Positions 1-64,000 of a stretch of 64,000 bases of DNA are shown here, one piece after another; within the stretch, counting starts at the first letter, position 1, and each line of letters starts with the position of its first letter. The stretch comes from Sycon ciliatum (lineage: Eukaryota > Porifera > Calcarea > Leucosolenida > Sycettidae). The position numbers were made by a program, and so were the translations under genes. The stretch is taken from assembly GCF_964019385.1 (NCBI RefSeq), contig NC_088655.1:17467690-17531689 (forward strand). Direction: 5' to 3'. The notes beneath the pieces are model-generated. The model saw only the letters and a program-made list of their open reading frames with translations, did not search any database and was not told the DNA's origin.

Positions 1-1747
1 GTTTGCAACCTACTGCACTATTTTCTATGTGAAATCGTCTCCTCTACATATGAGTCTTATACTACATATGAGGTTTATACTAAAACGATCAAATTTACAA
101 TTCTAGTGGTAGATGCCTATATTTCGTGACAAAATAATCTGGGCTTGCCTCGTGCTCCACTTGCACTGCGGCATAGGCTTCGGAAATAAAAAAAATTGTC
201 AAATAAACCGGGGTTCGCGTGAGACTTGGCTAGAGGCCAAGCTCTTTCACATCCACATGAACCCCACCGCCAAAAATTGCAGGTACTAATGCGGGCGCTT
301 CTGTATTGGGGGGACCCTTGCGCAATCTCTATGTTCAGTGTGGAAGGATAGTGGCAGTACCAATCAATGGAAATCACGCCATCTATATACAATAACAGCA
401 GAGTATGCTTGATCAGGCTCCATCTGTCCAAGCATACACCTGCCCAGAATGTCTTGTGTGCATTGACTTGGTTTTATCCTACAGCCAATGTCATCACGAG
501 GGGAATAATTTCAGAATGCTGGCTAATGATCAAGGTGAGGACTCGCATGTCGCTGTTCCTCCAAGCTGAAGACTACTGGGAAGTAAATCTACACCTGTGT
601 TGACTAGACGAAACAGAGCCAAATCAATCCTAACATGCTTTCCACAAGCAGCTGATATCGCTATGAAAGTAGGACTACCACCACACTCCATTATTCATCC
701 CAGTGTCTGGAGATATGTGGACTTTGTAAAAAAATATAAAAATGACAACTCTAGAACAGCTCATCATTTGATTCCATTCTGCTGCTTTATTGGCTGCGTG
801 GATGAGTAACACTCAGTTGCAGAAGCCCATGCACTGAGAGTGCAATACAGCCATGAGGTGAGTCGTATACGTCACCATTATCTTTAAAGCACAGCCATAT
901 CTAGTCAAGCATTCATGTTCCGACTGCTGACTAGATGCTTTTCTACTTTCCATTAGCTATCATACACAATGTGACATTAGTTTTTTAAAGTCTACGTTTT
1001 CAATTCCCGGCTATGCTTTCGACACTTTTCGGGATAAACCATTTGGCCAATTTACACTTTAAAGCTTTGCAAGCAATCTACTTCTACATGTATCTCTGTT
1101 GAATTTTCTGTCTATCAATCTCTCTCTCTCTCATTGATTTTCTATCCAAAGGAAGTTTGCCTTTACTACCCGGTGGTCATTCTGTCCACCATTGGCCTAT
1201 TGTTGGATGTTATTGGTGCAGATAGATATTGACATGGCATCGCTCGAAAGATGCGGCTACTGCTTCATCTTGCGCTTGGAACAAGTCAAAAAATATCAAC
1301 ACGAAAAACAAATAAGGACATGACACTGAAGCGAGTATAAAACATAATCCTAAATATGCACCATTTGATCCCCTCATGTCATTGCCGTTTCCTCAGCATG
1401 GATGCATGTTGAGGGAAGAGTTACAATGTAGATCAGTGCGAAAATAAGCTCAGAAGAGTGGACTACAGCATCTTGCACATTTCAAACCTAAGAGTTCTGT
1501 GTAGTTATTATTATTATAGACAACACCTCATGGCATGAGAAGAAAATCAGCCAGTACGGGAGATGTGGGTGTTAACCAACCATGGTGAATAAAAGAAGAA
1601 AAGTAATGGTCAAGACGGAGAAGCATGGGAGGGACAGGTGATGGTGAATCTAGGGAGCAGATTTAAATGCGCATGCGACATTTAGCACTTTCTTGACACT
1701 GGATAAAGCATCAATTTCAGCGTTGCTTTTATTGATGGACCAATAAA
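1..1747. other. Non-coding stretch, no feature recognised
   Basis: I see no gene here. Open frames are short (at most about 104 codons), overlap on both strands and show no domain. Base composition is ordinary apart from a short CT-rich run near 1120. Confidence 0.5.
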
Positions 1748-1769
1748 TTATTTTGTTTCAAAATTTAAA

Positions 1770-2294
1770 TAGGAAAAATTCAGCGCTGAATTTGGTGCCA
1801 GTTTCTGAAACGGAAAAAATATTCTTCCCAACAATTTGCCGTGAATTTCAGCGCTGAAATTCGCGCAAATTTCAGCGCTGAAATTCGCACAAATTTCAGC
1901 GCTTGCTTTGGCGCTAAAAAAAGGAAGAAAGTACATTTCACCATTGACGAAATTTGGAAATATCCCCATCGACAAATTCAGCGCTGAAATTACTTCAGCG
2001 CTTACTTTGGTGCTAAAAAAGGAAGAAATTACACTTCACCTTTGACAAAATTTGGAAATCTCCTCATCGACAAATTCAGCGCTTACTTTAGCGCAAATTT
2101 CAGCGCTAAATAAAGGAAGAAATTACAAAATTTGGAAATATCCCATCCAAAAATTCGAATTCGTGCGAATTTCAGCGCTTACTTTAGCGCTAAATATAGG
2201 ACAAAAATTCGGAAATATCCCCATCGACAAATACAGCACTGAAATTCATAATAATTATCTACATCGACAAGTTTCAGCACTGGATTGCGAATGA
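1770..2294. repeat. Degenerate tandem array built on the palindrome ATTTCAGCGCTGAAAT
   Basis: The core TTCAGCGCTGAA and its half-forms (CAGCGCTTACTTTAGCGC) recur roughly ten times. They are embedded in a degenerate unit of about 100 bp that also carries AAGGAAGAAATTACA, AAATTTGGAAATATCCCCAT and CGACAAATTCAGCGC. Perfect 16-bp palindromes occur near 1849-1890 and the half-forms lie to the right. The short frames across it on both strands are by-products of the repeat. Confidence 0.75.
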
Positions 2295-2502
2295 ATTTCA
2301 ACATATCTATCCCGTAAAAATATTTAAAAAAATGGATTAGATATTCTCATTAAGCCGATTCAAGGCTGACTTCAAACATGGATTGGGAGAAAGAGACACT
2401 GTAACATATTTATATGCCAAAGGATCAATTTCTGCTGAAGATAGATAGAGATTTCCAGCGAGTAGTTGGTGGTAGGACAGGTAATAGTACTTGCTGGACA
2501 AA

Positions 2503-2685
2503 CTAGGGTCCGGCGGATTCTGCCGGCAGAAAAATTGGCAGAATTCGGTACTTTTTCTGGTAAGTTTCATGCATGTTTGGTATGTGGATAAAAAAAATGG
2601 AGCAGAATGCGAGGAATTGCCTGCCATAAGGTTTGTATGGTTCTGCCAATTTCACTGCTTTTCGAGCAGAATCCGTCGGTCCCTA
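2503..2685. mobile_element. 183-bp MITE with 21-bp terminal inverted repeats
   Basis: The left end CTAGGGTCCGGCGGATTCTGC is mirrored by the right end, whose reverse complement is CTAGGGACCGACGGATTCTGC (two mismatches). Inside, ATTGGCAGAA is also mirrored as TTCTGCCAAT. No target duplication is clear. The same terminal motif (CTAGG-N2-CCG-N-NGGATT-N-TGC) bounds the 3.3-kb insertion at 37083-40414, so the two may be one family. Confidence 0.65.
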
Positions 2686-2985
2686 GTGCCGGACAAACTA
2701 GCCCAAGTCCATCTTCAATAATTATAAAAACAAATTCCCAGGACGACTGCTTTTGAGCAGTGAGGTTCAGGCAACACAACACAAGCTGTTTTACAAACCG
2801 TACTGCCGTGGACAAAGAAATCTGATGGAATGAACGTGGCCAGTGGAAGGTTCGGGACCGCTGCCCTTACTTGCTAAGTTCGTACACGCAGTGTAACACT
2901 GTAAAATATGGACAAGCAGTGCTCACAGCTGCATGGCTCTTCTCGACGAACCCCCACTTCACACACATATAAAGGTGCACCCCCC

Positions 2986-3003
2986 ACACACTTACACACA
3001 CTT

Positions 3004-3036
<33 letters not shown>

Positions 3037-3085
3037 CACACACGCACACACACACACGCACACACACACACGCACACACACACAT
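2986..3085. repeat. (CA)n microsatellite
   Basis: About 100 bp of CA dinucleotides interrupted by CG and TA steps. The cysteine/valine-rich frame on the other strand is an artefact of the repeat. Confidence 0.95.
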
Positions 3086-3359
3086 AAACATACCCTGCTA
3101 TCCTAGTACCATTTCAAATAGTCGGACAAGCACAATGCACAGATACCTTCGTGGTGTCCAAGTACAGCTGTCATCAGAATCTAATTTGCCCGGTATAGGC
3201 ATGCAAAGTCCCAATTACTGCCAAGAGGCGTAGCTTTCAACCAGACGTCACAACAACTGATCTCACTCTCCCCTCCCCACATATATTTAACATAACAAAA
3301 TGTCACATTTCACTTGAGACTCAATTTCACTGAATCCTCAGCATCCGTAGGAACGCCAT

Positions 3360-3545
3360 CGATCTGCAAAGATTTAAACCGCAAGTGCAGCTCCTAAAGC
3401 GGTAGGAGGTGACTAGATCAGCCCACCAGCAAAGTGGTCAAAGAACTGAAAATCCAATTTGCTGAATCCATGTTTCCCATATGCCAGGCCACGAGTTCGC
3501 CCAAAAACTCAAAGGGTCAAACGGTCGTAGTCACCGCACGATGAA
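3360..3545 (-). repeat. SINE body fragment (same family as 20215-20466)
   Basis: Shares GTGCAGCTCCTAAAGCGGTA, GTGACTAGATCAG, AAAGTGGTC and ATCCATGTTTCCC, in that order, with 20270-20360 and 9390-9490. No tRNA-like head is visible at this copy. Confidence 0.55.
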
Positions 3546-4762
3546 GGCTTACTGTAAATTACTGCTGGGCATGTCTTGATGTAATAGCCCGCAAAGGCAC
3601 ACACTCACGACCAGGCGCTTTCCCAAACATACACATAGAGCACATTCACGCAGACACGCATATATACACACGCACGCACGCATACATACTTGATTTCCTC
3701 ACACTGTGACACCCATTGTGACACCAGTTGCACCACTCACATTGTTGAAAGTTTGCATAGATACGTCACAGTCGCTTTAGCAACCCACACCACCATCCGT
3801 CACTAGGTTGTAAAGATTGCCGATGAGGATACGGTCGAGCATGACATCTGGGTTTCGGAAAGCTCCTCTAGATGGTCTTCCTCCTAGGCCAGCAGCACAC
3901 GCATCTCGTGATCGGTGATACACAGCGGTGGCAGTGTGATGTACGTGATGGAATGTATTTCAGTGTATCGGGTTTAGATGCTGTAGTCAATCAGGATCCG
4001 CAACCGTTTTCTTGAAATCGTGTTCCGCGTAGTAAGTGGTGTTTGCTACCACAGTAACCAGTCTCTGGTACACGTGCTGGAGAGTGATGCTCAATTTATC
4101 TCCCGTTGGAGAGCATTGGACCACACCAAAGAGAACATCGATGGTAGCTGTAGAAGATGTGTGAACAGGGACATTCTGGTAGCCTTTCTCTGCAACGTTT
4201 ATGGCCGCATAGCAAAGTGGTGCACTGCTGGCGTCTCACACTGTCACACTGCCTTCCGACGCTGTTTTCTGCCTTCTGACACTGTTTTCTGCCTTCGACA
4301 ACTATTTTCTGCTTTCTGACGTTGTGTTCTGTCTTCTGACACTGTCCCGCTGCCGTCTGACACTGTTCTGCATACCAGGTTGTCATAGTGGGTGCTACAC
4401 ATGAGTCACATGTAGCATAGAAAGCAAACAACTCTTTCATCATCACATGTCTGGTAGCAGCTGGCTAGGAGTACATGAAGACACTGGTACTGCAATCGGA
4501 TTACCTGTGGGACAACAAACACGGCAACATGATCGCACGTGCATGTCCATATGAACATCCCCGCACATACATAACGCACACGCATGCAGGCACGCACACG
4601 ACCCATATAATATTGAGCTAAATCAAGATTATGTACATGATATATTCGCAACAAACAACCAGAGTATGTAAAAAAATACTGTCTTCATCAAGAACATCAT
4701 AATAATTATAGTTTATCGCCTTCTTAGTATTTGACCCCACTAATTTCCCTGATACCTAAGCG

Positions 4763-4814
4763 GTCAAATATATCGCGTATTTGACTGCTTAGTCAAATAC
4801 ACGATATATTTGAC
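4763..4814. repeat. Short hairpin, 24-bp arms
   Basis: GTCAAATATATCGCGTATTT and its mirror AAATACACGATATATTTGAC flank a 4-base GCTT loop. The arms are nearly perfect. It could be a MITE tip or a transcribed hairpin; nothing else supports either. Confidence 0.6.
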
Positions 4815-4907
4815 TACTTATATTTGACTCCTTAGAACTTCTTAGACTTAGAAATTTTCTCTCCAACTTAGAAAAAGAAACTTTTGAAGAAAGCAGAAAT
4901 ACACAAG

Positions 4908-4981
4908 ATGGGATTTGAACCCACAACCTTGTGAATCTCAGTCACTCTTCCTTACCACCCAGCCACTGTGCCACCGATGCT
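4908..4981 (-). pseudogene. tRNA-derived sequence (SINE head or tRNA pseudogene)
   Basis: Read on the minus strand it has an A box (TGGCACAGTGG), a D-loop-like GGTGGTAAGGA, and a B box GGTTCAAATCC inside a T-arm whose stem GTGGG/CCCAT pairs. The acceptor ends do not pair: GCATCGG 5' against CTTGTGT 3'. It is therefore not a functional tRNA; a tRNA-derived SINE remnant is most likely. Confidence 0.55.
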
Positions 4982-5107
4982 GAACCTAGTTTAAACAATG
5001 ATCTTGGCTTTCAATGCAGTACAATGCGGTATAGGCTATAGTATAATACTAGAATTACAAGGATATGTCGTATATGAAGAGAAACTATTGCGTGGAGAAC
5101 ACGATAA

Positions 5108-5233
5108 ATAGATTATAGACCTCATAGTTGGTCTATACAGGATATATAGACCTCGTAAAAGACCTCGGGGGACCTCGGTCTTTTACTCGGTCTATATATC
5201 CTGTATAGACCTCCTAACCGGTCTATAATCTAT
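5108..5233. repeat. 126-bp near-perfect palindrome
   Basis: ATAGATTATAGACC at the left is matched by GGTCTATAATCTAT at the right, and GGTCTATACAGGATATATAG by its mirror CTATATATCCTGTATAGACC. The arms are about 58 bp around a CTCGGGGGACCTC centre. The motif TATAGACCTC recurs inside. It could form a long hairpin; no coding potential. Confidence 0.75.
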
Positions 5234-5371
5234 ACATATGGCATGGACTACAACTCACACTACAGAACACTAGAAGAAGAGCCCTCTCCATTGACAGGTC
5301 GGACTCGGTACCTTTGCTGATTGTTTCACTACAATATCATACGACTGTGCCCCGTGTGTGTGTCTGATATA

Positions 5372-5603
5372 CACTTAAACCTTGTTTATCCGGGCGGTCA
5401 GGGACCGGCCGCTGTCCGTAACTTTGAAATAACTCCGAATCACGTACACTCTGATGGGGAAAGGGTATAAATATGGCATGTGATGTCACTATTTCCAGAA
5501 AAAGTAACAAAAGAGTAGTAATATTTCCACTGAAACTTGCCTAAAGGTTGCCCGGTAGATCGAAGTGCCCGTAACTTCGGGGTCCGGATAACCGAGGTGT
5601 GAG
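5372..5603. mobile_element. Pogo/Tigger-like MITE, 232 bp, TA target duplication
   Basis: Left end CACTTAAACCTTGTTTATCC and right end (reverse complement) CTCACACCTCGGTTATCCGG resemble the terminal repeats of pogo/Tigger DNA transposons, which typically carry AACCTC...TTATCCGGA. Both ends abut a TA (5370-5371 and 5604-5605), the usual Tc1/mariner/pogo target. The element is too short for a transposase and would be mobilised in trans. Confidence 0.7.
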
Positions 5604-7202
5604 TAGTGTAGGTAGCTGCAAGGACTAGACATGTTCAGATTTGTTTTCGTGATAAAAGGATCTGTGTTTTGGCCAAGAGACAAAGCCGAAATGTGACCAC
5701 ATTGTCCACTTAATTTTGAATGCATCAAAATTTCACAGCATTTAGTTGACGAAACCGAATGATAAGTTCAGTCCAACAGCCAGGCGGGAGGAGGAAAGGG
5801 GGGGGGGGGGAGCGGGGCAGGTCGGTGAGGGCGGTGCATGTTGTGAAAGGGAGAATTTTCACTGGCAAGAACTGCGAGTTCATCATCATAGAACTAACAC
5901 CAGCAACGGTATGCTGTGCAGAGAGAATAGGCCACCAGTACAGGCTGGGTTAATAGGCGATTCAGACTACGGCCAAAATCAGGTCTGAACTTGAATTTCC
6001 ATGGTGATGCAGTCGTGCTTCAAATGATTTATGCACGGTCGCTTATCAAACACGTCTAATTCGTAGAAACGTTGTCACAGTTGGCTGTAGTCTGAATCGC
6101 CTATAAGGTAAACATGCACTGAGCAAAACGAAGAACAGTTACGTCTTGCATCCTTTATGGTATCCTTCAATGGATTATATGGCGTAGTTTGGGTTCATAT
6201 ATCTTTGAAAATTGTAACAACTACCACCACCATGCGAAGTTCATCTACCGTCCGTAGACGGCTCAACTTGCCGAGGCGAAAACGCGGAACACACAGACAG
6301 AAGGACAAGCAGTTACTTTTTCAAAACTTTGAGTTTCACGACACTGTCTGAAGCTGATCCACGATCCGTAGAAGGCCGTATCTGCATATCAACATTCCAC
6401 TCTTATCTCCATTATTGTCTAAATGGTGACAGCGCTAATAGCATGATAATGATTGTTGATTTCCCTGTTTCCACCAAACCTTATTAGGATCCAATTTTTT
6501 CACAATCACGTGGCACTAGCCAATGAAAAAAAGTAGACATAACACTGCACACGCTACATCACTTGAAAGACTGCTGAAGAGCTAGCCTGCCCACAGCCAT
6601 TGTTTCACGGTACGTTGAAAAAGAAATGTACAATGTACACGTGCCACAACTCACCTCTTTAAAATCAATGCCATCTCTTGCTTCAACCCACAACAGCACA
6701 GTCTGCAGCATTACGTCGCATTTTTCGCCCCACCACGGCCAAAAGTGACCAGAATGCAGAATTTTTGAATCCGAATTTCAAATTTTTCACTGAGGAGATG
6801 CCTGGACCCCTTCCTGCCCGACAACCTCCAACGGCGTTGCTACGTGCCAGGCGCAGGTGCAGGTGCAGCAGGTGCAGAGAATAATATCAGCTCTCTTCTT
6901 GGGCATCCCGGCGAAGCCATATCCGTTCCAGCTGAGTTGGTGGGCTGAGTATGCGATCGACAGCCATCCACTTTTGAATAGTTCCCACAACAGCTTGAAA
7001 TCAAGTCAGTATAACAGTCCTGTACATAAAAAATAATAAAGACAGGGAACCAGACACCCAGGTATTAGTTGTGACTCTTGAATTCATTACATGGACTGCT
7101 TAGTTCGCTATTTCTTACCCTAACCCCCGTGTGCTTGCCCTTTAGCCTGATAATATCGATTTAGCTGTTCTGTGGTATTGCAGATGGAAATGTCTATAGA
7201 GT
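5604..7202. other. Non-coding stretch
   Basis: No supported gene. There is a G homopolymer at about 5800-5812. Short frames lack homology I can recognise. Confidence 0.4.
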
Positions 7203-7544
7203 AGAACCCGGGTTAAGGGTCACACAGGATTAGGGATGGGAGCCCGGGGGGGGGGGGGGGGGTCACTTGGCACGTACATTGTGCGGGTAATCCTTCGGAG
7301 CCCGGGGGGGGGGGCCTTGGCATGTACATTGTGCGGGTGACCCTTATACCGGGATTTAATTCCCGGCCCAGGAGGGGGGGGGGGGCGTCGGTTTCCGAGG
7401 AAGCCGTAATTTTTTCGCTCCAAACTATTTTTCCGGGGTCCATCTACTCACTAAAAGTCGTTTTGCTTACCATTTTGCCCGTCCCTGTGCAACTGAGTCC
7501 AGCTATGTTCGCGCAGAGTTAGGTGGATCCCTAACCCGGGTTCT
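7203..7544. mobile_element. TIR-bounded 342-bp element with long G runs
   Basis: AGAACCCGGGTTA at the left end is mirrored exactly as TAACCCGGGTTCT at the right. Inside, the segment (G)n plus CTTGGCA(C/T)GTACATTGTGCGGGT is repeated directly twice and there are three G runs of 9-15 bases. No coding potential beyond low-complexity proline frames. Confidence 0.55.
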
Positions 7545-9354
7545 TCTCTTGTAGCAGAGTCCTTTCTAGAAAGAGAGTCAGTAATAATGACTCCAGTGGA
7601 AGCTGAGGATGTTATTGAGAACTCAAGGCCCACTGCAGAACATTGTGGTAGCACCACCGATTACTGGCAATCTGAAAATGAATGTTATAGGGGCGAGGCA
7701 TCCTAAAGCCTCATAACTCAAAGAGAAGTAGGGAGCACACATGCTGATTCACGGAGCACTGCAAATTCACAAGGCAGTTCACTGCATCATTATAATACAG
7801 CTGTGAACTGAGTTTTGTATACCCAGTGCCCAGGGATAGAGTATGATTGTGTGCCCACCACTTCTCGTTGATCTGAACATGGACAGTAAAATGGAGGAGT
7901 AATCTGATGATTCAATGAATGATAATCGTATCATGGAAGTTCCAAGAGTTATGGAGCTAGGCAACTGCTGCGGGGTACACCCGCACCCCCCCCCCCCCCC
8001 TCCACGCTTTTATAAAATATTAGACCAGTCAGTACCGCACTATACCCGCGAGAAGGCCAAGGACAACATTAGCTCGGAGACCATGAATCCTGAAAGATTC
8101 CTTGCAATTCCTTTTCTTACAACTGATCTTAGAGTGCCAATATTGAAATAGGCTTGAGCCCCAAGTCGTTGTTCTACATCTAGTACAAGATAATTGACAA
8201 GTCAGTAATCAAGTCAGCCAAAAATTCAAGCAAGTAGTTTCTGTTTACAAATCCTCCTCGCCACTATCGTCGCTGGAGGAAGAGCTCAAAACATTCGATC
8301 CGGACAGCTGCTGCATGTTTCATAGCTTGTTCCTCTTCTCCACTTCTCGAATCACGCTCAAAGGCAGTGCGTACCTCTCACCTTGCCGCTCACACACTGA
8401 GTGAAAGTGCCCGCATGTTGGCTGCAAGTGTTATCCCCGTCCGTCGCTGTAATGCCATTGTTTGAGACAAAAAGGCAACGCAACATCAGCAGTGCCCTTT
8501 TTTCCAAATCGTCTCTTGCCCTTGTCGTACTTGCTGGTCGTCACCCACGCGAGCCGGTGGTGCTTGTGCATGCGGCGCAGTGATAGCTTCCGCTTGATGC
8601 AGCACCTGTGCATACTACACCTAAGTCCTAACGCCTTGCACCAGTATTTTCGGTTAGGTTCCTGAAAGTACTTTGCACGAGGGTTTCACTCAGGACTTTG
8701 TGTTTACTTTGATTAGCTAATTTTCCCAGTTCGCTGTGAGCTTCAAAGTGTGTCCGCCAGATTGGTCTCACTTTCTGGAGATATCGACATGAGCTGGAGT
8801 TTCTTCGTCAGCAACTTGTTGGTGATAACTCTTCACTAGGTAGGCGCTGTACTGTGCCAGCACTGAAATTCGTTACGTTGGTGGACAGTTTGTCATAACT
8901 CGTAACACTTTTTCCTTCTCCTTTTTTTATCATAATGAATTTGGCTCACCATTCGAGTTCAACATTACTGCAATGCCTTGACATATTGAGATCAAATTTA
9001 AAAACATGCTTAAAGCCCGTAACAAAGCCCTGGACAGGAATGTCAGTGAAGGTCTACAGTATGGCCATTAATCTTCAGATTTGTTATCAGATCAACTGTA
9101 CGTACAAGGCAAGCACAGTGCACATTGCACCCTTGAAACTGTACTGTTGTATCATTATATGCACATGCACTTGGAGCTGGATGTGCACTGCACTATGTAC
9201 TGTGCCAGTGCTTTCGCCCATTGGAATTCACATGGAGGTGGGTTAGAAAACGTTCCAAGAGTGTCGGCGCTTAGGACCTGGACAAGTGCATGGATAGTGG
9301 GCATTTTACTGGGTTATGGCATTTTACGGCCACAGCTCACATGGAAGCCGAGTT
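7545..9354. other. Mostly featureless; possible decayed coding trace at 8250-8613 (minus)
   Basis: A C homopolymer lies at about 7987-8000. On the minus strand 8613-8250 reads as a basic segment followed by an acidic, serine-rich tail interrupted by stops. It recalls an exon or pseudogene, but I recognise no family and would not call a gene. Confidence 0.25.
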
Positions 9355-9530
9355 TAGGAACACCACCACCCTCTAGGATCAAGGCGCAGCAGATGCTACT
9401 CCTTAGCGGTGGGAGGTGAGTAGATCAAATCCACTACAAAGATGACAAAGACCGAAAATCCCGCTCACTGCATGCATCTTTCCCTCGTGCCATTTCACAA
9501 GCTCCCTATCACCTGTGGGTCGAACACGGC
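9355..9530 (-). repeat. SINE body fragment
   Basis: Shares GGTGGGAGGTGAGTAGATCA, GACCGAAAATCCC, TCACTGCATG and TTCCCTCGTGCCA with the copy at 20215-20466, in the same order and orientation. Confidence 0.55.
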
Positions 9531-9580
9531 TACGAGACCTACTCACTCTCAAACGAATTAAAGCTAAAAATAAAAAATAA

Positions 9581-10399
9581 TACAGTCAGAAAGTGCAACA
9601 ACTAGGCACAAAACTGACAGAGTACTGAGACATTCGACGTCCTGACACCTAGCTTCAACACATCTCCGTAGCGCTAACCGACAGCCTTCCAACTTGGAAG
9701 GTTCAAGGTTATGGAAAGACCAAAGAGGGGAAGGCAAGCGCAACGAAAACGAGCACAAGCTACAGTCCCAACGGAACAAAGAATGTCGATTGTCACTGGA
9801 CGATGACGAGACCAGTAGGCGATTTGACAAAGCGGTCTAACTACAATTCGTTTCCATATGTCCTTTTCCTTTCTACATTTATTATTGGCTCAATACCGGA
9901 GTTTCAAATTGCACACCTGATGAGCCGTCACGAACCATACGGCGAAACGTACGTCGTGTGAACCAACTTGTTTTGTAGTCAACTAGTCCATCACAATGTC
10001 ATGCATGAGGAGTACTGTAGGAGTTTAGATTTCGGCTTGTACAATTCGTTCTCGCAAAGCTTCCCCCTTCTTAACTCATCTTTGATATTTTGAACCACCC
10101 AAGTTGGGTGGTGTGCTGCTTTGCTGCTTCGAATTGTAGTTAGACTTCTTTGTCAAATCGCCTACTGGTCTCGTCATCGTCCAGTGACAATCGACATTCT
10201 TTGTTCCGTTGGGACTGTAGCTTGTGCTCGTTTTCGTTGCGCTTGCCTTCCCCTCTTTGGTCTTTCCATAACCTTGAACCTTCCAAGTTGGAAGGCTGTT
10301 GGTTAGCGCTATGGAGATGTGTTTAAGCTAGGTGTCAGGACGTCGAATGTCTCAGTACTCTGTCAGTTTTGTGCCTAGTTGTTGCACTTACTGACTGTA
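9581..10399. mobile_element. Foldback element with about 270-bp inverted arms
   Basis: Arm 9581-9850 and arm 10129-10399 are reverse complements with only scattered differences (for example AGCGGTCTAAC against GTTAGACTTCT). They are separated by about 280 bp of unrelated sequence. A direct repeat, TCGTTTCCATATGTCCTTTT, follows the left arm (9849) and recurs about 40 bp beyond the right arm (10439). The open frames in the arms are mirror images, so they are not separate genes. Confidence 0.85.
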
Positions 10400-11950
10400 T
10401 ATAGTATCTAGTTACAGTGGTGGAGAGTTACTCTTAACTCGTTTCCATATGTCCTTTTCCTTTCTACATATAAAATAATTTTACTCGATTTGCAGACATG
10501 TTAACGATATCCAATGACGACAGAGCTTGAGGTATGGATCATGTGTTTCCCATTATGTGAAATGAAATGCGTGTTGAAAATTTAGGAATGACATAATATT
10601 AGGCACTTCAGTCACGTGACAGGACCTGTCAAATTTTGCTAAGGTGAGAGTGCGTACTTGCGTGGCACCAGTCAAGTACATGCGCAAAACTGTACAGGTA
10701 CACACTATACTTCGTTGTACGGGCTGACAGTTGAGCGCATCATGTTGCCCTGACGTTCAGCTTTCAGTAGATCCCACATACGTCATAGTGCGTACATTTT
10801 TGCGAGTTGTAGATCACGTACACTTCCAGCAAAGTGTTTTTTTCACAAAGAACTGTTGTTTGCTCGCGTTTGAAACGTTGCTTTTCGTCTTCAGCGTCGT
10901 ATTTCCATTCGGAGACAGTTGAGTTCTTGTTTACCAGGGTTTGCGCATGGCTGCACAAGGAGACATTATGGACGTAGGCACTGAGAAGTATGCGCTTTAA
11001 GCGGAGGAGAACGACGATGCGTTGTCCTACCTGGGCGAATCCTCAAAGTGTACTGAAAGCCAAGCTTTGACACTGTTGCGCTGGAAGGCCTACTGATGTT
11101 TACGAACAATCAAAGGGCACAGTGACTGCCGGAGAAACCCTCCAATGAGGGGATGCTTTAATATACGCAGCCAGGCGCGCTGCACCAAAATTTCACCGCT
11201 CAACAGCAGGCAATTCATGACTAGTGCATGGAGCAGTTGAAGGACAGGGAGCCAATATCACACCACGGAAAGAAGCTACCAACAGAAGTCCTGAGGAACT
11301 TCTTGCCAACTTGGAATCACTTGAAGTGGCATGACTGTGGGCATGAGTTTCCTGTGCAGTAATGCGCGCGCGCCTACTTACCCGTAGCGTACGGCGTACA
11401 ACGTGGAAATTCTCTGTTGTTTTTGTGCCAGAAGAATGTCTTTTATAGCTCTTACGCTTTAGTACCCGCAGTAGCCTGCCAGTATGTCATTATCAGACTA
11501 TATCAGTTCATTTCACAGCAAACTGAAGCTGTTCCTATGGGTTACTATGGGCTGCTATCGAGTTGCTATAGTGATTGCGGTCACAATTGCCGTATTCTTG
11601 ACTATTCTGAACTTTGATCTGTATTGTTTCGATCCATAACAGTTGTTGGTGTAAGTGAATGATGTGTGCTTGAAAAAAACACTCTGATGTTTTGTGACTA
11701 TATCCACTGCTAATACTCCGGAGATGCTGCTGGTGCCACAAATTGTATTGATTTCGCCTTATGCAATTGCCTATCTTCAACCCTTCATATCTCAGTGGTA
11801 TCACTGTGGATTTCAATCCAATTTTCTGCATGGCCTTGTGATACCCACCACCATCGATTAGCGATGATAAACCTGGAAAAAGCCTGATTTAAAAAATGGG
11901 GTGAAGTGCCTAATAATATGAACCATGCAGCCCAACGAATTTTTCTCAAA
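10400..11950. other. Non-coding or decayed coding stretch
   Basis: On the plus strand, 10947-11360 contains frame pieces interrupted by stops that look faintly protein-like (acidic then basic). No family is recognisable. Otherwise nothing is seen. Confidence 0.25.
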
Positions 11951-12204
11951 ATGAGCCGCGACATCGCAAAAGGGTGCTTATGGCACGCGACATCAAACTG
12001 CGAAAAATTCATTTGAAAGTTGAGTATGCAATATTGAGAGTGCACAATTTCTTTTTGAATTCGATCAGTTTCGATGCGATTTATCAAGCTTTTAGAATGC
12101 GGTTTTTTGCAACACAAGCAGTGAGAATTCAGCCATTGCGGTGTATTCATAACTCAGTTTGTGACATTTTTGCCATAAGCACCCTTTTGCCAATATGCGG
12201 CTCA
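11951..12204. mobile_element. TIR/foldback MITE, about 254 bp
   Basis: GCAAAAGGGTGCTTATGGCA near the left end is mirrored exactly as TGCCATAAGCACCCTTTTGC near the right. GAGCCGC caps both ends and a weaker match (TCA..AACTG) extends inward. It is non-coding. Confidence 0.6.
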
Positions 12205-13040
12205 AATATGTTAACATAAATTCTCTCCCGTAAACCCCTCGCCTACTTTTTTTGTATTAAAATTTAATTTTGTTTTCTCGACAATTATTTGTGCATTCCC
12301 ATTGTGCTGTACTCGTGAGTAGCCCGCCACCGCTAGCTTGTAGAGGCCCAACACCAAACGTCGTAGCTACTCGTAATAAAATAACAAGGCTTGCATGAAA
12401 ATGTCCCACTTACCCTGAGTCTTACACGACTTCATCCTGAAGTCGAGTGGCACTGAGCGCCATTCCATTCATCAAAATGTTCTCTGACATTTCCAAAACA
12501 ACGTTCATTATTCACAGGATTCCCCGTGCGAGCACGGAACGGCAAAGGCTACTTATTCGGAGCACAGCGAAGCCTGCACCGTTTATATTAAAAGGCTGGG
12601 AACTAAAGGTCAACAGAAGCAATGCAACACAAGTCATAATTTCGTTTATACATCCGCCAGTCGCTGAGAAGACTGAAGATAAAATGAATTGAGATGAAAC
12701 TGGAGTACTCAACTGAGTCGGAGCAGTGAAAAACGCAAGCGCCCTCACTAGTGCACTCTACACCCTATCGCGTACTACTGAAACCTGATTGTTCACACAG
12801 TCTACTGTTGTCGGTCTAGTTCCAGGCCCAGGCACTGACACTAAGCAGATCCTGACAACGGACTGTGCAGTTCACATTTTCAGCGTTGGCGGCGAAACAT
12901 AATAAATTACATATCCAATCTGATCCGCAGCCGGGCTATTGGCGGTAGATCTACTAGTGTGGGAACTGAAAGGATTTTTATCATCAACTGTAGATCTACA
13001 GTGCGAAATAGTGGTTGCGACATCGGGGATGATTTTTTTT

Positions 13041-13182
13041 AGGAATGTGTTTGCTCCCACACTGGAGCTCGCGCTATTTCGTGGGCTTCTCGTGTGCTCT
13101 GGATGGCAGTCGTGGGTCAGTCAAGTGTCAAGTCAAGTCGGCGGAATAGCGCGAGCTCCAGTGTGGGAGCAAACTCATTCCT
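13041..13182. repeat. Foldback, about 39-bp arms (family of 33366-33936)
   Basis: Left arm AGGAATGTGTTTGCTCCCAC and right arm GTGGGAGCAAACTCATTCCT are mirrors that extend inward through GGAGCTCGCGCTAT. The spacer contains TCGTGTGCTCTGGATGGCAG and AGTCAAGTGTCAAGT, which also occur in the larger foldback at 33.4-33.9 kb. Confidence 0.7.
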
Positions 13183-13289
13183 AACAAAAAGTGTACATCT
13201 AGATACATGTACAGCTACAGTGTTTTCCTCTCACATTGTTTTTTGATAAAATGTGTTATAATAACAAAATCGTCCTGTACCTCAATAAT

Positions 13290-16200
13290 TCGAAGCCAAT
13301 ACGTCGACAATTCTTTTAGCTGATTTTCCATTATTCTCCAATGTTGCAGCCGATTTTCGAACAGTCAGATGATTTTGCAGCCGAATCTGATGTGAAAAGC
13401 CGAATTTGGGGAAAGCCTTCTCCATCCAAAGCCCGAGGGACCCGTTCAAAGAAAGCCTGTGAATACCGTACTTGCTCGATTAGAGCCCTCTATCGAATAG
13501 TGCCCAGTCTCTGAAAGCCGGTGAAATAATAACGCCCTATCTTGAATAGTGCCCCCCCTCCCCCCGAGCCCCCGGCGATTGTAACCAAGCTGATGGGCAA
13601 GTTTGGTGTTCTTTTGCTAATGTACTTGTCAATCTCAATCCCCTGGTGATTACAGAATCAAAATCACAGATATTGTTACCGTTTCTGTAGAGTGATAATT
13701 TACAGTAAACAATAGGCGTTGTTTTACTTAGCCTTCTTCGTCTTTATGCTGGTCCTTGCTGGATGACATACATGTAAGTGTACCAGCATTGAAGAACTGG
13801 TGCCCTCTGTTGAATATTGCCTCATCTGTGATAGACTTTGGAAAAATATTGCCCCAGGGGCAATATTCGGGCGACAAAGGTAATCACTTGGTGAGTAAAT
13901 TTACAGCTCGGAAGGTGATGAGGGTGATAATGGTGGTGATGGTGAGTGCAATGAAGAGAAGAACGAAAGGTGGAAGACGACCTCCGGCGTGCTAAATAAA
14001 ACGGAGTCGCACCAACTTCTTCTTCACACGTTACTCGAAAAGTTCATTTCATTTGTTTCACCCATACACCGTAATTTTCCCTATTTGCGAACGGGTTTAC
14101 TCACAAAGCAAATCGAGTGAAACCAGAAAGTAATACCCGTAGCAATACTTGTCTTGCTAGTGAGTACTGTTCAACCTACATGTACATGCAGTTGTTTCAC
14201 ATACTTGAAGACGGTTGAAGTACAAGTACAATGTCATGTATTTAAAGGAAGAACAATGGACCAATGAACTATGAGTTAGGCTATCATTTCCACTAACACC
14301 ACCAGTTACTTGACAGTCAGCTCATGCGATAACTAAATCATTGCACGACACAGACCAACGGTACTGACATTCCACAACTAACTAACTGGCTTCCTTTTTT
14401 CGTGCTATAAATATTTGGCTCTCCATCCGAGTCCATCTTTATAAGTTTCTAATTCACATTATTTTCATGTTTCTTCTTGTATTCCCTATTGTGATGTATT
14501 TTCAAACTAATGATCGTCACAGGAAAACGTTTTAAAATGTTTCTCTTGACACTACGCCCCAGCCACGCGACATTCGCCTTCTTTCAATATTAATAAATGG
14601 TTTTCTTGGAAAGCTTGTGATAGCATCACTGGAATTATTGGGCACAAGTTCAGACGTGGTTTTCTCGCCCAGTCTAGAATTGGCCGTGCAAGATTGAGCT
14701 CTTTCGCCAATAGCAATGTAATGATTTAAGTGTTTGAGTAGAGTTTCAAACCGTCAGGGACCATGCAAGAATGTGAACAGACACATTTAAAACTTACAAG
14801 ACACACACACAAAGAAGGAAAAGCAAGAAATCAACACGACACCACAGTTAACAATATACAGCTACATACGAGTACGTGCAAACAATAAGAGGACGACAAA
14901 GGTGTTTTAACTCTGACTTTCACGCACTAAGTTTTACGGCAAAGTTCATGTTCTGACACCTTAGTCTAGCTTATTGGGATATGGTTAGGATGATATCACT
15001 TTTAAGGTGTTAAATGAAAGGTGATTAAACATCAAGTTGTTTTCTGACATACCTAGCACATTGTAGTCTGGCATTGGTCTTATGAGAGTGCGATTGCTCG
15101 ATGAGTGTAACTTAAACGTCGCTTGAATGAATGACAGCAGAGTGTTTAGTGGATATCAAATAATTATGGCATTGGCAGATAGCCAAATGCGCAAAACAAT
15201 GCAGGTCATATCATGCGCATTTACCGGCAAACATTAGACCAGGGACTTGACTAACATGACTCAAACGTATACGAAATTGCCGTTCACAACCATAAACCAC
15301 AGGAAACAGCTTTGGAACAAATATGAGGTGGGACAAATAACAATCAGACAGTTACTTTGAATGGGATTATGAGAACAATGCTACTTGAACAATGTTGTTT
15401 GTGTTGTATGTTCTTTAAAACTCCCCCATGAGTTTTCAGGCGCTAGAGATGTCCATCATAATTATGGTTATTGATTAACAAATTTCCAATTACTTCAGGA
15501 AAATGCCAACCCAGGTATTTAACATTCGGAATCAGACTCTTCAGAAGTATCCTCTTCATATCCATCGAGAACATACACTCCTTGGTCTTGTGAATCCTGC
15601 GATTTGCTGGTGCTACATTTACTGCCCAGTTGAGTTCGAAGTGCTTTTCTTATATTCTTCTTGGACCGTTGATGGTCAAACCACTTCCGTATGGTTTTGT
15701 CGTTACGGCAAAACTGTTAGCCAATTGGGCTAACCTTTGTGTAGATGGCCAAAGATCTCGAGCAAATTCATGCGTCAGAACAGCATACTGATCCTCTGAA
15801 AGTCGCTTGTGGGCTCGGCCACTTCCCGATTTGGTAGTACTTGTATCTCGTGGGGGACTGACGTTCCTGTCTTCGTCATCTAGCCATGCTTTGAATATAG
15901 GATACAACGAATTCAATTCAGCGTCACCAAATAAACGACTTCTAAACCTGTTGATAGGGTTCTTAGTGTTTAGAAATTTGGCACCATAGGATATGCAGAG
16001 TATCGATGCGAGTCTTCCTTGTGAAATGTTTGCCCGTTCTCTTGCTGTTTTGACCGATTCGCAAAACGCCTGATGATTATACCTCAATAAATCTGCCTTT
16101 GCCGTCGGAGAAGAGTGATCTAATGCAGTTCCTATCGGGCGATTTGGGGATGATCCGTAATCGCTTGTTGTCTGCACAAGGGAAGCGTTTTCGTTATGTT

Positions 16201-18080
16201 GCTGTTGTGATGGACCCAAGGCGAAAGAACAAGAAATCACAGGTAAACTAGAAGGTGTATCTGTTTGTGTTGTCAATAATCTTCTGTAGGCTGGTGGCGG
16301 ATATGGGAATGCTGCATAGCGCATTGTTCTCTCCGTATGAGAAATATACTCACGGCTTTGCTGTTGCGAGTTACTGACGGCCGAAGAAGAAGCATATCCC
16401 TGTGAAGCAGATGGTGTATCGTGCTGCGCTGAACTGCGGGCATTTGATCTACTTCTATGGTCTTGGGGGGCAGATGCGGTTGCTGTGTTATGCCGTGTTC
16501 TTGGAACAACGGAAACGTTTTCTGGGCAATGCTGCGACTGGTAAAGCTCCTGCTGTGGATTGAGGGAGGAATTATACGAGATGCCTTCTAGTCGCTCTTT
16601 TGCTCCATGATGCTGAGTAGGAGTGCTAGAAGCAATAGCAGGCTGTGCAAGGTAAGAGCCACTGCTAGAACCGCCATATGTCACTTGCTGCAAACCAGAC
16701 GAACACGATACTGATACGCAACCACTTGCAGATGTTAGCTCTGAACCAATTTTTACATGGGGCTCGACGGGTCTGGAAGAGAAGTAGTTTGTTTCGCTTT
16801 GAGTTGAGCGGGGTGCATTCAGCTAACGGGCAATTTCTGGATCGTCGTTGGCAACTCGCTTCTAATCCAATGCGACTTCTTCAGCAAAATCTAGCGGTTT
16901 GTCTTTGGAGCATTGTCGTGTCTCGATCTTGTCTACCACGGCAGTAAGCTCATCTCGCCAGGGATAAGAGTCCCAGGGACGTTGATCACAGTTCTGCTCC
17001 AGCTCTAGGCTATGCCTTTGTGGACAATTCGAAGACGTTGGTATCGCCATGGATGTGCTTGATGGCTGACTGGACTGGGATGTGGTATCAGTTACTAAAT
17101 CAGTGCTGGGCGGCGATGTCCTGCTCTTTGCTGTTGCAGTTGAAGACTTGTTGCAAGAAGGGCCACCGGTCCCAGTTCGTGGTGGATGGTCAGCCATATG
17201 AACGTCCCGAAAGATATCGGCTATTTGTTCTCTGCACCAGGAACACAATACCGATAGAAGACTAACTCTGCAGTGAGAGAGAATCTTAGAATTTGGTGTT
17301 CGAAGGGAAACAAAGACAGCGGATAGAAAGCAAGTTATGGGCTTGGAAATTGTCTACGGGCTTTGAAGACTGTATCCTGGACTACAGCGTTTTGAGCCTC
17401 CTCAGGAGAGATTAATTCACCGCTTCTGTTGCCAAAGTAAGTGCTGAAAAAATTCAATTACAAGTAAAAGGTGTTCGCTGTTAGTAACTATTGGTATTTG
17501 ATTAGGAATCTGCAATGTGATAAGATATCGCACTGAAACACATCGTCCTTGAAATTTCAGCTATTTGAGCATCCTGCAACGCGTCAGTATATTCAAGTGA
17601 TCGTTGTTCTCATATCGCTAAACCATTTAATCGTCTAAAACTGTTCATATTTGCACCACTCAGCATTTCCTTAGTAATTGTAGCATTCGAATTCACACTT
17701 GTCCAGCTTGACACACCGTCAGCTATCGTTACTTCTGTGTACTTGTTACCTACTATAGTCGATATACTTCATATAATTATTATACGTTTTAGGGTTCTCA
17801 AGTCTGGCATCTTTATTCACTTCTATGTGTACGAGGTCACCAGTTGCATAAGCTGTTTTAGGCGGCATATATCTTTGCGCTCTTGGTATCACATTCATTT
17901 CCGAGGGCCCACAAAGTCTGTTCTCACCTTCCAGGAGCAACTGTGACTCATTCTGCACTCTGGTGTTTCACGAGATGTTTGTCGGCCTGAAAACAGAGGA
18001 GATGGAGTGTTACAATATAACAAATGTACTTAATCCTACAGACTCAGAGGGTATAGAGGAGAGAATATATATATATATAT
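13290..18080 (-). repeat. Tandem POU-gene unit 1
   Basis: From the segment TGAATACCGTACTTGCTCG (13459), through TTTGCGAACGGGTTTACTCA and TGAAGACGGTTGAAGTACAA, to the gene's upstream region and the CAGACTCAGAGGGTA marker (18040), this unit is collinear with 19035-23580 and with the corresponding parts of units 3 and 4. It lacks the LINE, PLE and split-direct-repeat insertions of unit 3, so it preserves their empty sites near 13478, 14228, 14350 and 14868. Its left end is truncated compared with unit 2. Confidence 0.8.
15519..17197 (-). pseudogene. POU-homeobox-like gene, copy 1 (inactivated)
   Basis: Reading from the conserved start (residues MADH) the frame matches copies 2-4 but has two in-frame TAG codons, near 16829 and 16868. 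Both replace tryptophans that the other copies keep, in DWK and WLN contexts, so both are TGG to TAG changes. A single-base deletion near 15695 shifts the frame inside homeodomain recognition helix 3, just before the WF residues. If the shift is ignored, the tail up to a stop at 15519-15521 is still recognisable (helix 3 WFDHQR and the acidic end EEDTSEESDSE). The POU-specific-like segment is intact at the sequence level (FCESVKTAR, SYGAKF, YPIFKAWLDDED). I judge it a recent pseudogene. Confidence 0.8.
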
Positions 18081-18260
18081 ATATTCTACTGTTATGGTAT
18101 GGTGTTGGAAAACACACACGTTACCGCCAAGCTTGCGGACCCGTGGGAGGGCCGTGGGGCATTCACTCCGCCCGACGCATGGTCGTTAGATACTGTTCTA
18201 GACGTGGCTCTTTATCGTCGTTGCTCTTCGTCTCTCCTCTATACCCTCTGAGTCTGCTGT
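18036..18260. repeat. Inverted junction at the unit 1/unit 2 boundary with (TA)n centre
   Basis: CAGACTCAGAGGGTATAGAG at 18040 is mirrored by CTCTATACCCTCTGAGTCTG ending near 18256. Between them are a (TA)n run (18066-18083) and the unit-end sequence in reverse orientation (GGTGTTGGAAAACACACACG ... GTGGGGCATTCACTCCGCCC). In units 2 and 4 the same end sequence is in direct orientation, so this boundary has inverted. Confidence 0.65.
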
Positions 18261-18618
18261 TTCGTTCTTTGTGAACTCATCAGCGCAGCACAGAGGAAAT
18301 GAGGCCGAACCTGATAGCAATGGAAATAAAAATTTCCAATCAGGCCCGAACGTACCTTGCCAGAGTGCTCAAACTGACAAGTCAGTGAGCTCTGCGTAAT
18401 GCAAACAGCAAAGGCACTACCCCACATGAGAGTGCTCAACTACTACAAGAGCAGGAGCGAAAATACTCAATCTGCGGACAGCATGCTGTTTCGTTCTTTG
18501 TGAACTCATCAGCGCAGCACAGAGGAAATGAGGCCGAACCTGATAGCAATGGAAATAAAAATTTCCAATCAGGCCCGAACGTACCTTGCCAGAGTGCTCA
18601 AACTGACAAGTCAGTGAG
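18255..18618. repeat. Direct repeat, two identical 135-bp copies
   Basis: 18255-18389 and 18484-18618 appear identical, both running from TGCTGTTTCGTTCTTTG to AACTGACAAGTCAGTGAG. They are spaced by 94 bp of other sequence. Each contains a small palindrome, GGAAATAAAAATTTCC. The second copy is followed directly by a (TA)n run. Confidence 0.9.
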
Positions 18619-20214
18619 ATATATATATATACCACGGGGACAACAGCAGTGGGACGTCTGGCCAGTTTGGTGGCGAGTGAGTTAACGGAGTGAATGCCCC
18701 CAGGGGCCTATCGCGTGACTACTTGCAGTACTGTGTTGGAGGGCTAAGTCTGAACTGTCACCCTTACTTCCAGTACATCGCCATGTACATGTATACTACT
18801 TTGAGTACATTTGAAAAATCTTCCGCTGTAGAATTGTATTACACGAAGAGCATAATGTGCGAAATTTTTGAGCATAATTGGGCCCGCCCTAGTCGTTACT
18901 AGTAAAATCCCCAAAGCTGTAGGCTGATAAATTGGCCGAAAACGAGACTGATCAAAACAACGCTAAGCTTTTCGCCGATTTTGGAGGGTTTCTTTGAGAA
19001 TCGCCTAAAATCGACCAGATCTTGCTGTAGCTCACAAAATTCGAAGCCAATATGTCAACCATTCCTTTCGCCGATTATCCAACATATGGGCACTCTAATT
19101 TTGCAGCCGATTTTTGAACAGTCAGATGATTTTTCAGCCTAATCTGATGTATTTTTGAGCTCAGCGAAAAGCCGAAAAGGCGAATTTGGGGAAAGCCTTC
19201 GCCGAGGCCCGAGGTACCCGTTAACAGAAAACCTGTGAATACCGTACTTGCTCGTCTAGAGCCCTTTCTCTAATAGTGCCCAAGTCTCTGAAAGCCAGTG
19301 AAAATAAAGCCCCTATCTTGAATAGTGCCCCCCCCCCGGCCCCCGAGACTCCAAATCAATCGGATGTGCAAGTTTGGTGTTCTTTTGCTGATGTACATGT
19401 GCATCTCAATGCACTGGTGATTTCAGGATCAAAATCAGTTATTTTAGCCGTTTTTGTGGAGGCACAGTGTACAGTAAACAATAGGCTTTGTTTTTCTTTG
19501 TCTTTTTTGTATTTTTGCTGGATGCCGTAAAGGTACCAGCATTGAAAACAGGGTGCCTCCTCTTGAATAGTCCTCTCTCTTGAAAAGTGCTCCTTCTGCG
19601 ATGAAACTTGAATATATATTGCCCCAGAGGGGCAATACAGAGGCGACTACGGTAATCACTTGGTAAGTAAATTTACAGCACGGAAGGTGATGAAGATTAT
19701 GATGGTGGTGATAATAAGTGCACTGGAGAAAAGAACGAAAGGTGGAAGAAGACGGCCGGCGGGTTAAATCAGCGAAGACGAACCAACATCTTCTTCATTA
19801 TTGTTTCGCCATTAGACCATAACTGTCCTTCGTTGCGAACGGGTTTACTCACAAAGCTAATCGAGTGAAACCAAAAAGTAATACCCATAGCAATACTTGT
19901 CTTGCTAGTGAGGACTGTTCAACGTACATGTACATGCAGTTGTTTCACATACTTGAAGACTGTTGAAGTGCAAGTACATATATTTAAAGGAAGAAAAATG
20001 GGCCAATGAACTACGAGTTAGGCTATAATTTCCACTAACACCACCAGTTACTTGACAGTCAGCTCATGCGATAACATAATCATTGCACGAATGTGACCAG
20101 ACACATCTAAAACTAACAAACAAATTCACGGTTCGTGTGAGACCAGACACATTTAAAAGTTAATTTAAACTTACAACACAAATTCACGGTTCGCGTCAGT
20201 CTCGGCCCATGTTT

Positions 20215-20466
20215 TCGCATCCGAAGCAACGCCACCAACCTCTTGGTCGGAGGCGGAGATGCAGCTCCTATACGGTGGTAGGTGAGTAGATCAGACCCCC
20301 AAAAAGTGGTCATAGACCGAAAATCCCATTCACTGCATCCATGTTTCCCTCGTGCCAGGCCACGAGTTCCCAATTAACGGTGGGTCGTAGCACGGCTACA
20401 AAAAATATTTCCGCTCCTAAGCAGGACTTGAACCTGGGACCCTCTGTTTCTCAATCATGCCTGCCT
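20215..20466 (-). mobile_element. tRNA-headed SINE
   Basis: On the minus strand the head (20466-20407) contains a B box, GGTTCAAGTCC, in a T-arm-like context preceded by GGCATGATTGAGAAACAGAG. It is followed by a body (20400-20215) shared with 3360-3545 and 9355-9530. A polymerase III B box joined to a repeated body is the layout of a tRNA-derived SINE. Units 1 and 4 lack it at the equivalent position, which is consistent with a unit-2-specific insertion. Confidence 0.6.
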
Positions 20467-21167
20467 GCCTAAAACTAACAAGAGACACACAAAGAAGGAA
20501 AAGCAAGAAAACAACAGGAAACCACAGGAAACAATGTACAGCTACATACCCGTACGTGCATACAATGAGAGGACGACAAAGGTGTTTTAACTCTGACTTT
20601 CACGCATGTGTTATGAGTAAGTTCATGTTTTTGACACTTAAGTCTAGCATTTTGGGATATGGTAGGAATACTGATGGTAAGATGATAAAATAAAGGTGGT
20701 TAAACATCAAGTTGTTTTCTGACATACCTAGCACATTGTAGTCTGGCGTTGGACTTAGGAGAGTGCGATCACTCGATGAGTGCAACTTAAAGATTGCCTG
20801 GATGAATGAGAGCAGAGTGTGTAGTGAATATCAAATATGGCACCGGCAGATAGCCAAGTACGCAAAACAACGCAGGTCATTTCAGGCGCATTTACCGGTA
20901 TACATTAGACCAGGGACTTGACTAACATGACTCAAACGTAGACGAAATTGCGGTTCACAACCATAAACAACATGAAACGGCATTGGAACAAATGTGACCT
21001 GGGACAAATAACAATCAGACAGTTGCTTTGAATGGGATTATGAGAACAATGCTACTTGAACAATGTTGTTTGTGTTGTATGTTCTTTTTAACTGCCCCGC
21101 ATGAGGTTTCAGGCGATAGAGATATCCATCATAATTATGGTTATTGATTAACAACTTTCCAATTACT

Positions 21168-22712
21168 TTAGAAATATGTCCGCGAAGGTATTTGGCATTC
21201 GGACTCAGACTCTTCAGAAGTATCCTCTTCATCTCCATCGAGATCTTCCACTCTTTGGTCTTGTGAATCTTGCGATTTGCTGGTGCCACATTCACCGCAG
21301 GGTTGAGTTCGGGGTGCTCTTCTAATATTCTCCTTGGACCGTTGATGGCTAAACCACTTCCGTATGGTTGCTCTCCTTAACGCTAAACTGTTAGCCAATT
21401 CGCCTAACTTTTGTGTAGATGGCCAATGATCTTGAGCAAACTCGCGTGTCAGAACAGCATACTGATCTTCTGAAAGTCGCTTGCAGGCTCGGCCACTTTG
21501 CAATTTGGTAGTACTTGTATCTCTTCGGGCACTAGCGTTCCTGTCTTCGTCATCTAGCCATGCTTTGAAAATTGGGTACAACGAAGTCATTTTATCGTCA
21601 GCAAATAAACGACTTCTAAACTTTTTGATAGAGTGCTCAGATTTTGGAAATTTGGCACCGTAGGATATGCAGAGTATAGATGCGAGTCTTTTTTGTGAAA
21701 TGTTTGCCCGTTCTCTTGCTGTTTTGACCAATTCGCAAAATGCCTTGTGATCATAACTCAATATATCTGTGTTTGTCGTCGGAGAACAGCGACCCATTGT
21801 ACTTGTAAGTGGGAGATATGGGGATGCTGCATGATGCCTTGTGCTCTCCGTATGAGAAACATACTCACGGTTTTGCTGTTGCGAGTTACTGACGGCCGAA
21901 GAAGAAGCATATCCCTGTAAAGCAGATGGTGTATCGTGCTGCGCTGAACTGCGGGCATTTGATCTACTTCTTTGGTCTTGGGAGCCAGATGCGGATGGTG
22001 TGTATTTACTTGTTCTCGGAACAAGGGAAACGTTCTCTGGGTAATGCTGTGACTGGTGATGCTCCTGCTGTGGATTGAGAGAGGAATTATGCGAAATGCC
22101 TTCTAGTCGCTCTTTTGCTCCATGATGCTGAGTAGGAGTGCTAGAAGCAATAGCAGGCTGAGCAAGGTAAGAGCCACTGCTAGAACTGGCATATGTCACT
22201 CGCTGCGAGCCAGACGAACGCGATACTGATATGGACCCACTTGCAGATGATAGCTCTGAACCAATAGTCACATCGGGTTCGACGGGTCTGGAAGTGAAGC
22301 AGTTTGTTTCCGTGTGAGTTTGCCGGGGCCATTTCAGCCAACTGGCAATTTGTCGATCGTCGCTGGCAACTCGCTTCCAATCCTCTGCGATTTCTTCAGC
22401 AACATCTAGCGGTTTGTCATTGGAGTATTGTCGTGTCTCGATCCTTTCCAGCACGGCCGTAAGGTCATTTCGCAGGGCATTCGAGTCCACGGGACGTAGA
22501 TCATAGTTAGGCTCAAGCTCTGGGCTAAGCCTTCGTGCACTATTCGATGACGTTGGTATCGCCATAGATGTGCTTGATGGATGATTGAAGTGTGATGGGG
22601 CATTGGTTACGATCTCACTGCTGGCCGACGATGTCCTACTCTTTGCTGTTGCAGTTGAAGACTTGATGCAAGGAGAGACACCGGTCTCAGTTCGTGGTGG
22701 TTGGTCAGCCAT
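21168..22712 (-). CDS. POU-homeobox-like transcription factor, copy 2 (514 aa)
   Basis: Likely a sequence-specific nuclear DNA-binding protein. Residues about 320-390 resemble a POU-specific domain: AFCELVKTARERANISQ aligns with the family's F-x-K...R...TQ, and LASILCISYGAKF with L..LG..YG..F. A 15-residue linker is followed by a 60-residue homeodomain (about 406-465) with L16, F20, W48, F49 and R53 in register, but the normally invariant N51 is His (WFSHQR). The N-terminal half is Ser/Gln/Thr-rich; the tail is acidic. Compared with copies 3 and 4 it lacks about 53 residues before the POU segment. Its stop has changed from TGA to TGC, adding nine residues. I chose the ATG at 22712 (MADQPP) because it is conserved in all copies; the frame stays open upstream to 22886, but copy 3 has a stop there. 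No intron is visible. The N51H change may weaken DNA binding. Confidence 0.75.
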   Translation of the reverse strand: MADQPPRTETGVSPCIKSSTATAKSRTSSASSEIVTNAPSHFNHPSSTSMAIPTSSNSARRLSPELEPNYDLRPVDSNALRNDLTAVLERIETRQYSNDKPLDVAEEIAEDWKRVASDDRQIASWLKWPRQTHTETNCFTSRPVEPDVTIGSELSSASGSISVSRSSGSQRVTYASSSSGSYLAQPAIASSTPTQHHGAKERLEGISHNSSLNPQQEHHQSQHYPENVSLVPRTSKYTPSASGSQDQRSRSNARSSAQHDTPSALQGYASSSAVSNSQQQNREYVSHTESTRHHAASPYLPLTSTMGRCSPTTNTDILSYDHKAFCELVKTARERANISQKRLASILCISYGAKFPKSEHSIKKFRSRLFADDKMTSLYPIFKAWLDDEDRNASARRDTSTTKLQSGRACKRLSEDQYAVLTREFAQDHWPSTQKLGELANSLALRRATIRKWFSHQRSKENIRRAPRTQPCGECGTSKSQDSQDQRVEDLDGDEEDTSEESESECQIPSRTYF

Positions 22713-24410
22713 ATGAACGTCCTGAAAGATATCCGTTATTTGTTCTCTGCACCCGCAACACAATACAAATAGATGGCAAATTGTGCAGTGGGAGAAATTT
22801 TTAGAATTTAGCGTTCGAAGAGAACCAACGACAACGGATAGAAAGACAGTTGATAAGCTAAGGGCTTGGAAGTTGTCTACGGGCAATGGAGACTGCAGCC
22901 TGGACTAACGCGTTTCGAGCTACCTCAGGAGGGAATATTTCACAACTTCTGTCGCCAAAGTTAGGGCTGAAAAAAATAAATTACAAGTGAAAGATATTCC
23001 CTGATAGTAACACTTGGAATGAAAGAATCACAGCTGCAATGTGATAAGATTTCTCACTGAATCATCGCGTCCTTGGAATTTCAGCTACTTGTGCATGCTG
23101 AAACGCGTCAGTACGTTCAAGTGATCGTTGTTTTAACATGTGCGTATCGCTAAATCATTTAATCGTCTCAAACTGTTCATATTAGCACCACTCACCCTTC
23201 CCTTAGTAATTATAGCGTTAGAATTCACACTTGTCCAGCTTGACACACCGTCAGCTAGCTATCGTTACTTCTATGTACTTGTTACCTACTATAGTCGGTA
23301 TACTTCATATATTATACGTTTTAGGTTTCTCAAGTCTGGAACCTTTATTCACTTCTCTGTGTACGAGGTCACCAATTGCTCATGCTGTTTTAGGCTGCAT
23401 ATCTGAGCGTTATTGGTATCACATTCATTTCCGAGGGCCCTCAAAGTCTTTTCTCACCTTCTAGGAGCAACGCTGACTCATTCTGCACTCTGGTGTTTCA
23501 CGAGGGGTTTGTCGCGCTGAAAACGGAGGAGTTGGAGTGTCACAATATAACAAATATGCCTTATGCTGCAGACTCAGAGGGTAAAGAGGAGAGACAAAGA
23601 GCAACGACGATAAAGAGCCACGGCTAGAACAGTATCTAACGACCATGAGGCGGGCGGAGTGAATGCCCCACGGGCCTCCCAAGTGTCCGCAAGCATGGTT
23701 TTTACGTGTGTGTTTTCCAACACCATACCAGAACAGTAATATAATTATATGTAGGACTCAGTGACCAGTCAAGGCCCCGTGACCAATCACGGTCCCCGTG
23801 ACCAGTCAAACAGTCACAAACCCCCCATGACCAGTCACAAATTAGTTTACCAGTCACAATGCCCCATGACCAGTCACAAATCACCATACATGTACATGTG
23901 TAAAGCACACAGTTCGTGACTGCTCGCAGGGTGCTTCGTACTGCAGGATTTGTTGTGGAAACTATAATTCCCTATGAGCGGTCACAGAATGCAGTTGTGA
24001 CCACTATAATTCCATGCGAACAGTTACATGCGGAATGTACAGTTGTGACCACTCTTTCTCTGTGAGTAGTCACAGGCAGAATATAGGTATTTCTGTATTA
24101 CAAGAGAGATTGGAGGCTTTGTCACAACTCTGAGTTTCACGTATTACTACGATCGTCAGGTAACTGATGGCTCCTAAACGGGCAGCCTGAACATAAGAGG
24201 GAGCAAGGTGGGAAATTCTGAGGGGTATCATAGGCGACGGGTATCATAGTGCAAGAGTCAGGTGCAGGCGTGAAGTTGCCAAGTCTTCAGACTTGGGGCT
24301 ATGCAGCAGCAGTTCCAGCGTGAATGACATAGAATAGAGCTGGAGACCACACATGCCCACACCATTACACACACATACACCCATACTCTCTCCCTTTTCT
24401 CACATACACT

Positions 24411-24413
<3 letters not shown>

Positions 24414-24457
<44 letters not shown>

Positions 24458-24627
24458 ATTCTCTAAATCTCTCTCTCTCACACACACGCACATATGTCAT
24501 TCATTCTCTACATCACACACACACAAACACACCTGGCCTGGTGTACAGCTGCCAAATGCTTAGCCACGCCGCCCCCGAGACAGGGGGAGAGTAGAAGAGA
24601 GAGAGTTTGAGACACACACACACACAT

Positions 24628-24671
<44 letters not shown>

Positions 24672-24835
24672 GGCCTGGTGTACAGCTGCCAAATGCTTGG
24701 CCACGCCGCCCCCGAGACAGGGGGGAGTAGAAGAGAGAGTTTGAGACACACACACACACACATCCACACACACACACATCCACGCACGCACACACAAACA
24801 CACACATTCTCTAAATCTCACACACACACACACAT

Positions 24836-24867
<32 letters not shown>

Positions 24868-24886
24868 TCTCTCTTTCTCACGCATG

Positions 24887-24917
<31 letters not shown>

Positions 24918-24960
24918 ATGCGCGCACACTTACTCACACACACACACACTACTACTACTA
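24414..24960. repeat. Compound (CA)n/(CT)n satellite with a duplicated GC-rich spacer
   Basis: CA and CT runs alternate. The segment CACCTGGCCTGGTGTACAGC through GCCCCCGAGACAGGGGG occurs at about 24530-24600 and again at 24666-24728. A diverged form lies at 24963-25010 (TGTACAACTGCCACAAAATG). The cysteine/valine frames here are low-complexity artefacts. Confidence 0.85.
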
Positions 24961-25073
24961 CTATGTACAACTGCCACAAAATGGCCACGTCGCTCCCAGA
25001 AGCGGGAGACAACAGCGAGAAAAAAAGAAACAAGGAGAATAATTGAGGTGAAAGGGGACCGTTCTACACATAG

Positions 25074-25339
25074 CTAGTGTTTCTGTCTTCGGTGGCGGGT
25101 GAGGTCCTGCGGGCGGGAGAATCGTTCGTTACATAGGCTGCATTGAATGGGCAGATTAGTCCTCTGGTCCTTTCGCAGTCGTTTGCCTCGAGTACAATTA
25201 TGGCGGTTAAAACCAGCCTGACTCTTCATGCAGCGATCACAGATCGAGCAATGGTGCTGGCAGCAGTCCAAATTCAGGCTGCATCTCGTTGAAACAGCTG
25301 GTATTTCGTCCGATGTCTGACGCTCCACACAACGATGAA
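25074..25339 (-). CDS. C2H2 zinc-finger terminal exon
   Basis: The 3' end encodes a canonical C-x2-C-x12-H-x4-H finger (CSLC ... RHRRQKH) immediately before the stop. About 40 residues upstream is a second, irregular finger (CSICDRC ... FNRHNC). The left limit is set by a likely splice acceptor: a long TG-rich tract ending TTGCAG just before 25339 on the minus strand. The frame continues through the microsatellite only as low complexity. The exon lies inside the TIR transposon, so it may be part of that element's cargo or a captured host exon. Upstream exons were not identified. Confidence 0.55.
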
Positions 25340-25370
25340 CTGCAACACACACACACACACACACACACAC

Positions 25371-26750
25371 AAATAGGCAGCGGGACTACGAGCTAGATTC
25401 ACGTGACCTTGCGGACAAAGTTACGGAGGTAGAACTTGTTTTCACGACGACACTTGGACACAAGTACTTCTGTATTATTATTTTATCTCTTTTCAACCAA
25501 TCCACAAGCCAAGAAGAGATGCGTAGACGGAAGAACCGTACTCTTGGTGATACTAATCGCAAACATGATTAATTCCTCCAGGCCATTGAGCACCCAATTC
25601 TAAACCTTATCTAAGCAAAGCAGCATGCCAGTTCAAGAACATTTCGTCAGACATACATATCGATACATGTCTGGTGCACTCTCACTAACAAGCAGGCATC
25701 GCAGGCTACATTCGCACCAGCAATCAAAAGAAGTTGAAGTGAGTGAATATTTCTATAAAATTAATAATTGGAAGACAAATGAAGGTGTGGAGGATCGCCC
25801 AAAAACACTGACAAGGAGACAGTAAACGGTGCACAGTACTCGTATGCATGTACTTATACACGTTATAGCAGCACAACGAGAAAGACCATGATGCATCATG
25901 TTGCATCAATAAATTTTACAGTTATTTTGGGAGTAGAAATGAAGATGTGTTCGAAGCAGTAAACTGCGTAAGCACTACGTTGAGCCACAATATTGAAATA
26001 CAGTTTCCTGCAGTCAAAACAAGACACTCACACTTCTCTGGTCTAGTTCGCCATTCTTATCGATAAACATGACTTGATTTAATTTCTTACGATGGTCCTT
26101 GAGAATGGATCAATGATGTCTTGAATAGATGTCTTCCTGAACGACTTCAACTGAGAGGCAGTTTCAGTTTCAACAAGCTGGACATTGTTTTTCTGTGGAG
26201 TCTTCCACAAGAAAGACAGAGCTACACACACGAAGGTGCTTGATGTACTCAGTACCTTCTTGGAAATGAACATATTTTCATTTCCATCTTCATTATATTT
26301 TCGTCTCTGCATCGTCGACGATGTCCACTTCTGACTCCGTAATCTTGTCACCCATCCTCTCCAAAAACACAAATCGAGTGCTGCTTGCATGCTGGATCAG
26401 TTGAAGTCAGTCTCTGCTCTAGCAAGATCGGCATGCAAAAATTACATGACTGAACATATTCCGAAATAGCTTTTCTGAACGACGAAGTTTGTTCTTCAAA
26501 TATGATGAATAGCACAACCTACTAGCCAGAACGTCCTCTCAAAAGAGATTCTATCTGAAGCCTGCAAGATTTTCGACCACCCTTCGTTTTGGAGAGGAGC
26601 CCACACACACCAGACTCGAGCTACAAGTAAACTACGCGGAGATCGAGAGTTGATCGAAATCTTTCTTGCTCACTTCTGAAACCTGTGAAGGAAAAAAGTA
26701 TGCTGAACGCGTGAATGCCTACAGTTGAGTCGTAATATTTTGACGTGGAT
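25371..26750. other. Interior of the TIR transposon without recognised gene
   Basis: A 103-codon minus-strand frame at 26079-26390 has no domain I know; it could be a fragment of a transposase gene, but nothing shows that. Otherwise no feature. Confidence 0.3.
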
Positions 26751-26919
26751 CCTGTGACCGTTCACAGAGAAAGTCGCGGCAGTTTGTGACTGGTCATCGG
26801 GATTCAAACTGGTGTGTGACTTTATGACTGCTCTTCGGGGATTTGTGACTGTTTGATTGGTCACGGGGATCGTGATCGGTCATCGAGACGTGACTGCTCA
26901 CTGAGTCCTACATATATAT

Positions 26920-27605
26920 ATAATAATATTATTTCAGGATTACCCAAAGGCTAACGCCTATCTGGGGGATCTCCTATTTGTGTATGTACTAGTAACCATG
27001 GGGACAACAGCAGCGGGGCGTCCGGCCAGTTTGCTGGTGAGTGAGTTCACGGAGTGAATGCCCCGGGGGTCTCTCACGTGACTACTTGAAGTACTGTGTT
27101 GGTGGGCTAAGTTTGAACTGTCACCCTTATTTCCAGTACATCTACATCTATACTACATACTTGAAAAATCTTCCGTTGTAGAATTGTATTATGCGAAGAG
27201 CTTAATATGCGAGGTTTTTGAGCATATTTGGGCCTTCCCTAGTCGTAACAAGTAAAATCCCCAAAGCTGTAGGCCGATAAATTGGCCGAAGACGAGACGA
27301 ATCAAAACATCGCTAAGCTTTTCGCCGATTTTGGAGGGTTTCTTTGAGAATCGCCGAAAATCGACCAAATCTTGCCGTAGCTCACCTAATTTGAAGCCAA
27401 TATGTCAACCATTCCTTTCGCCGATTATCCAACATACCGGTACGCGGTACTCAAATTTGGCAGCCGAATTTTGAACAGTCAGTTAATTTTTCAGCCGAAT
27501 CTGATGTATTTTTGAGCTCAGGTAAAAGCCATATTTGGAAAAAGCCTTCGCCGAGGCCCGAGGTACCCATTCACAGAAAACCTGTGAATACCGTACTTGC
27601 TCGTT
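26920..27605 (-). repeat. Tandem POU-gene unit 3, left part
   Basis: AATATTATTTCAGGATTACC through GGGGACAACAGCAGCGGGGC, GCTGTAGGCCGATAAATTGG and GAATACCGTACTTGCTCG is collinear with 18631-19255 (unit 2) and 60965-61350 (unit 5). The unit is cut at 27605 by the LINE and resumes at about 32318 (CTAGAGACCTTTCTCGAATA). It continues to 33014, then again at 36966, 40415 and 45801 after further insertions, and ends near 49005. Confidence 0.8.
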
Positions 27606-27882
27606 TTTTTTTTTTTTTTTTACTATGTTCACATTCCCAGCTCGAAAATAATAAAGAAAGACAATGATACTGAGACTAGGACGAACGTGACAACTATTGA
27701 GCAGGGGCTGCAGCGAGACGCAGCAGTGATGGTGGGGCATTGATGGCTCTGCCGACCTGAGGTCTCGGCATCACCGCCAAAAACACGCACCAAAAACAAA
27801 AGATAGAGCTGTACGAGTTAGCAAAATGAAAAGAAAGGACGGGTTAACACCAGCGAGTGTGCGGGAGAAACTGTGAGACTAT

Positions 27883-30800
27883 TTACAAATTACAAGGGCT
27901 GTTACTGAGAGGAGCATCATCATGGCTGATCATGGCGAGTCGGTTGTCTGAGCCAGTTGTGGTGCATAGATAGGGATAGAGGAGAACGACGAGAGCATCA
28001 TCATAGCGAGTCGACTGCCAGAGCCAGTTTGTGCTTCGCAGATGGCGATAAACATTAGTTTTGAATGCTTGTATTCCCTTGCTGTGGGGAGGCTGGGGCA
28101 GAAGAGCGGCGGGGAGGGAGTTCCAGTCACTAATACTGCAGTGTGGGAACGAGCGCTTTAATGCCAGCGGGACAGATGCAAGCAGCTGGTGTTCGAGCTG
28201 GTGGTCATGGCCAATGACGCTACCATGCTCGCTGCGAGTTCTGGGGCTGGGTGAGGGGAAATGGCGCGGTGGCAAAACAGAGAGTTGCTGCGGAGGGCCA
28301 GGCAGGTAATGCAGCTTGTATAGGCAGGCAAGCGAGGCAACAGTACGACGGATGGCCAGGCTAGGTAATAGTGCACCTGGACCAATGATTCGCAGAGCAC
28401 AGCGTTGGATATGATCCAGACGTTGCAGGTAGCTGGGCGGAGCACCTATCCAGATGAGGGGGCATACTCCATAACTGGTTGAACAAATGCCTTGTATACT
28501 GTGGTGCGGCCGGCTGGAGAGAGAATGTGCGCTGCACGGCGCAGGAAGCCCAGGCGTTGTTTGGCTCGAGTGGCAACCTTCCGGAGATGAGTGCTGAATG
28601 ACAGCTTCGAGTCAAAGGTCACTCCAAGTAAAGAGAGAGCCTTCTCCTCAAGGACAGGAGTGCCGCCGAAGACAATGCGAGGCAAATTGATGGGGGTTCT
28701 GCGGAGAGTGGCGGTCATGGCTTGGGACTTCGACGGTTCGAAGGAGATGCGCCATCTGCGGCCCCACTGATGCAAGCGATCAACAGAAGTCTGGAGGCTC
28801 AATGCTGCGTCGGCTGGGGATGTGTCGAGGGATATCAGGCTATACAAGGTAGTATCGTCGGCGTACGCCTCCAGGTGGGCTCCGGGTAACAGGGTCTCTG
28901 AGGCGTCGTTCACGTAAATCAGGAAGAGTCTAGGGCCGAGTATGCTGCCTTGGGGAACTCCTGCTGATATGGTATACAGCGATGAGGTTTGGCCGCCCAC
29001 CAAGCATTGAATGGACCGTCCACCTAGGTAGGAAGAGAGCCAGGTATGCAAGGGGCCGCCAATGCCAAGATGGCGGACTTTGTGGAGGAGGCCAGCATGG
29101 GACACACGGTCGAATGCTCCGGCAATATCCACGGCTAGAATACGTGCTGCACAGCCTCGTCCGACGGCTGTGATCCAGGCGTGGTGTAGAGCCTGTAGCG
29201 CATCTGAGGTCCCAAGGCGGCGACGAAACCCGAACTGGTGGGGTGTCAGGAGTTTGTAACGCTCAAGGTGATTCATGAGCTGACGATTGGTAACGCTCTC
29301 CATGATCTTAGAGATTATGCTCAGCAGTGAAACCGGACGATAATTCCTTAGGGCGGATCGTGAAGATCGCTTGTGGATTGGAACCACGCTGGCAGTCTTC
29401 CACATTTGTGGCTGGACTCCGTGCTGGAAGCAAAGAGCAAAGAGCTGACACAGTGGCTTGGCAAATTCTCTGGCGCATTCCTTCAAGACACGAGCGGAAA
29501 TACCGTCGGGTCCAGTCGCCTTTGAGGCATCCAGGCGAGCTAAAAGCCGGTGGACTGCATTGGGGCGAAAGTGGACTGTCGTTAGTGCAGGTGCGTCAGC
29601 GAATGCCGTGTCCGGTAAGTCCATCGTGGTAAAGTTGCGGCCTTGCACACTGCACTTGTGGGAAAAGAAACGTGCGAAAGCCTCCGATTTCTCATAGCTT
29701 GTGCCCCTCTCGCAACCTTCACTATCAACGAGCAGGGGAATGTCAGTGTTCCGACCCTCGCCACAAGCGCAGTTTAGCTTCGTCCACCATTCCTTCTCCT
29801 TCAGGGACCCAGTCGACAAGTTATGTCTGAGGCTGTTCTCTTTGGAAACTCTAGATCTAGCGGGGACTGCGATAGCATTGTTTACAGAACGGGTAAACTC
29901 ATGTTTCAGTGCAAAATCATGAGGGTGCTTCCTCCAAGTGCGCCAGCGTTTGTCCTTCTCCTTCATGGCGGCTGCACACTCAGGTGTCCACCATTTCGGA
30001 TCCGTTGACTTCACTGTCAGTGTCTTGGACGGAACGAACTGGGAAACGGCTTTCATGATTGTGGCAGTAACGTGCTCACACGAAGTTTCTGGGTTGGCAG
30101 TAATGACGGTTGACCAATCAACCTGGCGGAAAAAGGATCGGAGGCGGTTCCAGTCTGCCTTTTCATAGCGCCAGACAGTTCGTTGCACCGCCGCTTCATG
30201 GGTAGGAAGAACACCTGTGAAGTCCGAAAGAGTTACAGCGTGGTCAGATCGACCAATAGGGGACATTATCTGCGTGGTCACTGGAGAGTTGAATGTGGAC
30301 ATCACCAGGTCGAGTGTGTTATCCCCGCGAGTAGGACTCTGAACGTGCTGCGTGAGAAAGTGGGCTGTGCATGTGTCTTCGAGGGCTTCCCCCGCAGGTG
30401 TGGTCTTCGAGCTATGGAGCCAATTGCGGTTATGCACATTAAAATCACCGGCGAGTATGAGGTTGGCACCAAGTGCACAAGCAGAGGGAAGGATGTCATC
30501 AAGATGGTTCATGAGCGTAAGGTCACTGGGCCCCGTCGAACCTGGCCTGTAAGCAGCGCCCAAGACTATCTTTTGTCCAGGGGACAATTGAATGGATAGC
30601 CAAATGAGTTCGTGATGTGGAGAAAATAACTCATCAATTACCATGGCTGGGAGTGTAGATCTGATCCATACCACCACTCCACCACCGCGTGCTGTTCGAT
30701 CCAGCCGGAAGGTGGTGTAGCCAGGGAATGTAGAGTCGGATGGTGGGACCGTTTCAGAGGAAAACTATGTTTTCGTCACTACTTCTATGTCGGGATTATG

Positions 30801-30902
30801 CTGGTGCAGTGTGTGCTGGAACTCAGCTAGCTTGTTTCCTAAGCTAAATGCATTGGTGCAAAGGAGTCTGAGTGAACATTTAACGGTATTGACTACATAC
30901 AT
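27883..30902 (-). pseudogene. LINE ORF2: APE endonuclease plus reverse transcriptase, broken
   Basis: The frame from 30677 to 28446 (743 codons) holds endonuclease motifs (GDFN at 77-80, later RSDH), the reverse transcriptase palm (YADD at 605-608) and IPQ-like GVPQGS. The N-terminal endonuclease part lies upstream (ATG at 30902). There a TAG at 30765-30767 sits where this family has the W of a T-E-T-W motif, and the catalytic Glu is Lys (KT then stop). After residue 743 a one-base loss in the G run at 28458-28462 shifts the frame. The C-terminal region (QRLDHIQRCALRI ... WNSLP ... FKTNVYRHL) continues in another frame to a stop at 27883. It would normally nick DNA and prime reverse transcription of its own mRNA; it should now be inactive. 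Confidence 0.85.
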
Positions 30903-30987
30903 TTAAAAAAGATACAGGTAAGAACTTGTGTTCTGATGATCTATCATTACTAATACGACATTATAGTTCTAACAGTTCTTACGGTTT

Positions 30988-32211
30988 TCATGCTTCTACA
31001 GTAAGCTTGCTGAAGCGAGATCCAGAAACATTCTCTTTTCCCCTCTTTCCCTTCTTTCCCTGTGCTGCCACGCAAGGTTCTGTGGATTTACTGGTTGGCG
31101 ATGACTCATGGCGTTTTCCACGACGTAGGGGTGGCACTTCTACAAACTCCTTCATCCAATCGTGGTCAGCGGCATCACTCAGGAGTTTGTTGATTCGAAG
31201 GTCCTGGGAGGCAGACAGGGACTTATCCTCCGATTGGTGAACAGGTTCCTCAGGTTGTGAATAGGCTTGGTCAGAAGCGCACTTGTCCAAGCACTGTTCG
31301 GCCGGCTGACTGGCGGGTTCTACAGTCCCATGATCAGCAACTGGAATGGATTGTGTCAAACAAGGCTTCTGACTAGTAGGGTTATCATCATGTTGTTCAG
31401 TCTGAGAGTTGTTGTCGGTGGATTTCGAAGAAGCCTTGCCGGGCTCCATGGCAATGGACATACTCGCAGAGCTAGATATACTCGATAGCTGAGAGTCTTT
31501 TAAGACCGGTGCCTCAGCGTTGGATTTACACACCTCCGATAGTACGTCAGGTGAGGGGGTCTCCCATCGCCTGGTGTGCGCTGAAGGCATCCGTTGTTTC
31601 CGGACTGGGCATGCACTGGCCAAGTGAGCAGGGGAGTCGCAGATGCGGCACGTGGGTTTTTGATCTTCGTAGTGAACTCTGAATCTTGTACTGCCTGTTG
31701 TACTGACATGCGATGGAATGGCCACGCCAGGTGTCAGCATAAAAGTGGCGAATCTGACCACAGTGGCGGCAAATTTGCCAGACTTCCACTTCAGGCGGCC
31801 ATGTCGAACTGTGCCTACTACCGTACCGTACGAAGATAATGCTGCAATGACTGCGGGATCTGAAATCCAGACAGGAATGTCGTGCATGTGCAACTGAATG
31901 TGTGGATTTACCAATGGCACAGGGACAATTTGTTGTCCTCGAACGGAGAAACCATCAAGGGATACTTTTCTGATTGATTCTTGGCAGCTGAGCGTGATGT
32001 GGGATCTGCCTGTGCTTAGCAGTTGGATGGATACAATATTCTCATATCCGTGACCCTCTAGAGCTTCTAAATAGTCATGAATGCTTACTTGTTTCAAAGC
32101 TGGGAAAGAAGCAGTAAAGCTCTTCAGGTGGGCGGGTGCAACACCTCTCCATGCATCCAAGCTCTGGTCACCCATCGTTGCAACATTTGCAGGGTCAGAC
32201 CCTGCCTCCAT
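30988..32211 (-). CDS. LINE ORF1 protein, gag-like, 407 aa
   Basis: An intact frame upstream of ORF2 in the same orientation. Residues about 70-160 have the spacing of an RRM-like fold typical of ORF1 proteins (hydrophobic strands around VPLVNPHIQLHMHDIPVW and VRFATFMLTPGV). A CCHC zinc knuckle follows at 188-201 (CRIC..PAHLASAC, C-x2-C-x4-H-x4-C). The C-terminal half is Ser/Gln-rich and low in complexity, ending in a Lys/Arg-rich patch (RRGKR, KKGKRGKE). Such proteins coat the LINE RNA as a ribonucleoprotein. It is the one undamaged frame of this element. The start at 32211 is the first Met of the open frame. Confidence 0.75.
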   Translation of the reverse strand: MEAGSDPANVATMGDQSLDAWRGVAPAHLKSFTASFPALKQVSIHDYLEALEGHGYENIVSIQLLSTGRSHITLSCQESIRKVSLDGFSVRGQQIVPVPLVNPHIQLHMHDIPVWISDPAVIAALSSYGTVVGTVRHGRLKWKSGKFAATVVRFATFMLTPGVAIPSHVSTTGSTRFRVHYEDQKPTCRICDSPAHLASACPVRKQRMPSAHTRRWETPSPDVLSEVCKSNAEAPVLKDSQLSSISSSASMSIAMEPGKASSKSTDNNSQTEQHDDNPTSQKPCLTQSIPVADHGTVEPASQPAEQCLDKCASDQAYSQPEEPVHQSEDKSLSASQDLRINKLLSDAADHDWMKEFVEVPPLRRGKRHESSPTSKSTEPCVAAQGKKGKRGKENVSGSRFSKLTVEA

Positions 32212-33004
32212 GCCGTCTCCTAATGCTTTACTATCAGTATACTGTGAAATACGGACCTAAACGGCCATTTCTACCGGAGCCCAAAAAACGCAAACCGGCC
32301 TCGAAGTGGGCTTGCGAAGTACTAGAGACCTTTCTCGAATAGTGCCCCAGTCTCAGAAACCCAGTGAAAATAAAACCCATATCTTGAATAGTGCCCCCCC
32401 CCCCCGGCCCCCGAGACTTGTAATCAAGCGGATGCGCAAGTTTGGTGTTCTTTTGCTAATGTACTTGTCCATCTCAATACACTGGTGATTACTGGATCAA
32501 TATCACAGTTATTGAATTTGTTACCGTTTCTGTAGAGTGATAGTTTACAGTAAACAATAGGCGTTGTTTTACTTAGCCTTCTTTCTCTTCTTTGTCTTTA
32601 TGCTGGATGACGTAAAGGTACCAGCGTTGAAAACAGGCTGCCCTCTCTTAACAAGTCCTCTCTCTCTCTGTTGAATAGTGCCCCATCTGTGACGAGCCTT
32701 GAAAATAATATTTTCTTTTTTTTGCCCAAGGGGCAATATTCGGGCGACTACGGTAATCACTTGGTAAGAAAATTTCCAGCACGGAAGGTGATGAAGGTTA
32801 TGATTGTGCTGATGATAAGTGTAATGATGAAAAGAACGAAAGAAAAAATTTCGCCCATAGACCAAAACTTTCCTTCTTTGCGAACGGGTTTACTCACAAA
32901 GCTAATCGAGTGAAACCAGAAAGTAATACCCGTAGCAATACTTGTCTTGTTATTGAGGACTGTTCAACCTACATGTACATGCAGTTGTTTCACATACTTG
33001 AAGA

Positions 33005-33014
33005 CGGTTGAAGT
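33005..33014. repeat. 10-bp target-site duplication (left copy)
   Basis: CGGTTGAAGT occurs here and at 36966-36975, flanking the second LINE. Unit 1 has a single copy in context (GAAGACGGTTGAAGTACAAG, about 14210) and unit 2 a single diverged copy (about 19960). Confidence 0.7.
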
Positions 33015-33170
33015 TTGTTGTTTGTATACTTTATTTGAATTCGCTGATCCAAACGAGCACAAATTCTTAATGTCCAGGCAGCGAGCATGTGATTATGTTA
33101 CAGGGAAGGAGGGTTTGGGGAGAGGATAAGGAGAACAAAGAGAGAATGATAGATATCTCAATGAAGAGCG

Positions 33171-33655
33171 ACGCTCCGTTTCCAGCGCGACAAACACCTT
33201 GAGAACACCAGATAGCAGCGTGAGTCAGTGTCGCTCCTGGACGGTGAGACAGACGTCGAGGACCCTCGGTCATTCGCAACGCTGTCACCTCCAAACCAAC
33301 TAGTCGCAAGCCCGCGCTGGGCACAACAGAACGAAGTAGTGGTTCGGACTTCGGCGATGATTTGTAAGAAAGGGTTTGCTCCCCACACCGGCGGACCTCG
33401 CGCTGTTCCGCCAACTTTACTTGACACTTGACTGACTCACGACTGCCATCCAGAGCACACGAGAAGTCCATCGAACCTTCGACTCGGCAAACCTGCAAGA
33501 AAGCACCACTCCCTTCTCAATACACAGTGTTGTGACAGCGTTGTGAATGACCGAGGGGCCTCGACGTCTGTCTCACCGTCCAGGAGCGACACTAACTCAC
33601 GCTGCTTTCTGGTGTTCACGAGGTGTTTGTCGCACTGGAAACGGAGCGTCTCTGT
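33171..33655. repeat. Inverted pair around a 120-bp CACCGTCCAGGAGCGACAC segment
   Basis: 33171-33290 and 33535-33655 are mirror copies (GACGTCTGTCTCACCGTCCA ... GGAAACGGAGCG). The same segment occurs, diverged, upstream of every POU-like gene (for example AGGAGCAACGCTGACTCATT at 23463 and 53980). The foldback family and the tandem unit therefore share sequence. Confidence 0.6.
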
Positions 33656-33936
33656 AAGTTTTGTATCCCTGGTGATGTTTGTGCCTGGAGAGCACTATAT
33701 AAGTGGTGCTCTTCAGGCACAATCTTCCTCAGCCTACTCAAGCTCAACTGATGAGGGGTGAATTCCTCGAAACACTTTGTATGGAGGAGGGAGTGGTGCT
33801 TTCTTGCAGGTTTGCCGAGTCGAAGGTTCGTTGGACTTCTCGTGTGCTCTGGATGACAGTCGTGAGTCAGTCAAGTGTCAAGTTAAGTCGGCGGAATAGC
33901 GCGAGCTCCGGTGTGGGGAGCAAACCCTTTCTTAGA
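33366..33936. mobile_element. Foldback element with about 148-bp arms
   Basis: Left arm 33366-33514 (AAGAAAGGGTTTGCTCCCCA inward to AGAAAGCACCACTCCC) mirrors right arm 33789-33936. Both contain AAGTGTCAAGT and its complement and the GCACACGAGAAGTCC segment. A small relative is at 13041-13182. It does not encode a protein. Confidence 0.7.
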
Positions 33937-34283
33937 AAGAAGAGGATGACCCAGAGGCTTGTCGCCTATCATGGGGTTCACCGCTGTGAGGGGTGTAGTA
34001 GGTGATAATCGGAAGAAAATAATGCATCAGCGGGGTGAAATGTATCACTATGTTGACCATGGTGGAGAGCGGCGAGATAAGCTAGCAAAAAAGGCGAGCG
34101 AGCCTACAACGTGGCATGACATTTAACATGGTCTATGAACTGTCTAATATTGGATATTGTTTTCATTTCCATGGGCAGCTTGAGCCAATACTAGTATGCA
34201 GAGAAGATAGGAGATTTCGTAAACATAGTTGACAAAGCTCTGGGAAGTACTATGCCATTGCGAGTGTCCCGTGCGAAAGTAAA

Positions 34284-34619
34284 CTAATTATACATGGTGA
34301 GATGTTCAGGGAAAATATTCAGTTTAATACGATGGACCAGAACGCATGACTGTCTCTGCGACAGGATCGACATGGGGCTGGTGGAGTCCAAACAATATAG
34401 ATCAGTAGAGGGGAAAGGAGTGGGTTTACGAAAAATAAATTTCAACACACGTTTATGATGTATTTCTAGTGTCTGTACAGTAGATTTACTAAGAAGGGAA
34501 TGCCGTAGCAGTGGCGCCGTACAGAAAGATAGGAAGGAGGTAGCATTTATAAAAGAGACGAATACATTCATGTCGCTGCAAGCATGACCGCTCAAGGTCA
34601 CTACGTCAGTAAAAAACAA
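34284..34619 (-). pseudogene. LINE reverse-transcriptase C-terminal remnant
   Basis: A 111-codon frame. It has LEIHHKRVLKFIFRK then SILSQRQSCVLVHRIK, which resembles the region after the reverse transcriptase palm in CR1/RTE-type LINEs (LQ..ALR.I ... L.. RR....L..K). Catalytic motifs are absent, so only a fragment survives. Confidence 0.45.
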
Positions 34620-34722
34620 TTATTCCCGTAGCTATGCAGAAGACGTTCCTTCACTAACGTCTGGCGCTAGTCAGGTCCACACAGCTTCAATTTGGTGTTT
34701 GTTTGTTTTTGTCACACCTGGA

Positions 34723-34852
34723 GCTATCCAGTATCTGTCCCGTAACTGTCCCGTATCTGTGACTAAAAAGGCTCTACAGGATTGTACATAACAGCTGGCC
34801 ACAATATTTGCTGGCTCCCGTATCTGTCCCGTACCGTACCATCAATCCGGCC
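34723..34852. repeat. Direct repeat A (copy 1 of 3)
   Basis: CTATCCAGTATCTGTCCCGT through ACAGCTGGCCACAATATTTG to ACCGTACCATCAAT is repeated at 36247-36376 and mostly at 62008-62102. The first two copies bracket 34.86-36.25 kb like short terminal direct repeats. Confidence 0.8.
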
Positions 34853-34855
34853 CTA

Positions 34856-36250
34856 TGGGTACAATTATTCAAGAAAGAAAAAAAAATATATGAGCCCCAG
34901 CCGGCAGAAACCTGAACATGTGTAATTTTTTCAAAAATTATTTTTTCGCTCGAAATTGATTTAACACTATTAATCATTCAAGTTATCAAGTTTGGTGACA
35001 ATCTGATGAGCGAAAGCATGGAAAATAGAGTTTGAAGTCACACAGGTCAAGATTCGGTGCAGTGGGCGCAGCATCCATGCCCAGTAACTCCATGCAAGTT
35101 GATCCTACAGTTTCTGATTGTGATGTGGAACAGGTACATGTAAGTAAATAGAATGCAAGTCAGGCTTGCCTTCTTGGTGATGCAGGCATGAGTAGTTCAG
35201 AAGTGTGACGATATTCCGTATACACCACTACCTTCTTTACAACACCAGAGTGCGAAACGATGATTGGTGGCTGGCCTTCCAAATTGTGTTCAGGGACCTC
35301 TGTGCTGCCAGTTTGAGCGTTGTCCCAAAGCTTGCCATACTGATAGATGTACTGACCAATACCACTGACATCCACTCCCTTGCACACTTTCACTCAGACC
35401 ATGATTTCAGCATAATTGTATTTCAATGATATGAGCGAATATTCGCGTTTTCTACCACGTGAAGATGTTGCCCCAAAGCGTTCAGCCGGTTTGACTTTTT
35501 TGGGATCGCCTTTCTCAGCACAGGCAGCAGCCAGCTTGGCGTCGTCTGGCAAGGTAGAGTACTGATATTTACTACGCTCTGTTTTGCGCCGTGAGAAGCC
35601 CTCCATCAGTGTCTGCAACATCATTGTTGTCGATGTAGAAATACGGATCGCTCAGCGGGTCGACATTCAGCTTCTCCTCGCAGTCGCTATTACTCCAGCA
35701 CTGACTATCGTCGCCATCAGTATCCAGTGTCGATTTTATGAGGGCTCTTCATTGCTATGCAGATGAGACTCGCCACTGCTGGACAAACTCAGCGAGGTCG
35801 CCACCAAAGAAATAATTCCGATCGCGAACTAACTTTCAGCGCCGCTTCGTACAGGGAGTCTCATGCTGACTACTCTGGACATAAGTCCTTGTCGCGACAC
35901 CTGTCGCCATCGCTGTGTCTAAACTCAACCTCCGTGTGACGAGCTCTCACCTAGCGCTAAAATCAATTGACCAGAGACATTTGAAGACACTTGAAACTCC
36001 TTTGACAACAAAGACACCCACTCGATCGAAAAAGAATCTTCAAAAGCCAGCTCACTGCGCGTCCCAAACTTTGACGTCACATTTTGATGATTGATATCAA
36101 GTACACAAGTGCTGGTTTTCGCTGGCCGGGGCTCATATATATATATCAGGAAGGAGATATAATAATATCAATAATAAAGCCATTGCCGAGCCACCGTGCT
36201 CACAGCAGAGACTTCTGTGTGTGTTATTGTTGTGAAGTGGACCACAAAGA
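34856..36250 (-). other. Unassigned segment between direct repeats, with coding traces
   Basis: On the minus strand 35720-35580 reads as an acidic exon-like stretch (DTDGDDSQCW ... DPLSDPYFYIDNNDV). The next frame, 35624-35394, is basic, and another lies at 35393-35160. No family is recognised; an acidic N-terminus resembles that of some piggyBac-like transposases, but no DDD motif is seen. A GCTCATATATATATATCAGG tract lies near 36130. Confidence 0.3.
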
Positions 36251-36479
36251 CTATCCAGTATCTGTCCCGTAACTGTCCCGTATCTGTGACTAAAAAGGCT
36301 CTACAGGATTGTACATAACAGCTGGCCACAATATTTGCTGGCTCCCGTATCTGTCCCGTACCGTACCATCAATCACAGCTGGCCACAATATTCGTCGTAT
36401 TATGTATACGACTTCCTGATGTAGAGGGAGAATTGGAAAGAAATAGGGGGACGAGGAGGAAATGAAATTTGAAAAGACG

Positions 36480-36785
36480 CCGAATAAGTGATAGGATGCG
36501 CCAGCAAAAACATACTTTGGAAGAGAGATCCCGTCGTCTCCAAAATAAGCGTTAACGGGCGATTCAGCGCCGTTCAAAGGAAACTTCGGAAGAGAGATCC
36601 CGTTGACTCCAGAACGCCCGTGATCGGCAGAGTCAGCGCCGGTCCCAGGGAACGTCAGGACAGACATCCCGTCGAGTCCAGAACGCCCGTGATCGGCAGA
36701 GTCAGCGCCGGTCCCAGGGAACGTCAGGACAGACATCCCGTCGACTCCAGAACGCCCGTGATCGGCAGAGTCAACGCCGGTCCCG
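36480..36785. repeat. 69-bp minisatellite in LINE 5' region
   Basis: The unit CCAGAACGCCCGTGATCGGC AGAGTCAGCGCCGGTCCC plus the GGAACGTCAGGACAGACATC CCGTCGA part is repeated about four times, with two more diverged units to the left. It is open on both strands because 69 is a multiple of three. A related array of about six units lies at 62268-62585. Confidence 0.85.
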
Positions 36786-37866
36786 TAGCTATGCAGAGGA
36801 CGTTACTTCAGTAACTCATTGAAACGTTTTTGCAATACAATGATGTAGGTAATCAAAGGAAAGAAAACATATCCATCAGTTCTAACAACATGCACGATGA
36901 GCTAGGCAACAAAGCATAGCGTAGGGCCCTGAGCTTGCAAGCTCTCTCGTCGTGTCCGTTGCGTTCGGTTGAAGTACAAGTACATGTAGTGAAATGAAGA
37001 AAAATGGACTATAATTTCAACTAACACCACCTGTTACTTGACAGTCAGCTAATGCGATAACATAATCAATGCACGCCACAGGCTAGGCACCGGTGGATTA
37101 TGCCGGCATAATTATTGGCATAATTTGGTGGTTGAAAATTTGGAACATAATTTGGCATCCTCTAGGAGGTAGGAGCATAACTACACGATTGTACCACAGT
37201 TGTAGTATGTAGGCTACACAATTGTGTACAATGCACTTGGTCAGTGCTGGTGGTCTGCAAGGTTAAGGGTTCGGAGGTCATGCAAATAGTGTTTTCAATG
37301 AAAAGCAGGGTAGAAATCATGGCAATACAGTATTGTATGCTTGAACTCGTCTTCTTCAAAGTTCTTTTTCACACTGACACAGTACATGTAGCAGAAGATG
37401 CGAGTGAATCAGCCTTTATCAGGTATCCCGTAGCGGACGAGATAGTGGCGGATAGTCCGTCAACTCTGTGTTGTACATGTACATTACATTTGTACATTAT
37501 GCATGTTACGAAGTCGTGATCTCTGGTAGTCTGGATTTTAGCAGCCATGATATAACTGCAGGCTATGGATATTGCTCAAAATTGATGCATAGTTGATATT
37601 TGGTCATCATGTGAGGAGAAGTGGAGCTACTGGAGAGATGAGCTGTTTATTTGCAGGGTGAGGTTGACATCGGTTGGACGAGTATGATGATTATGAAGAC
37701 CATGAGTTGAACATGATAATTTTCAAAGGTAACTCAAACTAATTTGGCAATAGCAATGAAAAATATCAATAAAATAATTATTCAGTTTCCTCTGAGACAA
37801 AAATGTGATAATACTCATAAAAAGGACACACTTCAGGCTCATTACAAACATCTTCAAAGTTTTTGT

Positions 37867-37905
37867 CTTCACAAGTATACTTTCAAGCCTTCTCATCAGG
37901 TGAAA
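37867..37905 (-). ncRNA. Hammerhead ribozyme motif 1 (PLE type)
   Basis: Minus strand, in order: stem I UUUCAC, core CUGAUGA, a short stem II region (GAAGGCUU), GAA, palindromic stem III AGUAUACU, U17, then GUGAAG, which pairs with the stem I strand. Stems I and III and all core nucleotides fit; stem II is very weak. This is the minimal, short-stem-III architecture reported for Penelope-like elements. Confidence 0.65.
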
Positions 37906-38112
37906 TACAGGCAAGGGAAAAGGAACAGGAACAGTGGATTAAATTCAATAAGAAGGTGGTAAAACAGCGCAAAAAGAAAGAAAGAAAGAAAGAAGATAGC
38001 TAAAGTAAACAGCGAAAATTGCAATAATGACACAAAGGTGCAAATGCGAGAAAACTCAATAAGCGCGACATGTAGTGCGACAACAAGAGACAACCACTGG
38101 ACATACATGTAA

Positions 38113-38499
38113 CTAACGAGGTTTTGACGACCTACCTAACAGCCTAAGTGTGAATTTGATTTGTTTCTGCTTGCAAAGGTTGGGTTTCCTTGTGTGGATG
38201 TATACAGCTTCCAAAACATTCAGCAATCTAGCACTGCGTACACGTGACACAATCGAAAAACAATCATCCGAATACACAGCACGACAATCAGGATGCTCAA
38301 ACAAATGACTAGCAATGGACGACTCATACTTATCAGAACTAACATCAGAACAATCAGCATGTGCGGTGGACACATCCGATTTCACATGGCTAGTCGAGTG
38401 GACCCTAGCCGTTGCCTCTGTCTGTGCTTTAGTCGCTGCCATCGCCGCCGTTGCCGATCTTGTCATTCTTCTGGTTGATGCGGTTCCTGTCACTGCCAC
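38113..38499 (-). pseudogene. PLE C-terminal fragment 1 (end of GIY-YIG region)
   Basis: The 128-codon frame ends with a pattern shared by three frames in this insertion: S-I-A-S-HL...PDC...D-S/C-FS-I...AR...L-VLEAVYI-T-KP-LC-KQKQ. The same pattern closes PLE-type reverse transcriptase/GIY-YIG proteins, where EA-x-YI and the following P-LC/LN-QK are the last part of the endonuclease. The N-terminal part (Thr/Ala-rich) is not recognised. The reverse transcriptase itself is missing. A hammerhead motif lies about 210 bp downstream. Confidence 0.55.
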
Positions 38500-38749
38500 G
38501 CACGTAGGTGTCTTGTCCGGTTGTTTTTCTGGTGGTCTAGTTAATTGTGAGGTGACGTTGCTTGGTGTTGATGCCGCTGCGTTGGACCATCTTGTACCAG
38601 GATGATTCTTTGCTGGACGTCCCCTCCGTGGTCGAGTGGATCGTGCGTGTTGTGGAATAAGGTGTAGCGGTGCGTGTTCTTTTTGCGCTGTTTTACCACC
38701 TTCTTACTGTATTTAATCCACTGTTCCTGTTCCTTTTCCCTTGCCTGTA

Positions 38750-38788
38750 TTTCACCTGATGAGAAGGCTTGAAAGTATACTTGTGAAG
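38750..38788 (+). ncRNA. Hammerhead ribozyme motif in inverted arm
   Basis: Same sequence as 37867-37905 but on the plus strand (UUUCAC-CUGAUGA...GAAAGUAUACUU-GUGAAG), as expected from the inverted repeat. Confidence 0.6.
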
Positions 38789-38893
38789 ACAAAAACTTTC
38801 AAGATGTTTGTAATGAGCCTGAAGTGTGTCCTTTTTATGAGTATAAAATAATTATTGTGTACTCATAACCATGTATAAACCATTGAAATGAAA

Positions 38894-38935
38894 CAATTCC
38901 GGTACGTTTTCGTGTGACTATCATCAGTGGAACAT
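38894..38935 (-). ncRNA. Hammerhead ribozyme motif 2
   Basis: Minus strand: stem I UUCC, then A, core CUGAUGA, 9-nt UAGUCACAC, GAAA, imperfect stem III ACGUACC, then GGAA closing stem I. The core is complete but stem III has decayed relative to a palindrome. It lies about 195 bp downstream of fragment 2, the same spacing as the other two. Confidence 0.5.
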
Positions 38936-39128
38936 CGCCACATAGTAAGATTCACTAAAACAACCAGATATATGGCCAGAATAATATGAAAAGAAGCGTG
39001 TGAATGCAGCACAGCTAGCGGTTATACATAACGCGTGTAGTGTGAACCTTTGCAGTGTATCTGAGAATGGTAGCAGTAGATGAATGCGGCAGCTGTGAGT
39101 GCGTGTGGACAAAACTGGGGAGTGCGTA

Positions 39129-39440
39129 TTATTTAAAAAGTGTGAGTGCTACAACCTTTTCTTTTTCCTTGCATAGAACAGGGTCACGTGTGCGAATATA
39201 TACAGCTTCCAACACCTGCAACTGCTTAAAGAAACGTGCGCAACAAATAACACCAAACCAGGAATCGTCAAACAACTTACGACAACCCGGACTGGACACC
39301 AAATGCTTGTAGATGGCAGACTTGCTCTTGTCGATGTTGAACTCCTCCTCGTCCGTATTACTCCCATCCTCCACTTCCTGTTCCTGCTCACCCTTGCTTT
39401 CCTCCTGACCATCCTGTTCATCCCCATCATCATCCTCCAT
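39129..39440 (-). pseudogene. PLE C-terminal fragment 2
   Basis: 103 codons. An acidic start (EDDDGDEQDGQEE) is followed by the shared tail: SAIYKHL...PGC...DDSWF...AR...QLQVLEAVYIRT-DPVLCKEKE, closely parallel to fragments 1 and 3. No reverse transcriptase. Interpreted as the 3' part of a 5'-truncated Penelope-like copy. Confidence 0.55.
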
Positions 39441-39856
39441 CTACATCTCCTCATGCCATCGCTTCTTTCTCCATGACGTGTTTACTGCCGCGCTCGTACT
39501 TTCACCTGCCGCTACTGGTTTCGCTACTGGTTCCGCCTTCTCGATTTTTCTTGGTCGGGTCTCCGCTAGTCTCTGGCTTCTCCTCAGACTCGTTTTTCCC
39601 CCATTTTTGTTTCGTTCTCCTGGTGATCTGTCCGTTACCGCCGTCGTGTCTGTTAACGAACGATCGTCCCCTGGTCTCCCATGCAGTGGTATTGTTGCTT
39701 CTTTTCATAATTATTTACTCTAGCTATATACAAATAACCTCCGTGGAGATAATAATTTTAAAATAGCTATGAATAGGATGAAGGCCGCAGACATCACGCA
39801 ACTACGTTACTTGTTTGACATGTATTACTGTGTAATTTATAACAAAAATATGATTG

Positions 39857-39900
39857 AAAACCCAGAATCGATTTTCTCGTTCCTATCATCGGTGGGAAAA
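39857..39900 (-). ncRNA. Hammerhead ribozyme motif 3 (one core change)
   Basis: Minus strand: stem I CCCA, core CCGAUGA (U4 to C), UAGGAACGA, GAA, perfect palindromic stem III AAUCGAUU, C17, then UGGG closing stem I. Everything except core position 4 fits the PLE-type motif. It lies about 165 bp downstream of fragment 3. Confidence 0.5.
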
Positions 39901-40066
39901 AACGGAACTAAGGATACAACCAAAGAAACTGAAGTTAAGTACTGTAAATAGAAAGGTGTTAGAAATAACATCAAGATACAAGTGCAATAAAACCACTAGA
40001 GGAAACGCAAGTAAGGTAACAAGATTACATAACCAAAGGCGAGAAGGCACTGAACGAAGTGTCAAC

Positions 40067-40252
40067 CTACGAATACAACTTCAGTGCAACAATGTGCTCT
40101 TTTTGCTTACACAAAACAGGCTTATGAATACGTATACAAACTGCCTCTAGGACTTTCAACTGCTGGACATAACGCGCACGACACAGTACAGAAAAATGAG
40201 AGTCATCATACACACCAAGACAGTCAGGACGAGATAACAAGTGTAGATACAC
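40067..40252 (-). pseudogene. PLE C-terminal fragment 3
   Basis: 61 codons, almost only the shared tail: YLHLLSRPDC...DDSHFSVLCRAR...QLKVLEAVCIRIHKPVLCKQKE. It is 5'-truncated more than fragments 1 and 2. Confidence 0.55.
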
Positions 40253-41068
40253 AGCTGACTTCTTACGATCAACACATTCATCCGCCTCATCTCGCTCCTT
40301 CCCACCCTATATAACTGGTTGTTTTAGTGATTCTTACTTATTCTTACGAGCGTAATGCGAGAATCCATGAAAGCTTAATTCCATTAATTCGCGAGCATAA
40401 TCCGCCGGAGCGTACCACAGACCAAAGGTACTGACATTCCACAACTAACTCCCTATCGAGCTGGTGTTTTTTTCTTCCTATAAATCCTTGGCTCTCTATG
40501 CGAGTCTATATTTACAAGTTTTTTGTTCATGTTCTTTTCATGTTTCTTCTAGAATTCCCTATTGTGATGTATTTTCGAACTAATAATCTTTCCAAGAAAA
40601 CGTTCCGGGAAACTTTTATACCTTACTCATAGCGTTATTTAAAAAATGTTTAATGTTTCTTGACAAACCGTGGTTGGTCTCACCCTCTCCTAAATTCAAT
40701 TGGCTGTCTTGACATGCCACGAGGTGCAGAAATAAATAAATAAATAAAATAATACGTTCCAGCCACGCAACATTCTCGTTCACTCAAAATTACTAAGTAC
40801 ATTTCTTGCAAAGCCTGGAATATAAACACTAGAAATATTGGGTACAAGTTCAGACGTAGTTTTCTCGCCCAGTTCAGACTTGCCCGTGTACGATTGAGCT
40901 CTCTTGCCGATTACAATGACTGAATGTAATGATTTTTAAAGTGTTGGAGTAGAGTTTCAAATCGTCAGGGACCATACCAGAATGTGACCAGACACATTTA
41001 AAACTAACAAGACATAAACAGAGAAAGAATAGCAAGAAGACCACAGGAAACAATAGACGGCTACAAAT

Positions 41069-41645
41069 CATTAGCCCCATCCCTCACACAAACAAGTCAA
41101 CAAAGAGGCATCTTTGGATTGAGGAGTGCTGGTTTCGAAACAACTGGTTTGAAGCTCAAAGTAGAGCTGGTGTTAGCTCAGAGCAGAGTTGCTGTTAGCT
41201 CGAAGTAGAGCTGCTGTTAGCTCAAAGTAGAGCTGCGGTTAGCTCAAAGTAGAGCTGCGGTTAGCTCAAAAGTAGAGCTGCTGTTAGCTCAAAGTAGAGC
41301 TGCGATTAGCTCAAAGTAGAGCTGCTGTTAGCTCAAAGTAGACCTGCTGTTAGCTCAAAGTAGAGCTGCTGTTAGCTCAAGGTAGAGCTGCTGTTAGCTC
41401 AAAGTAGAGCTGCTGTTAGCTCAAAGTAGAGCTGCGGTTAGCTCAAAGTAGAGCTGCTGTTAGCTCAAAGTAGAGCTGCTGTTAGCTCAAAGTAGAGCTG
41501 CTGTTAGCTCAAAGTAGAGCTGCTGTTAGCTCAAAGTAGAGCTGCTGTTAGCTCAACGTAGAGCTGCAATGCTAAATGGATGTAATATAGCGCAAGGCAG
41601 AGCCGCAGCAAATAGCTAGATAACACCAGTTGTGAGAGTGGACCC
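41069..41645 (-). repeat. Split repeat B2, with 22-bp tandem array
   Basis: CATTAGCCCCATCCCTCACA to GTTGTGAGAGTGGACCC, matching B1 at 41925-42478. The centre is a tandem array of the 22-bp unit AGCTGCTGTTAGCTCAAAGTAG, about 18-20 copies. Confidence 0.9.
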
Positions 41646-41704
41646 GGTTAGTGGGTACGATAATATTATGATGGTGTGAATAAGTTGGATAGGGAGGGAT
41701 GGTG

Positions 41705-41925
41705 GGAAAAGAAACACTGCTGAAGCACGATCCGTTGTCTGGAAGAGCACAACAGGGCAAGCAAGATTTGTTTTTCTTTTCCGCAAAAATGGGCTGGTGC
41801 CATTTGTGATTACGCAGCAAAACAAAGCGCATGACGTCAGTCTTGAATGCAGTACAAAGCAATGCAGTGCAGTGTGTGCGCTAGTTCGGATTGTTGCTAA
41901 CAAGTACTAGCACAGCTAGTACACC
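41705..41925 (-). repeat. Split repeat A2 (221 bp)
   Basis: GGAAAAGAAACACTGCTGAA to GCACAGCTAGTACACC, nearly identical to 45580-45800 (one visible T/G difference). Confidence 0.9.
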
Positions 41926-42478
41926 ATTAGCCCCATCCCTCACACAAACAAGTCAACAAAGAGGCATCTTTGGATTGAGGAGTGCTGGTTTCGAAACAAC
42001 TGGTTTGAAGCTCAAAGTAGAGCTGGTGTTAGCTCAGAGCAGAGTTGCTGTTAGCTCGAAGTAGAGCTGCTGTTAGCTCAAAGTAGAGCTGCGGTTAGCG
42101 CAAAGTAGAGCTGCGGTTAGCTCAAAGTAGAGCTGCTGTTAGCTCAAAGTAGAGCTGCGATTAGCTCAAAGTAGAGCTGCTGTTAGCTCAAAGTAGACCT
42201 GCTGTTAGCTCAGAGTAGAGCTGCTGTTAGCTCAAGGTAGAGCTGCTGTTAGCTCAAAGTAGAGCTGCTGTTAGCTCAAAGTAGAGCTGCGGTTAGCTCA
42301 AAGTAGAGCTGCTGTTAGCTCAAAGTAGAGCTGCTGTTAGCTCAAAGTAGAGCTGCTGTTAGCTCAAAGTAGAGCTGCTGTTAGCTCAACGTAGAGCTGC
42401 AATGCTAAATGGATGTAATATAGCGCAAGGCAGAGCTGCAGCAAATAGCTAGATAACACCAGTTGTGAGAGTGGACCC
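41925..42478 (-). repeat. Split repeat B1, with 22-bp tandem array
   Basis: Abuts A2 directly. It has one array unit fewer than B2 and a few single-base differences (GTTAGCGCAAAG, GCTCAGAGTAG). Confidence 0.9.
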
Positions 42479-42578
42479 ATGAAACCAGCACTCCATTAGC
42501 TAAGCACTATTGACGCACAGCAAGGGTCAACTAATGTCAGCACAGGCAAGCATTGCGCAGCTAGAGTTCAGTAGCTCA

Positions 42579-43341
42579 TTACTCACCCGAGTTGGGGATC
42601 ATGGCATCCATGGCACGGCAGCAAGCCGGGACGATAGCTGGCGCTATGCGCTTGTTGTAGTCTGGATGTAGCATAGACACGCATCGCTCTTTCCACTGAC
42701 CTGCCACTCGGAAGAAGGAGTCGGGGGCACTAGCCATAGCAGCGGTGGTGGCTACACCAATGTGGACCGAATGCCCGGAGTAGTTCGACTGGGATGGTAC
42801 ACCGGCCGCAGCGACAAGAGACCATACTGTTACTGTGAATGACTGCCTGGTCAGCTGCTGTCTGTTCGAGAGTATGAACAAGAGTTGCTCCGGTCCCTCG
42901 CGACGAGTGACAAATGGGTAGCTAACAATGGCACGGACCGGGCAGTACGGCGGTACAGACGGGCCAATGTCACTAGTAACGCCTTTACCGAATGGGTCCG
43001 TCTTGGATGAAAGCAGGAAGAGTTGCAGGCGTCCGTCACCAGGGGAGCTAGTACAGCCCCGTGTGATGCCATTAGTGAATTCAGCGCACCGAAGAAATCC
43101 AAAGAAGCAGCATGGCGGCTTGGTAGAGCAGCTTGTCATGGCCATTCAGGACACTACTTTTCCGGCGTGCATCCGTCAGGTGTCGTAGGATTGGCATAGT
43201 TATAGGAAGGCGAGGGGTGAGTGCAGCCGTACCATGGCATCGCTGGATGCCCTTCAACACCCTCTTCAGAAGCCACGCATCTACTAAGGGGCCGGCAAAC
43301 CCATTCTTCAGGTGGGCTTTATGCACCGCACTCGCATACAC
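42579..43341 (-). pseudogene. Tyrosine recombinase of the split-repeat element, inactivated
   Basis: Two frames joined by a shift near 43110: first HLKNGFAGPLVDAWLLKRVLK and TPRLPITMPILR, then FFGFLRCAEFTNG (with the first catalytic Arg), then YSGHSVHIGVATTAA and GQWKERC. In DIRS-type recombinases the box is GHS-F-R-IGAATTAA; here the second catalytic Arg is His (HSVH). The expected nucleophilic Tyr after G-x-W-K is not at its usual distance. The enzyme would integrate the circular cDNA intermediate; this copy should not. Confidence 0.8.
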
Positions 43342-43364
43342 AGATACAGTTCAGGGCACGCTGA

Positions 43365-44320
43365 TCATAGTTCACGCATGAATGTGTGTCCAGGAACGAT
43401 GACTCGGGCAGCAAAAGTGAGCTTCCCCAGGAGGGACTCGAGTTGACGCTGGCCGATGCTGCGCTCGCTGATAGTAGCCATGAGTGGCGCACGGATCTCG
43501 GACAGCTTGTCCTCTGGTAGCCGAGCTTCGTGGCGCTCGCATTCTAGGACAATACCAAGGAAGGTCAATGATGGTGATGGCCCTTTGAGCTGGGATGGAG
43601 CAAAGAGGAGTGCCGAGATACGTGAACGCCCGGAGGGGGATGGTGAGTTGCTGGTTGGCTGCAGCCAAACCAGTGGAGATATCGAGAAAGTCATCGAGGT
43701 AGTGAAGCCGGTGATCTATAGCAAACTCGTGCTGCATGATCCAGTTGACTGTTGTGGCTACTGAGTCAAAGACGGCTGGGCTGGAGCGGAGGCCGAAAGG
43801 CAGAAAGCGCTCGTAGTAGTAGGAGCCTTCCCAGCGAAGTCCTGACGGCGGACTGGGATCTGCCGAAATGCACTGCGTACATCGAGCTTGGACAAATGCA
43901 CAGGCTGTGGGCATGACATGATGATGTTGATCGCGTTGTCAATGCTCGCGTAGTGCAGAGAGAGCGGCTCGGCAGGAATGCTGTCGTTCGCGCCGGTGCC
44001 TTCCGGACTAGACAGATGGTGGATCATTCGCGGCTTGCCGTTCTTTTTGGGGATGGCACCAATACCAGAGCGGCGCATGAACTGAAATGGAGGTGACGGA
44101 AATGGGCCTGTGGTCTCGCTGCGGGCGCAGGAAGCAGCTAATTGCTCGGATATAAATGCCGAGTGAGTGAAAGCCAATGGTAGATTATTAGAGAAAACCG
44201 AAATGTCGTGTTGGCCGGCAGATCCAAGAGTAAAGCCACGGTGCAGGCCATGGAGAACATACGCAACACATGATTGATCTGAGTGGTTACGTAACAGGCG
44301 GGCAAAACGGTCAGCTAGCA
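43365..44320 (-). pseudogene. DIRS/Ngaro-type reverse transcriptase, frameshifted, RNase H missing
   Basis: The pieces lie in three frames: RRSGIGAIPKKNGKPRMIHHLS and KLDVRSAFRQIPVR (near 44090-43870), then GLRWEGSYYYERFLPFGLRS and HRLHYLDDF (palm motif, near 43840-43690), then LTFLGIVLECE...LP..KL and SLLGKLTFAARVIVPGHTF (connection, to 43365). The YLDD box and the connection motif place it in the DIRS-like group. The recombinase begins almost at once after 43365, so the RNase H domain expected between them is absent. Confidence 0.8.
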
Positions 44321-44388
44321 GTGTGGTGTCTGCAGAGTGTATAGGAAAGAAGCTACGTACCGAGTCAAGCGATTCAGTAGCCATTCTG

Positions 44389-45487
44389 CTAGGAGCGGCG
44401 GGGTGGCCGATTGGCTCCGCGCTGCTGCTGGTTGCACATGATGCATGGGTGGTCCTTGCCACACTGGCTGCAGGTGTGGGAGAAGCGGCACGACGACGAA
44501 GAACAGCGACCTCCATTGAAGTTGCGGCAGATTTCTTGGCCGTCGCTGGTATGGTTGCGACCACTGGAGGTAAATGCTGCTGGCTTCGGGACGAAAAGGA
44601 CACAAACCGCCCCTGGATGGACCGTCTTACATTGAGCGCATTTTGGGTGTGCATGGCCTGTGACGGCTATCTGCCATAGGTTCACGTCGATGGTGTCCAA
44701 CCTCTTCGTGCCTGGTTACTGGGCCACGAGCATCCGCAGCTGGCGGTCGTACTCTAGCCACGCGCTTGGGAAGAACTGGCAGTTAGCAGTCAGGATCAAC
44801 TGCTGGTACGCAATCAGTTCAGCAGTGCGGTGTAGGGCAGCAGCCGTGATAACAGACATGTATGTGGTCCATGCCTCGAGCCGGGTAGCTACATGTGTAA
44901 TTATCGTGAACCTTGCGACGCACCTGCTTCGCGTCATCCGACTCAACGATATTTAGCTGGCTATCGTTATTCGGGCTGTGCACCAGCCGGAATGTTGGGC
45001 CGGAAGTGTGCAAGAATTTCAGGCAACAAACTTGAAAAATCTACGAACTCCCCTCGCAAGATACGTTCTTGCACAGCCTTGGGCACAGCTGGTGCAGGTG
45101 GCTGATCGGGTGGGTTACAGGAGCTTGGCCTGGCGTAGTGGCGGCAGCTGCCGCATTGCCTTGGCCTTGGGTGAGGAGCGGCACAATGCTCTCCGATAAT
45201 GATAAAATGGCGGCCGACAAAGCCGACTACACCTCGTCCCGTACAGGAGCGCAGAGATCCGTTGATGAGCCCGCGTCACCTGAGCTGGCGGAGGAGGCAT
45301 TGGTGCACGTCGGGCTTCTGGGCTCGCGAGCCGTGTCCGCACTGTCATGTTGCTGGTTCTCCTGGCCGGAGCAGACCTCACTACCAAGGGCTAGTTGTGC
45401 CAGCAAACGGTCCTGTAAAATACTTTTACTAAGTTTCCTTTCGGATTCAAGCCGCGCTGAGAAGGCTCGCCGCGGAGGGCTTGGCAA
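44389..45487 (-). pseudogene. Gag-like zinc-finger protein of the split-repeat element, broken
   Basis: 44946-44716 reads LIAYQQLI ... AWLEYDRQLRMLVAQ and, after a shift, 44700-44389 reads DTIDVNLWQIAVTGHAHPKC then QEICRNFNGGRCSSSSCRFSH followed by CSQCGKDHPCIMC. This YQ-AWLEYD-LW-TG-zinc-finger succession (a CCCH-like finger, then CxxC) is what metazoan DIRS-like gag proteins show. Farther upstream a Ser-rich frame (45487-45227) may be the N-terminus. Several stops separate the pieces. Confidence 0.7.
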
Positions 45488-45579
45488 GGCATTGCCTTGA
45501 CAGTGTCGACAGTAAGGTCAGACATACTGAAGAAATACAGTGTCGAGGTGACACTCGGGCTGGCAGCAAAGCTACGAAA

Positions 45580-45800
45580 GGAAAAGAAACACTGCTGAAG
45601 CACGATCCGTTGTCTGGAAGAGCACAACAGGGCAAGCAAGATTTGTGTTTCTTTTCCGCAAAAATGGGCTGGTGCCATTTGTGATTACGCAGCAAAACAA
45701 AGCGCATGACGTCAGTCTTGAATGCAGTACAAAGCAATGCAGTGCAGTGTGTGCGCTAGTTCGGATTGTTGCTAACAAGTACTAGCACAGCTAGTACACC
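45580..45800 (-). repeat. Split repeat A1 (221 bp)
   Basis: The 5' terminal repeat of the element. The host unit resumes at 45801 with AGTAAGTGCAAACAACAAGA. Confidence 0.9.
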
Positions 45801-46400
45801 AGTAAGTGCAAACAACAAGAGGACGAAAAGGGTTTCTAGTCTAGCATTTTGGGACACGTAAGGGATACTATCATTTTTAACAATGTAAATGAGAGGTAAG
45901 TAAGTATCCAATTTTTTCTGACATACCTAGCACATTGAAACCTGGCGTTGGACTAATGAGAGTGCGATCGCTCTATGAGTGCAAGTTTAAAATTTCTTGG
46001 ATGAATGAGAGCAGAGTGTGAAGCGGATATCAAATTATAGCACTGGCTCATAGCATAGTGCTCAAAACAATGCAGGTCATGTCATGCGCATTTACCAGTA
46101 TACATTAGACCAGGGACTTGACTAACATGACTCAAACGTAGACGAAATTGCGGTTCACAATCATGAGCAACATGAAACGGCATTCGAACAAATGTGGGGT
46201 GGGACAAAGAACAAACAGACAGTTATTTCGAAGTACTTAGATTGGGATTATGGGAACAATCCTACTTGAACAATGTTGTTTGTGTTGTATTTGTTTAACT
46301 CCCTGCATGAGTTTTCAGGCGATGGAGATGTCTATCACAATCATGGTGATTGAATAACAAATTTCCAATTACTTCAGGAAAAGGCCTGTCCAGGTATTTG

Positions 46401-48077
46401 TTATTCGGGCCCAGACTCTTCTGAAGAATCCTCTTCATCTCCATCAAGATATTCTACTCTTTCGTCTTGTGAATCTTGCGGTTTGCTGGTGCCACATTCA
46501 CTGCCTGGTTGGGTTCGGGGTGCTCTTCTAATATTTGTCCTGGTCCTCTGATTTCTAAACCAGTTACGTATGGTTTCCGTCCGTACGGCAAAACTGTTAG
46601 CCAATTCGGCTAACTTTCGTTGAGATGGCCAATGATCTCGAGTAAACTCATCCTTCAAAACAGCATACTGATCCTCTGAAAGTTGCTTGGAGGCTCGGCC
46701 ACTTCGCAATTTGGTAGTACTTGTATCTCTTGTGGCACTAGTGTTCCTGGCTACGTCATCTAGCAATGCTTTGAATATTGGGTACAACGATTTCATTGTA
46801 GCGTCACAATATATACGTCCTCTAAAATTTTTGATAGAGTGCTTAGTGTTTGGAAATTTGGCACCATAGGATATGCAGAGTATCGATGCGAGTCTTTCTT
46901 GTGAAATGTTTGCCCGTTCTCTTGCTGTTTTGATCAATTCGCAGAATGCCTCATGATCATACCTCAATAAATCTGCCTTTGCCTTCAGAGAAGAGTGATC
47001 CATTTTACTTGGTAGTGGGAGATTTGGGGATGATTCGTAATCGCTTGTTGTCTGCCCAAGCGAAGCGTTTTCGCTGGTTTGCTTTTGTGATTTACTCAAG
47101 GCTAAAGAAGAAGCAATCCCAGGTAAACTAGAAGGCGTATCTCTTTGTGTTGTCAATAATCTTCTATAGGCTGGTTGGGGATATGGGGATGCTGCATGAC
47201 GCCCTGTGCTCTCCGTATGAGAAACATACTCACGGTTTTGCTGTTGCGAGTTACTGACAGCCGAAGAAGAAGCATATCCCTGTAAAGCAGATGGTGTATC
47301 GTGCTGCGCTGAACTGCGGGCATTCGATCTACTTCTATGGTCTTGGGAGCCAGATGCGGATGCTGTGTAATTCCTTGTTCTCGGAACAAGGGAAACGGTA
47401 TTTGAGTAATGCTGCCACCGGTGATGCTCCTGCTGTGGATTGAGGGAGGAATGATACGAGATGCCTTCTAGTCGCTCTTTTGCTCCATGATGCTGAGTAG
47501 GAGTGCTAGAAGCAATAGCAGGCTGTGTAAGGTAAGAGCCACTGCTAGAACTGGCAAATGCCACTTGCTGCAAACCAGACGAACGAGATACAGATACGGA
47601 CCCACTTGCAGATGATAGCTCCGAACCAATGGTCACATCGGGTTCGACGGGTCTGGAAGTGAAGTAGTTTGTTTTGGTTTGAGCTGGCCGGGGCCCATTC
47701 AGCCAACGGGCAATTTCTTGATCGTCGTTGGCAACTTGCTTCCAATCCAATGCGATTTCCTCAGCAAAATCTAGCGGTATGTCTTTGGAGTATTGTCGTG
47801 TCTCGATCATTTCCAGCACGGCAGTAAGCTCCTTTCGCAGGGGATACGAATCCCAGGGACGTTGATCACAGTTGTGCTCCAGTTCCAGGCTAAGCTTTGA
47901 TGGACAATTCGATGACGTTGGTATCTCCATAGATGTGCTTGATGGGTGATTGAAGTGTGATGTGGCATCTGGTATGATCTCAGTGCTGGGCGACGATGTC
48001 CTGCTCTTTGCTGTTGAAGTTGAAGACTTGATCCAAGAAGGGACACCTGTCGCCGTTCGTGGTGAATGGTCAGCCAT
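46401..48077 (-). CDS. POU-homeobox-like transcription factor, copy 3 (558 aa)
   Basis: An uninterrupted, intronless frame from the conserved ATG (MADHSP). It has a Ser/Thr/Gln-rich N-terminal 370 residues, a POU-specific-like segment at about 373-443 (AFCELIKTARERANISQ, SYGAKF, YPIFKALLDD), a short linker, a homeodomain at about 459-518 with L16, F20, W48, F49, N51 and R53 (helix 3 IRNWFRNQR), and a 40-residue tail ending in an acidic run (DGDEEDSSEES). The helix-2 Gln of POU-specific domains is kept (ISQ); the second contact Gln is not. A stop just upstream of the conserved region supports the chosen start. Its 3' flank carries the split-repeat retrotransposon, so distal 3' regulation may differ from its sisters. 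Predicted nuclear DNA-binding regulator; targets unknown. Confidence 0.8.
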   Translation of the reverse strand: MADHSPRTATGVPSWIKSSTSTAKSRTSSPSTEIIPDATSHFNHPSSTSMEIPTSSNCPSKLSLELEHNCDQRPWDSYPLRKELTAVLEMIETRQYSKDIPLDFAEEIALDWKQVANDDQEIARWLNGPRPAQTKTNYFTSRPVEPDVTIGSELSSASGSVSVSRSSGLQQVAFASSSSGSYLTQPAIASSTPTQHHGAKERLEGISYHSSLNPQQEHHRWQHYSNTVSLVPRTRNYTASASGSQDHRSRSNARSSAQHDTPSALQGYASSSAVSNSQQQNREYVSHTESTGRHAASPYPQPAYRRLLTTQRDTPSSLPGIASSLALSKSQKQTSENASLGQTTSDYESSPNLPLPSKMDHSSLKAKADLLRYDHEAFCELIKTARERANISQERLASILCISYGAKFPNTKHSIKNFRGRIYCDATMKSLYPIFKALLDDVARNTSATRDTSTTKLRSGRASKQLSEDQYAVLKDEFTRDHWPSQRKLAELANSFAVRTETIRNWFRNQRTRTNIRRAPRTQPGSECGTSKPQDSQDERVEYLDGDEEDSSEESGPE

Positions 48078-49169
48078 ATGAACGTCCTGAAAGATATTCG
48101 TTATTTGTTCTCTGCACCCGCAACACAATACAAATAGAAGACAAATTGTGCAGTGAGAGAAAAATTTGGAATTCGGTGCTCGAAGAGAACCAACTACAAC
48201 GGACAGAAAGACAGTTGATCAGCTATAGGTTTGAAAGTTGTCTACTGGCATTGAAGACTGCAGCCTGGACTAACGCGTTTTGAGCTTCCTCAGGAGAGAA
48301 TATTTCACAGCTTCTTTTGCCAAAGTAACGGCTAAAGAAAAATAATTACAATTGAAAGGGGATTGCTGTTAGTAACATTTGGCAGGAAAGAATCACAACT
48401 GGAATGTGATAAGATCTCGCACTGAATCCCCTCGTCCTTGGAAATTCAGCTATTTGAGCAACCTGAAAGGCGTCAGTGCATTCAAGGGATCGTTCTCCTC
48501 ACATGTGCGTTTCACTCAATCATTTAAATTTTCTACAGCTGTTCATATTTGCACGACTCAGCCGTATGTCAGTAATTACAGCATTAGCATTCACACTTAT
48601 CCAGCTTGATACACCATCAGGTACCGGCACTTCTGTGCATTTGTTGCCTTCTGCAGTCGCAATAAATCGATAACGTTTTCTCAAGTCTGGCACACTTTTT
48701 TCAGTTCTTCTACATGTCCGAGGTCATCAGTGGCCCATGCTCTTTTATCCACCTCTTTGCGCTATTGGCCACACATTCATTTCTGAAGGTCCTCAATGTC
48801 TGGTCTCAACTTTCAGGAGCAACACTGACTCATTCTGCACTCTGGTGTTCCACAAGGTGTTTGTCGCGCTGGAAACGAAGAAGAAGGGAGTGTAAACATG
48901 TACCTAATGCCGTAGAGTCAGAGGGTAAAGAGGAGAGACGAAGAGCAACGACGATGAAGAACCCCAGCTAGAACGGTATCTAACGACCATGCGGCGGGTG
49001 GAGTGAATGAACCACGATAAGTCTGAACTGGCACCCTTATTTTCAGTACATATAAGATATACTACATATTTGATCAACCTTGTAATGTAGAATTCCACAT
49101 GTGTGTATACTGCTCTGTACTTTTGTGCATTGAGCACTCTACCTTTAACTGCCTTCAACGACCTTGTCT

Positions 49170-50640
49170 ATAATATTATCATGTACAATCTGCGGACAGA
49201 GTTATGACAGACATGTAGTCTTGTACTAGTTTCTGCTCCACAATCCAGTGTGTCGTTACTATAATAGCTTTCGTGTCTGAGGTTGTTGGTATGTCTGTTG
49301 GCTCTGGGTTTCCAGTACTCAGTAGCCGAGGCGGGTTGGTAAAGTAACTCCAATTTCACCTCAAGGTGCCAGTGCATCTAGTGTCTGCTTTTATCAAGGC
49401 AGCGTGCTGTCTATACTGGTTACCCCAGCAAGTGTAGGTAGGGTGTGCATAGATGCATAGAACTGTCTTGGCCGTTTTATACCGATGTACTTCATGTGGT
49501 GTAGACCAGGTGTGCATTGGTGGTCGATTCATATGGCCTCGCCAATTGTTTGGATTGGAAAGATATCTGGCGCAAGTCTTGATCTGTCTCATTTTCATCT
49601 TTTACGCTATCGTTGCTATTAGAGAAAATCTGTGGGTGCACATCCAGTGCATTTGTTGCAGATTAATGCGCTTCTCTTGCGACGGGTGTATACATGGTAC
49701 ATGGTACAATTACATGTCCTGGAAATAAGGGTGTCAAGTTAGAGTCCCCTGGGGCATTCACTCCGTGAACTCACTCCCCACCAATCACTTTAGAGGACCG
49801 TGGGGCATTCACTCCGCCCGCCGAACAGTCGATAGATACTGTTTGTCTAAACTGGTTTATCTACTCTTGATATTATTGATCCATTGTTAGACTCGTATGT
49901 TATATGACCGTCGTGTCGTCTTGGACTAGTTTCGGCTCCACGATCCAGTGTGTCGATACTATAATAGCTTTCATGGCTGAGGTTGTTGGAATATCTGTTG
50001 ACTCTGGGTTCCCAGTACTCAGTACCAGAGGCTTCTTGGTAAAGAAACTCCAATTTCACTTCAAGGTACAAGTGCATCTAGTGCCTGCTTCTATCAAAGC
50101 AGCCTGCTGCCTTAACTTTGAAATCCTTCTTACCCCAGGAAGTGTAGGGTGTGCATAGATACATAGAACTGTCTTGGTCGTTATATACCGATGTACTCCG
50201 TGTCGTGTAGACAAGGTGTGCATTGTTGGTCAATTCATATGGCTTCGCCAGTTGTGTGCATGAGATAGTTATCTGGTGCAAGTTTTTTTTTGATCAATAC
50301 GATCTATTTCGCTATCCTTTCTATAAGAGGAAATCCCTGGGTGCAGATCCAGTGCATTTGCAGATTTGCGTGCTTTTCTTGCGACGAGCGTATACATGGT
50401 ACACGTACATGTGCATGTACTGGAAATGAGGGTGACAGTTCAGACTGAGCGCTCTAACACAGGTCTGCAAGTAGTCACGTGAGAGTTCCCTGGGGCATTC
50501 ACTCCGTGAACTCACTCACCACCAACCTGGCCGGGCGTCCCACTGCTGTTGTCTCCATGGTATATGGTATGGTGTTGGAAAACACACACGTTACGGCCAT
50601 GCTTGCGAACACTTGAGAAGCCCGTGGGGCATTCACGCCG
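49170..50640. repeat. Direct duplication of about 600 bp next to unit 3
   Basis: 49215-49450 and 49917-50157 align over CCAGTGTGTCG, ACTATAATAGCTTTC, CAGTACTCAGTA, AACTCCAATTTCAC and AGTGTAGG. Each is followed by a GTGGGGCATTCAC(T/G)CCG segment (unit-end sequence) near 49800 and 50627. Protein-like frames on both strands are conserved between the copies, but I recognise no family. Confidence 0.65.
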
Positions 50641-51110
50641 CTCGCCGCATGAACGATAGATAAAGTTAGTCTACTGTTGTTTATCTACTCTTGATATTAT
50701 AAATCCGTGTTAGGTACTGGTATGGTATTAATCACATTCTAATGGCCTACAGTGTATACCAGATTCACACTGACGGTGTCTGGCTAGTTTCCACCAATCA
50801 TATATTTTGCTTTGCCTGGTTCAGTATCCTTTGTTTTCAACTGGGTTTGCATTTTTCCTGATGATTCATCATTTTATCAATGTTTGCATTGCATTTCGAT
50901 TCATTGTGGGTTTTTTGCCCGTTAAAGATGCTGTCATTCGCGCATAGAAACGTGGTTCTGCAATTGCACCCGCTCATTCCGCGAAGGTGATTTGGTTTAT
51001 TTCTCCAATGGCTAGTTTTAGATGAAGCTGATTGAGGTGGCAATTCTCACCACGGCTAGACTTAGGCATAGTTTACAGTAAACAATAGGCTTTTATCTTT
51101 GCCTTCCTTG
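50640..51110. other. Non-coding stretch
   Basis: Nothing recognised apart from a trace of the unit sequence (AGTTTACAGTAAACAATAGG, near 51070), where unit 4 resumes after a deletion. Confidence 0.4.
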
Positions 51111-51554
51111 TCTTTATGCTTGAGGACATAAATGTGCAGAGCGTGTAGTTGATATCAAACTCAAACTCAAATGGGGAAAGTCAAAGCAAATCAAATATGG
51201 CACCGGCCAATAGCCAAGTGCGCAAAACAATGCAGGTCATATCATGCGCATTAACCGGTATACAGTAAATCAGGGACTTGACTAACATGACTCAAACGTA
51301 TACGAAATTGCCGTTCACAACCATTAACAACATGAAACGGCATTCGAACAAATATTACCTGGGACAAATAACAATCAGACAGTTACTTAGAATGGGATTA
51401 TGGGAACAATCCTACTTGAACAATGTTGTTTGTGTTGTATGTTTATTGAAACTCCCCCGCATGAGTTTTCAGGCGAGAAAGGTGTCCACCATAATTATGG
51501 TTATTGATTAACATTTTTCCAATTACTTTAGGAAGATGTCCGCGAAAGTATTTG

Positions 51555-53231
51555 TCATTCGGAGTCCGACTCTTCAGAAGTATCCTCTTCATCTCCATCG
51601 AGATCTTCCACTCTTTGGTCTTGTGAATCTTGCAATTTGCTGGTGCCACGTTGACTGCCCGGTTGAGTTCGGGGTGCTCTTCTAATATTGTTCTTGGACC
51701 GTTGATTTTCAAACCAATTCCGTATGGTTGTTGTCGTTACGGCAAAACTGTTAGCCAACTCGGCTAACCTTTGTGTAGACGGCCAATGATCTTGAGCAAA
51801 CTCATCCGTCAGAACAGCATACTGATCCTCTGAAAGTTTCTTGCAGGCTCGGGCACTTCGCAATTTGGTAGTACTTGTATCTCTTTTGGCACTAGCGTTC
51901 CTGGCTTCGTCATCTAGCCATGCTTTGAATATTGGGTACAACGAATTCATTGTAGCGTCACAATATACAAGTCTCCTAAAATTTCTGATAGAGTGCCCAC
52001 TGTTTGGAAATTTGGCACCATAGGATATGCAGAGTATCGATGCGAGTCTTTCTTGTGAAATGTTTGCCCGTTCTCTTGCTGTTTTGACCAATTTGCAGAA
52101 CGCTTTATGATCATACCTCAATAAAGCTGCCTTTGCCTTCAGAGAAAAGTCATCCAATGCAGTTGGTATCGGGCGATTTGGGGATGATCCGTAATCGCTT
52201 GTTGTCTGCACAAGCGAAGCGTTCTCGCTATTTTGCTGTTGTGATGTACTCAAGGCTAAAGAAGAAGCAATCCCAGGTAAACTAGAAGTTGAATCTGTTA
52301 GTGTGGTCAATAATCTTCTGTAGGCTGGTGGCGGATATGGGGATGCTTCATAGCGCCTTTTTCTCTCCGTGTGAGAAATATACTCACGGTTTTGCTGTTG
52401 CGAGTTACTGACGGCCGAAGAAGAAGCATATCCCTGTAAAGCAGATGGTGTATCGTGCTGCGCTGAACTGCGGGCATTTGATCTACTTCTATGGTCTTGG
52501 GAGCCAGATGCGGATGCTGTGTTATGCCTTGTTCTCGGAACAAGGGAAACGTTCTCTGGGTAATGCTGCGACTGGTGATGCTCCTGCTGTGGATTGAGAG
52601 AGGAATTATACGAGATGCCTTCTAGTCGCTCTTTTGCTCCATGATGCTGAGTAGGAGTGCTAGAAGCAATAGCAGGCTGTGCAAGGTAAGAGCCACTGCT
52701 AGAACTGGCATATGTCACTCGCTGCGAGCCAGACGAAGGCGATACTGATATGGACCCACTCGCAGATGATAGCTCTGAACCAATAGTCACATCGGGTTCG
52801 ACGGGTCTGGAAGTGAAGCACTTTGTTTCCGTCCGAGTTCGCCGGGGCCATTTCAGCCAACCGGCAATTTCTTGATCGTCGTTGGCAACTCGCTTCCAAT
52901 CCTCTGCGATTTCTTCAGCAACATCTAGCGGTTTGTCATTGGAGTATTGTCGTGTCTCGATCCTTTCCAGCACGGGCGTAATGTCATTTCGCAGGGCATA
53001 CGAGTCCACGGGACGTAGATCATAGTTAGGCTCCAGCTCTGGGCTAAGCCTTCGTGCACTATTCGATGACGTTGGTATCCCCATAGATGTGCTTGATGGA
53101 TGATTGAAGTGTGATGGGGCATTGGTTACGATATCACTGCTGGCCGACGATGTCCTGCTCTTTGCTGTTGCAGTTGAAGACTTGATGCAAGGAGAGACAC
53201 GGGTCTCAGTTCGTGGTGGTTCGTCAGCCAT
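51555..53231 (-). CDS. POU-homeobox-like transcription factor, copy 4 (558 aa)
   Basis: The most canonical copy. From the ATG of MADEPP: a Ser/Gln-rich N-terminus; a POU-specific-like domain at about 373-443 (AFCKLVKTARERANISQERL, LCISYGAKF, YPIFKAWLDDEA), which aligns residue for residue with the family except for a two-residue insertion after the YG..F turn; a 15-residue linker; and a 60-residue homeodomain at 459-518 with L16, F20, W48, F49, N51 and R53 all present (IRNWFENQR). The tail ends in DGDEEDTSEESDSE. Residue 50 is Glu where typical POU factors have Cys, so specificity is expected to differ. The frame is open upstream to 53405, which would add a hydrophobic, cysteine-rich leader; this is not preserved in copy 3. 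It lies next to the unit 4/5 boundary, where a retrotransposon sits. Confidence 0.8.
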   Translation of the reverse strand: MADEPPRTETRVSPCIKSSTATAKSRTSSASSDIVTNAPSHFNHPSSTSMGIPTSSNSARRLSPELEPNYDLRPVDSYALRNDITPVLERIETRQYSNDKPLDVAEEIAEDWKRVANDDQEIAGWLKWPRRTRTETKCFTSRPVEPDVTIGSELSSASGSISVSPSSGSQRVTYASSSSGSYLAQPAIASSTPTQHHGAKERLEGISYNSSLNPQQEHHQSQHYPENVSLVPRTRHNTASASGSQDHRSRSNARSSAQHDTPSALQGYASSSAVSNSQQQNREYISHTERKRRYEASPYPPPAYRRLLTTLTDSTSSLPGIASSLALSTSQQQNSENASLVQTTSDYGSSPNRPIPTALDDFSLKAKAALLRYDHKAFCKLVKTARERANISQERLASILCISYGAKFPNSGHSIRNFRRLVYCDATMNSLYPIFKAWLDDEARNASAKRDTSTTKLRSARACKKLSEDQYAVLTDEFAQDHWPSTQRLAELANSFAVTTTTIRNWFENQRSKNNIRRAPRTQPGSQRGTSKLQDSQDQRVEDLDGDEEDTSEESDSE

Positions 53232-54072
53232 ATGAACGTCCTGAAAGATATCCGTTATTTGTTCTCTGGACCCGCAACACAATACAAATAGATGGCAAAT
53301 TGTGCAGTGGGAGAAAAATTTAGAATTTGGCGTTCGAAGAGAACCAACGACAACGGATAGGAAGACAGTTGATAAGCTACGGGCTTGGAAGTTGTCTACG
53401 GGCATTGAAGACTGTATCCTGGACTAACGCGTTTTGAGCTACCTCAGGAGGGAATATTTCACAACTTCTGTCGCCGAAGTTAGGGCTGAAAAAAATAATT
53501 TACAAGTGAAAGATGTTCCCTGTTAGTAACACTTGGAATGAAAGAATCATAGCTGCAAAGTGATAAGATTTCTCACTGAATCATCGCGTCCTTGGAATTT
53601 CAGCTAGTTATGCATGCTGAAACGCGTCAGTACGTTCAAGTGATCGTTGTTTTAACATGTGCGTATCGCTAAATCATTTAATCGTCTCAAACTGTTCATA
53701 TTTGCACCACTCAGCCTTCCCTTGGTAATTACAGCATTCGAATTCGCACTTGTCCAGCTTGACACACCGTCAGCTATCGTTACTTCTGTGTACTTGTTAC
53801 CTACTATTGTCGATATACTTCATATATTATACGTTTTAGGTTTCTCAAGTCTGGCACCTTTATTCACTTCTATGTGTGCGAGGTCACCAATTGCCCAAGC
53901 TGTTTAAGGCTGCATATCTGAGCGTTATTGGTATCACATTCATTTCCGACGGCCATCAAAGTCTTTTCTCACCTTCCAGGAGCAACGCTGACTCATTCTG
54001 CGCTCTGGTGTTACACGAGGGGTTTGTCGCGCTGAAAATGGAGGAGAGGGAGTGTCACAATATAACAAATAT

Positions 54073-54942
54073 GAGCCGCAATCAGCGAAAACGACCCTTA
54101 GAAGTTTATAAAATTGTTCGAGAAAAAGGTCGATTTGTGACGTTCAACAATTTTTGACCGCGCTGCAAACAGCGCGACGAGTTCTTCTTGAGCTCCTTGC
54201 TTGAAGTTGAAGTAATCATTTATTTTGAAGTTGAAGTGGTGTCGAGTTGCGACTCGAGTATTCCTTGATCTTGTTGCGATGGCTGCGGACGCCAGAGCTG
54301 TTCGCCGAGCACACGTGGCTGTCCTTGTGTGCAGCTAGCTTGAGCCTGGTGGGGAGAGGATGCTGAGGTAGCCGCTGAAGAGTGAGGATGAGAGGTTCTT
54401 TGGTTCCGACATCCATGTCGACAGCGAGGCGAAATCGCAGCCGTCATGTCCTGCTCAAGGTGGTCGATGACTCGTCAGAGTCGCAAGATGAGGAGCCGTT
54501 ACCTGAAAGATATAATTCTGAGTCTGGGGCTAGTGACGGCAGCGACGCCGTGTCTTCAGTTGCTGAGGACTAAATGGAAGACGAGATTGCGGAACGACTC
54601 CACGCAGGATGCAGCTGCAAATATGTCGATCATGTATCCGCAATCTTCAGCTATTCTTTGTCATTCTAGCTGCCTACTGCACTGTTTCAAAGGTATTCAA
54701 AAGCCCACCCACCTTAGAATGCTGAATATTTATTGTACACATGCATCGTATACATAAATTGCACCAGTTTGGAGTACATTTTCTCTTCTCTTCTTGTATA
54801 TTGGTGTAAACACGTTTTGAATCGGAAAATTGAACTTTTTCCCGGCTGAGGTCCTTCAGGAGATGTGTTTCAACAATTTTCTAACGAAAAAAATATTTTG
54901 AAAATTTTGACCCTGAGGGCTGTTTTCGCTGGTTGAGGCCCA
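54073..54942. mobile_element. 870-bp TIR element in unit 4, ATAT target duplication
   Basis: Left end GAGCCGCAATCAGCGAAAAC and right end (reverse complement) GGGCCTCAACCAGCGAAAAC are mirrors with few differences. ATAT flanks both sides (54069-54072 and 54943-54946). Unit 2 shows the empty site (ACAAATATGCCTTATGCTGC, near 23550). An acidic, Ser-rich 63-codon frame at 54382-54573 could be the N-terminus of a lost transposase; no catalytic domain remains. Confidence 0.75.
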
Positions 54943-55133
54943 TATACCTTATGCTGCAGACTCAGAGGGTAAAGTAGAGAGACAAACAGCAACGACGATA
55001 AAGAGCCACGGCTAGAACAGTATCTAACGACCATGAGACGGGCGGAGTGAGTGCCCCACGGGCCTCCCAAGTGTCCGCAAGCATGGCCGTAACGTGTGTG
55101 TTTTACAACACCATACCAGAACAGTAATATATA

Positions 55134-55308
55134 TTATCACTCCCCCCTCACGTGACCGCGGACTCCTGCATATACACTCACACAATACCCACACAACTGT
55201 TTGGGGATAGCGCGCTTATTGTATTATGCCAAACTTGACACGCAGAGTCCAGCTTGACTCAGCTGAGTCCCTAACTGCAATTTACTGCTCTAACATGAAG
55301 CCGTGCCT
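55134..55308 (-). repeat. Split repeat B2 of second element (175 bp)
   Basis: TTATCACTCCCCCCTCACGT to TAACATGAAGCCGTGCCT, matching 55834-56008 with about two differences. Confidence 0.9.
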
Positions 55309-55333
55309 GGAAAAAGGGAAAGAGCGAAAAAAG

Positions 55334-55834
55334 AAAAAAAAATTCTGGCCTTCTGCAAGCAATAGGAAGTAATGAGTGACGGCTGTGTAAAGTCGCACAA
55401 CCATGCAGTCGACCGGATGATGGTGAGTGTTCAGCACACATCTTGCTCTGCTGCTCCACCTGCGCATACCTGATACGGTGGTGCGCTTACGGGCGGGCTG
55501 CCTGGGCCCCAGATGCCTCCTTGATGCGCCACGGAGTGCCGTCGAAGCACCTGTATCACTTCGGTGATCCAAATGCGAATGCAGCCTTGCCGGTCGCCCG
55601 CCGGCCTGCCGCCTACGCGACCAGCCTGAGACTGGCCCTGCCGCATTTGGCGCTTCTAAATGCTGCGATCCGGTAGACAGCTCACTGGGCTGCCAAATAC
55701 GTGACTGGCTTGAGGACAGTTCCATACTGGGCAGGGCGCCCAGCTCAGGTCGCACGCCGTAGCGGCGTGAGCTGGGCGCGGTGAGGGTTGGTGATAACTA
55801 CAGTTTCCTCCTTCCTCCTCCGGAAACTTCCATT
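55334..55834 (-). repeat. Split repeat A2 of second element (501 bp)
   Basis: AAATTCTGGCCTTCTGCAAG to CCTCCGGAAACTTCCATT, nearly identical to 60464-60964. It carries a 157-codon minus-strand frame (MRPELGALPSMELSSSQSRI) of unknown function, preserved in both copies. That frame is probably the start of the element's first ORF in A1 and a non-functional copy here. Confidence 0.85.
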
Positions 55835-56008
55835 TATCACTCCCCCCTCACGTGACCGCGGACTCCTGCATATACACTCACACAATAACCACACAACTGT
55901 TTGGGGATAGCGCGCTTATTGTATTATGCCAAACTTGACACGCTGAGTCCAGCTTGACTCAGCTGAGTCCCTAACTGCAATTTACTGCTCTAACATGAAG
56001 CCGTGCCT
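55834..56008 (-). repeat. Split repeat B1 of second element (175 bp)
   Basis: Directly abuts A2, as in the first split-repeat element. Confidence 0.9.
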
Positions 56009-56139
56009 CCCAAAAATAATGGGGGTGGCCTCGCCGCACGCTATCCCCCATTCTTGGTCCCGTCGATCTCTGTGCTGTTCGCTGTAGACCTGTTATGGCA
56101 TGCCTGATTCGGTATGCAGTGAAACCAGTAGCTAAATAC

Positions 56140-57042
56140 CACCATGACCAGCGACCAGTCTGGTACTACCGACCACTTCGCCGGGCACGGACGGTCTCAC
56201 ATTCATAATGGTTGTGCGGTGCAAGCCTGCAGCCAAGGACCACCTGCCACTAAGGACCGCTTTCTCTGGCTTAAAGGGGTGGTCGTTCGCCACAGGCTCA
56301 ACCGCACATGTATCTCTTGCGGGTCAACCCTGACCACCTTCCGGCGGCCTGGAGCTGCCGTCCGGGCACCTTCCTGGCCGCCAGATCCTGTGTCAGCTTG
56401 AGGGCGTCTACCAAGGGCATTGCCATGAAGGACTGCTAGCTGGTTGGTAGCTCCTGCTGGTGCTGGGCACTACTGAATACGCTGACGACTTGTCAGCTTC
56501 CGCGGGTAGTGTTCGCACGGGGGGGGGGGGGATACCTGGGCGCCCCAAGCCGGGCAGACAACAGCCGAAGGGCTGTCGTGTTGGATACAAGTGTGACTAG
56601 CTACCCGCCTGGTACTATGGACACCTTCGCCGGGCACGGACGGTCTCACATTCATAGTTTGCGGTGCAAGCCTCCAACTAAGGACCACCTGCCCCTCAAG
56701 ACCGCTTTCTCTGGCCCCAAGGGGTGGCCGCTTAGTCAAAGGCTCCACCGCACATGCATCTCTTGCGGGTCAACCCTGACCACCTTCCGGTGACCTAGAG
56801 CTGCCGTCCAGGCCCCTTCCTGGTGGCCAGATCCTGTGTCAGCTTGAGGGGGTCTACCAAGGGAATTGCCATGAAGGACTGCTAGGCTTTCCCCTGATTG
56901 GTAGGTCCTGCTGGTGCTGGGCACTACTGAATACGCCGTCACAACTTTTCCGCTTCCACGGGTGGTGTTCGCACGAGGGGGATGCTTGGGTGCCCCCGCA
57001 GAGCCGACAACAGAGCCAAAGGGTTGGCCCGTTGTATACAAT
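56140..57042. repeat. Tandem duplication, two units of about 450 bp
   Basis: Unit 56140-56590 and unit 56592-57042 share TTCGCCGGGCACGGACGGTC, GGACCACCTGCC, GGGTCAACCCTGACCACCTT and GGGCACTACTGAATACGC. The first carries a 12-bp G run at about 56519. There are no intact coding frames. Confidence 0.8.
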
Positions 57043-57299
57043 TATTAGTTTCTCAGTTATTCTTGTATTTTGCCTCTTTAATAGGTCGATGACGGCTTCC
57101 CGCCCGCCGATCGTCCAAAAAAAATATGGGGTGAGGCCCCTATCCTGCAACAGGCAATAAATGTGGCCGGGAGTATGCGCTAAGGGCCAGTCAGGACCTG
57201 CTGGGTGCCCGAGCTACGGTGCTAACAAGCAAATGCGAACAAGCAAGCTCGAAAGGAGATCTTCGGTTGCACTCTCCATCTCAGCTGCAAACAAACCAC

Positions 57300-58690
57300 G
57301 CTCCGAGGGAGAGCTGCCCCTGCATTTTGCAAGCCTAGCTGTAAATATACAAAGCTCCAAGGGGAAATGCCCCTGCATTTTGCAAACATAGCTGTACACA
57401 TCCAATGCTCCCAGGGGAGCTGCCCCTGCATTTTGCAAACATAGCTGTAAACTTCCAAGGCTCCAAGGGGAGCTGCCCCTGCATTTTGTAAGCATAGCTA
57501 TAAACATCCAAAGCTCAGGGGAGCTACCCCTGCGTTTTGCAAACCTAGCTGTAAACCAACAAAGCTCAAAGGGAAGCTGTCCCTGCATTTTGCACACATA
57601 GTTGTAAGCATCCAAGGCTCCAAGGGGGGCTGACCCTGCATTTGCAAACATAGCTGTAAACATCCAAAGCTCCCAGGGGAGCTGCCCCTGCATTTTGCGA
57701 CCACACCTGTAAACATCCAACTTCAAAAGCTCCCAGAGGAGCTGCCCCTGCAGTTTGCAAGCATAGCTGTAAACATCCAAAGCTCCAAAGGGGAGCTACC
57801 CCTGCGTTTTGCAAACCTAGCAGTAAACCTACGAAGCTCAAAGGGGAGCTGCCCCTGCATTTTGCAAACATAGTTGTAAACGTAGAACTAGAAGGCTCCA
57901 AGGGGAGCTGCCCCTGTATTTGCAAATATAGCTGTAAACATCCAAAGTTCCAAGGGGAGCTGCCCCTGCATTTGGCAAACCTAGCTGTAAACCTACAACG
58001 CTCTGAGGGGAGCTACCCCTGCATTTTGCAAACCTGGCTGTAAACATCCAAGCCCCAAGGGGAACTGCCCCTGCATTTAGCCAACATAGTGGTAAACATC
58101 CAAAGTTTCAAGGAGTGCTGCCCCTGCATTTTGTCCGCACAGCTGTAACCTAGTTTTAAAAGCTCCAAGGGGAGCTGCCCCTGCATTTTGCAAACATAGC
58201 TGTAAACATCCAAAGCTCCAAGGGGAGCTGTCCCTGCATTTTGTCGCGTAGCTGTCAACTAGCTAAAGCTCCAAAAAGAGCTACCCCTGCATTTTGCAAA
58301 CGTGGCCGTAAACATACCCAGCTCCAAGCCCTTTTTTTTGTTTCTTCCTCGCAAACATAGCTGTAAACATACCACGCACAAAGGGGAGCTGCCCCTGCTT
58401 TCTGCAAGCATCGCTGTAAATGATTACACACAAGGCTCGGAGGGGAGTTGCCCCTGCTTTTTGCAAACATTACTGTACCAGGCCACAAGGGGAGCTGCCC
58501 CTGAATCTTGCAAACATAGCTGTGAACATACAAAGCTCAAAGGGGAGCGGCCCCTGCGTTTTGCAAACATAGCCGCAGCGCTGGGCATAACGCCACCCAG
58601 GCGAGGCGCGCTGCCCCTGCCTTGACCAATGCCGCCGCAAACAACACGCGCAAAGGGGCGCTGCCCCTGCATTTGCTCGCATAGCCGCCG
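57300..58690. repeat. Hairpin-bearing minisatellite, about 57-bp units
   Basis: The unit AGGGGAGCTGCCCCTGCATT plus TTGCAAACATAGCTGTAAAC and ATCCAAAGCTCC is repeated about 24 times. Each unit contains the near-palindrome AGGGGAGCTGCCCCT. The conserved frames read through it are a consequence of the repeat. Confidence 0.9.
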
Positions 58691-58900
58691 TATCAGACCG
58701 CCGGGTCAGCCGCCATATCAGACCGCTGGGTCAGCCGCCATATCAGACCGCTGGGTCAGCCGCCATATCAGACCGCTGGGTCAGCCGCCGCCGCCATATC
58801 AGACCGCTGGGTCAGCCGCCATATCAGACCGCCGGGTCAGTTGCCATATCGGACCGCTGGGTCAACTGCCATGTCGGGCCGCCGGGTCAACCGCCGCATG
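58684..58900. repeat. 24-bp minisatellite
   Basis: The unit CGCCATATCAGACCGCTGGG TCAG is repeated about eight times with a few CCGCCG expansions, directly next to the hairpin array. Confidence 0.9.
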
Positions 58901-59468
58901 GGCTAGGGGCGCTGCCCCTGCCTCTGCCGCCGCCACAAACAGAGCTCAAAAGGGAACCACCCCTGCATTTGCTCGCAACGCAGCCGTATCAGGCCGCCGG
59001 GTATTCCGCCGCATGGGTGATTACGTAGGGGAATCGCCCCTGCCTCCGCTAGTACAACTGAATAAGCAGCATGGGCCAATCGCCCTGCCCGCCGGGTGCG
59101 CATAATGTGTGAGTGTGTGTGTGTGTAACGCACATACGCGTGTCTGCAATATGCCCTGCGCGGTCGTGACGGATTAATCCGTCGCACCTCGGGTAAAGTG
59201 TTAATTACTGAAAGTAAAACAAGGTCGCCAGCCCGCCAACACCGGCACGTACTGCTGGCTCGCCGTGGTATCTAAACAACAATGGCAACAGCGACGACAG
59301 CCGCAAGGAAAAAGATAACAGCTTGCCATGTCCAAACAAAGCCCCAAAAGAGCAAAGTAGACCCCACATGCTGAGACTTGGTGTAATGCCGCCTAGTACG
59401 AGTAGGAAGGGGAGGGGAGCGACAGCACTTAGAGGCGAAGCAGGGTGAGGGATGGAGGAGAGGAGGAT

Positions 59469-59471
<3 letters not shown>

Positions 59472-59505
<34 letters not shown>

Positions 59506-59575
59506 GTGTGTGTGTATGTATGTATGTATGTATGTATGTATGTATGTATGCGTGTGCGTGTGTGTGCTTGCGTGC
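59472..59575. repeat. (GA)n, (GT)n and (GTAT)n microsatellite
   Basis: Consecutive GA, GT, ATGT and GT runs. The Ser/Leu and Thr/His frames on the minus strand are artefacts. Confidence 0.95.
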
Positions 59576-59723
59576 TTACCCACGTGTGCTGAGAGAGATA
59601 GACTACACAGCGAATGAAAAAGGAGGCACGCATTGGTTGAGAAGAAGTTCAGCCGGTTTGCTGCCATGATTAGTTGCTCCCGCATAGCATGAGTTCGGGA
59701 CTAAGCGGAGTCCAGCAGCTGGA

Positions 59724-60020
59724 TTAGGGAGCCAATGAGAGGAAATGGACTAATCGTCCGCGTGAAAGAGCGTCCGCAGCGGAGTTATCCGTGACCGTAA
59801 TATGGGAAGTCAGCGAGATAAAGCCTTGTGTTCTGCTACCATGCGGGGGCTGAAGTGGGCTAGTTCCGTCACGGTTGGATTTCGGCAAGTCCCGGATTTC
59901 AGACTGCTCCAACTGCCTTTTTGTCGCTGTGCAGTATGAATTTCTTGTCGGACTACTTAGGGCCCCAGAGGGCGTAAGCTCGTGTTGCAAGGCGCGATGG
60001 TTCTGAAAGTCTGCCAGGCC
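59724..60020 (-). pseudogene. RNase H remnant of the second split-repeat element
   Basis: Minus strand: FILHSDKKAVGAV, then a stop, then GLAEI in one frame, followed in another frame by HITVTDNSAADALSRG. The order (H-x-D-N/K-x-AVV ... G-LA ... H-I-x-x-x-DN-x-ADALSRG) is the end of RNase H domains of DIRS-like retrotransposons. Stops and frame changes show it is dead. Confidence 0.65.
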
Positions 60021-60463
60021 TCGACCCAGTAGATTAGAGATTCAGTTTTTCTCTTGCCAGAAGAGGAGCCGCCAATGACAATTCCACTCAATGATTGCCA
60101 TCGGATTGATCGATTCTAACACGTTTGGCTGCTGGCTGCGTGTGGGCAGGACAGGAAGAAAGCATTGTGGCCAGCTCGAAGTATTCCGCACGCCGTATTG
60201 TCCTAATCGTCTCCCGTGCGCAACACATGCGCCGGCCGGCATCATAGCGCCTCCAAGGAACTCAACTAAACTGGTCATACACGACAGTGTCATTGCCTGC
60301 ATTTTCGGCCGGCATGCTCATCGCCCGAAGCTTGTTGATCAGGGCCGACGCTGCCGTCGCCGCGGTCTCAAACGAGGAATACCAGCGATCCGCTGCTGAG
60401 TAGGATCCATGCTCAGGTACGGGTATAAACCATGTAAACCAACTAGCTTTAGAGCAAACGAGA

Positions 60464-60964
60464 GCAAAAAAATTCTGGCCTTCTGCAAGCAATAGGAAGT
60501 AATGAGTGACGGCTGCGTAAAGTCGCACAACCATGCAGTCGACCGGATGATGGTGAGTGTTCGGCACACATCTTGCTCTGCTGCTCCACCTGCGCATACC
60601 TGATACGGTGGTGCGCTTACGGGCGGGCTGCCTGGGCCCCAGATGCCTCCTTGATGCGCCACGGAGTGCCGTCGAAGCACCTGTATCACTTCGGTGATCC
60701 AAATGCGAATGCAGCCTTGCCGGTCGCCCGCCGGCCTGCCGCCTACGCGACCAGCCTGAGACTGGCCCTGCCGCATTTGGCGCTTCTAAACGCTGCGATC
60801 CGGTAGACAGCTCACTGGGCTGCCAAATACGTGACTGGCTTGAGGACAGTTCCATACTGGGCAGGGCGCCCAGCTCAGGTCGCACGCCGTAGCGGCGTGA
60901 GCTGGGCGCGGTGAGGGTTGGTGATAACTACAGTTTCCTCCTTCCTCCTCCGGAAACTTCCATT
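60464..60964 (-). repeat. Split repeat A1 of second element (501 bp)
   Basis: The 5' terminal copy. The minus-strand frame that starts in it continues out of the repeat to 60262 (207 codons), as expected if A1 holds the beginning of an ORF. Confidence 0.85.
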
Positions 60965-61515
60965 AATAATATTATTTCAGGATTACCCAAAGGCTAACGC
61001 CTATCTGGGGGATCTCCTATTTGTGTACTTGTATGTACTAGTAACCATGGGGACAACAGCAGCGGGGCGTCCGGCCAGTTTGCTGGTGAGTGATTTCACG
61101 GAGTAAATGCCCCAGGGGCCTCTCGCGTGGCTACTTGCAGTACTGTGTTGGAGGGCTAAGTCTGAACTGTCACCCTTATTTCCAGTACATCTACATGTAT
61201 ACTACATACTTGAAAACATCTTCCGTTCTAGAATTGTACTATGCGAGGAGCATAATATGCGAAGTTTTTGAGCATATTTGGGCCCTCCCTAGTCGTAACA
61301 AGTAAAATCCCCAAAGCTGTAGGCCGATATAATTGGCCGAAAACGAGACGAATCAAAACATCTAAATAATCGACGCGGAGACAACAATTTTATAATAGCT
61401 ATAAAGAGAACAAATTCTGCTATCATCGCCACACTACGACAAAGTCATGAAGGTTTACCAAAATCAAAAATTGTCTCACCTTCCCTCATTCTATTTTTAA
61501 CACATTATTGAATGT

Positions 61516-61979
61516 TTGATAAATATGGTGGTAAAGACACACCTGGCAATATGGCGGTATACACACGGCTGCTCACACACGCTCTCTAGGCTGCAAATTT
61601 CTGGCACAGAGCTCTCCTTCTCACCACCACCAGCATCAGTTCGCGCCTGGCGCCTGGTCGATGCATGGCTGGCGGTATCCGGCATAGCAGGCTGGTACAT
61701 CAAGTAGCGCATGGCACATAGATGATGACACAGCAACGACATAGCTCGATTGCGACGTACGTTTCGTCCCCGCTGCACTCAACAGGCAATCTTCTTCTTT
61801 GATGTCTTCATACGGAGCTTGACTCGGGAGAATGAAATTGAAGACACCACTGCAGCTGTACTTATGGTTGATAAATATGGTGGTAAAGACACACCTGGCA
61901 ATATGGCGGTATACACACGCCTGCCCACACACGCTCTCTAGGCTGCAAAGTTCTCGCACAGAGCTCTCCTTCTCACCAC
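61516..61979. repeat. Direct repeat, about 110 bp, two copies around a hammerhead motif
   Basis: TTGATAAATATGGTGGTAAA through GCAATATGGCGGTATACACA to CTCTCCTTCTCACCAC occurs at about 61516-61626 and 61868-61979. The hammerhead motif lies between. This resembles tandem pseudo-LTR halves of a Penelope-like element. Confidence 0.7.
61748..61791 (-). ncRNA. Hammerhead ribozyme motif, PLE type, one core change
   Basis: Minus strand: stem I GAUUGC, core CUGUUGA (A6 to U), stem II region GUGCAGCGGGGAC, GAA, perfect palindromic stem III ACGUACGU, C17, then GCAAUC, which pairs with all six bases of stem I. Only core position 6 and one stem II pair deviate. Confidence 0.65.
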
Positions 61980-62004
61980 GACCACCATCACCATTGCCTG
62001 ATGA

Positions 62005-62765
62005 GTCCCGTATCTGTGACTAAAAAGGCTCTACAGGATTGTACATAACAGCTGGCCACAATATTTGCTGGCTCCCGTATCTGTCCCGTACCGTACCATC
62101 AAACACAACTGGCCACAATATTCGTCGTATTATGTATACGACTTCCTGATGTAGAGGGAGGATTGGAAAGAAATAGGGAGACGAGGAGGAAATGAAATTT
62201 GAATAGACGCCGAATAAGTGATAGGATGCGCCAGCAAAAACATACTTTGGAAGAGAGATCCCGTCGTCTCCAAAATAAGCGTTAACGGGCGATTCAGCGC
62301 CGGTCACAGGAAACTTCGGAAGATAGATCCCGTTGACTCCAGAACGCCCGTGATCGGCAGAGTCAGCGCCGGTCCCAGGAAACGTCAAGGCAGACATCCC
62401 GTCGAGTCCAGAACGCCCTTTATCGGCAGAGTCTGCGCCGGTCCCAGGGAACGTCAGGACAGACATCCGGTCGACTCCAGAACGCCCATGATGGGCAGAG
62501 TCAGCGCCGATCCCAGGAAACGTCAGGACAAACATTCCGTCAACTCCAGAACGCACGTGATCGGCAGAGTCAACGCCGGTCCCGTAGCTATGCAGAACAC
62601 GTTACTTCAGTAACTCATTGAAACGTTTTTGCAATACAATGATGTAGGTAATCAAAGGAAAGAAAACATATCCATCAGTTCTAACAACATGCACGATGAG
62701 CTAGGCAACAAAAGCATAGCGTAGGGCCCTGAGCTTGCAAGCTCTCTCGTCGTGTCCGTTCCGTT
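62005..62765 (-). mobile_element. LINE 5' region, second copy
   Basis: Nearly identical to 36276-36966, including AACATACTTTGGAAGAGAGA, the 69-bp tandem units (about six here) and CTTGCAAGCTCTCTCGTCGT. It ends at the same host position (CGGTTGAAGTACAAG) as the insertion in unit 3, so units 3 and 5 share this insertion by descent. Confidence 0.75.
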
Positions 62766-63840
62766 CGGTTGAAGTACAAGTACATGTAGTTAAATGAAGA
62801 AAAATGGACTATAATTTCTACTAACACCACCTGTTACTTGACAGTCAGCTCATGCGATAACATAATCAATGCACGCCACAGACCAAGGGTACTTACATTC
62901 CACAACTAACTCACAATCGAGCTGGGGTTTTTTCTTCCTATAAATCCTTGGCTCTCCATACGAGTCGATCTTTACAAGTTTCTCATTCATACCAGTATTA
63001 TTTTCATGTTTATTCTAGAATTCCCTATTGTGATGTATTTTCGAACTAATAATCTTTCCATGAAAACGTTCTGGGAAACTTTTATACCTTACTCATAGCG
63101 TTGTTTAAAAAAAAGGTGAGTGTTTATTGACAATACGTTCCAGCCACGCAACATTCCAGTTCATTCAAAATTACTAAGTACATTCCTTGCAAAGCCTGGG
63201 ATATCAACACGAAAAATGTTAGGTGCAAGTTCAGACGTGGTTTTCTCGCCCAGTTTAGACTTGGCCGTGTAAGATTGAGCTCTCTTGCCGAATGCAATGT
63301 AATGATTTAAGTGTTGGAGCAGAGTTTCAAAACGTCAGGGACCATAGCAGAATTTAACCAGACACATATAAACTAATAAGACATAAATAAAGAAGCTGGC
63401 GTTGGACTAATGAGAGTGCGATCGCTCTTTGAGTGCAAGTTTAAAATTGCTTGGATGAATGAGAGCAGAGTGTGTTTTGGATATCAAATATAGCACCGGC
63501 CAATAGGCAAGTTCTAAAAACAATACAGGTCATATCATGCGCATTTACCAGTTTACATTAGACCACGGATTTGACTAAAATGACTCAAATGTAAACGAAA
63601 TCATAAACAACATGAAACGGCATTCGAATAAATGTGAGATAGGACAAAGAACAATCAGACAGTTACTTCGAAGTACTTAGAATGGGATTACGGGAACAAT
63701 CCCACTTGAACAATGTTGTTTGTGTTGTATTTATTAAAACTCCCAGCATGATTTTTCAAGCGATAGAGATGTCTATTACAAACATGGTGATTGAATAAAA
63801 TATTTCTAATACTTCAGGAAAATGCCCGCCCAGGCATTTG

Positions 63841-64000
63841 TTATTCGGGCTCAGACTCTTCTGAAGTATCCTCTTCATCTCCATCAAGATATTCCATTCT
63901 TTCGTCTTGTGAATCTTGCGGTTTGCTGGTGCCACATTCACTGCCTGGTTGAGTTCGGGGTGCTCTTCGAATATTCGTCCTGTCCCTTTGATTTATAAAC
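63841..64000 (-). CDS. POU-homeobox-like gene, copy 5 (3' end only)
   Basis: The last 52 or so codons run into the window edge. They cover the end of homeodomain helix 3 (FINQRDRTNIRR, so N51 and R53 are present), the APRTQPGSECGTSKPQDSQD segment and the acidic tail (YLDGDEEDTSEESEPE) with a TAA stop. It is closest to copy 3 by eye (SKPQDSQDER, EYLDGDEED). Whether the rest is intact cannot be seen. Confidence 0.75.
   Translation of the reverse strand, partial: FINQRDRTNIRRAPRTQPGSECGTSKPQDSQDERMEYLDGDEEDTSEESEPE

What the first reader, a model, noticed from the sequence alone, without database searches (positions are those of the whole stretch)
13290..64000. Tandem array of at least five intronless POU-homeobox-like genes, all minus strand
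Each unit of about 5 kb carries one gene encoding a POU-specific-like domain, a short linker and a 60-residue homeodomain with L16, F20, W48, F49 and R53 in register. POU genes are usually single or low-copy developmental regulators, so a local tandem expansion with divergent N-termini is unusual. Three copies are full length, one is a pseudogene and one is cut by the window edge. This is the best candidate for something undescribed here.
Basis: partly seen in the sequence, partly recalled or inferred. Interest (0 to 1): 0.88.

Follow-up and report, generated by a model that had tools for sequence, protein, structure and literature searches.

The report
Diversifying POU-homeobox gene array in sponge
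A chromosome of what is probably a sponge carries dozens of tandem copies of a divergent POU-homeobox gene whose DNA-reading residues differ from copy to copy more than the rest of the DNA-binding domain, as if new DNA-recognition specificities keep evolving.

Summary
The window (C14:17467690-17531689 of a 538-Mb animal genome, probably a calcareous sponge) holds four whole-length copies, one of them broken, and a 3' remnant of an array at C14 17.36-17.90 Mb, all minus strand. Of 38 copies retrieved, 24 are open through the homeodomain recognition helix. A divergent plus-strand array (about 30% identity) lies 0.3 Mb further on. The proteins are POU-S + homeodomain, of no resolvable POU family. 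Framework and backbone contacts are conserved; variation concentrates on base-contact residues: POU-S 44/45/49 (omega 4.5, p 2e-9 versus 1) and HD 47/50/54 (3.9, p 7e-6); a scan of all sites also ranks POU-S 43-45 and HD 50 highest. The second array repeats the POU-S pattern. Nine higher-scoring POU sequences of the same genome keep Q44 (9 of 9), S/T45 and R49 (8 of 9 each). With a free synonymous rate only array-A POU-S survives (p 0.02). Best reading: a DNA-recognition repertoire diversified by duplication, re-pairing of halves and selection on base contacts. Expression, binding and driver are untested.

The parts
51555..53231 (-). copy c4 CDS, 558 aa, open: S/T/Q-rich N-terminus, POU-S (aa 373-444), 16-aa linker, homeodomain (aa 461-518), acidic tail
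46401..48077 (-). copy c3 CDS, 558 aa, open
21168..22712 (-). copy c2 CDS, 514 aa, open (159-nt in-frame gap before the POU-S domain)
15519..17197 (-). copy c1, broken: in-frame TAG stops and a 1-nt deletion at homeodomain helix 3
63841..64000 (-). copy c5, 3' remnant (end of homeodomain and tail)
51187..54070 (-). conserved repeat unit around c4; same block at 15157-18025, 20830-23558, 46029-48893 and 63483-64000
53480..53980 (-). candidate intron in the 5' untranslated region: conserved AAG|GTGAG and T-rich CAG signals upstream of the ATG; inferred only
51678..51851 (-). c4 homeodomain; positions 5, 7, 47, 50, 51 and 54 differ among copies
51900..52115 (-). c4 POU-S domain; Oct1-numbered 43, 44, 45, 48 and 49 differ among copies

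Best explanation
This is a tandem repertoire of divergent POU transcription factors. Each copy keeps the framework and backbone contacts of the POU-specific domain and the homeodomain (sequence evidence) but tends to carry its own set of base-contact residues in the recognition helices. Duplication plus conversion-like exchange homogenises a tract of the N-terminal half and re-pairs POU-S with homeodomain variants, and substitutions at base contacts spread the copies over different DNA sequences (site pattern and re-pairing seen in the sequences; different DNA targets inferred). The most likely driver is pressure to keep up with rapidly changing DNA, such as repeats or mobile elements, or with target conflict in germ line or early embryo (inferred, about one in three).
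For: Array size, strand and census. Site pattern in window and database paralogs: HD50 has 8 residue types in 9 rows; HD 47/50/54 more variable than random positions, permutation p 0.0003 over all HD positions and 0.001 over non-core positions. Codon ML on c2-c4: omega 2.71 at six base-contact codons against 0.69 elsewhere (p 0.003; versus 1 p 0.039); with c1 added 4.06 (versus 1 p 4e-4); nine backbone-contact codons 0.20 (p 0.09 against the rest; 0.19 and p 0.02 with c1). Twenty open copies: POU-S 44/45/49 omega 4.5 (p 2e-9 versus 1), HD 47/50/54 3.9 (p 7e-6), rest 0.65 and 0.84; all 24 open copies: 5.1 and 3.5. Second array, 9 copies: POU-S 6.6 (p 2.5e-6), top two sites 45 and 44. Control in the same genome: of nine higher-scoring POU-S, 9 keep Q44, 8 keep S/T45 and 8 keep R49. 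Re-pairing: A17.571/A17.578 HD 100% identical with POU-S 82.6%; A17.490/A17.726 POU-S 95.2% with HD 78.2%; 17 of 20 copies have distinct contact combinations.
Against: With the synonymous rate free, the array-A homeodomain set 47/50/54 is not significant (beta/alpha 1.30, p 0.79; with 51 added 1.68, p 0.29; with 5, 7 and 51 added 2.83, p 0.053), and array B is not significant (POU-S p 0.72, five sites p 0.23, HD ratio 1.0); array-A POU-S survives (p 0.021; five sites p 0.0017). Single-site tests with free alpha: 3 of 69 POU-S, 2 of 58 HD and 1 of 169 N-terminal sites at p<0.05, HD50 not among them. N51, normally near-invariant (recalled), is replaced in 8 of 17 distinct homeodomains, so some copies may bind DNA poorly. 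The POU-S register at 43-44 depends on a 2-residue insertion; without site 44 c2-c4 give 2.27, p 0.12 versus 1 (3.64, p 0.003 with c1), and with the other register 2.07, p 0.14 (3.09, p 0.006). The control genes were picked for high POU score, which itself rewards these residues. No expression or binding data.
Confidence: 0.6

Rival explanations
1. DNA binding has been relaxed or lost: the folds are kept for protein-protein contacts or as competitors of canonical POU factors, and base-contact residues drift.
For: Overall dN/dS near 1 (0.82, 1.00, 0.82 for c2/c3, c2/c4, c3/c4); N51 replaced in 8 of 17 distinct homeodomains; free-alpha tests weak in the homeodomain; 13 of 38 copies with an ORF under 460 aa, and a helix-3 deletion shared by c1 and the copies at 17.400 and 17.430 Mb.
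Against: Backbone contacts are conserved (POU-S 20 and 27 beta/alpha 0, p 0.008; nine backbone codons omega 0.2); with the synonymous rate fixed, contact sites change faster than neutral; the same POU-S sites recur in array B.
Confidence: 0.24
2. The array is a decaying cluster of pseudogenes with neutral variation.
For: 13 of 38 copies have an ORF under 460 aa from the aligned start; dN/dS near 1.
Against: 24 of 38 copies are open through the recognition helix; frame-breaking gaps are frequent in flanks but absent from the CDS of c2-c4; 16 of 69 POU-S and 7 of 58 HD sites have omega<1 at p<0.05 with fixed alpha, 6 and 4 with free alpha.
Confidence: 0.07
3. The frames belong to a transposable element.
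For: A short interspersed repeat lies near several unit ends; mobile elements sit between copies.
Confidence: 0.03
4. Ordinary tandem expansion with subfunctionalised developmental regulators; contact-site diversity is a passive by-product of age.
For: Other POU genes of this genome also form a tandem cluster (C1:63.63-63.84 Mb).
Against: In that cluster 5 of 5 sampled copies keep Q44 and S45 and 4 of 5 keep R49, though they were picked by POU score.
Confidence: 0.06

Closest known systems
POU class transcription factors (POU1-POU6; PMC4245813, passages read)
   Same: POU-S, short linker, homeodomain in that order; profile and phmmer matches across both halves
   Different: no resolvable family, long stem branch, 2-residue insertion before POU-S helix 3, canonical Q44/T45/R49 and C50 not kept, dozens of tandem copies
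Mammalian ETCHbox genes: LEUTX, TPRX/Obox arrays (PMC8208926, abstract and sections 11 and 15 read)
   Same: large tandem homeobox arrays with many pseudogenes, fast evolution, positive selection and gene conversion
   Different: PRD class, not POU; selected sites are spread over the protein with few in the recognition helix, and conversion of TPRX1/TPRX2 homogenises the homeobox
PRDM9 (PMC2779102, passages read); KRAB zinc-finger proteins (recalled)
   Same: positive selection focused on base-contacting residues, with homogenisation between repeats
   Different: zinc-finger arrays inside one protein; here whole POU-homeobox genes
Odysseus OdsH (PMC10917504, passages read)
   Same: fast-evolving homeobox duplicate
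   Different: a single gene; in the passages read, the positively selected sites lie outside its homeodomain

Membership tests
POU class (bipartite POU-S + homeodomain) | POU-S domain N-terminal to a homeodomain, short linker | tested here: met
   phmmer of c4 and profile A1 align to POU structures across both halves; P0125 and array-B L049 and L051 pass both Pfam cut-offs, L055 misses the POU one by 0.9 bit; 10 array-A loci are over the POU cut-off in the genome-wide search
POU class (bipartite POU-S + homeodomain) | Pfam POU cut-off passed by the window's own copies | tested here: inconclusive
   0 of 4 testable copies pass at 27 bits (c2 26.0, c4 21.6, c1 16.1, c3 none); array relatives such as P0125 (72% identical to c4) pass
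One of the named families POU1-POU6 | groups with one family | tested here: inconclusive
Canonical octamer-binding POU factor | Q44, T45, R49 in POU-S and N51 in the homeodomain | tested here: not met
   variable among copies; mostly kept by nine other POU sequences of the same genome (Q44 9, S/T45 8, R49 8 of 9)
ETCHbox-like homeobox array | PRD-class homeodomain derived from CRX | tested here: not met
   best matches among solved structures are POU proteins spanning both halves; no CRX comparison was made
Transposable-element protein | dispersed copies in a mobile context | tested here: not met
   83 of 85 scored pieces lie in two arrays on C14; terminal repeats were not searched unit by unit

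The most novel reading that the evidence does not exclude
A POU-based DNA-recognition repertoire: two facing arrays of POU-homeobox genes that mutate and re-pair the base-reading residues of their two DNA-binding halves, keeping pace with fast-changing genomic DNA as PRDM9 and KRAB zinc fingers do, in a non-bilaterian animal.
Probability: 0.33. Interest if true: 0.93.

Novelty: new variant of a known kind. Interest (0 to 1): 0.8.

Why it matters
[quoted passage not shown] A large array in which just those residues diversify, with the same POU-S sites varying in a second array and largely fixed in other POU genes of the same genome, would show that a bipartite developmental DNA-binding domain can become a fast-evolving recognition repertoire, as known from zinc fingers. 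Each copy predicts its own DNA motif, so the idea is directly testable in vitro.

Tried and rejected
Considered and rejected: transposable-element origin, pure pseudogene array, a named POU family, and an alternative C-terminal frame after helix 3 (interrupted by stops near helix 3 in c2 and c4). Led nowhere: phage collection with c4, viral contigs with P0001, GTDB contigs and plasmids with the LINE (no relative, apart from one weak reverse-transcriptase match on a plasmid); octamer ATGCAAAT is not enriched (1 match, 4.5 expected); AF2 models are weak (single sequence mean pLDDT 58.9; ten-row alignment 56.0 with most of the homeodomain at 80-86 and POU-S near 50); fold search never ran. Literature searches (listings seen, one search returned mostly irrelevant word matches) listed no paper that I recognised as describing such a POU array; that covers only the top rows of searches in the held open-access library.

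Confidence was lowered from 0.62 to 0.60 for the weaker control.

Rows dropped before counts: one search used 20 of 38 copies (18 dropped: broken, frameshifted, or missed by its length and motif filter); one search added 4 of those 18, giving all 24 open through HD 57 (three of the added copies stop at HD 58). Array B: 9 of 10 fetched loci used (L058 broken); one array-B match and further POU matches there were not fetched. Small array-A fragments listed were not fetched, so copy counts are lower bounds. The control used 9 of the 15 POU matches that one search lists outside C14. The N-terminal scan took every second of 337 columns.
Full report
WHAT WAS CHECKED. The window has POU-homeobox-like frames at the stated places, all on the minus strand. 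The unit conserved between copies is about 2.9 kb (51187-54070 and its counterparts) and reaches beyond the CDS on both sides. Homeodomain matches pass Pfam's cut-off in c2, c3 and c4; POU matches fall short in the window copies, but c4 matches Oct4 over both domains, profile A1 matches POU structures over both halves, and relatives from the same arrays pass the POU cut-off. c1 is broken, and c5 is a 3' remnant even with the DNA beyond the window in hand.

WHERE IT IS. The window is C14:17467690-17531689 of a genome of 538,412,230 bases in 313 contigs. The source is most likely a calcareous sponge: among the 120 listed relatives of the window's LINE reverse transcriptase, the rows with informative names are P0104, named Sycon ciliatum by NCBI, and three with scpid identifiers, which I recall as Sycon's. 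This is inference. A protein search of the genome gave 85 scored pieces (71 of 162 candidates scored): 72 in one block at C14 17.36-17.90 Mb, all minus strand; one intact copy on C3 (88%); 11 divergent pieces (29-39% identity) at C14 18.22-18.61 Mb, all plus strand; and one partial match at C14:16811035. Four of them match copies of this array almost exactly (P0001 99.8%, P0002 100%, P0003 99.7%, P0127 99.3%), so they come from the same or a very close genome; P0126 is 97.9% identical to c2; P0124 (89.8% at best) and P0125 (76.2% at best) have no close counterpart among the copies fetched.

CENSUS. I retrieved 38 array-A copies whose start region was found (37 on C14, one on C3); 36 have ATG at the aligned start; 25 have an ORF of at least 460 aa, one of these with the helix-3 frameshift, leaving 24 of 38 open through homeodomain residue 57. 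One search lists further fragments that were not fetched.

CODING UNDER SELECTION. Among c1-c4 the CDS has two gaps (159 nt in c2, 1 nt in broken c1) while upstream and downstream flanks have many, mostly not divisible by three. Overall dN/dS is high (0.82, 1.00, 0.82), which a plain pseudogene also shows, but an intact 558-codon frame is unlikely under neutrality, and 16 of 69 POU-S and 7 of 58 homeodomain sites have omega below 1 at p<0.05 (6 and 4 with a free synonymous rate). Tracts near 52500 and 52700 are 1-5% diverged between copies whose neighbouring tracts are mostly 9-20% diverged, which looks like gene conversion; no formal conversion test was run.

WHERE THE VARIATION SITS. Positions were taken from the literature: HD 47, 50 and 54 as primary specificity positions, with the N-terminal arm contributing (PMC11006913, passages); Oct4 Gln44, Thr45 and Arg49 in POU-S, and Asn143 and Gln146, which I read as HD 51 and 54, as DNA-binding residues (PMC4720428, passages). 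I had already seen that HD50 varies before fixing these sets. In nine rows HD50 shows eight residue types; the set 47/50/54 is more variable than random sets (p 0.0003 all positions, 0.001 non-core, the core list being recalled). My own codon-model script on c2-c4 gives omega 2.71 at the six sites against 0.69 elsewhere, and 0.20 at nine backbone contacts (p 0.09 against the rest); 1 of 60 random six-codon sets did as well as the contact set. With 20 open copies and separate trees for the two halves, the sites with omega above 1 at p<0.05 were POU-S 43, 44, 45, 49, 65, 48, 54 and HD 50, 7, 41, 5, 51; HD 47 and 54 on their own were not (p 0.38, 0.18). 24 copies gave much the same list. The divergent array B, 9 copies, has POU-S 45 and 44 as its top two sites (omega 6.6 for the three-site set, p 2.5e-6); its homeodomain set has omega 2.67 (p 0.068), and its top homeodomain sites are 21, 55, 57, 4, 5 and 47, with residue 50 constant.

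RESULTS AGAINST. These tests fix the synonymous rate at the domain average. When it floats per set, array-A POU-S 44/45/49 keeps beta/alpha 4.8 (p 0.021; five sites p 0.0017), but HD 47/50/54 falls to 1.30 (p 0.79), HD 47/50/51/54 to 1.68 (p 0.29), HD 5/7/47/50/51/54 to 2.83 (p 0.053), and array B loses significance (POU-S p 0.72, five sites p 0.23, HD ratio 1.0). Few synonymous sites exist in such sets, so this may be lack of power, but it is not excluded that local mutation or conversion raises both rates. Site-wise tests with a free synonymous rate leave 3 of 69, 2 of 58 and 1 of 169 sites at p<0.05 in POU-S (44, 43, 54), HD (7, 51) and N-terminus. Equating block residue 40 with Gln44 rests on the insertion being placed before it; the ten-row AF2 model agrees (helix from model residue 68) but at pLDDT below 50, and the single-sequence model starts that helix three residues later.

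CONTROL IN THE SAME GENOME. A genome-wide POU search gave 38 matches: 15 outside C14, including canonical-looking genes on C1, C9 and C13 and a tandem cluster at C1:63.63-63.84 Mb. In the nine of these 15 that I fetched, 9 keep Q44, 8 keep S or T at 45 (C13 has A) and 8 keep R49 (C1:63.840 has Q); three carry a homeodomain in the stretch, with WFCN, WYCN, WFCN. They were picked by high POU score, which itself rewards these residues, so this is supporting, not independent, evidence that tandem duplication alone does not produce the pattern.

HALVES ARE RE-PAIRED. Some copies share an identical homeodomain with a different POU-S (A17.571 and A17.578: 100% and 82.6%), others the reverse (A17.490 and A17.726: 95.2% POU-S, 78.2% HD); 17 of 20 copies have distinct combinations of nine contact-region residues.

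INTERPRETATION. Seen in the sequences: array, census, POU architecture, concentration of amino-acid change at base contacts with conserved framework and backbone contacts, re-pairing of halves. Inferred: that the copies bind different DNA sequences, that they are expressed, and that conflict with fast-changing DNA drives it. The nearest parallels are PRDM9, where selection falls on codons responsible for DNA-binding specificity together with concerted evolution (PMC2779102, passages), and mammalian ETCHbox arrays, where selected sites are spread over the protein (PMC8208926, sections 11 and 15). The main live rival is relaxed or lost DNA binding, supported by replacement of N51 in 8 of 17 distinct homeodomains.

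Noticed in passing
G000 C14:18.22-18.64 Mb, + strand (L049-L058): Second, divergent POU-homeobox array facing the first; 9 of 10 fetched copies are open across both domains.
   Followed up: partly
G000 C1:63.63-63.84 Mb (L059-L063): Tandem cluster of canonical-looking POU-S genes; by eye no homeodomain in the roughly 120 residues downstream in the five stretches fetched.
   Followed up: partly
G000 C14:16.54-16.58 Mb: Four partial POU matches (profile about 8-49) that may be a further cluster.
   Followed up: no
G000 C9:18887542-18888492(-) and 19078703-19079653(+): Mirror-image pair of POU loci with identical scores, each with two POU-S matches: a possible large inverted duplication.
   Followed up: no
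28446-32256 (-): Non-LTR retrotransposon with a zinc-knuckle-like ORF1 and an endonuclease-reverse transcriptase ORF2; a 97% identical protein is on a 589,518-bp ENA contig.
   Followed up: partly
42579-44715 (-): Fragments that look DIRS-like (recalled resemblance), frameshifted; the reverse-transcriptase match is weak and below its cut-off.
   Followed up: no
41153-41567 and 42009-42400: Two arrays of the 22-bp unit AGCTCAAAGTAGAGCTGCTGTT.
   Followed up: no
57300-58573 and 58683-58897: 53-bp and 25-bp tandem arrays.
   Followed up: no
9580-9850 and 10130-10400: 271-nt inverted repeat, 98% complementary.
   Followed up: no
36275-36866 and 62005-62665: 69-bp minisatellite at two places, with a 300-nt flank 98% alike.
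   Followed up: no
G000 C14:17398719-17400600 (copy A17.400) and database protein P0003: P0003 is 99.7% identical to this copy but reads through where the copy has an in-frame stop, so breakage seems polymorphic; both, with c1 and A17.430/P0002, share the helix-3 deletion.
   Followed up: partly
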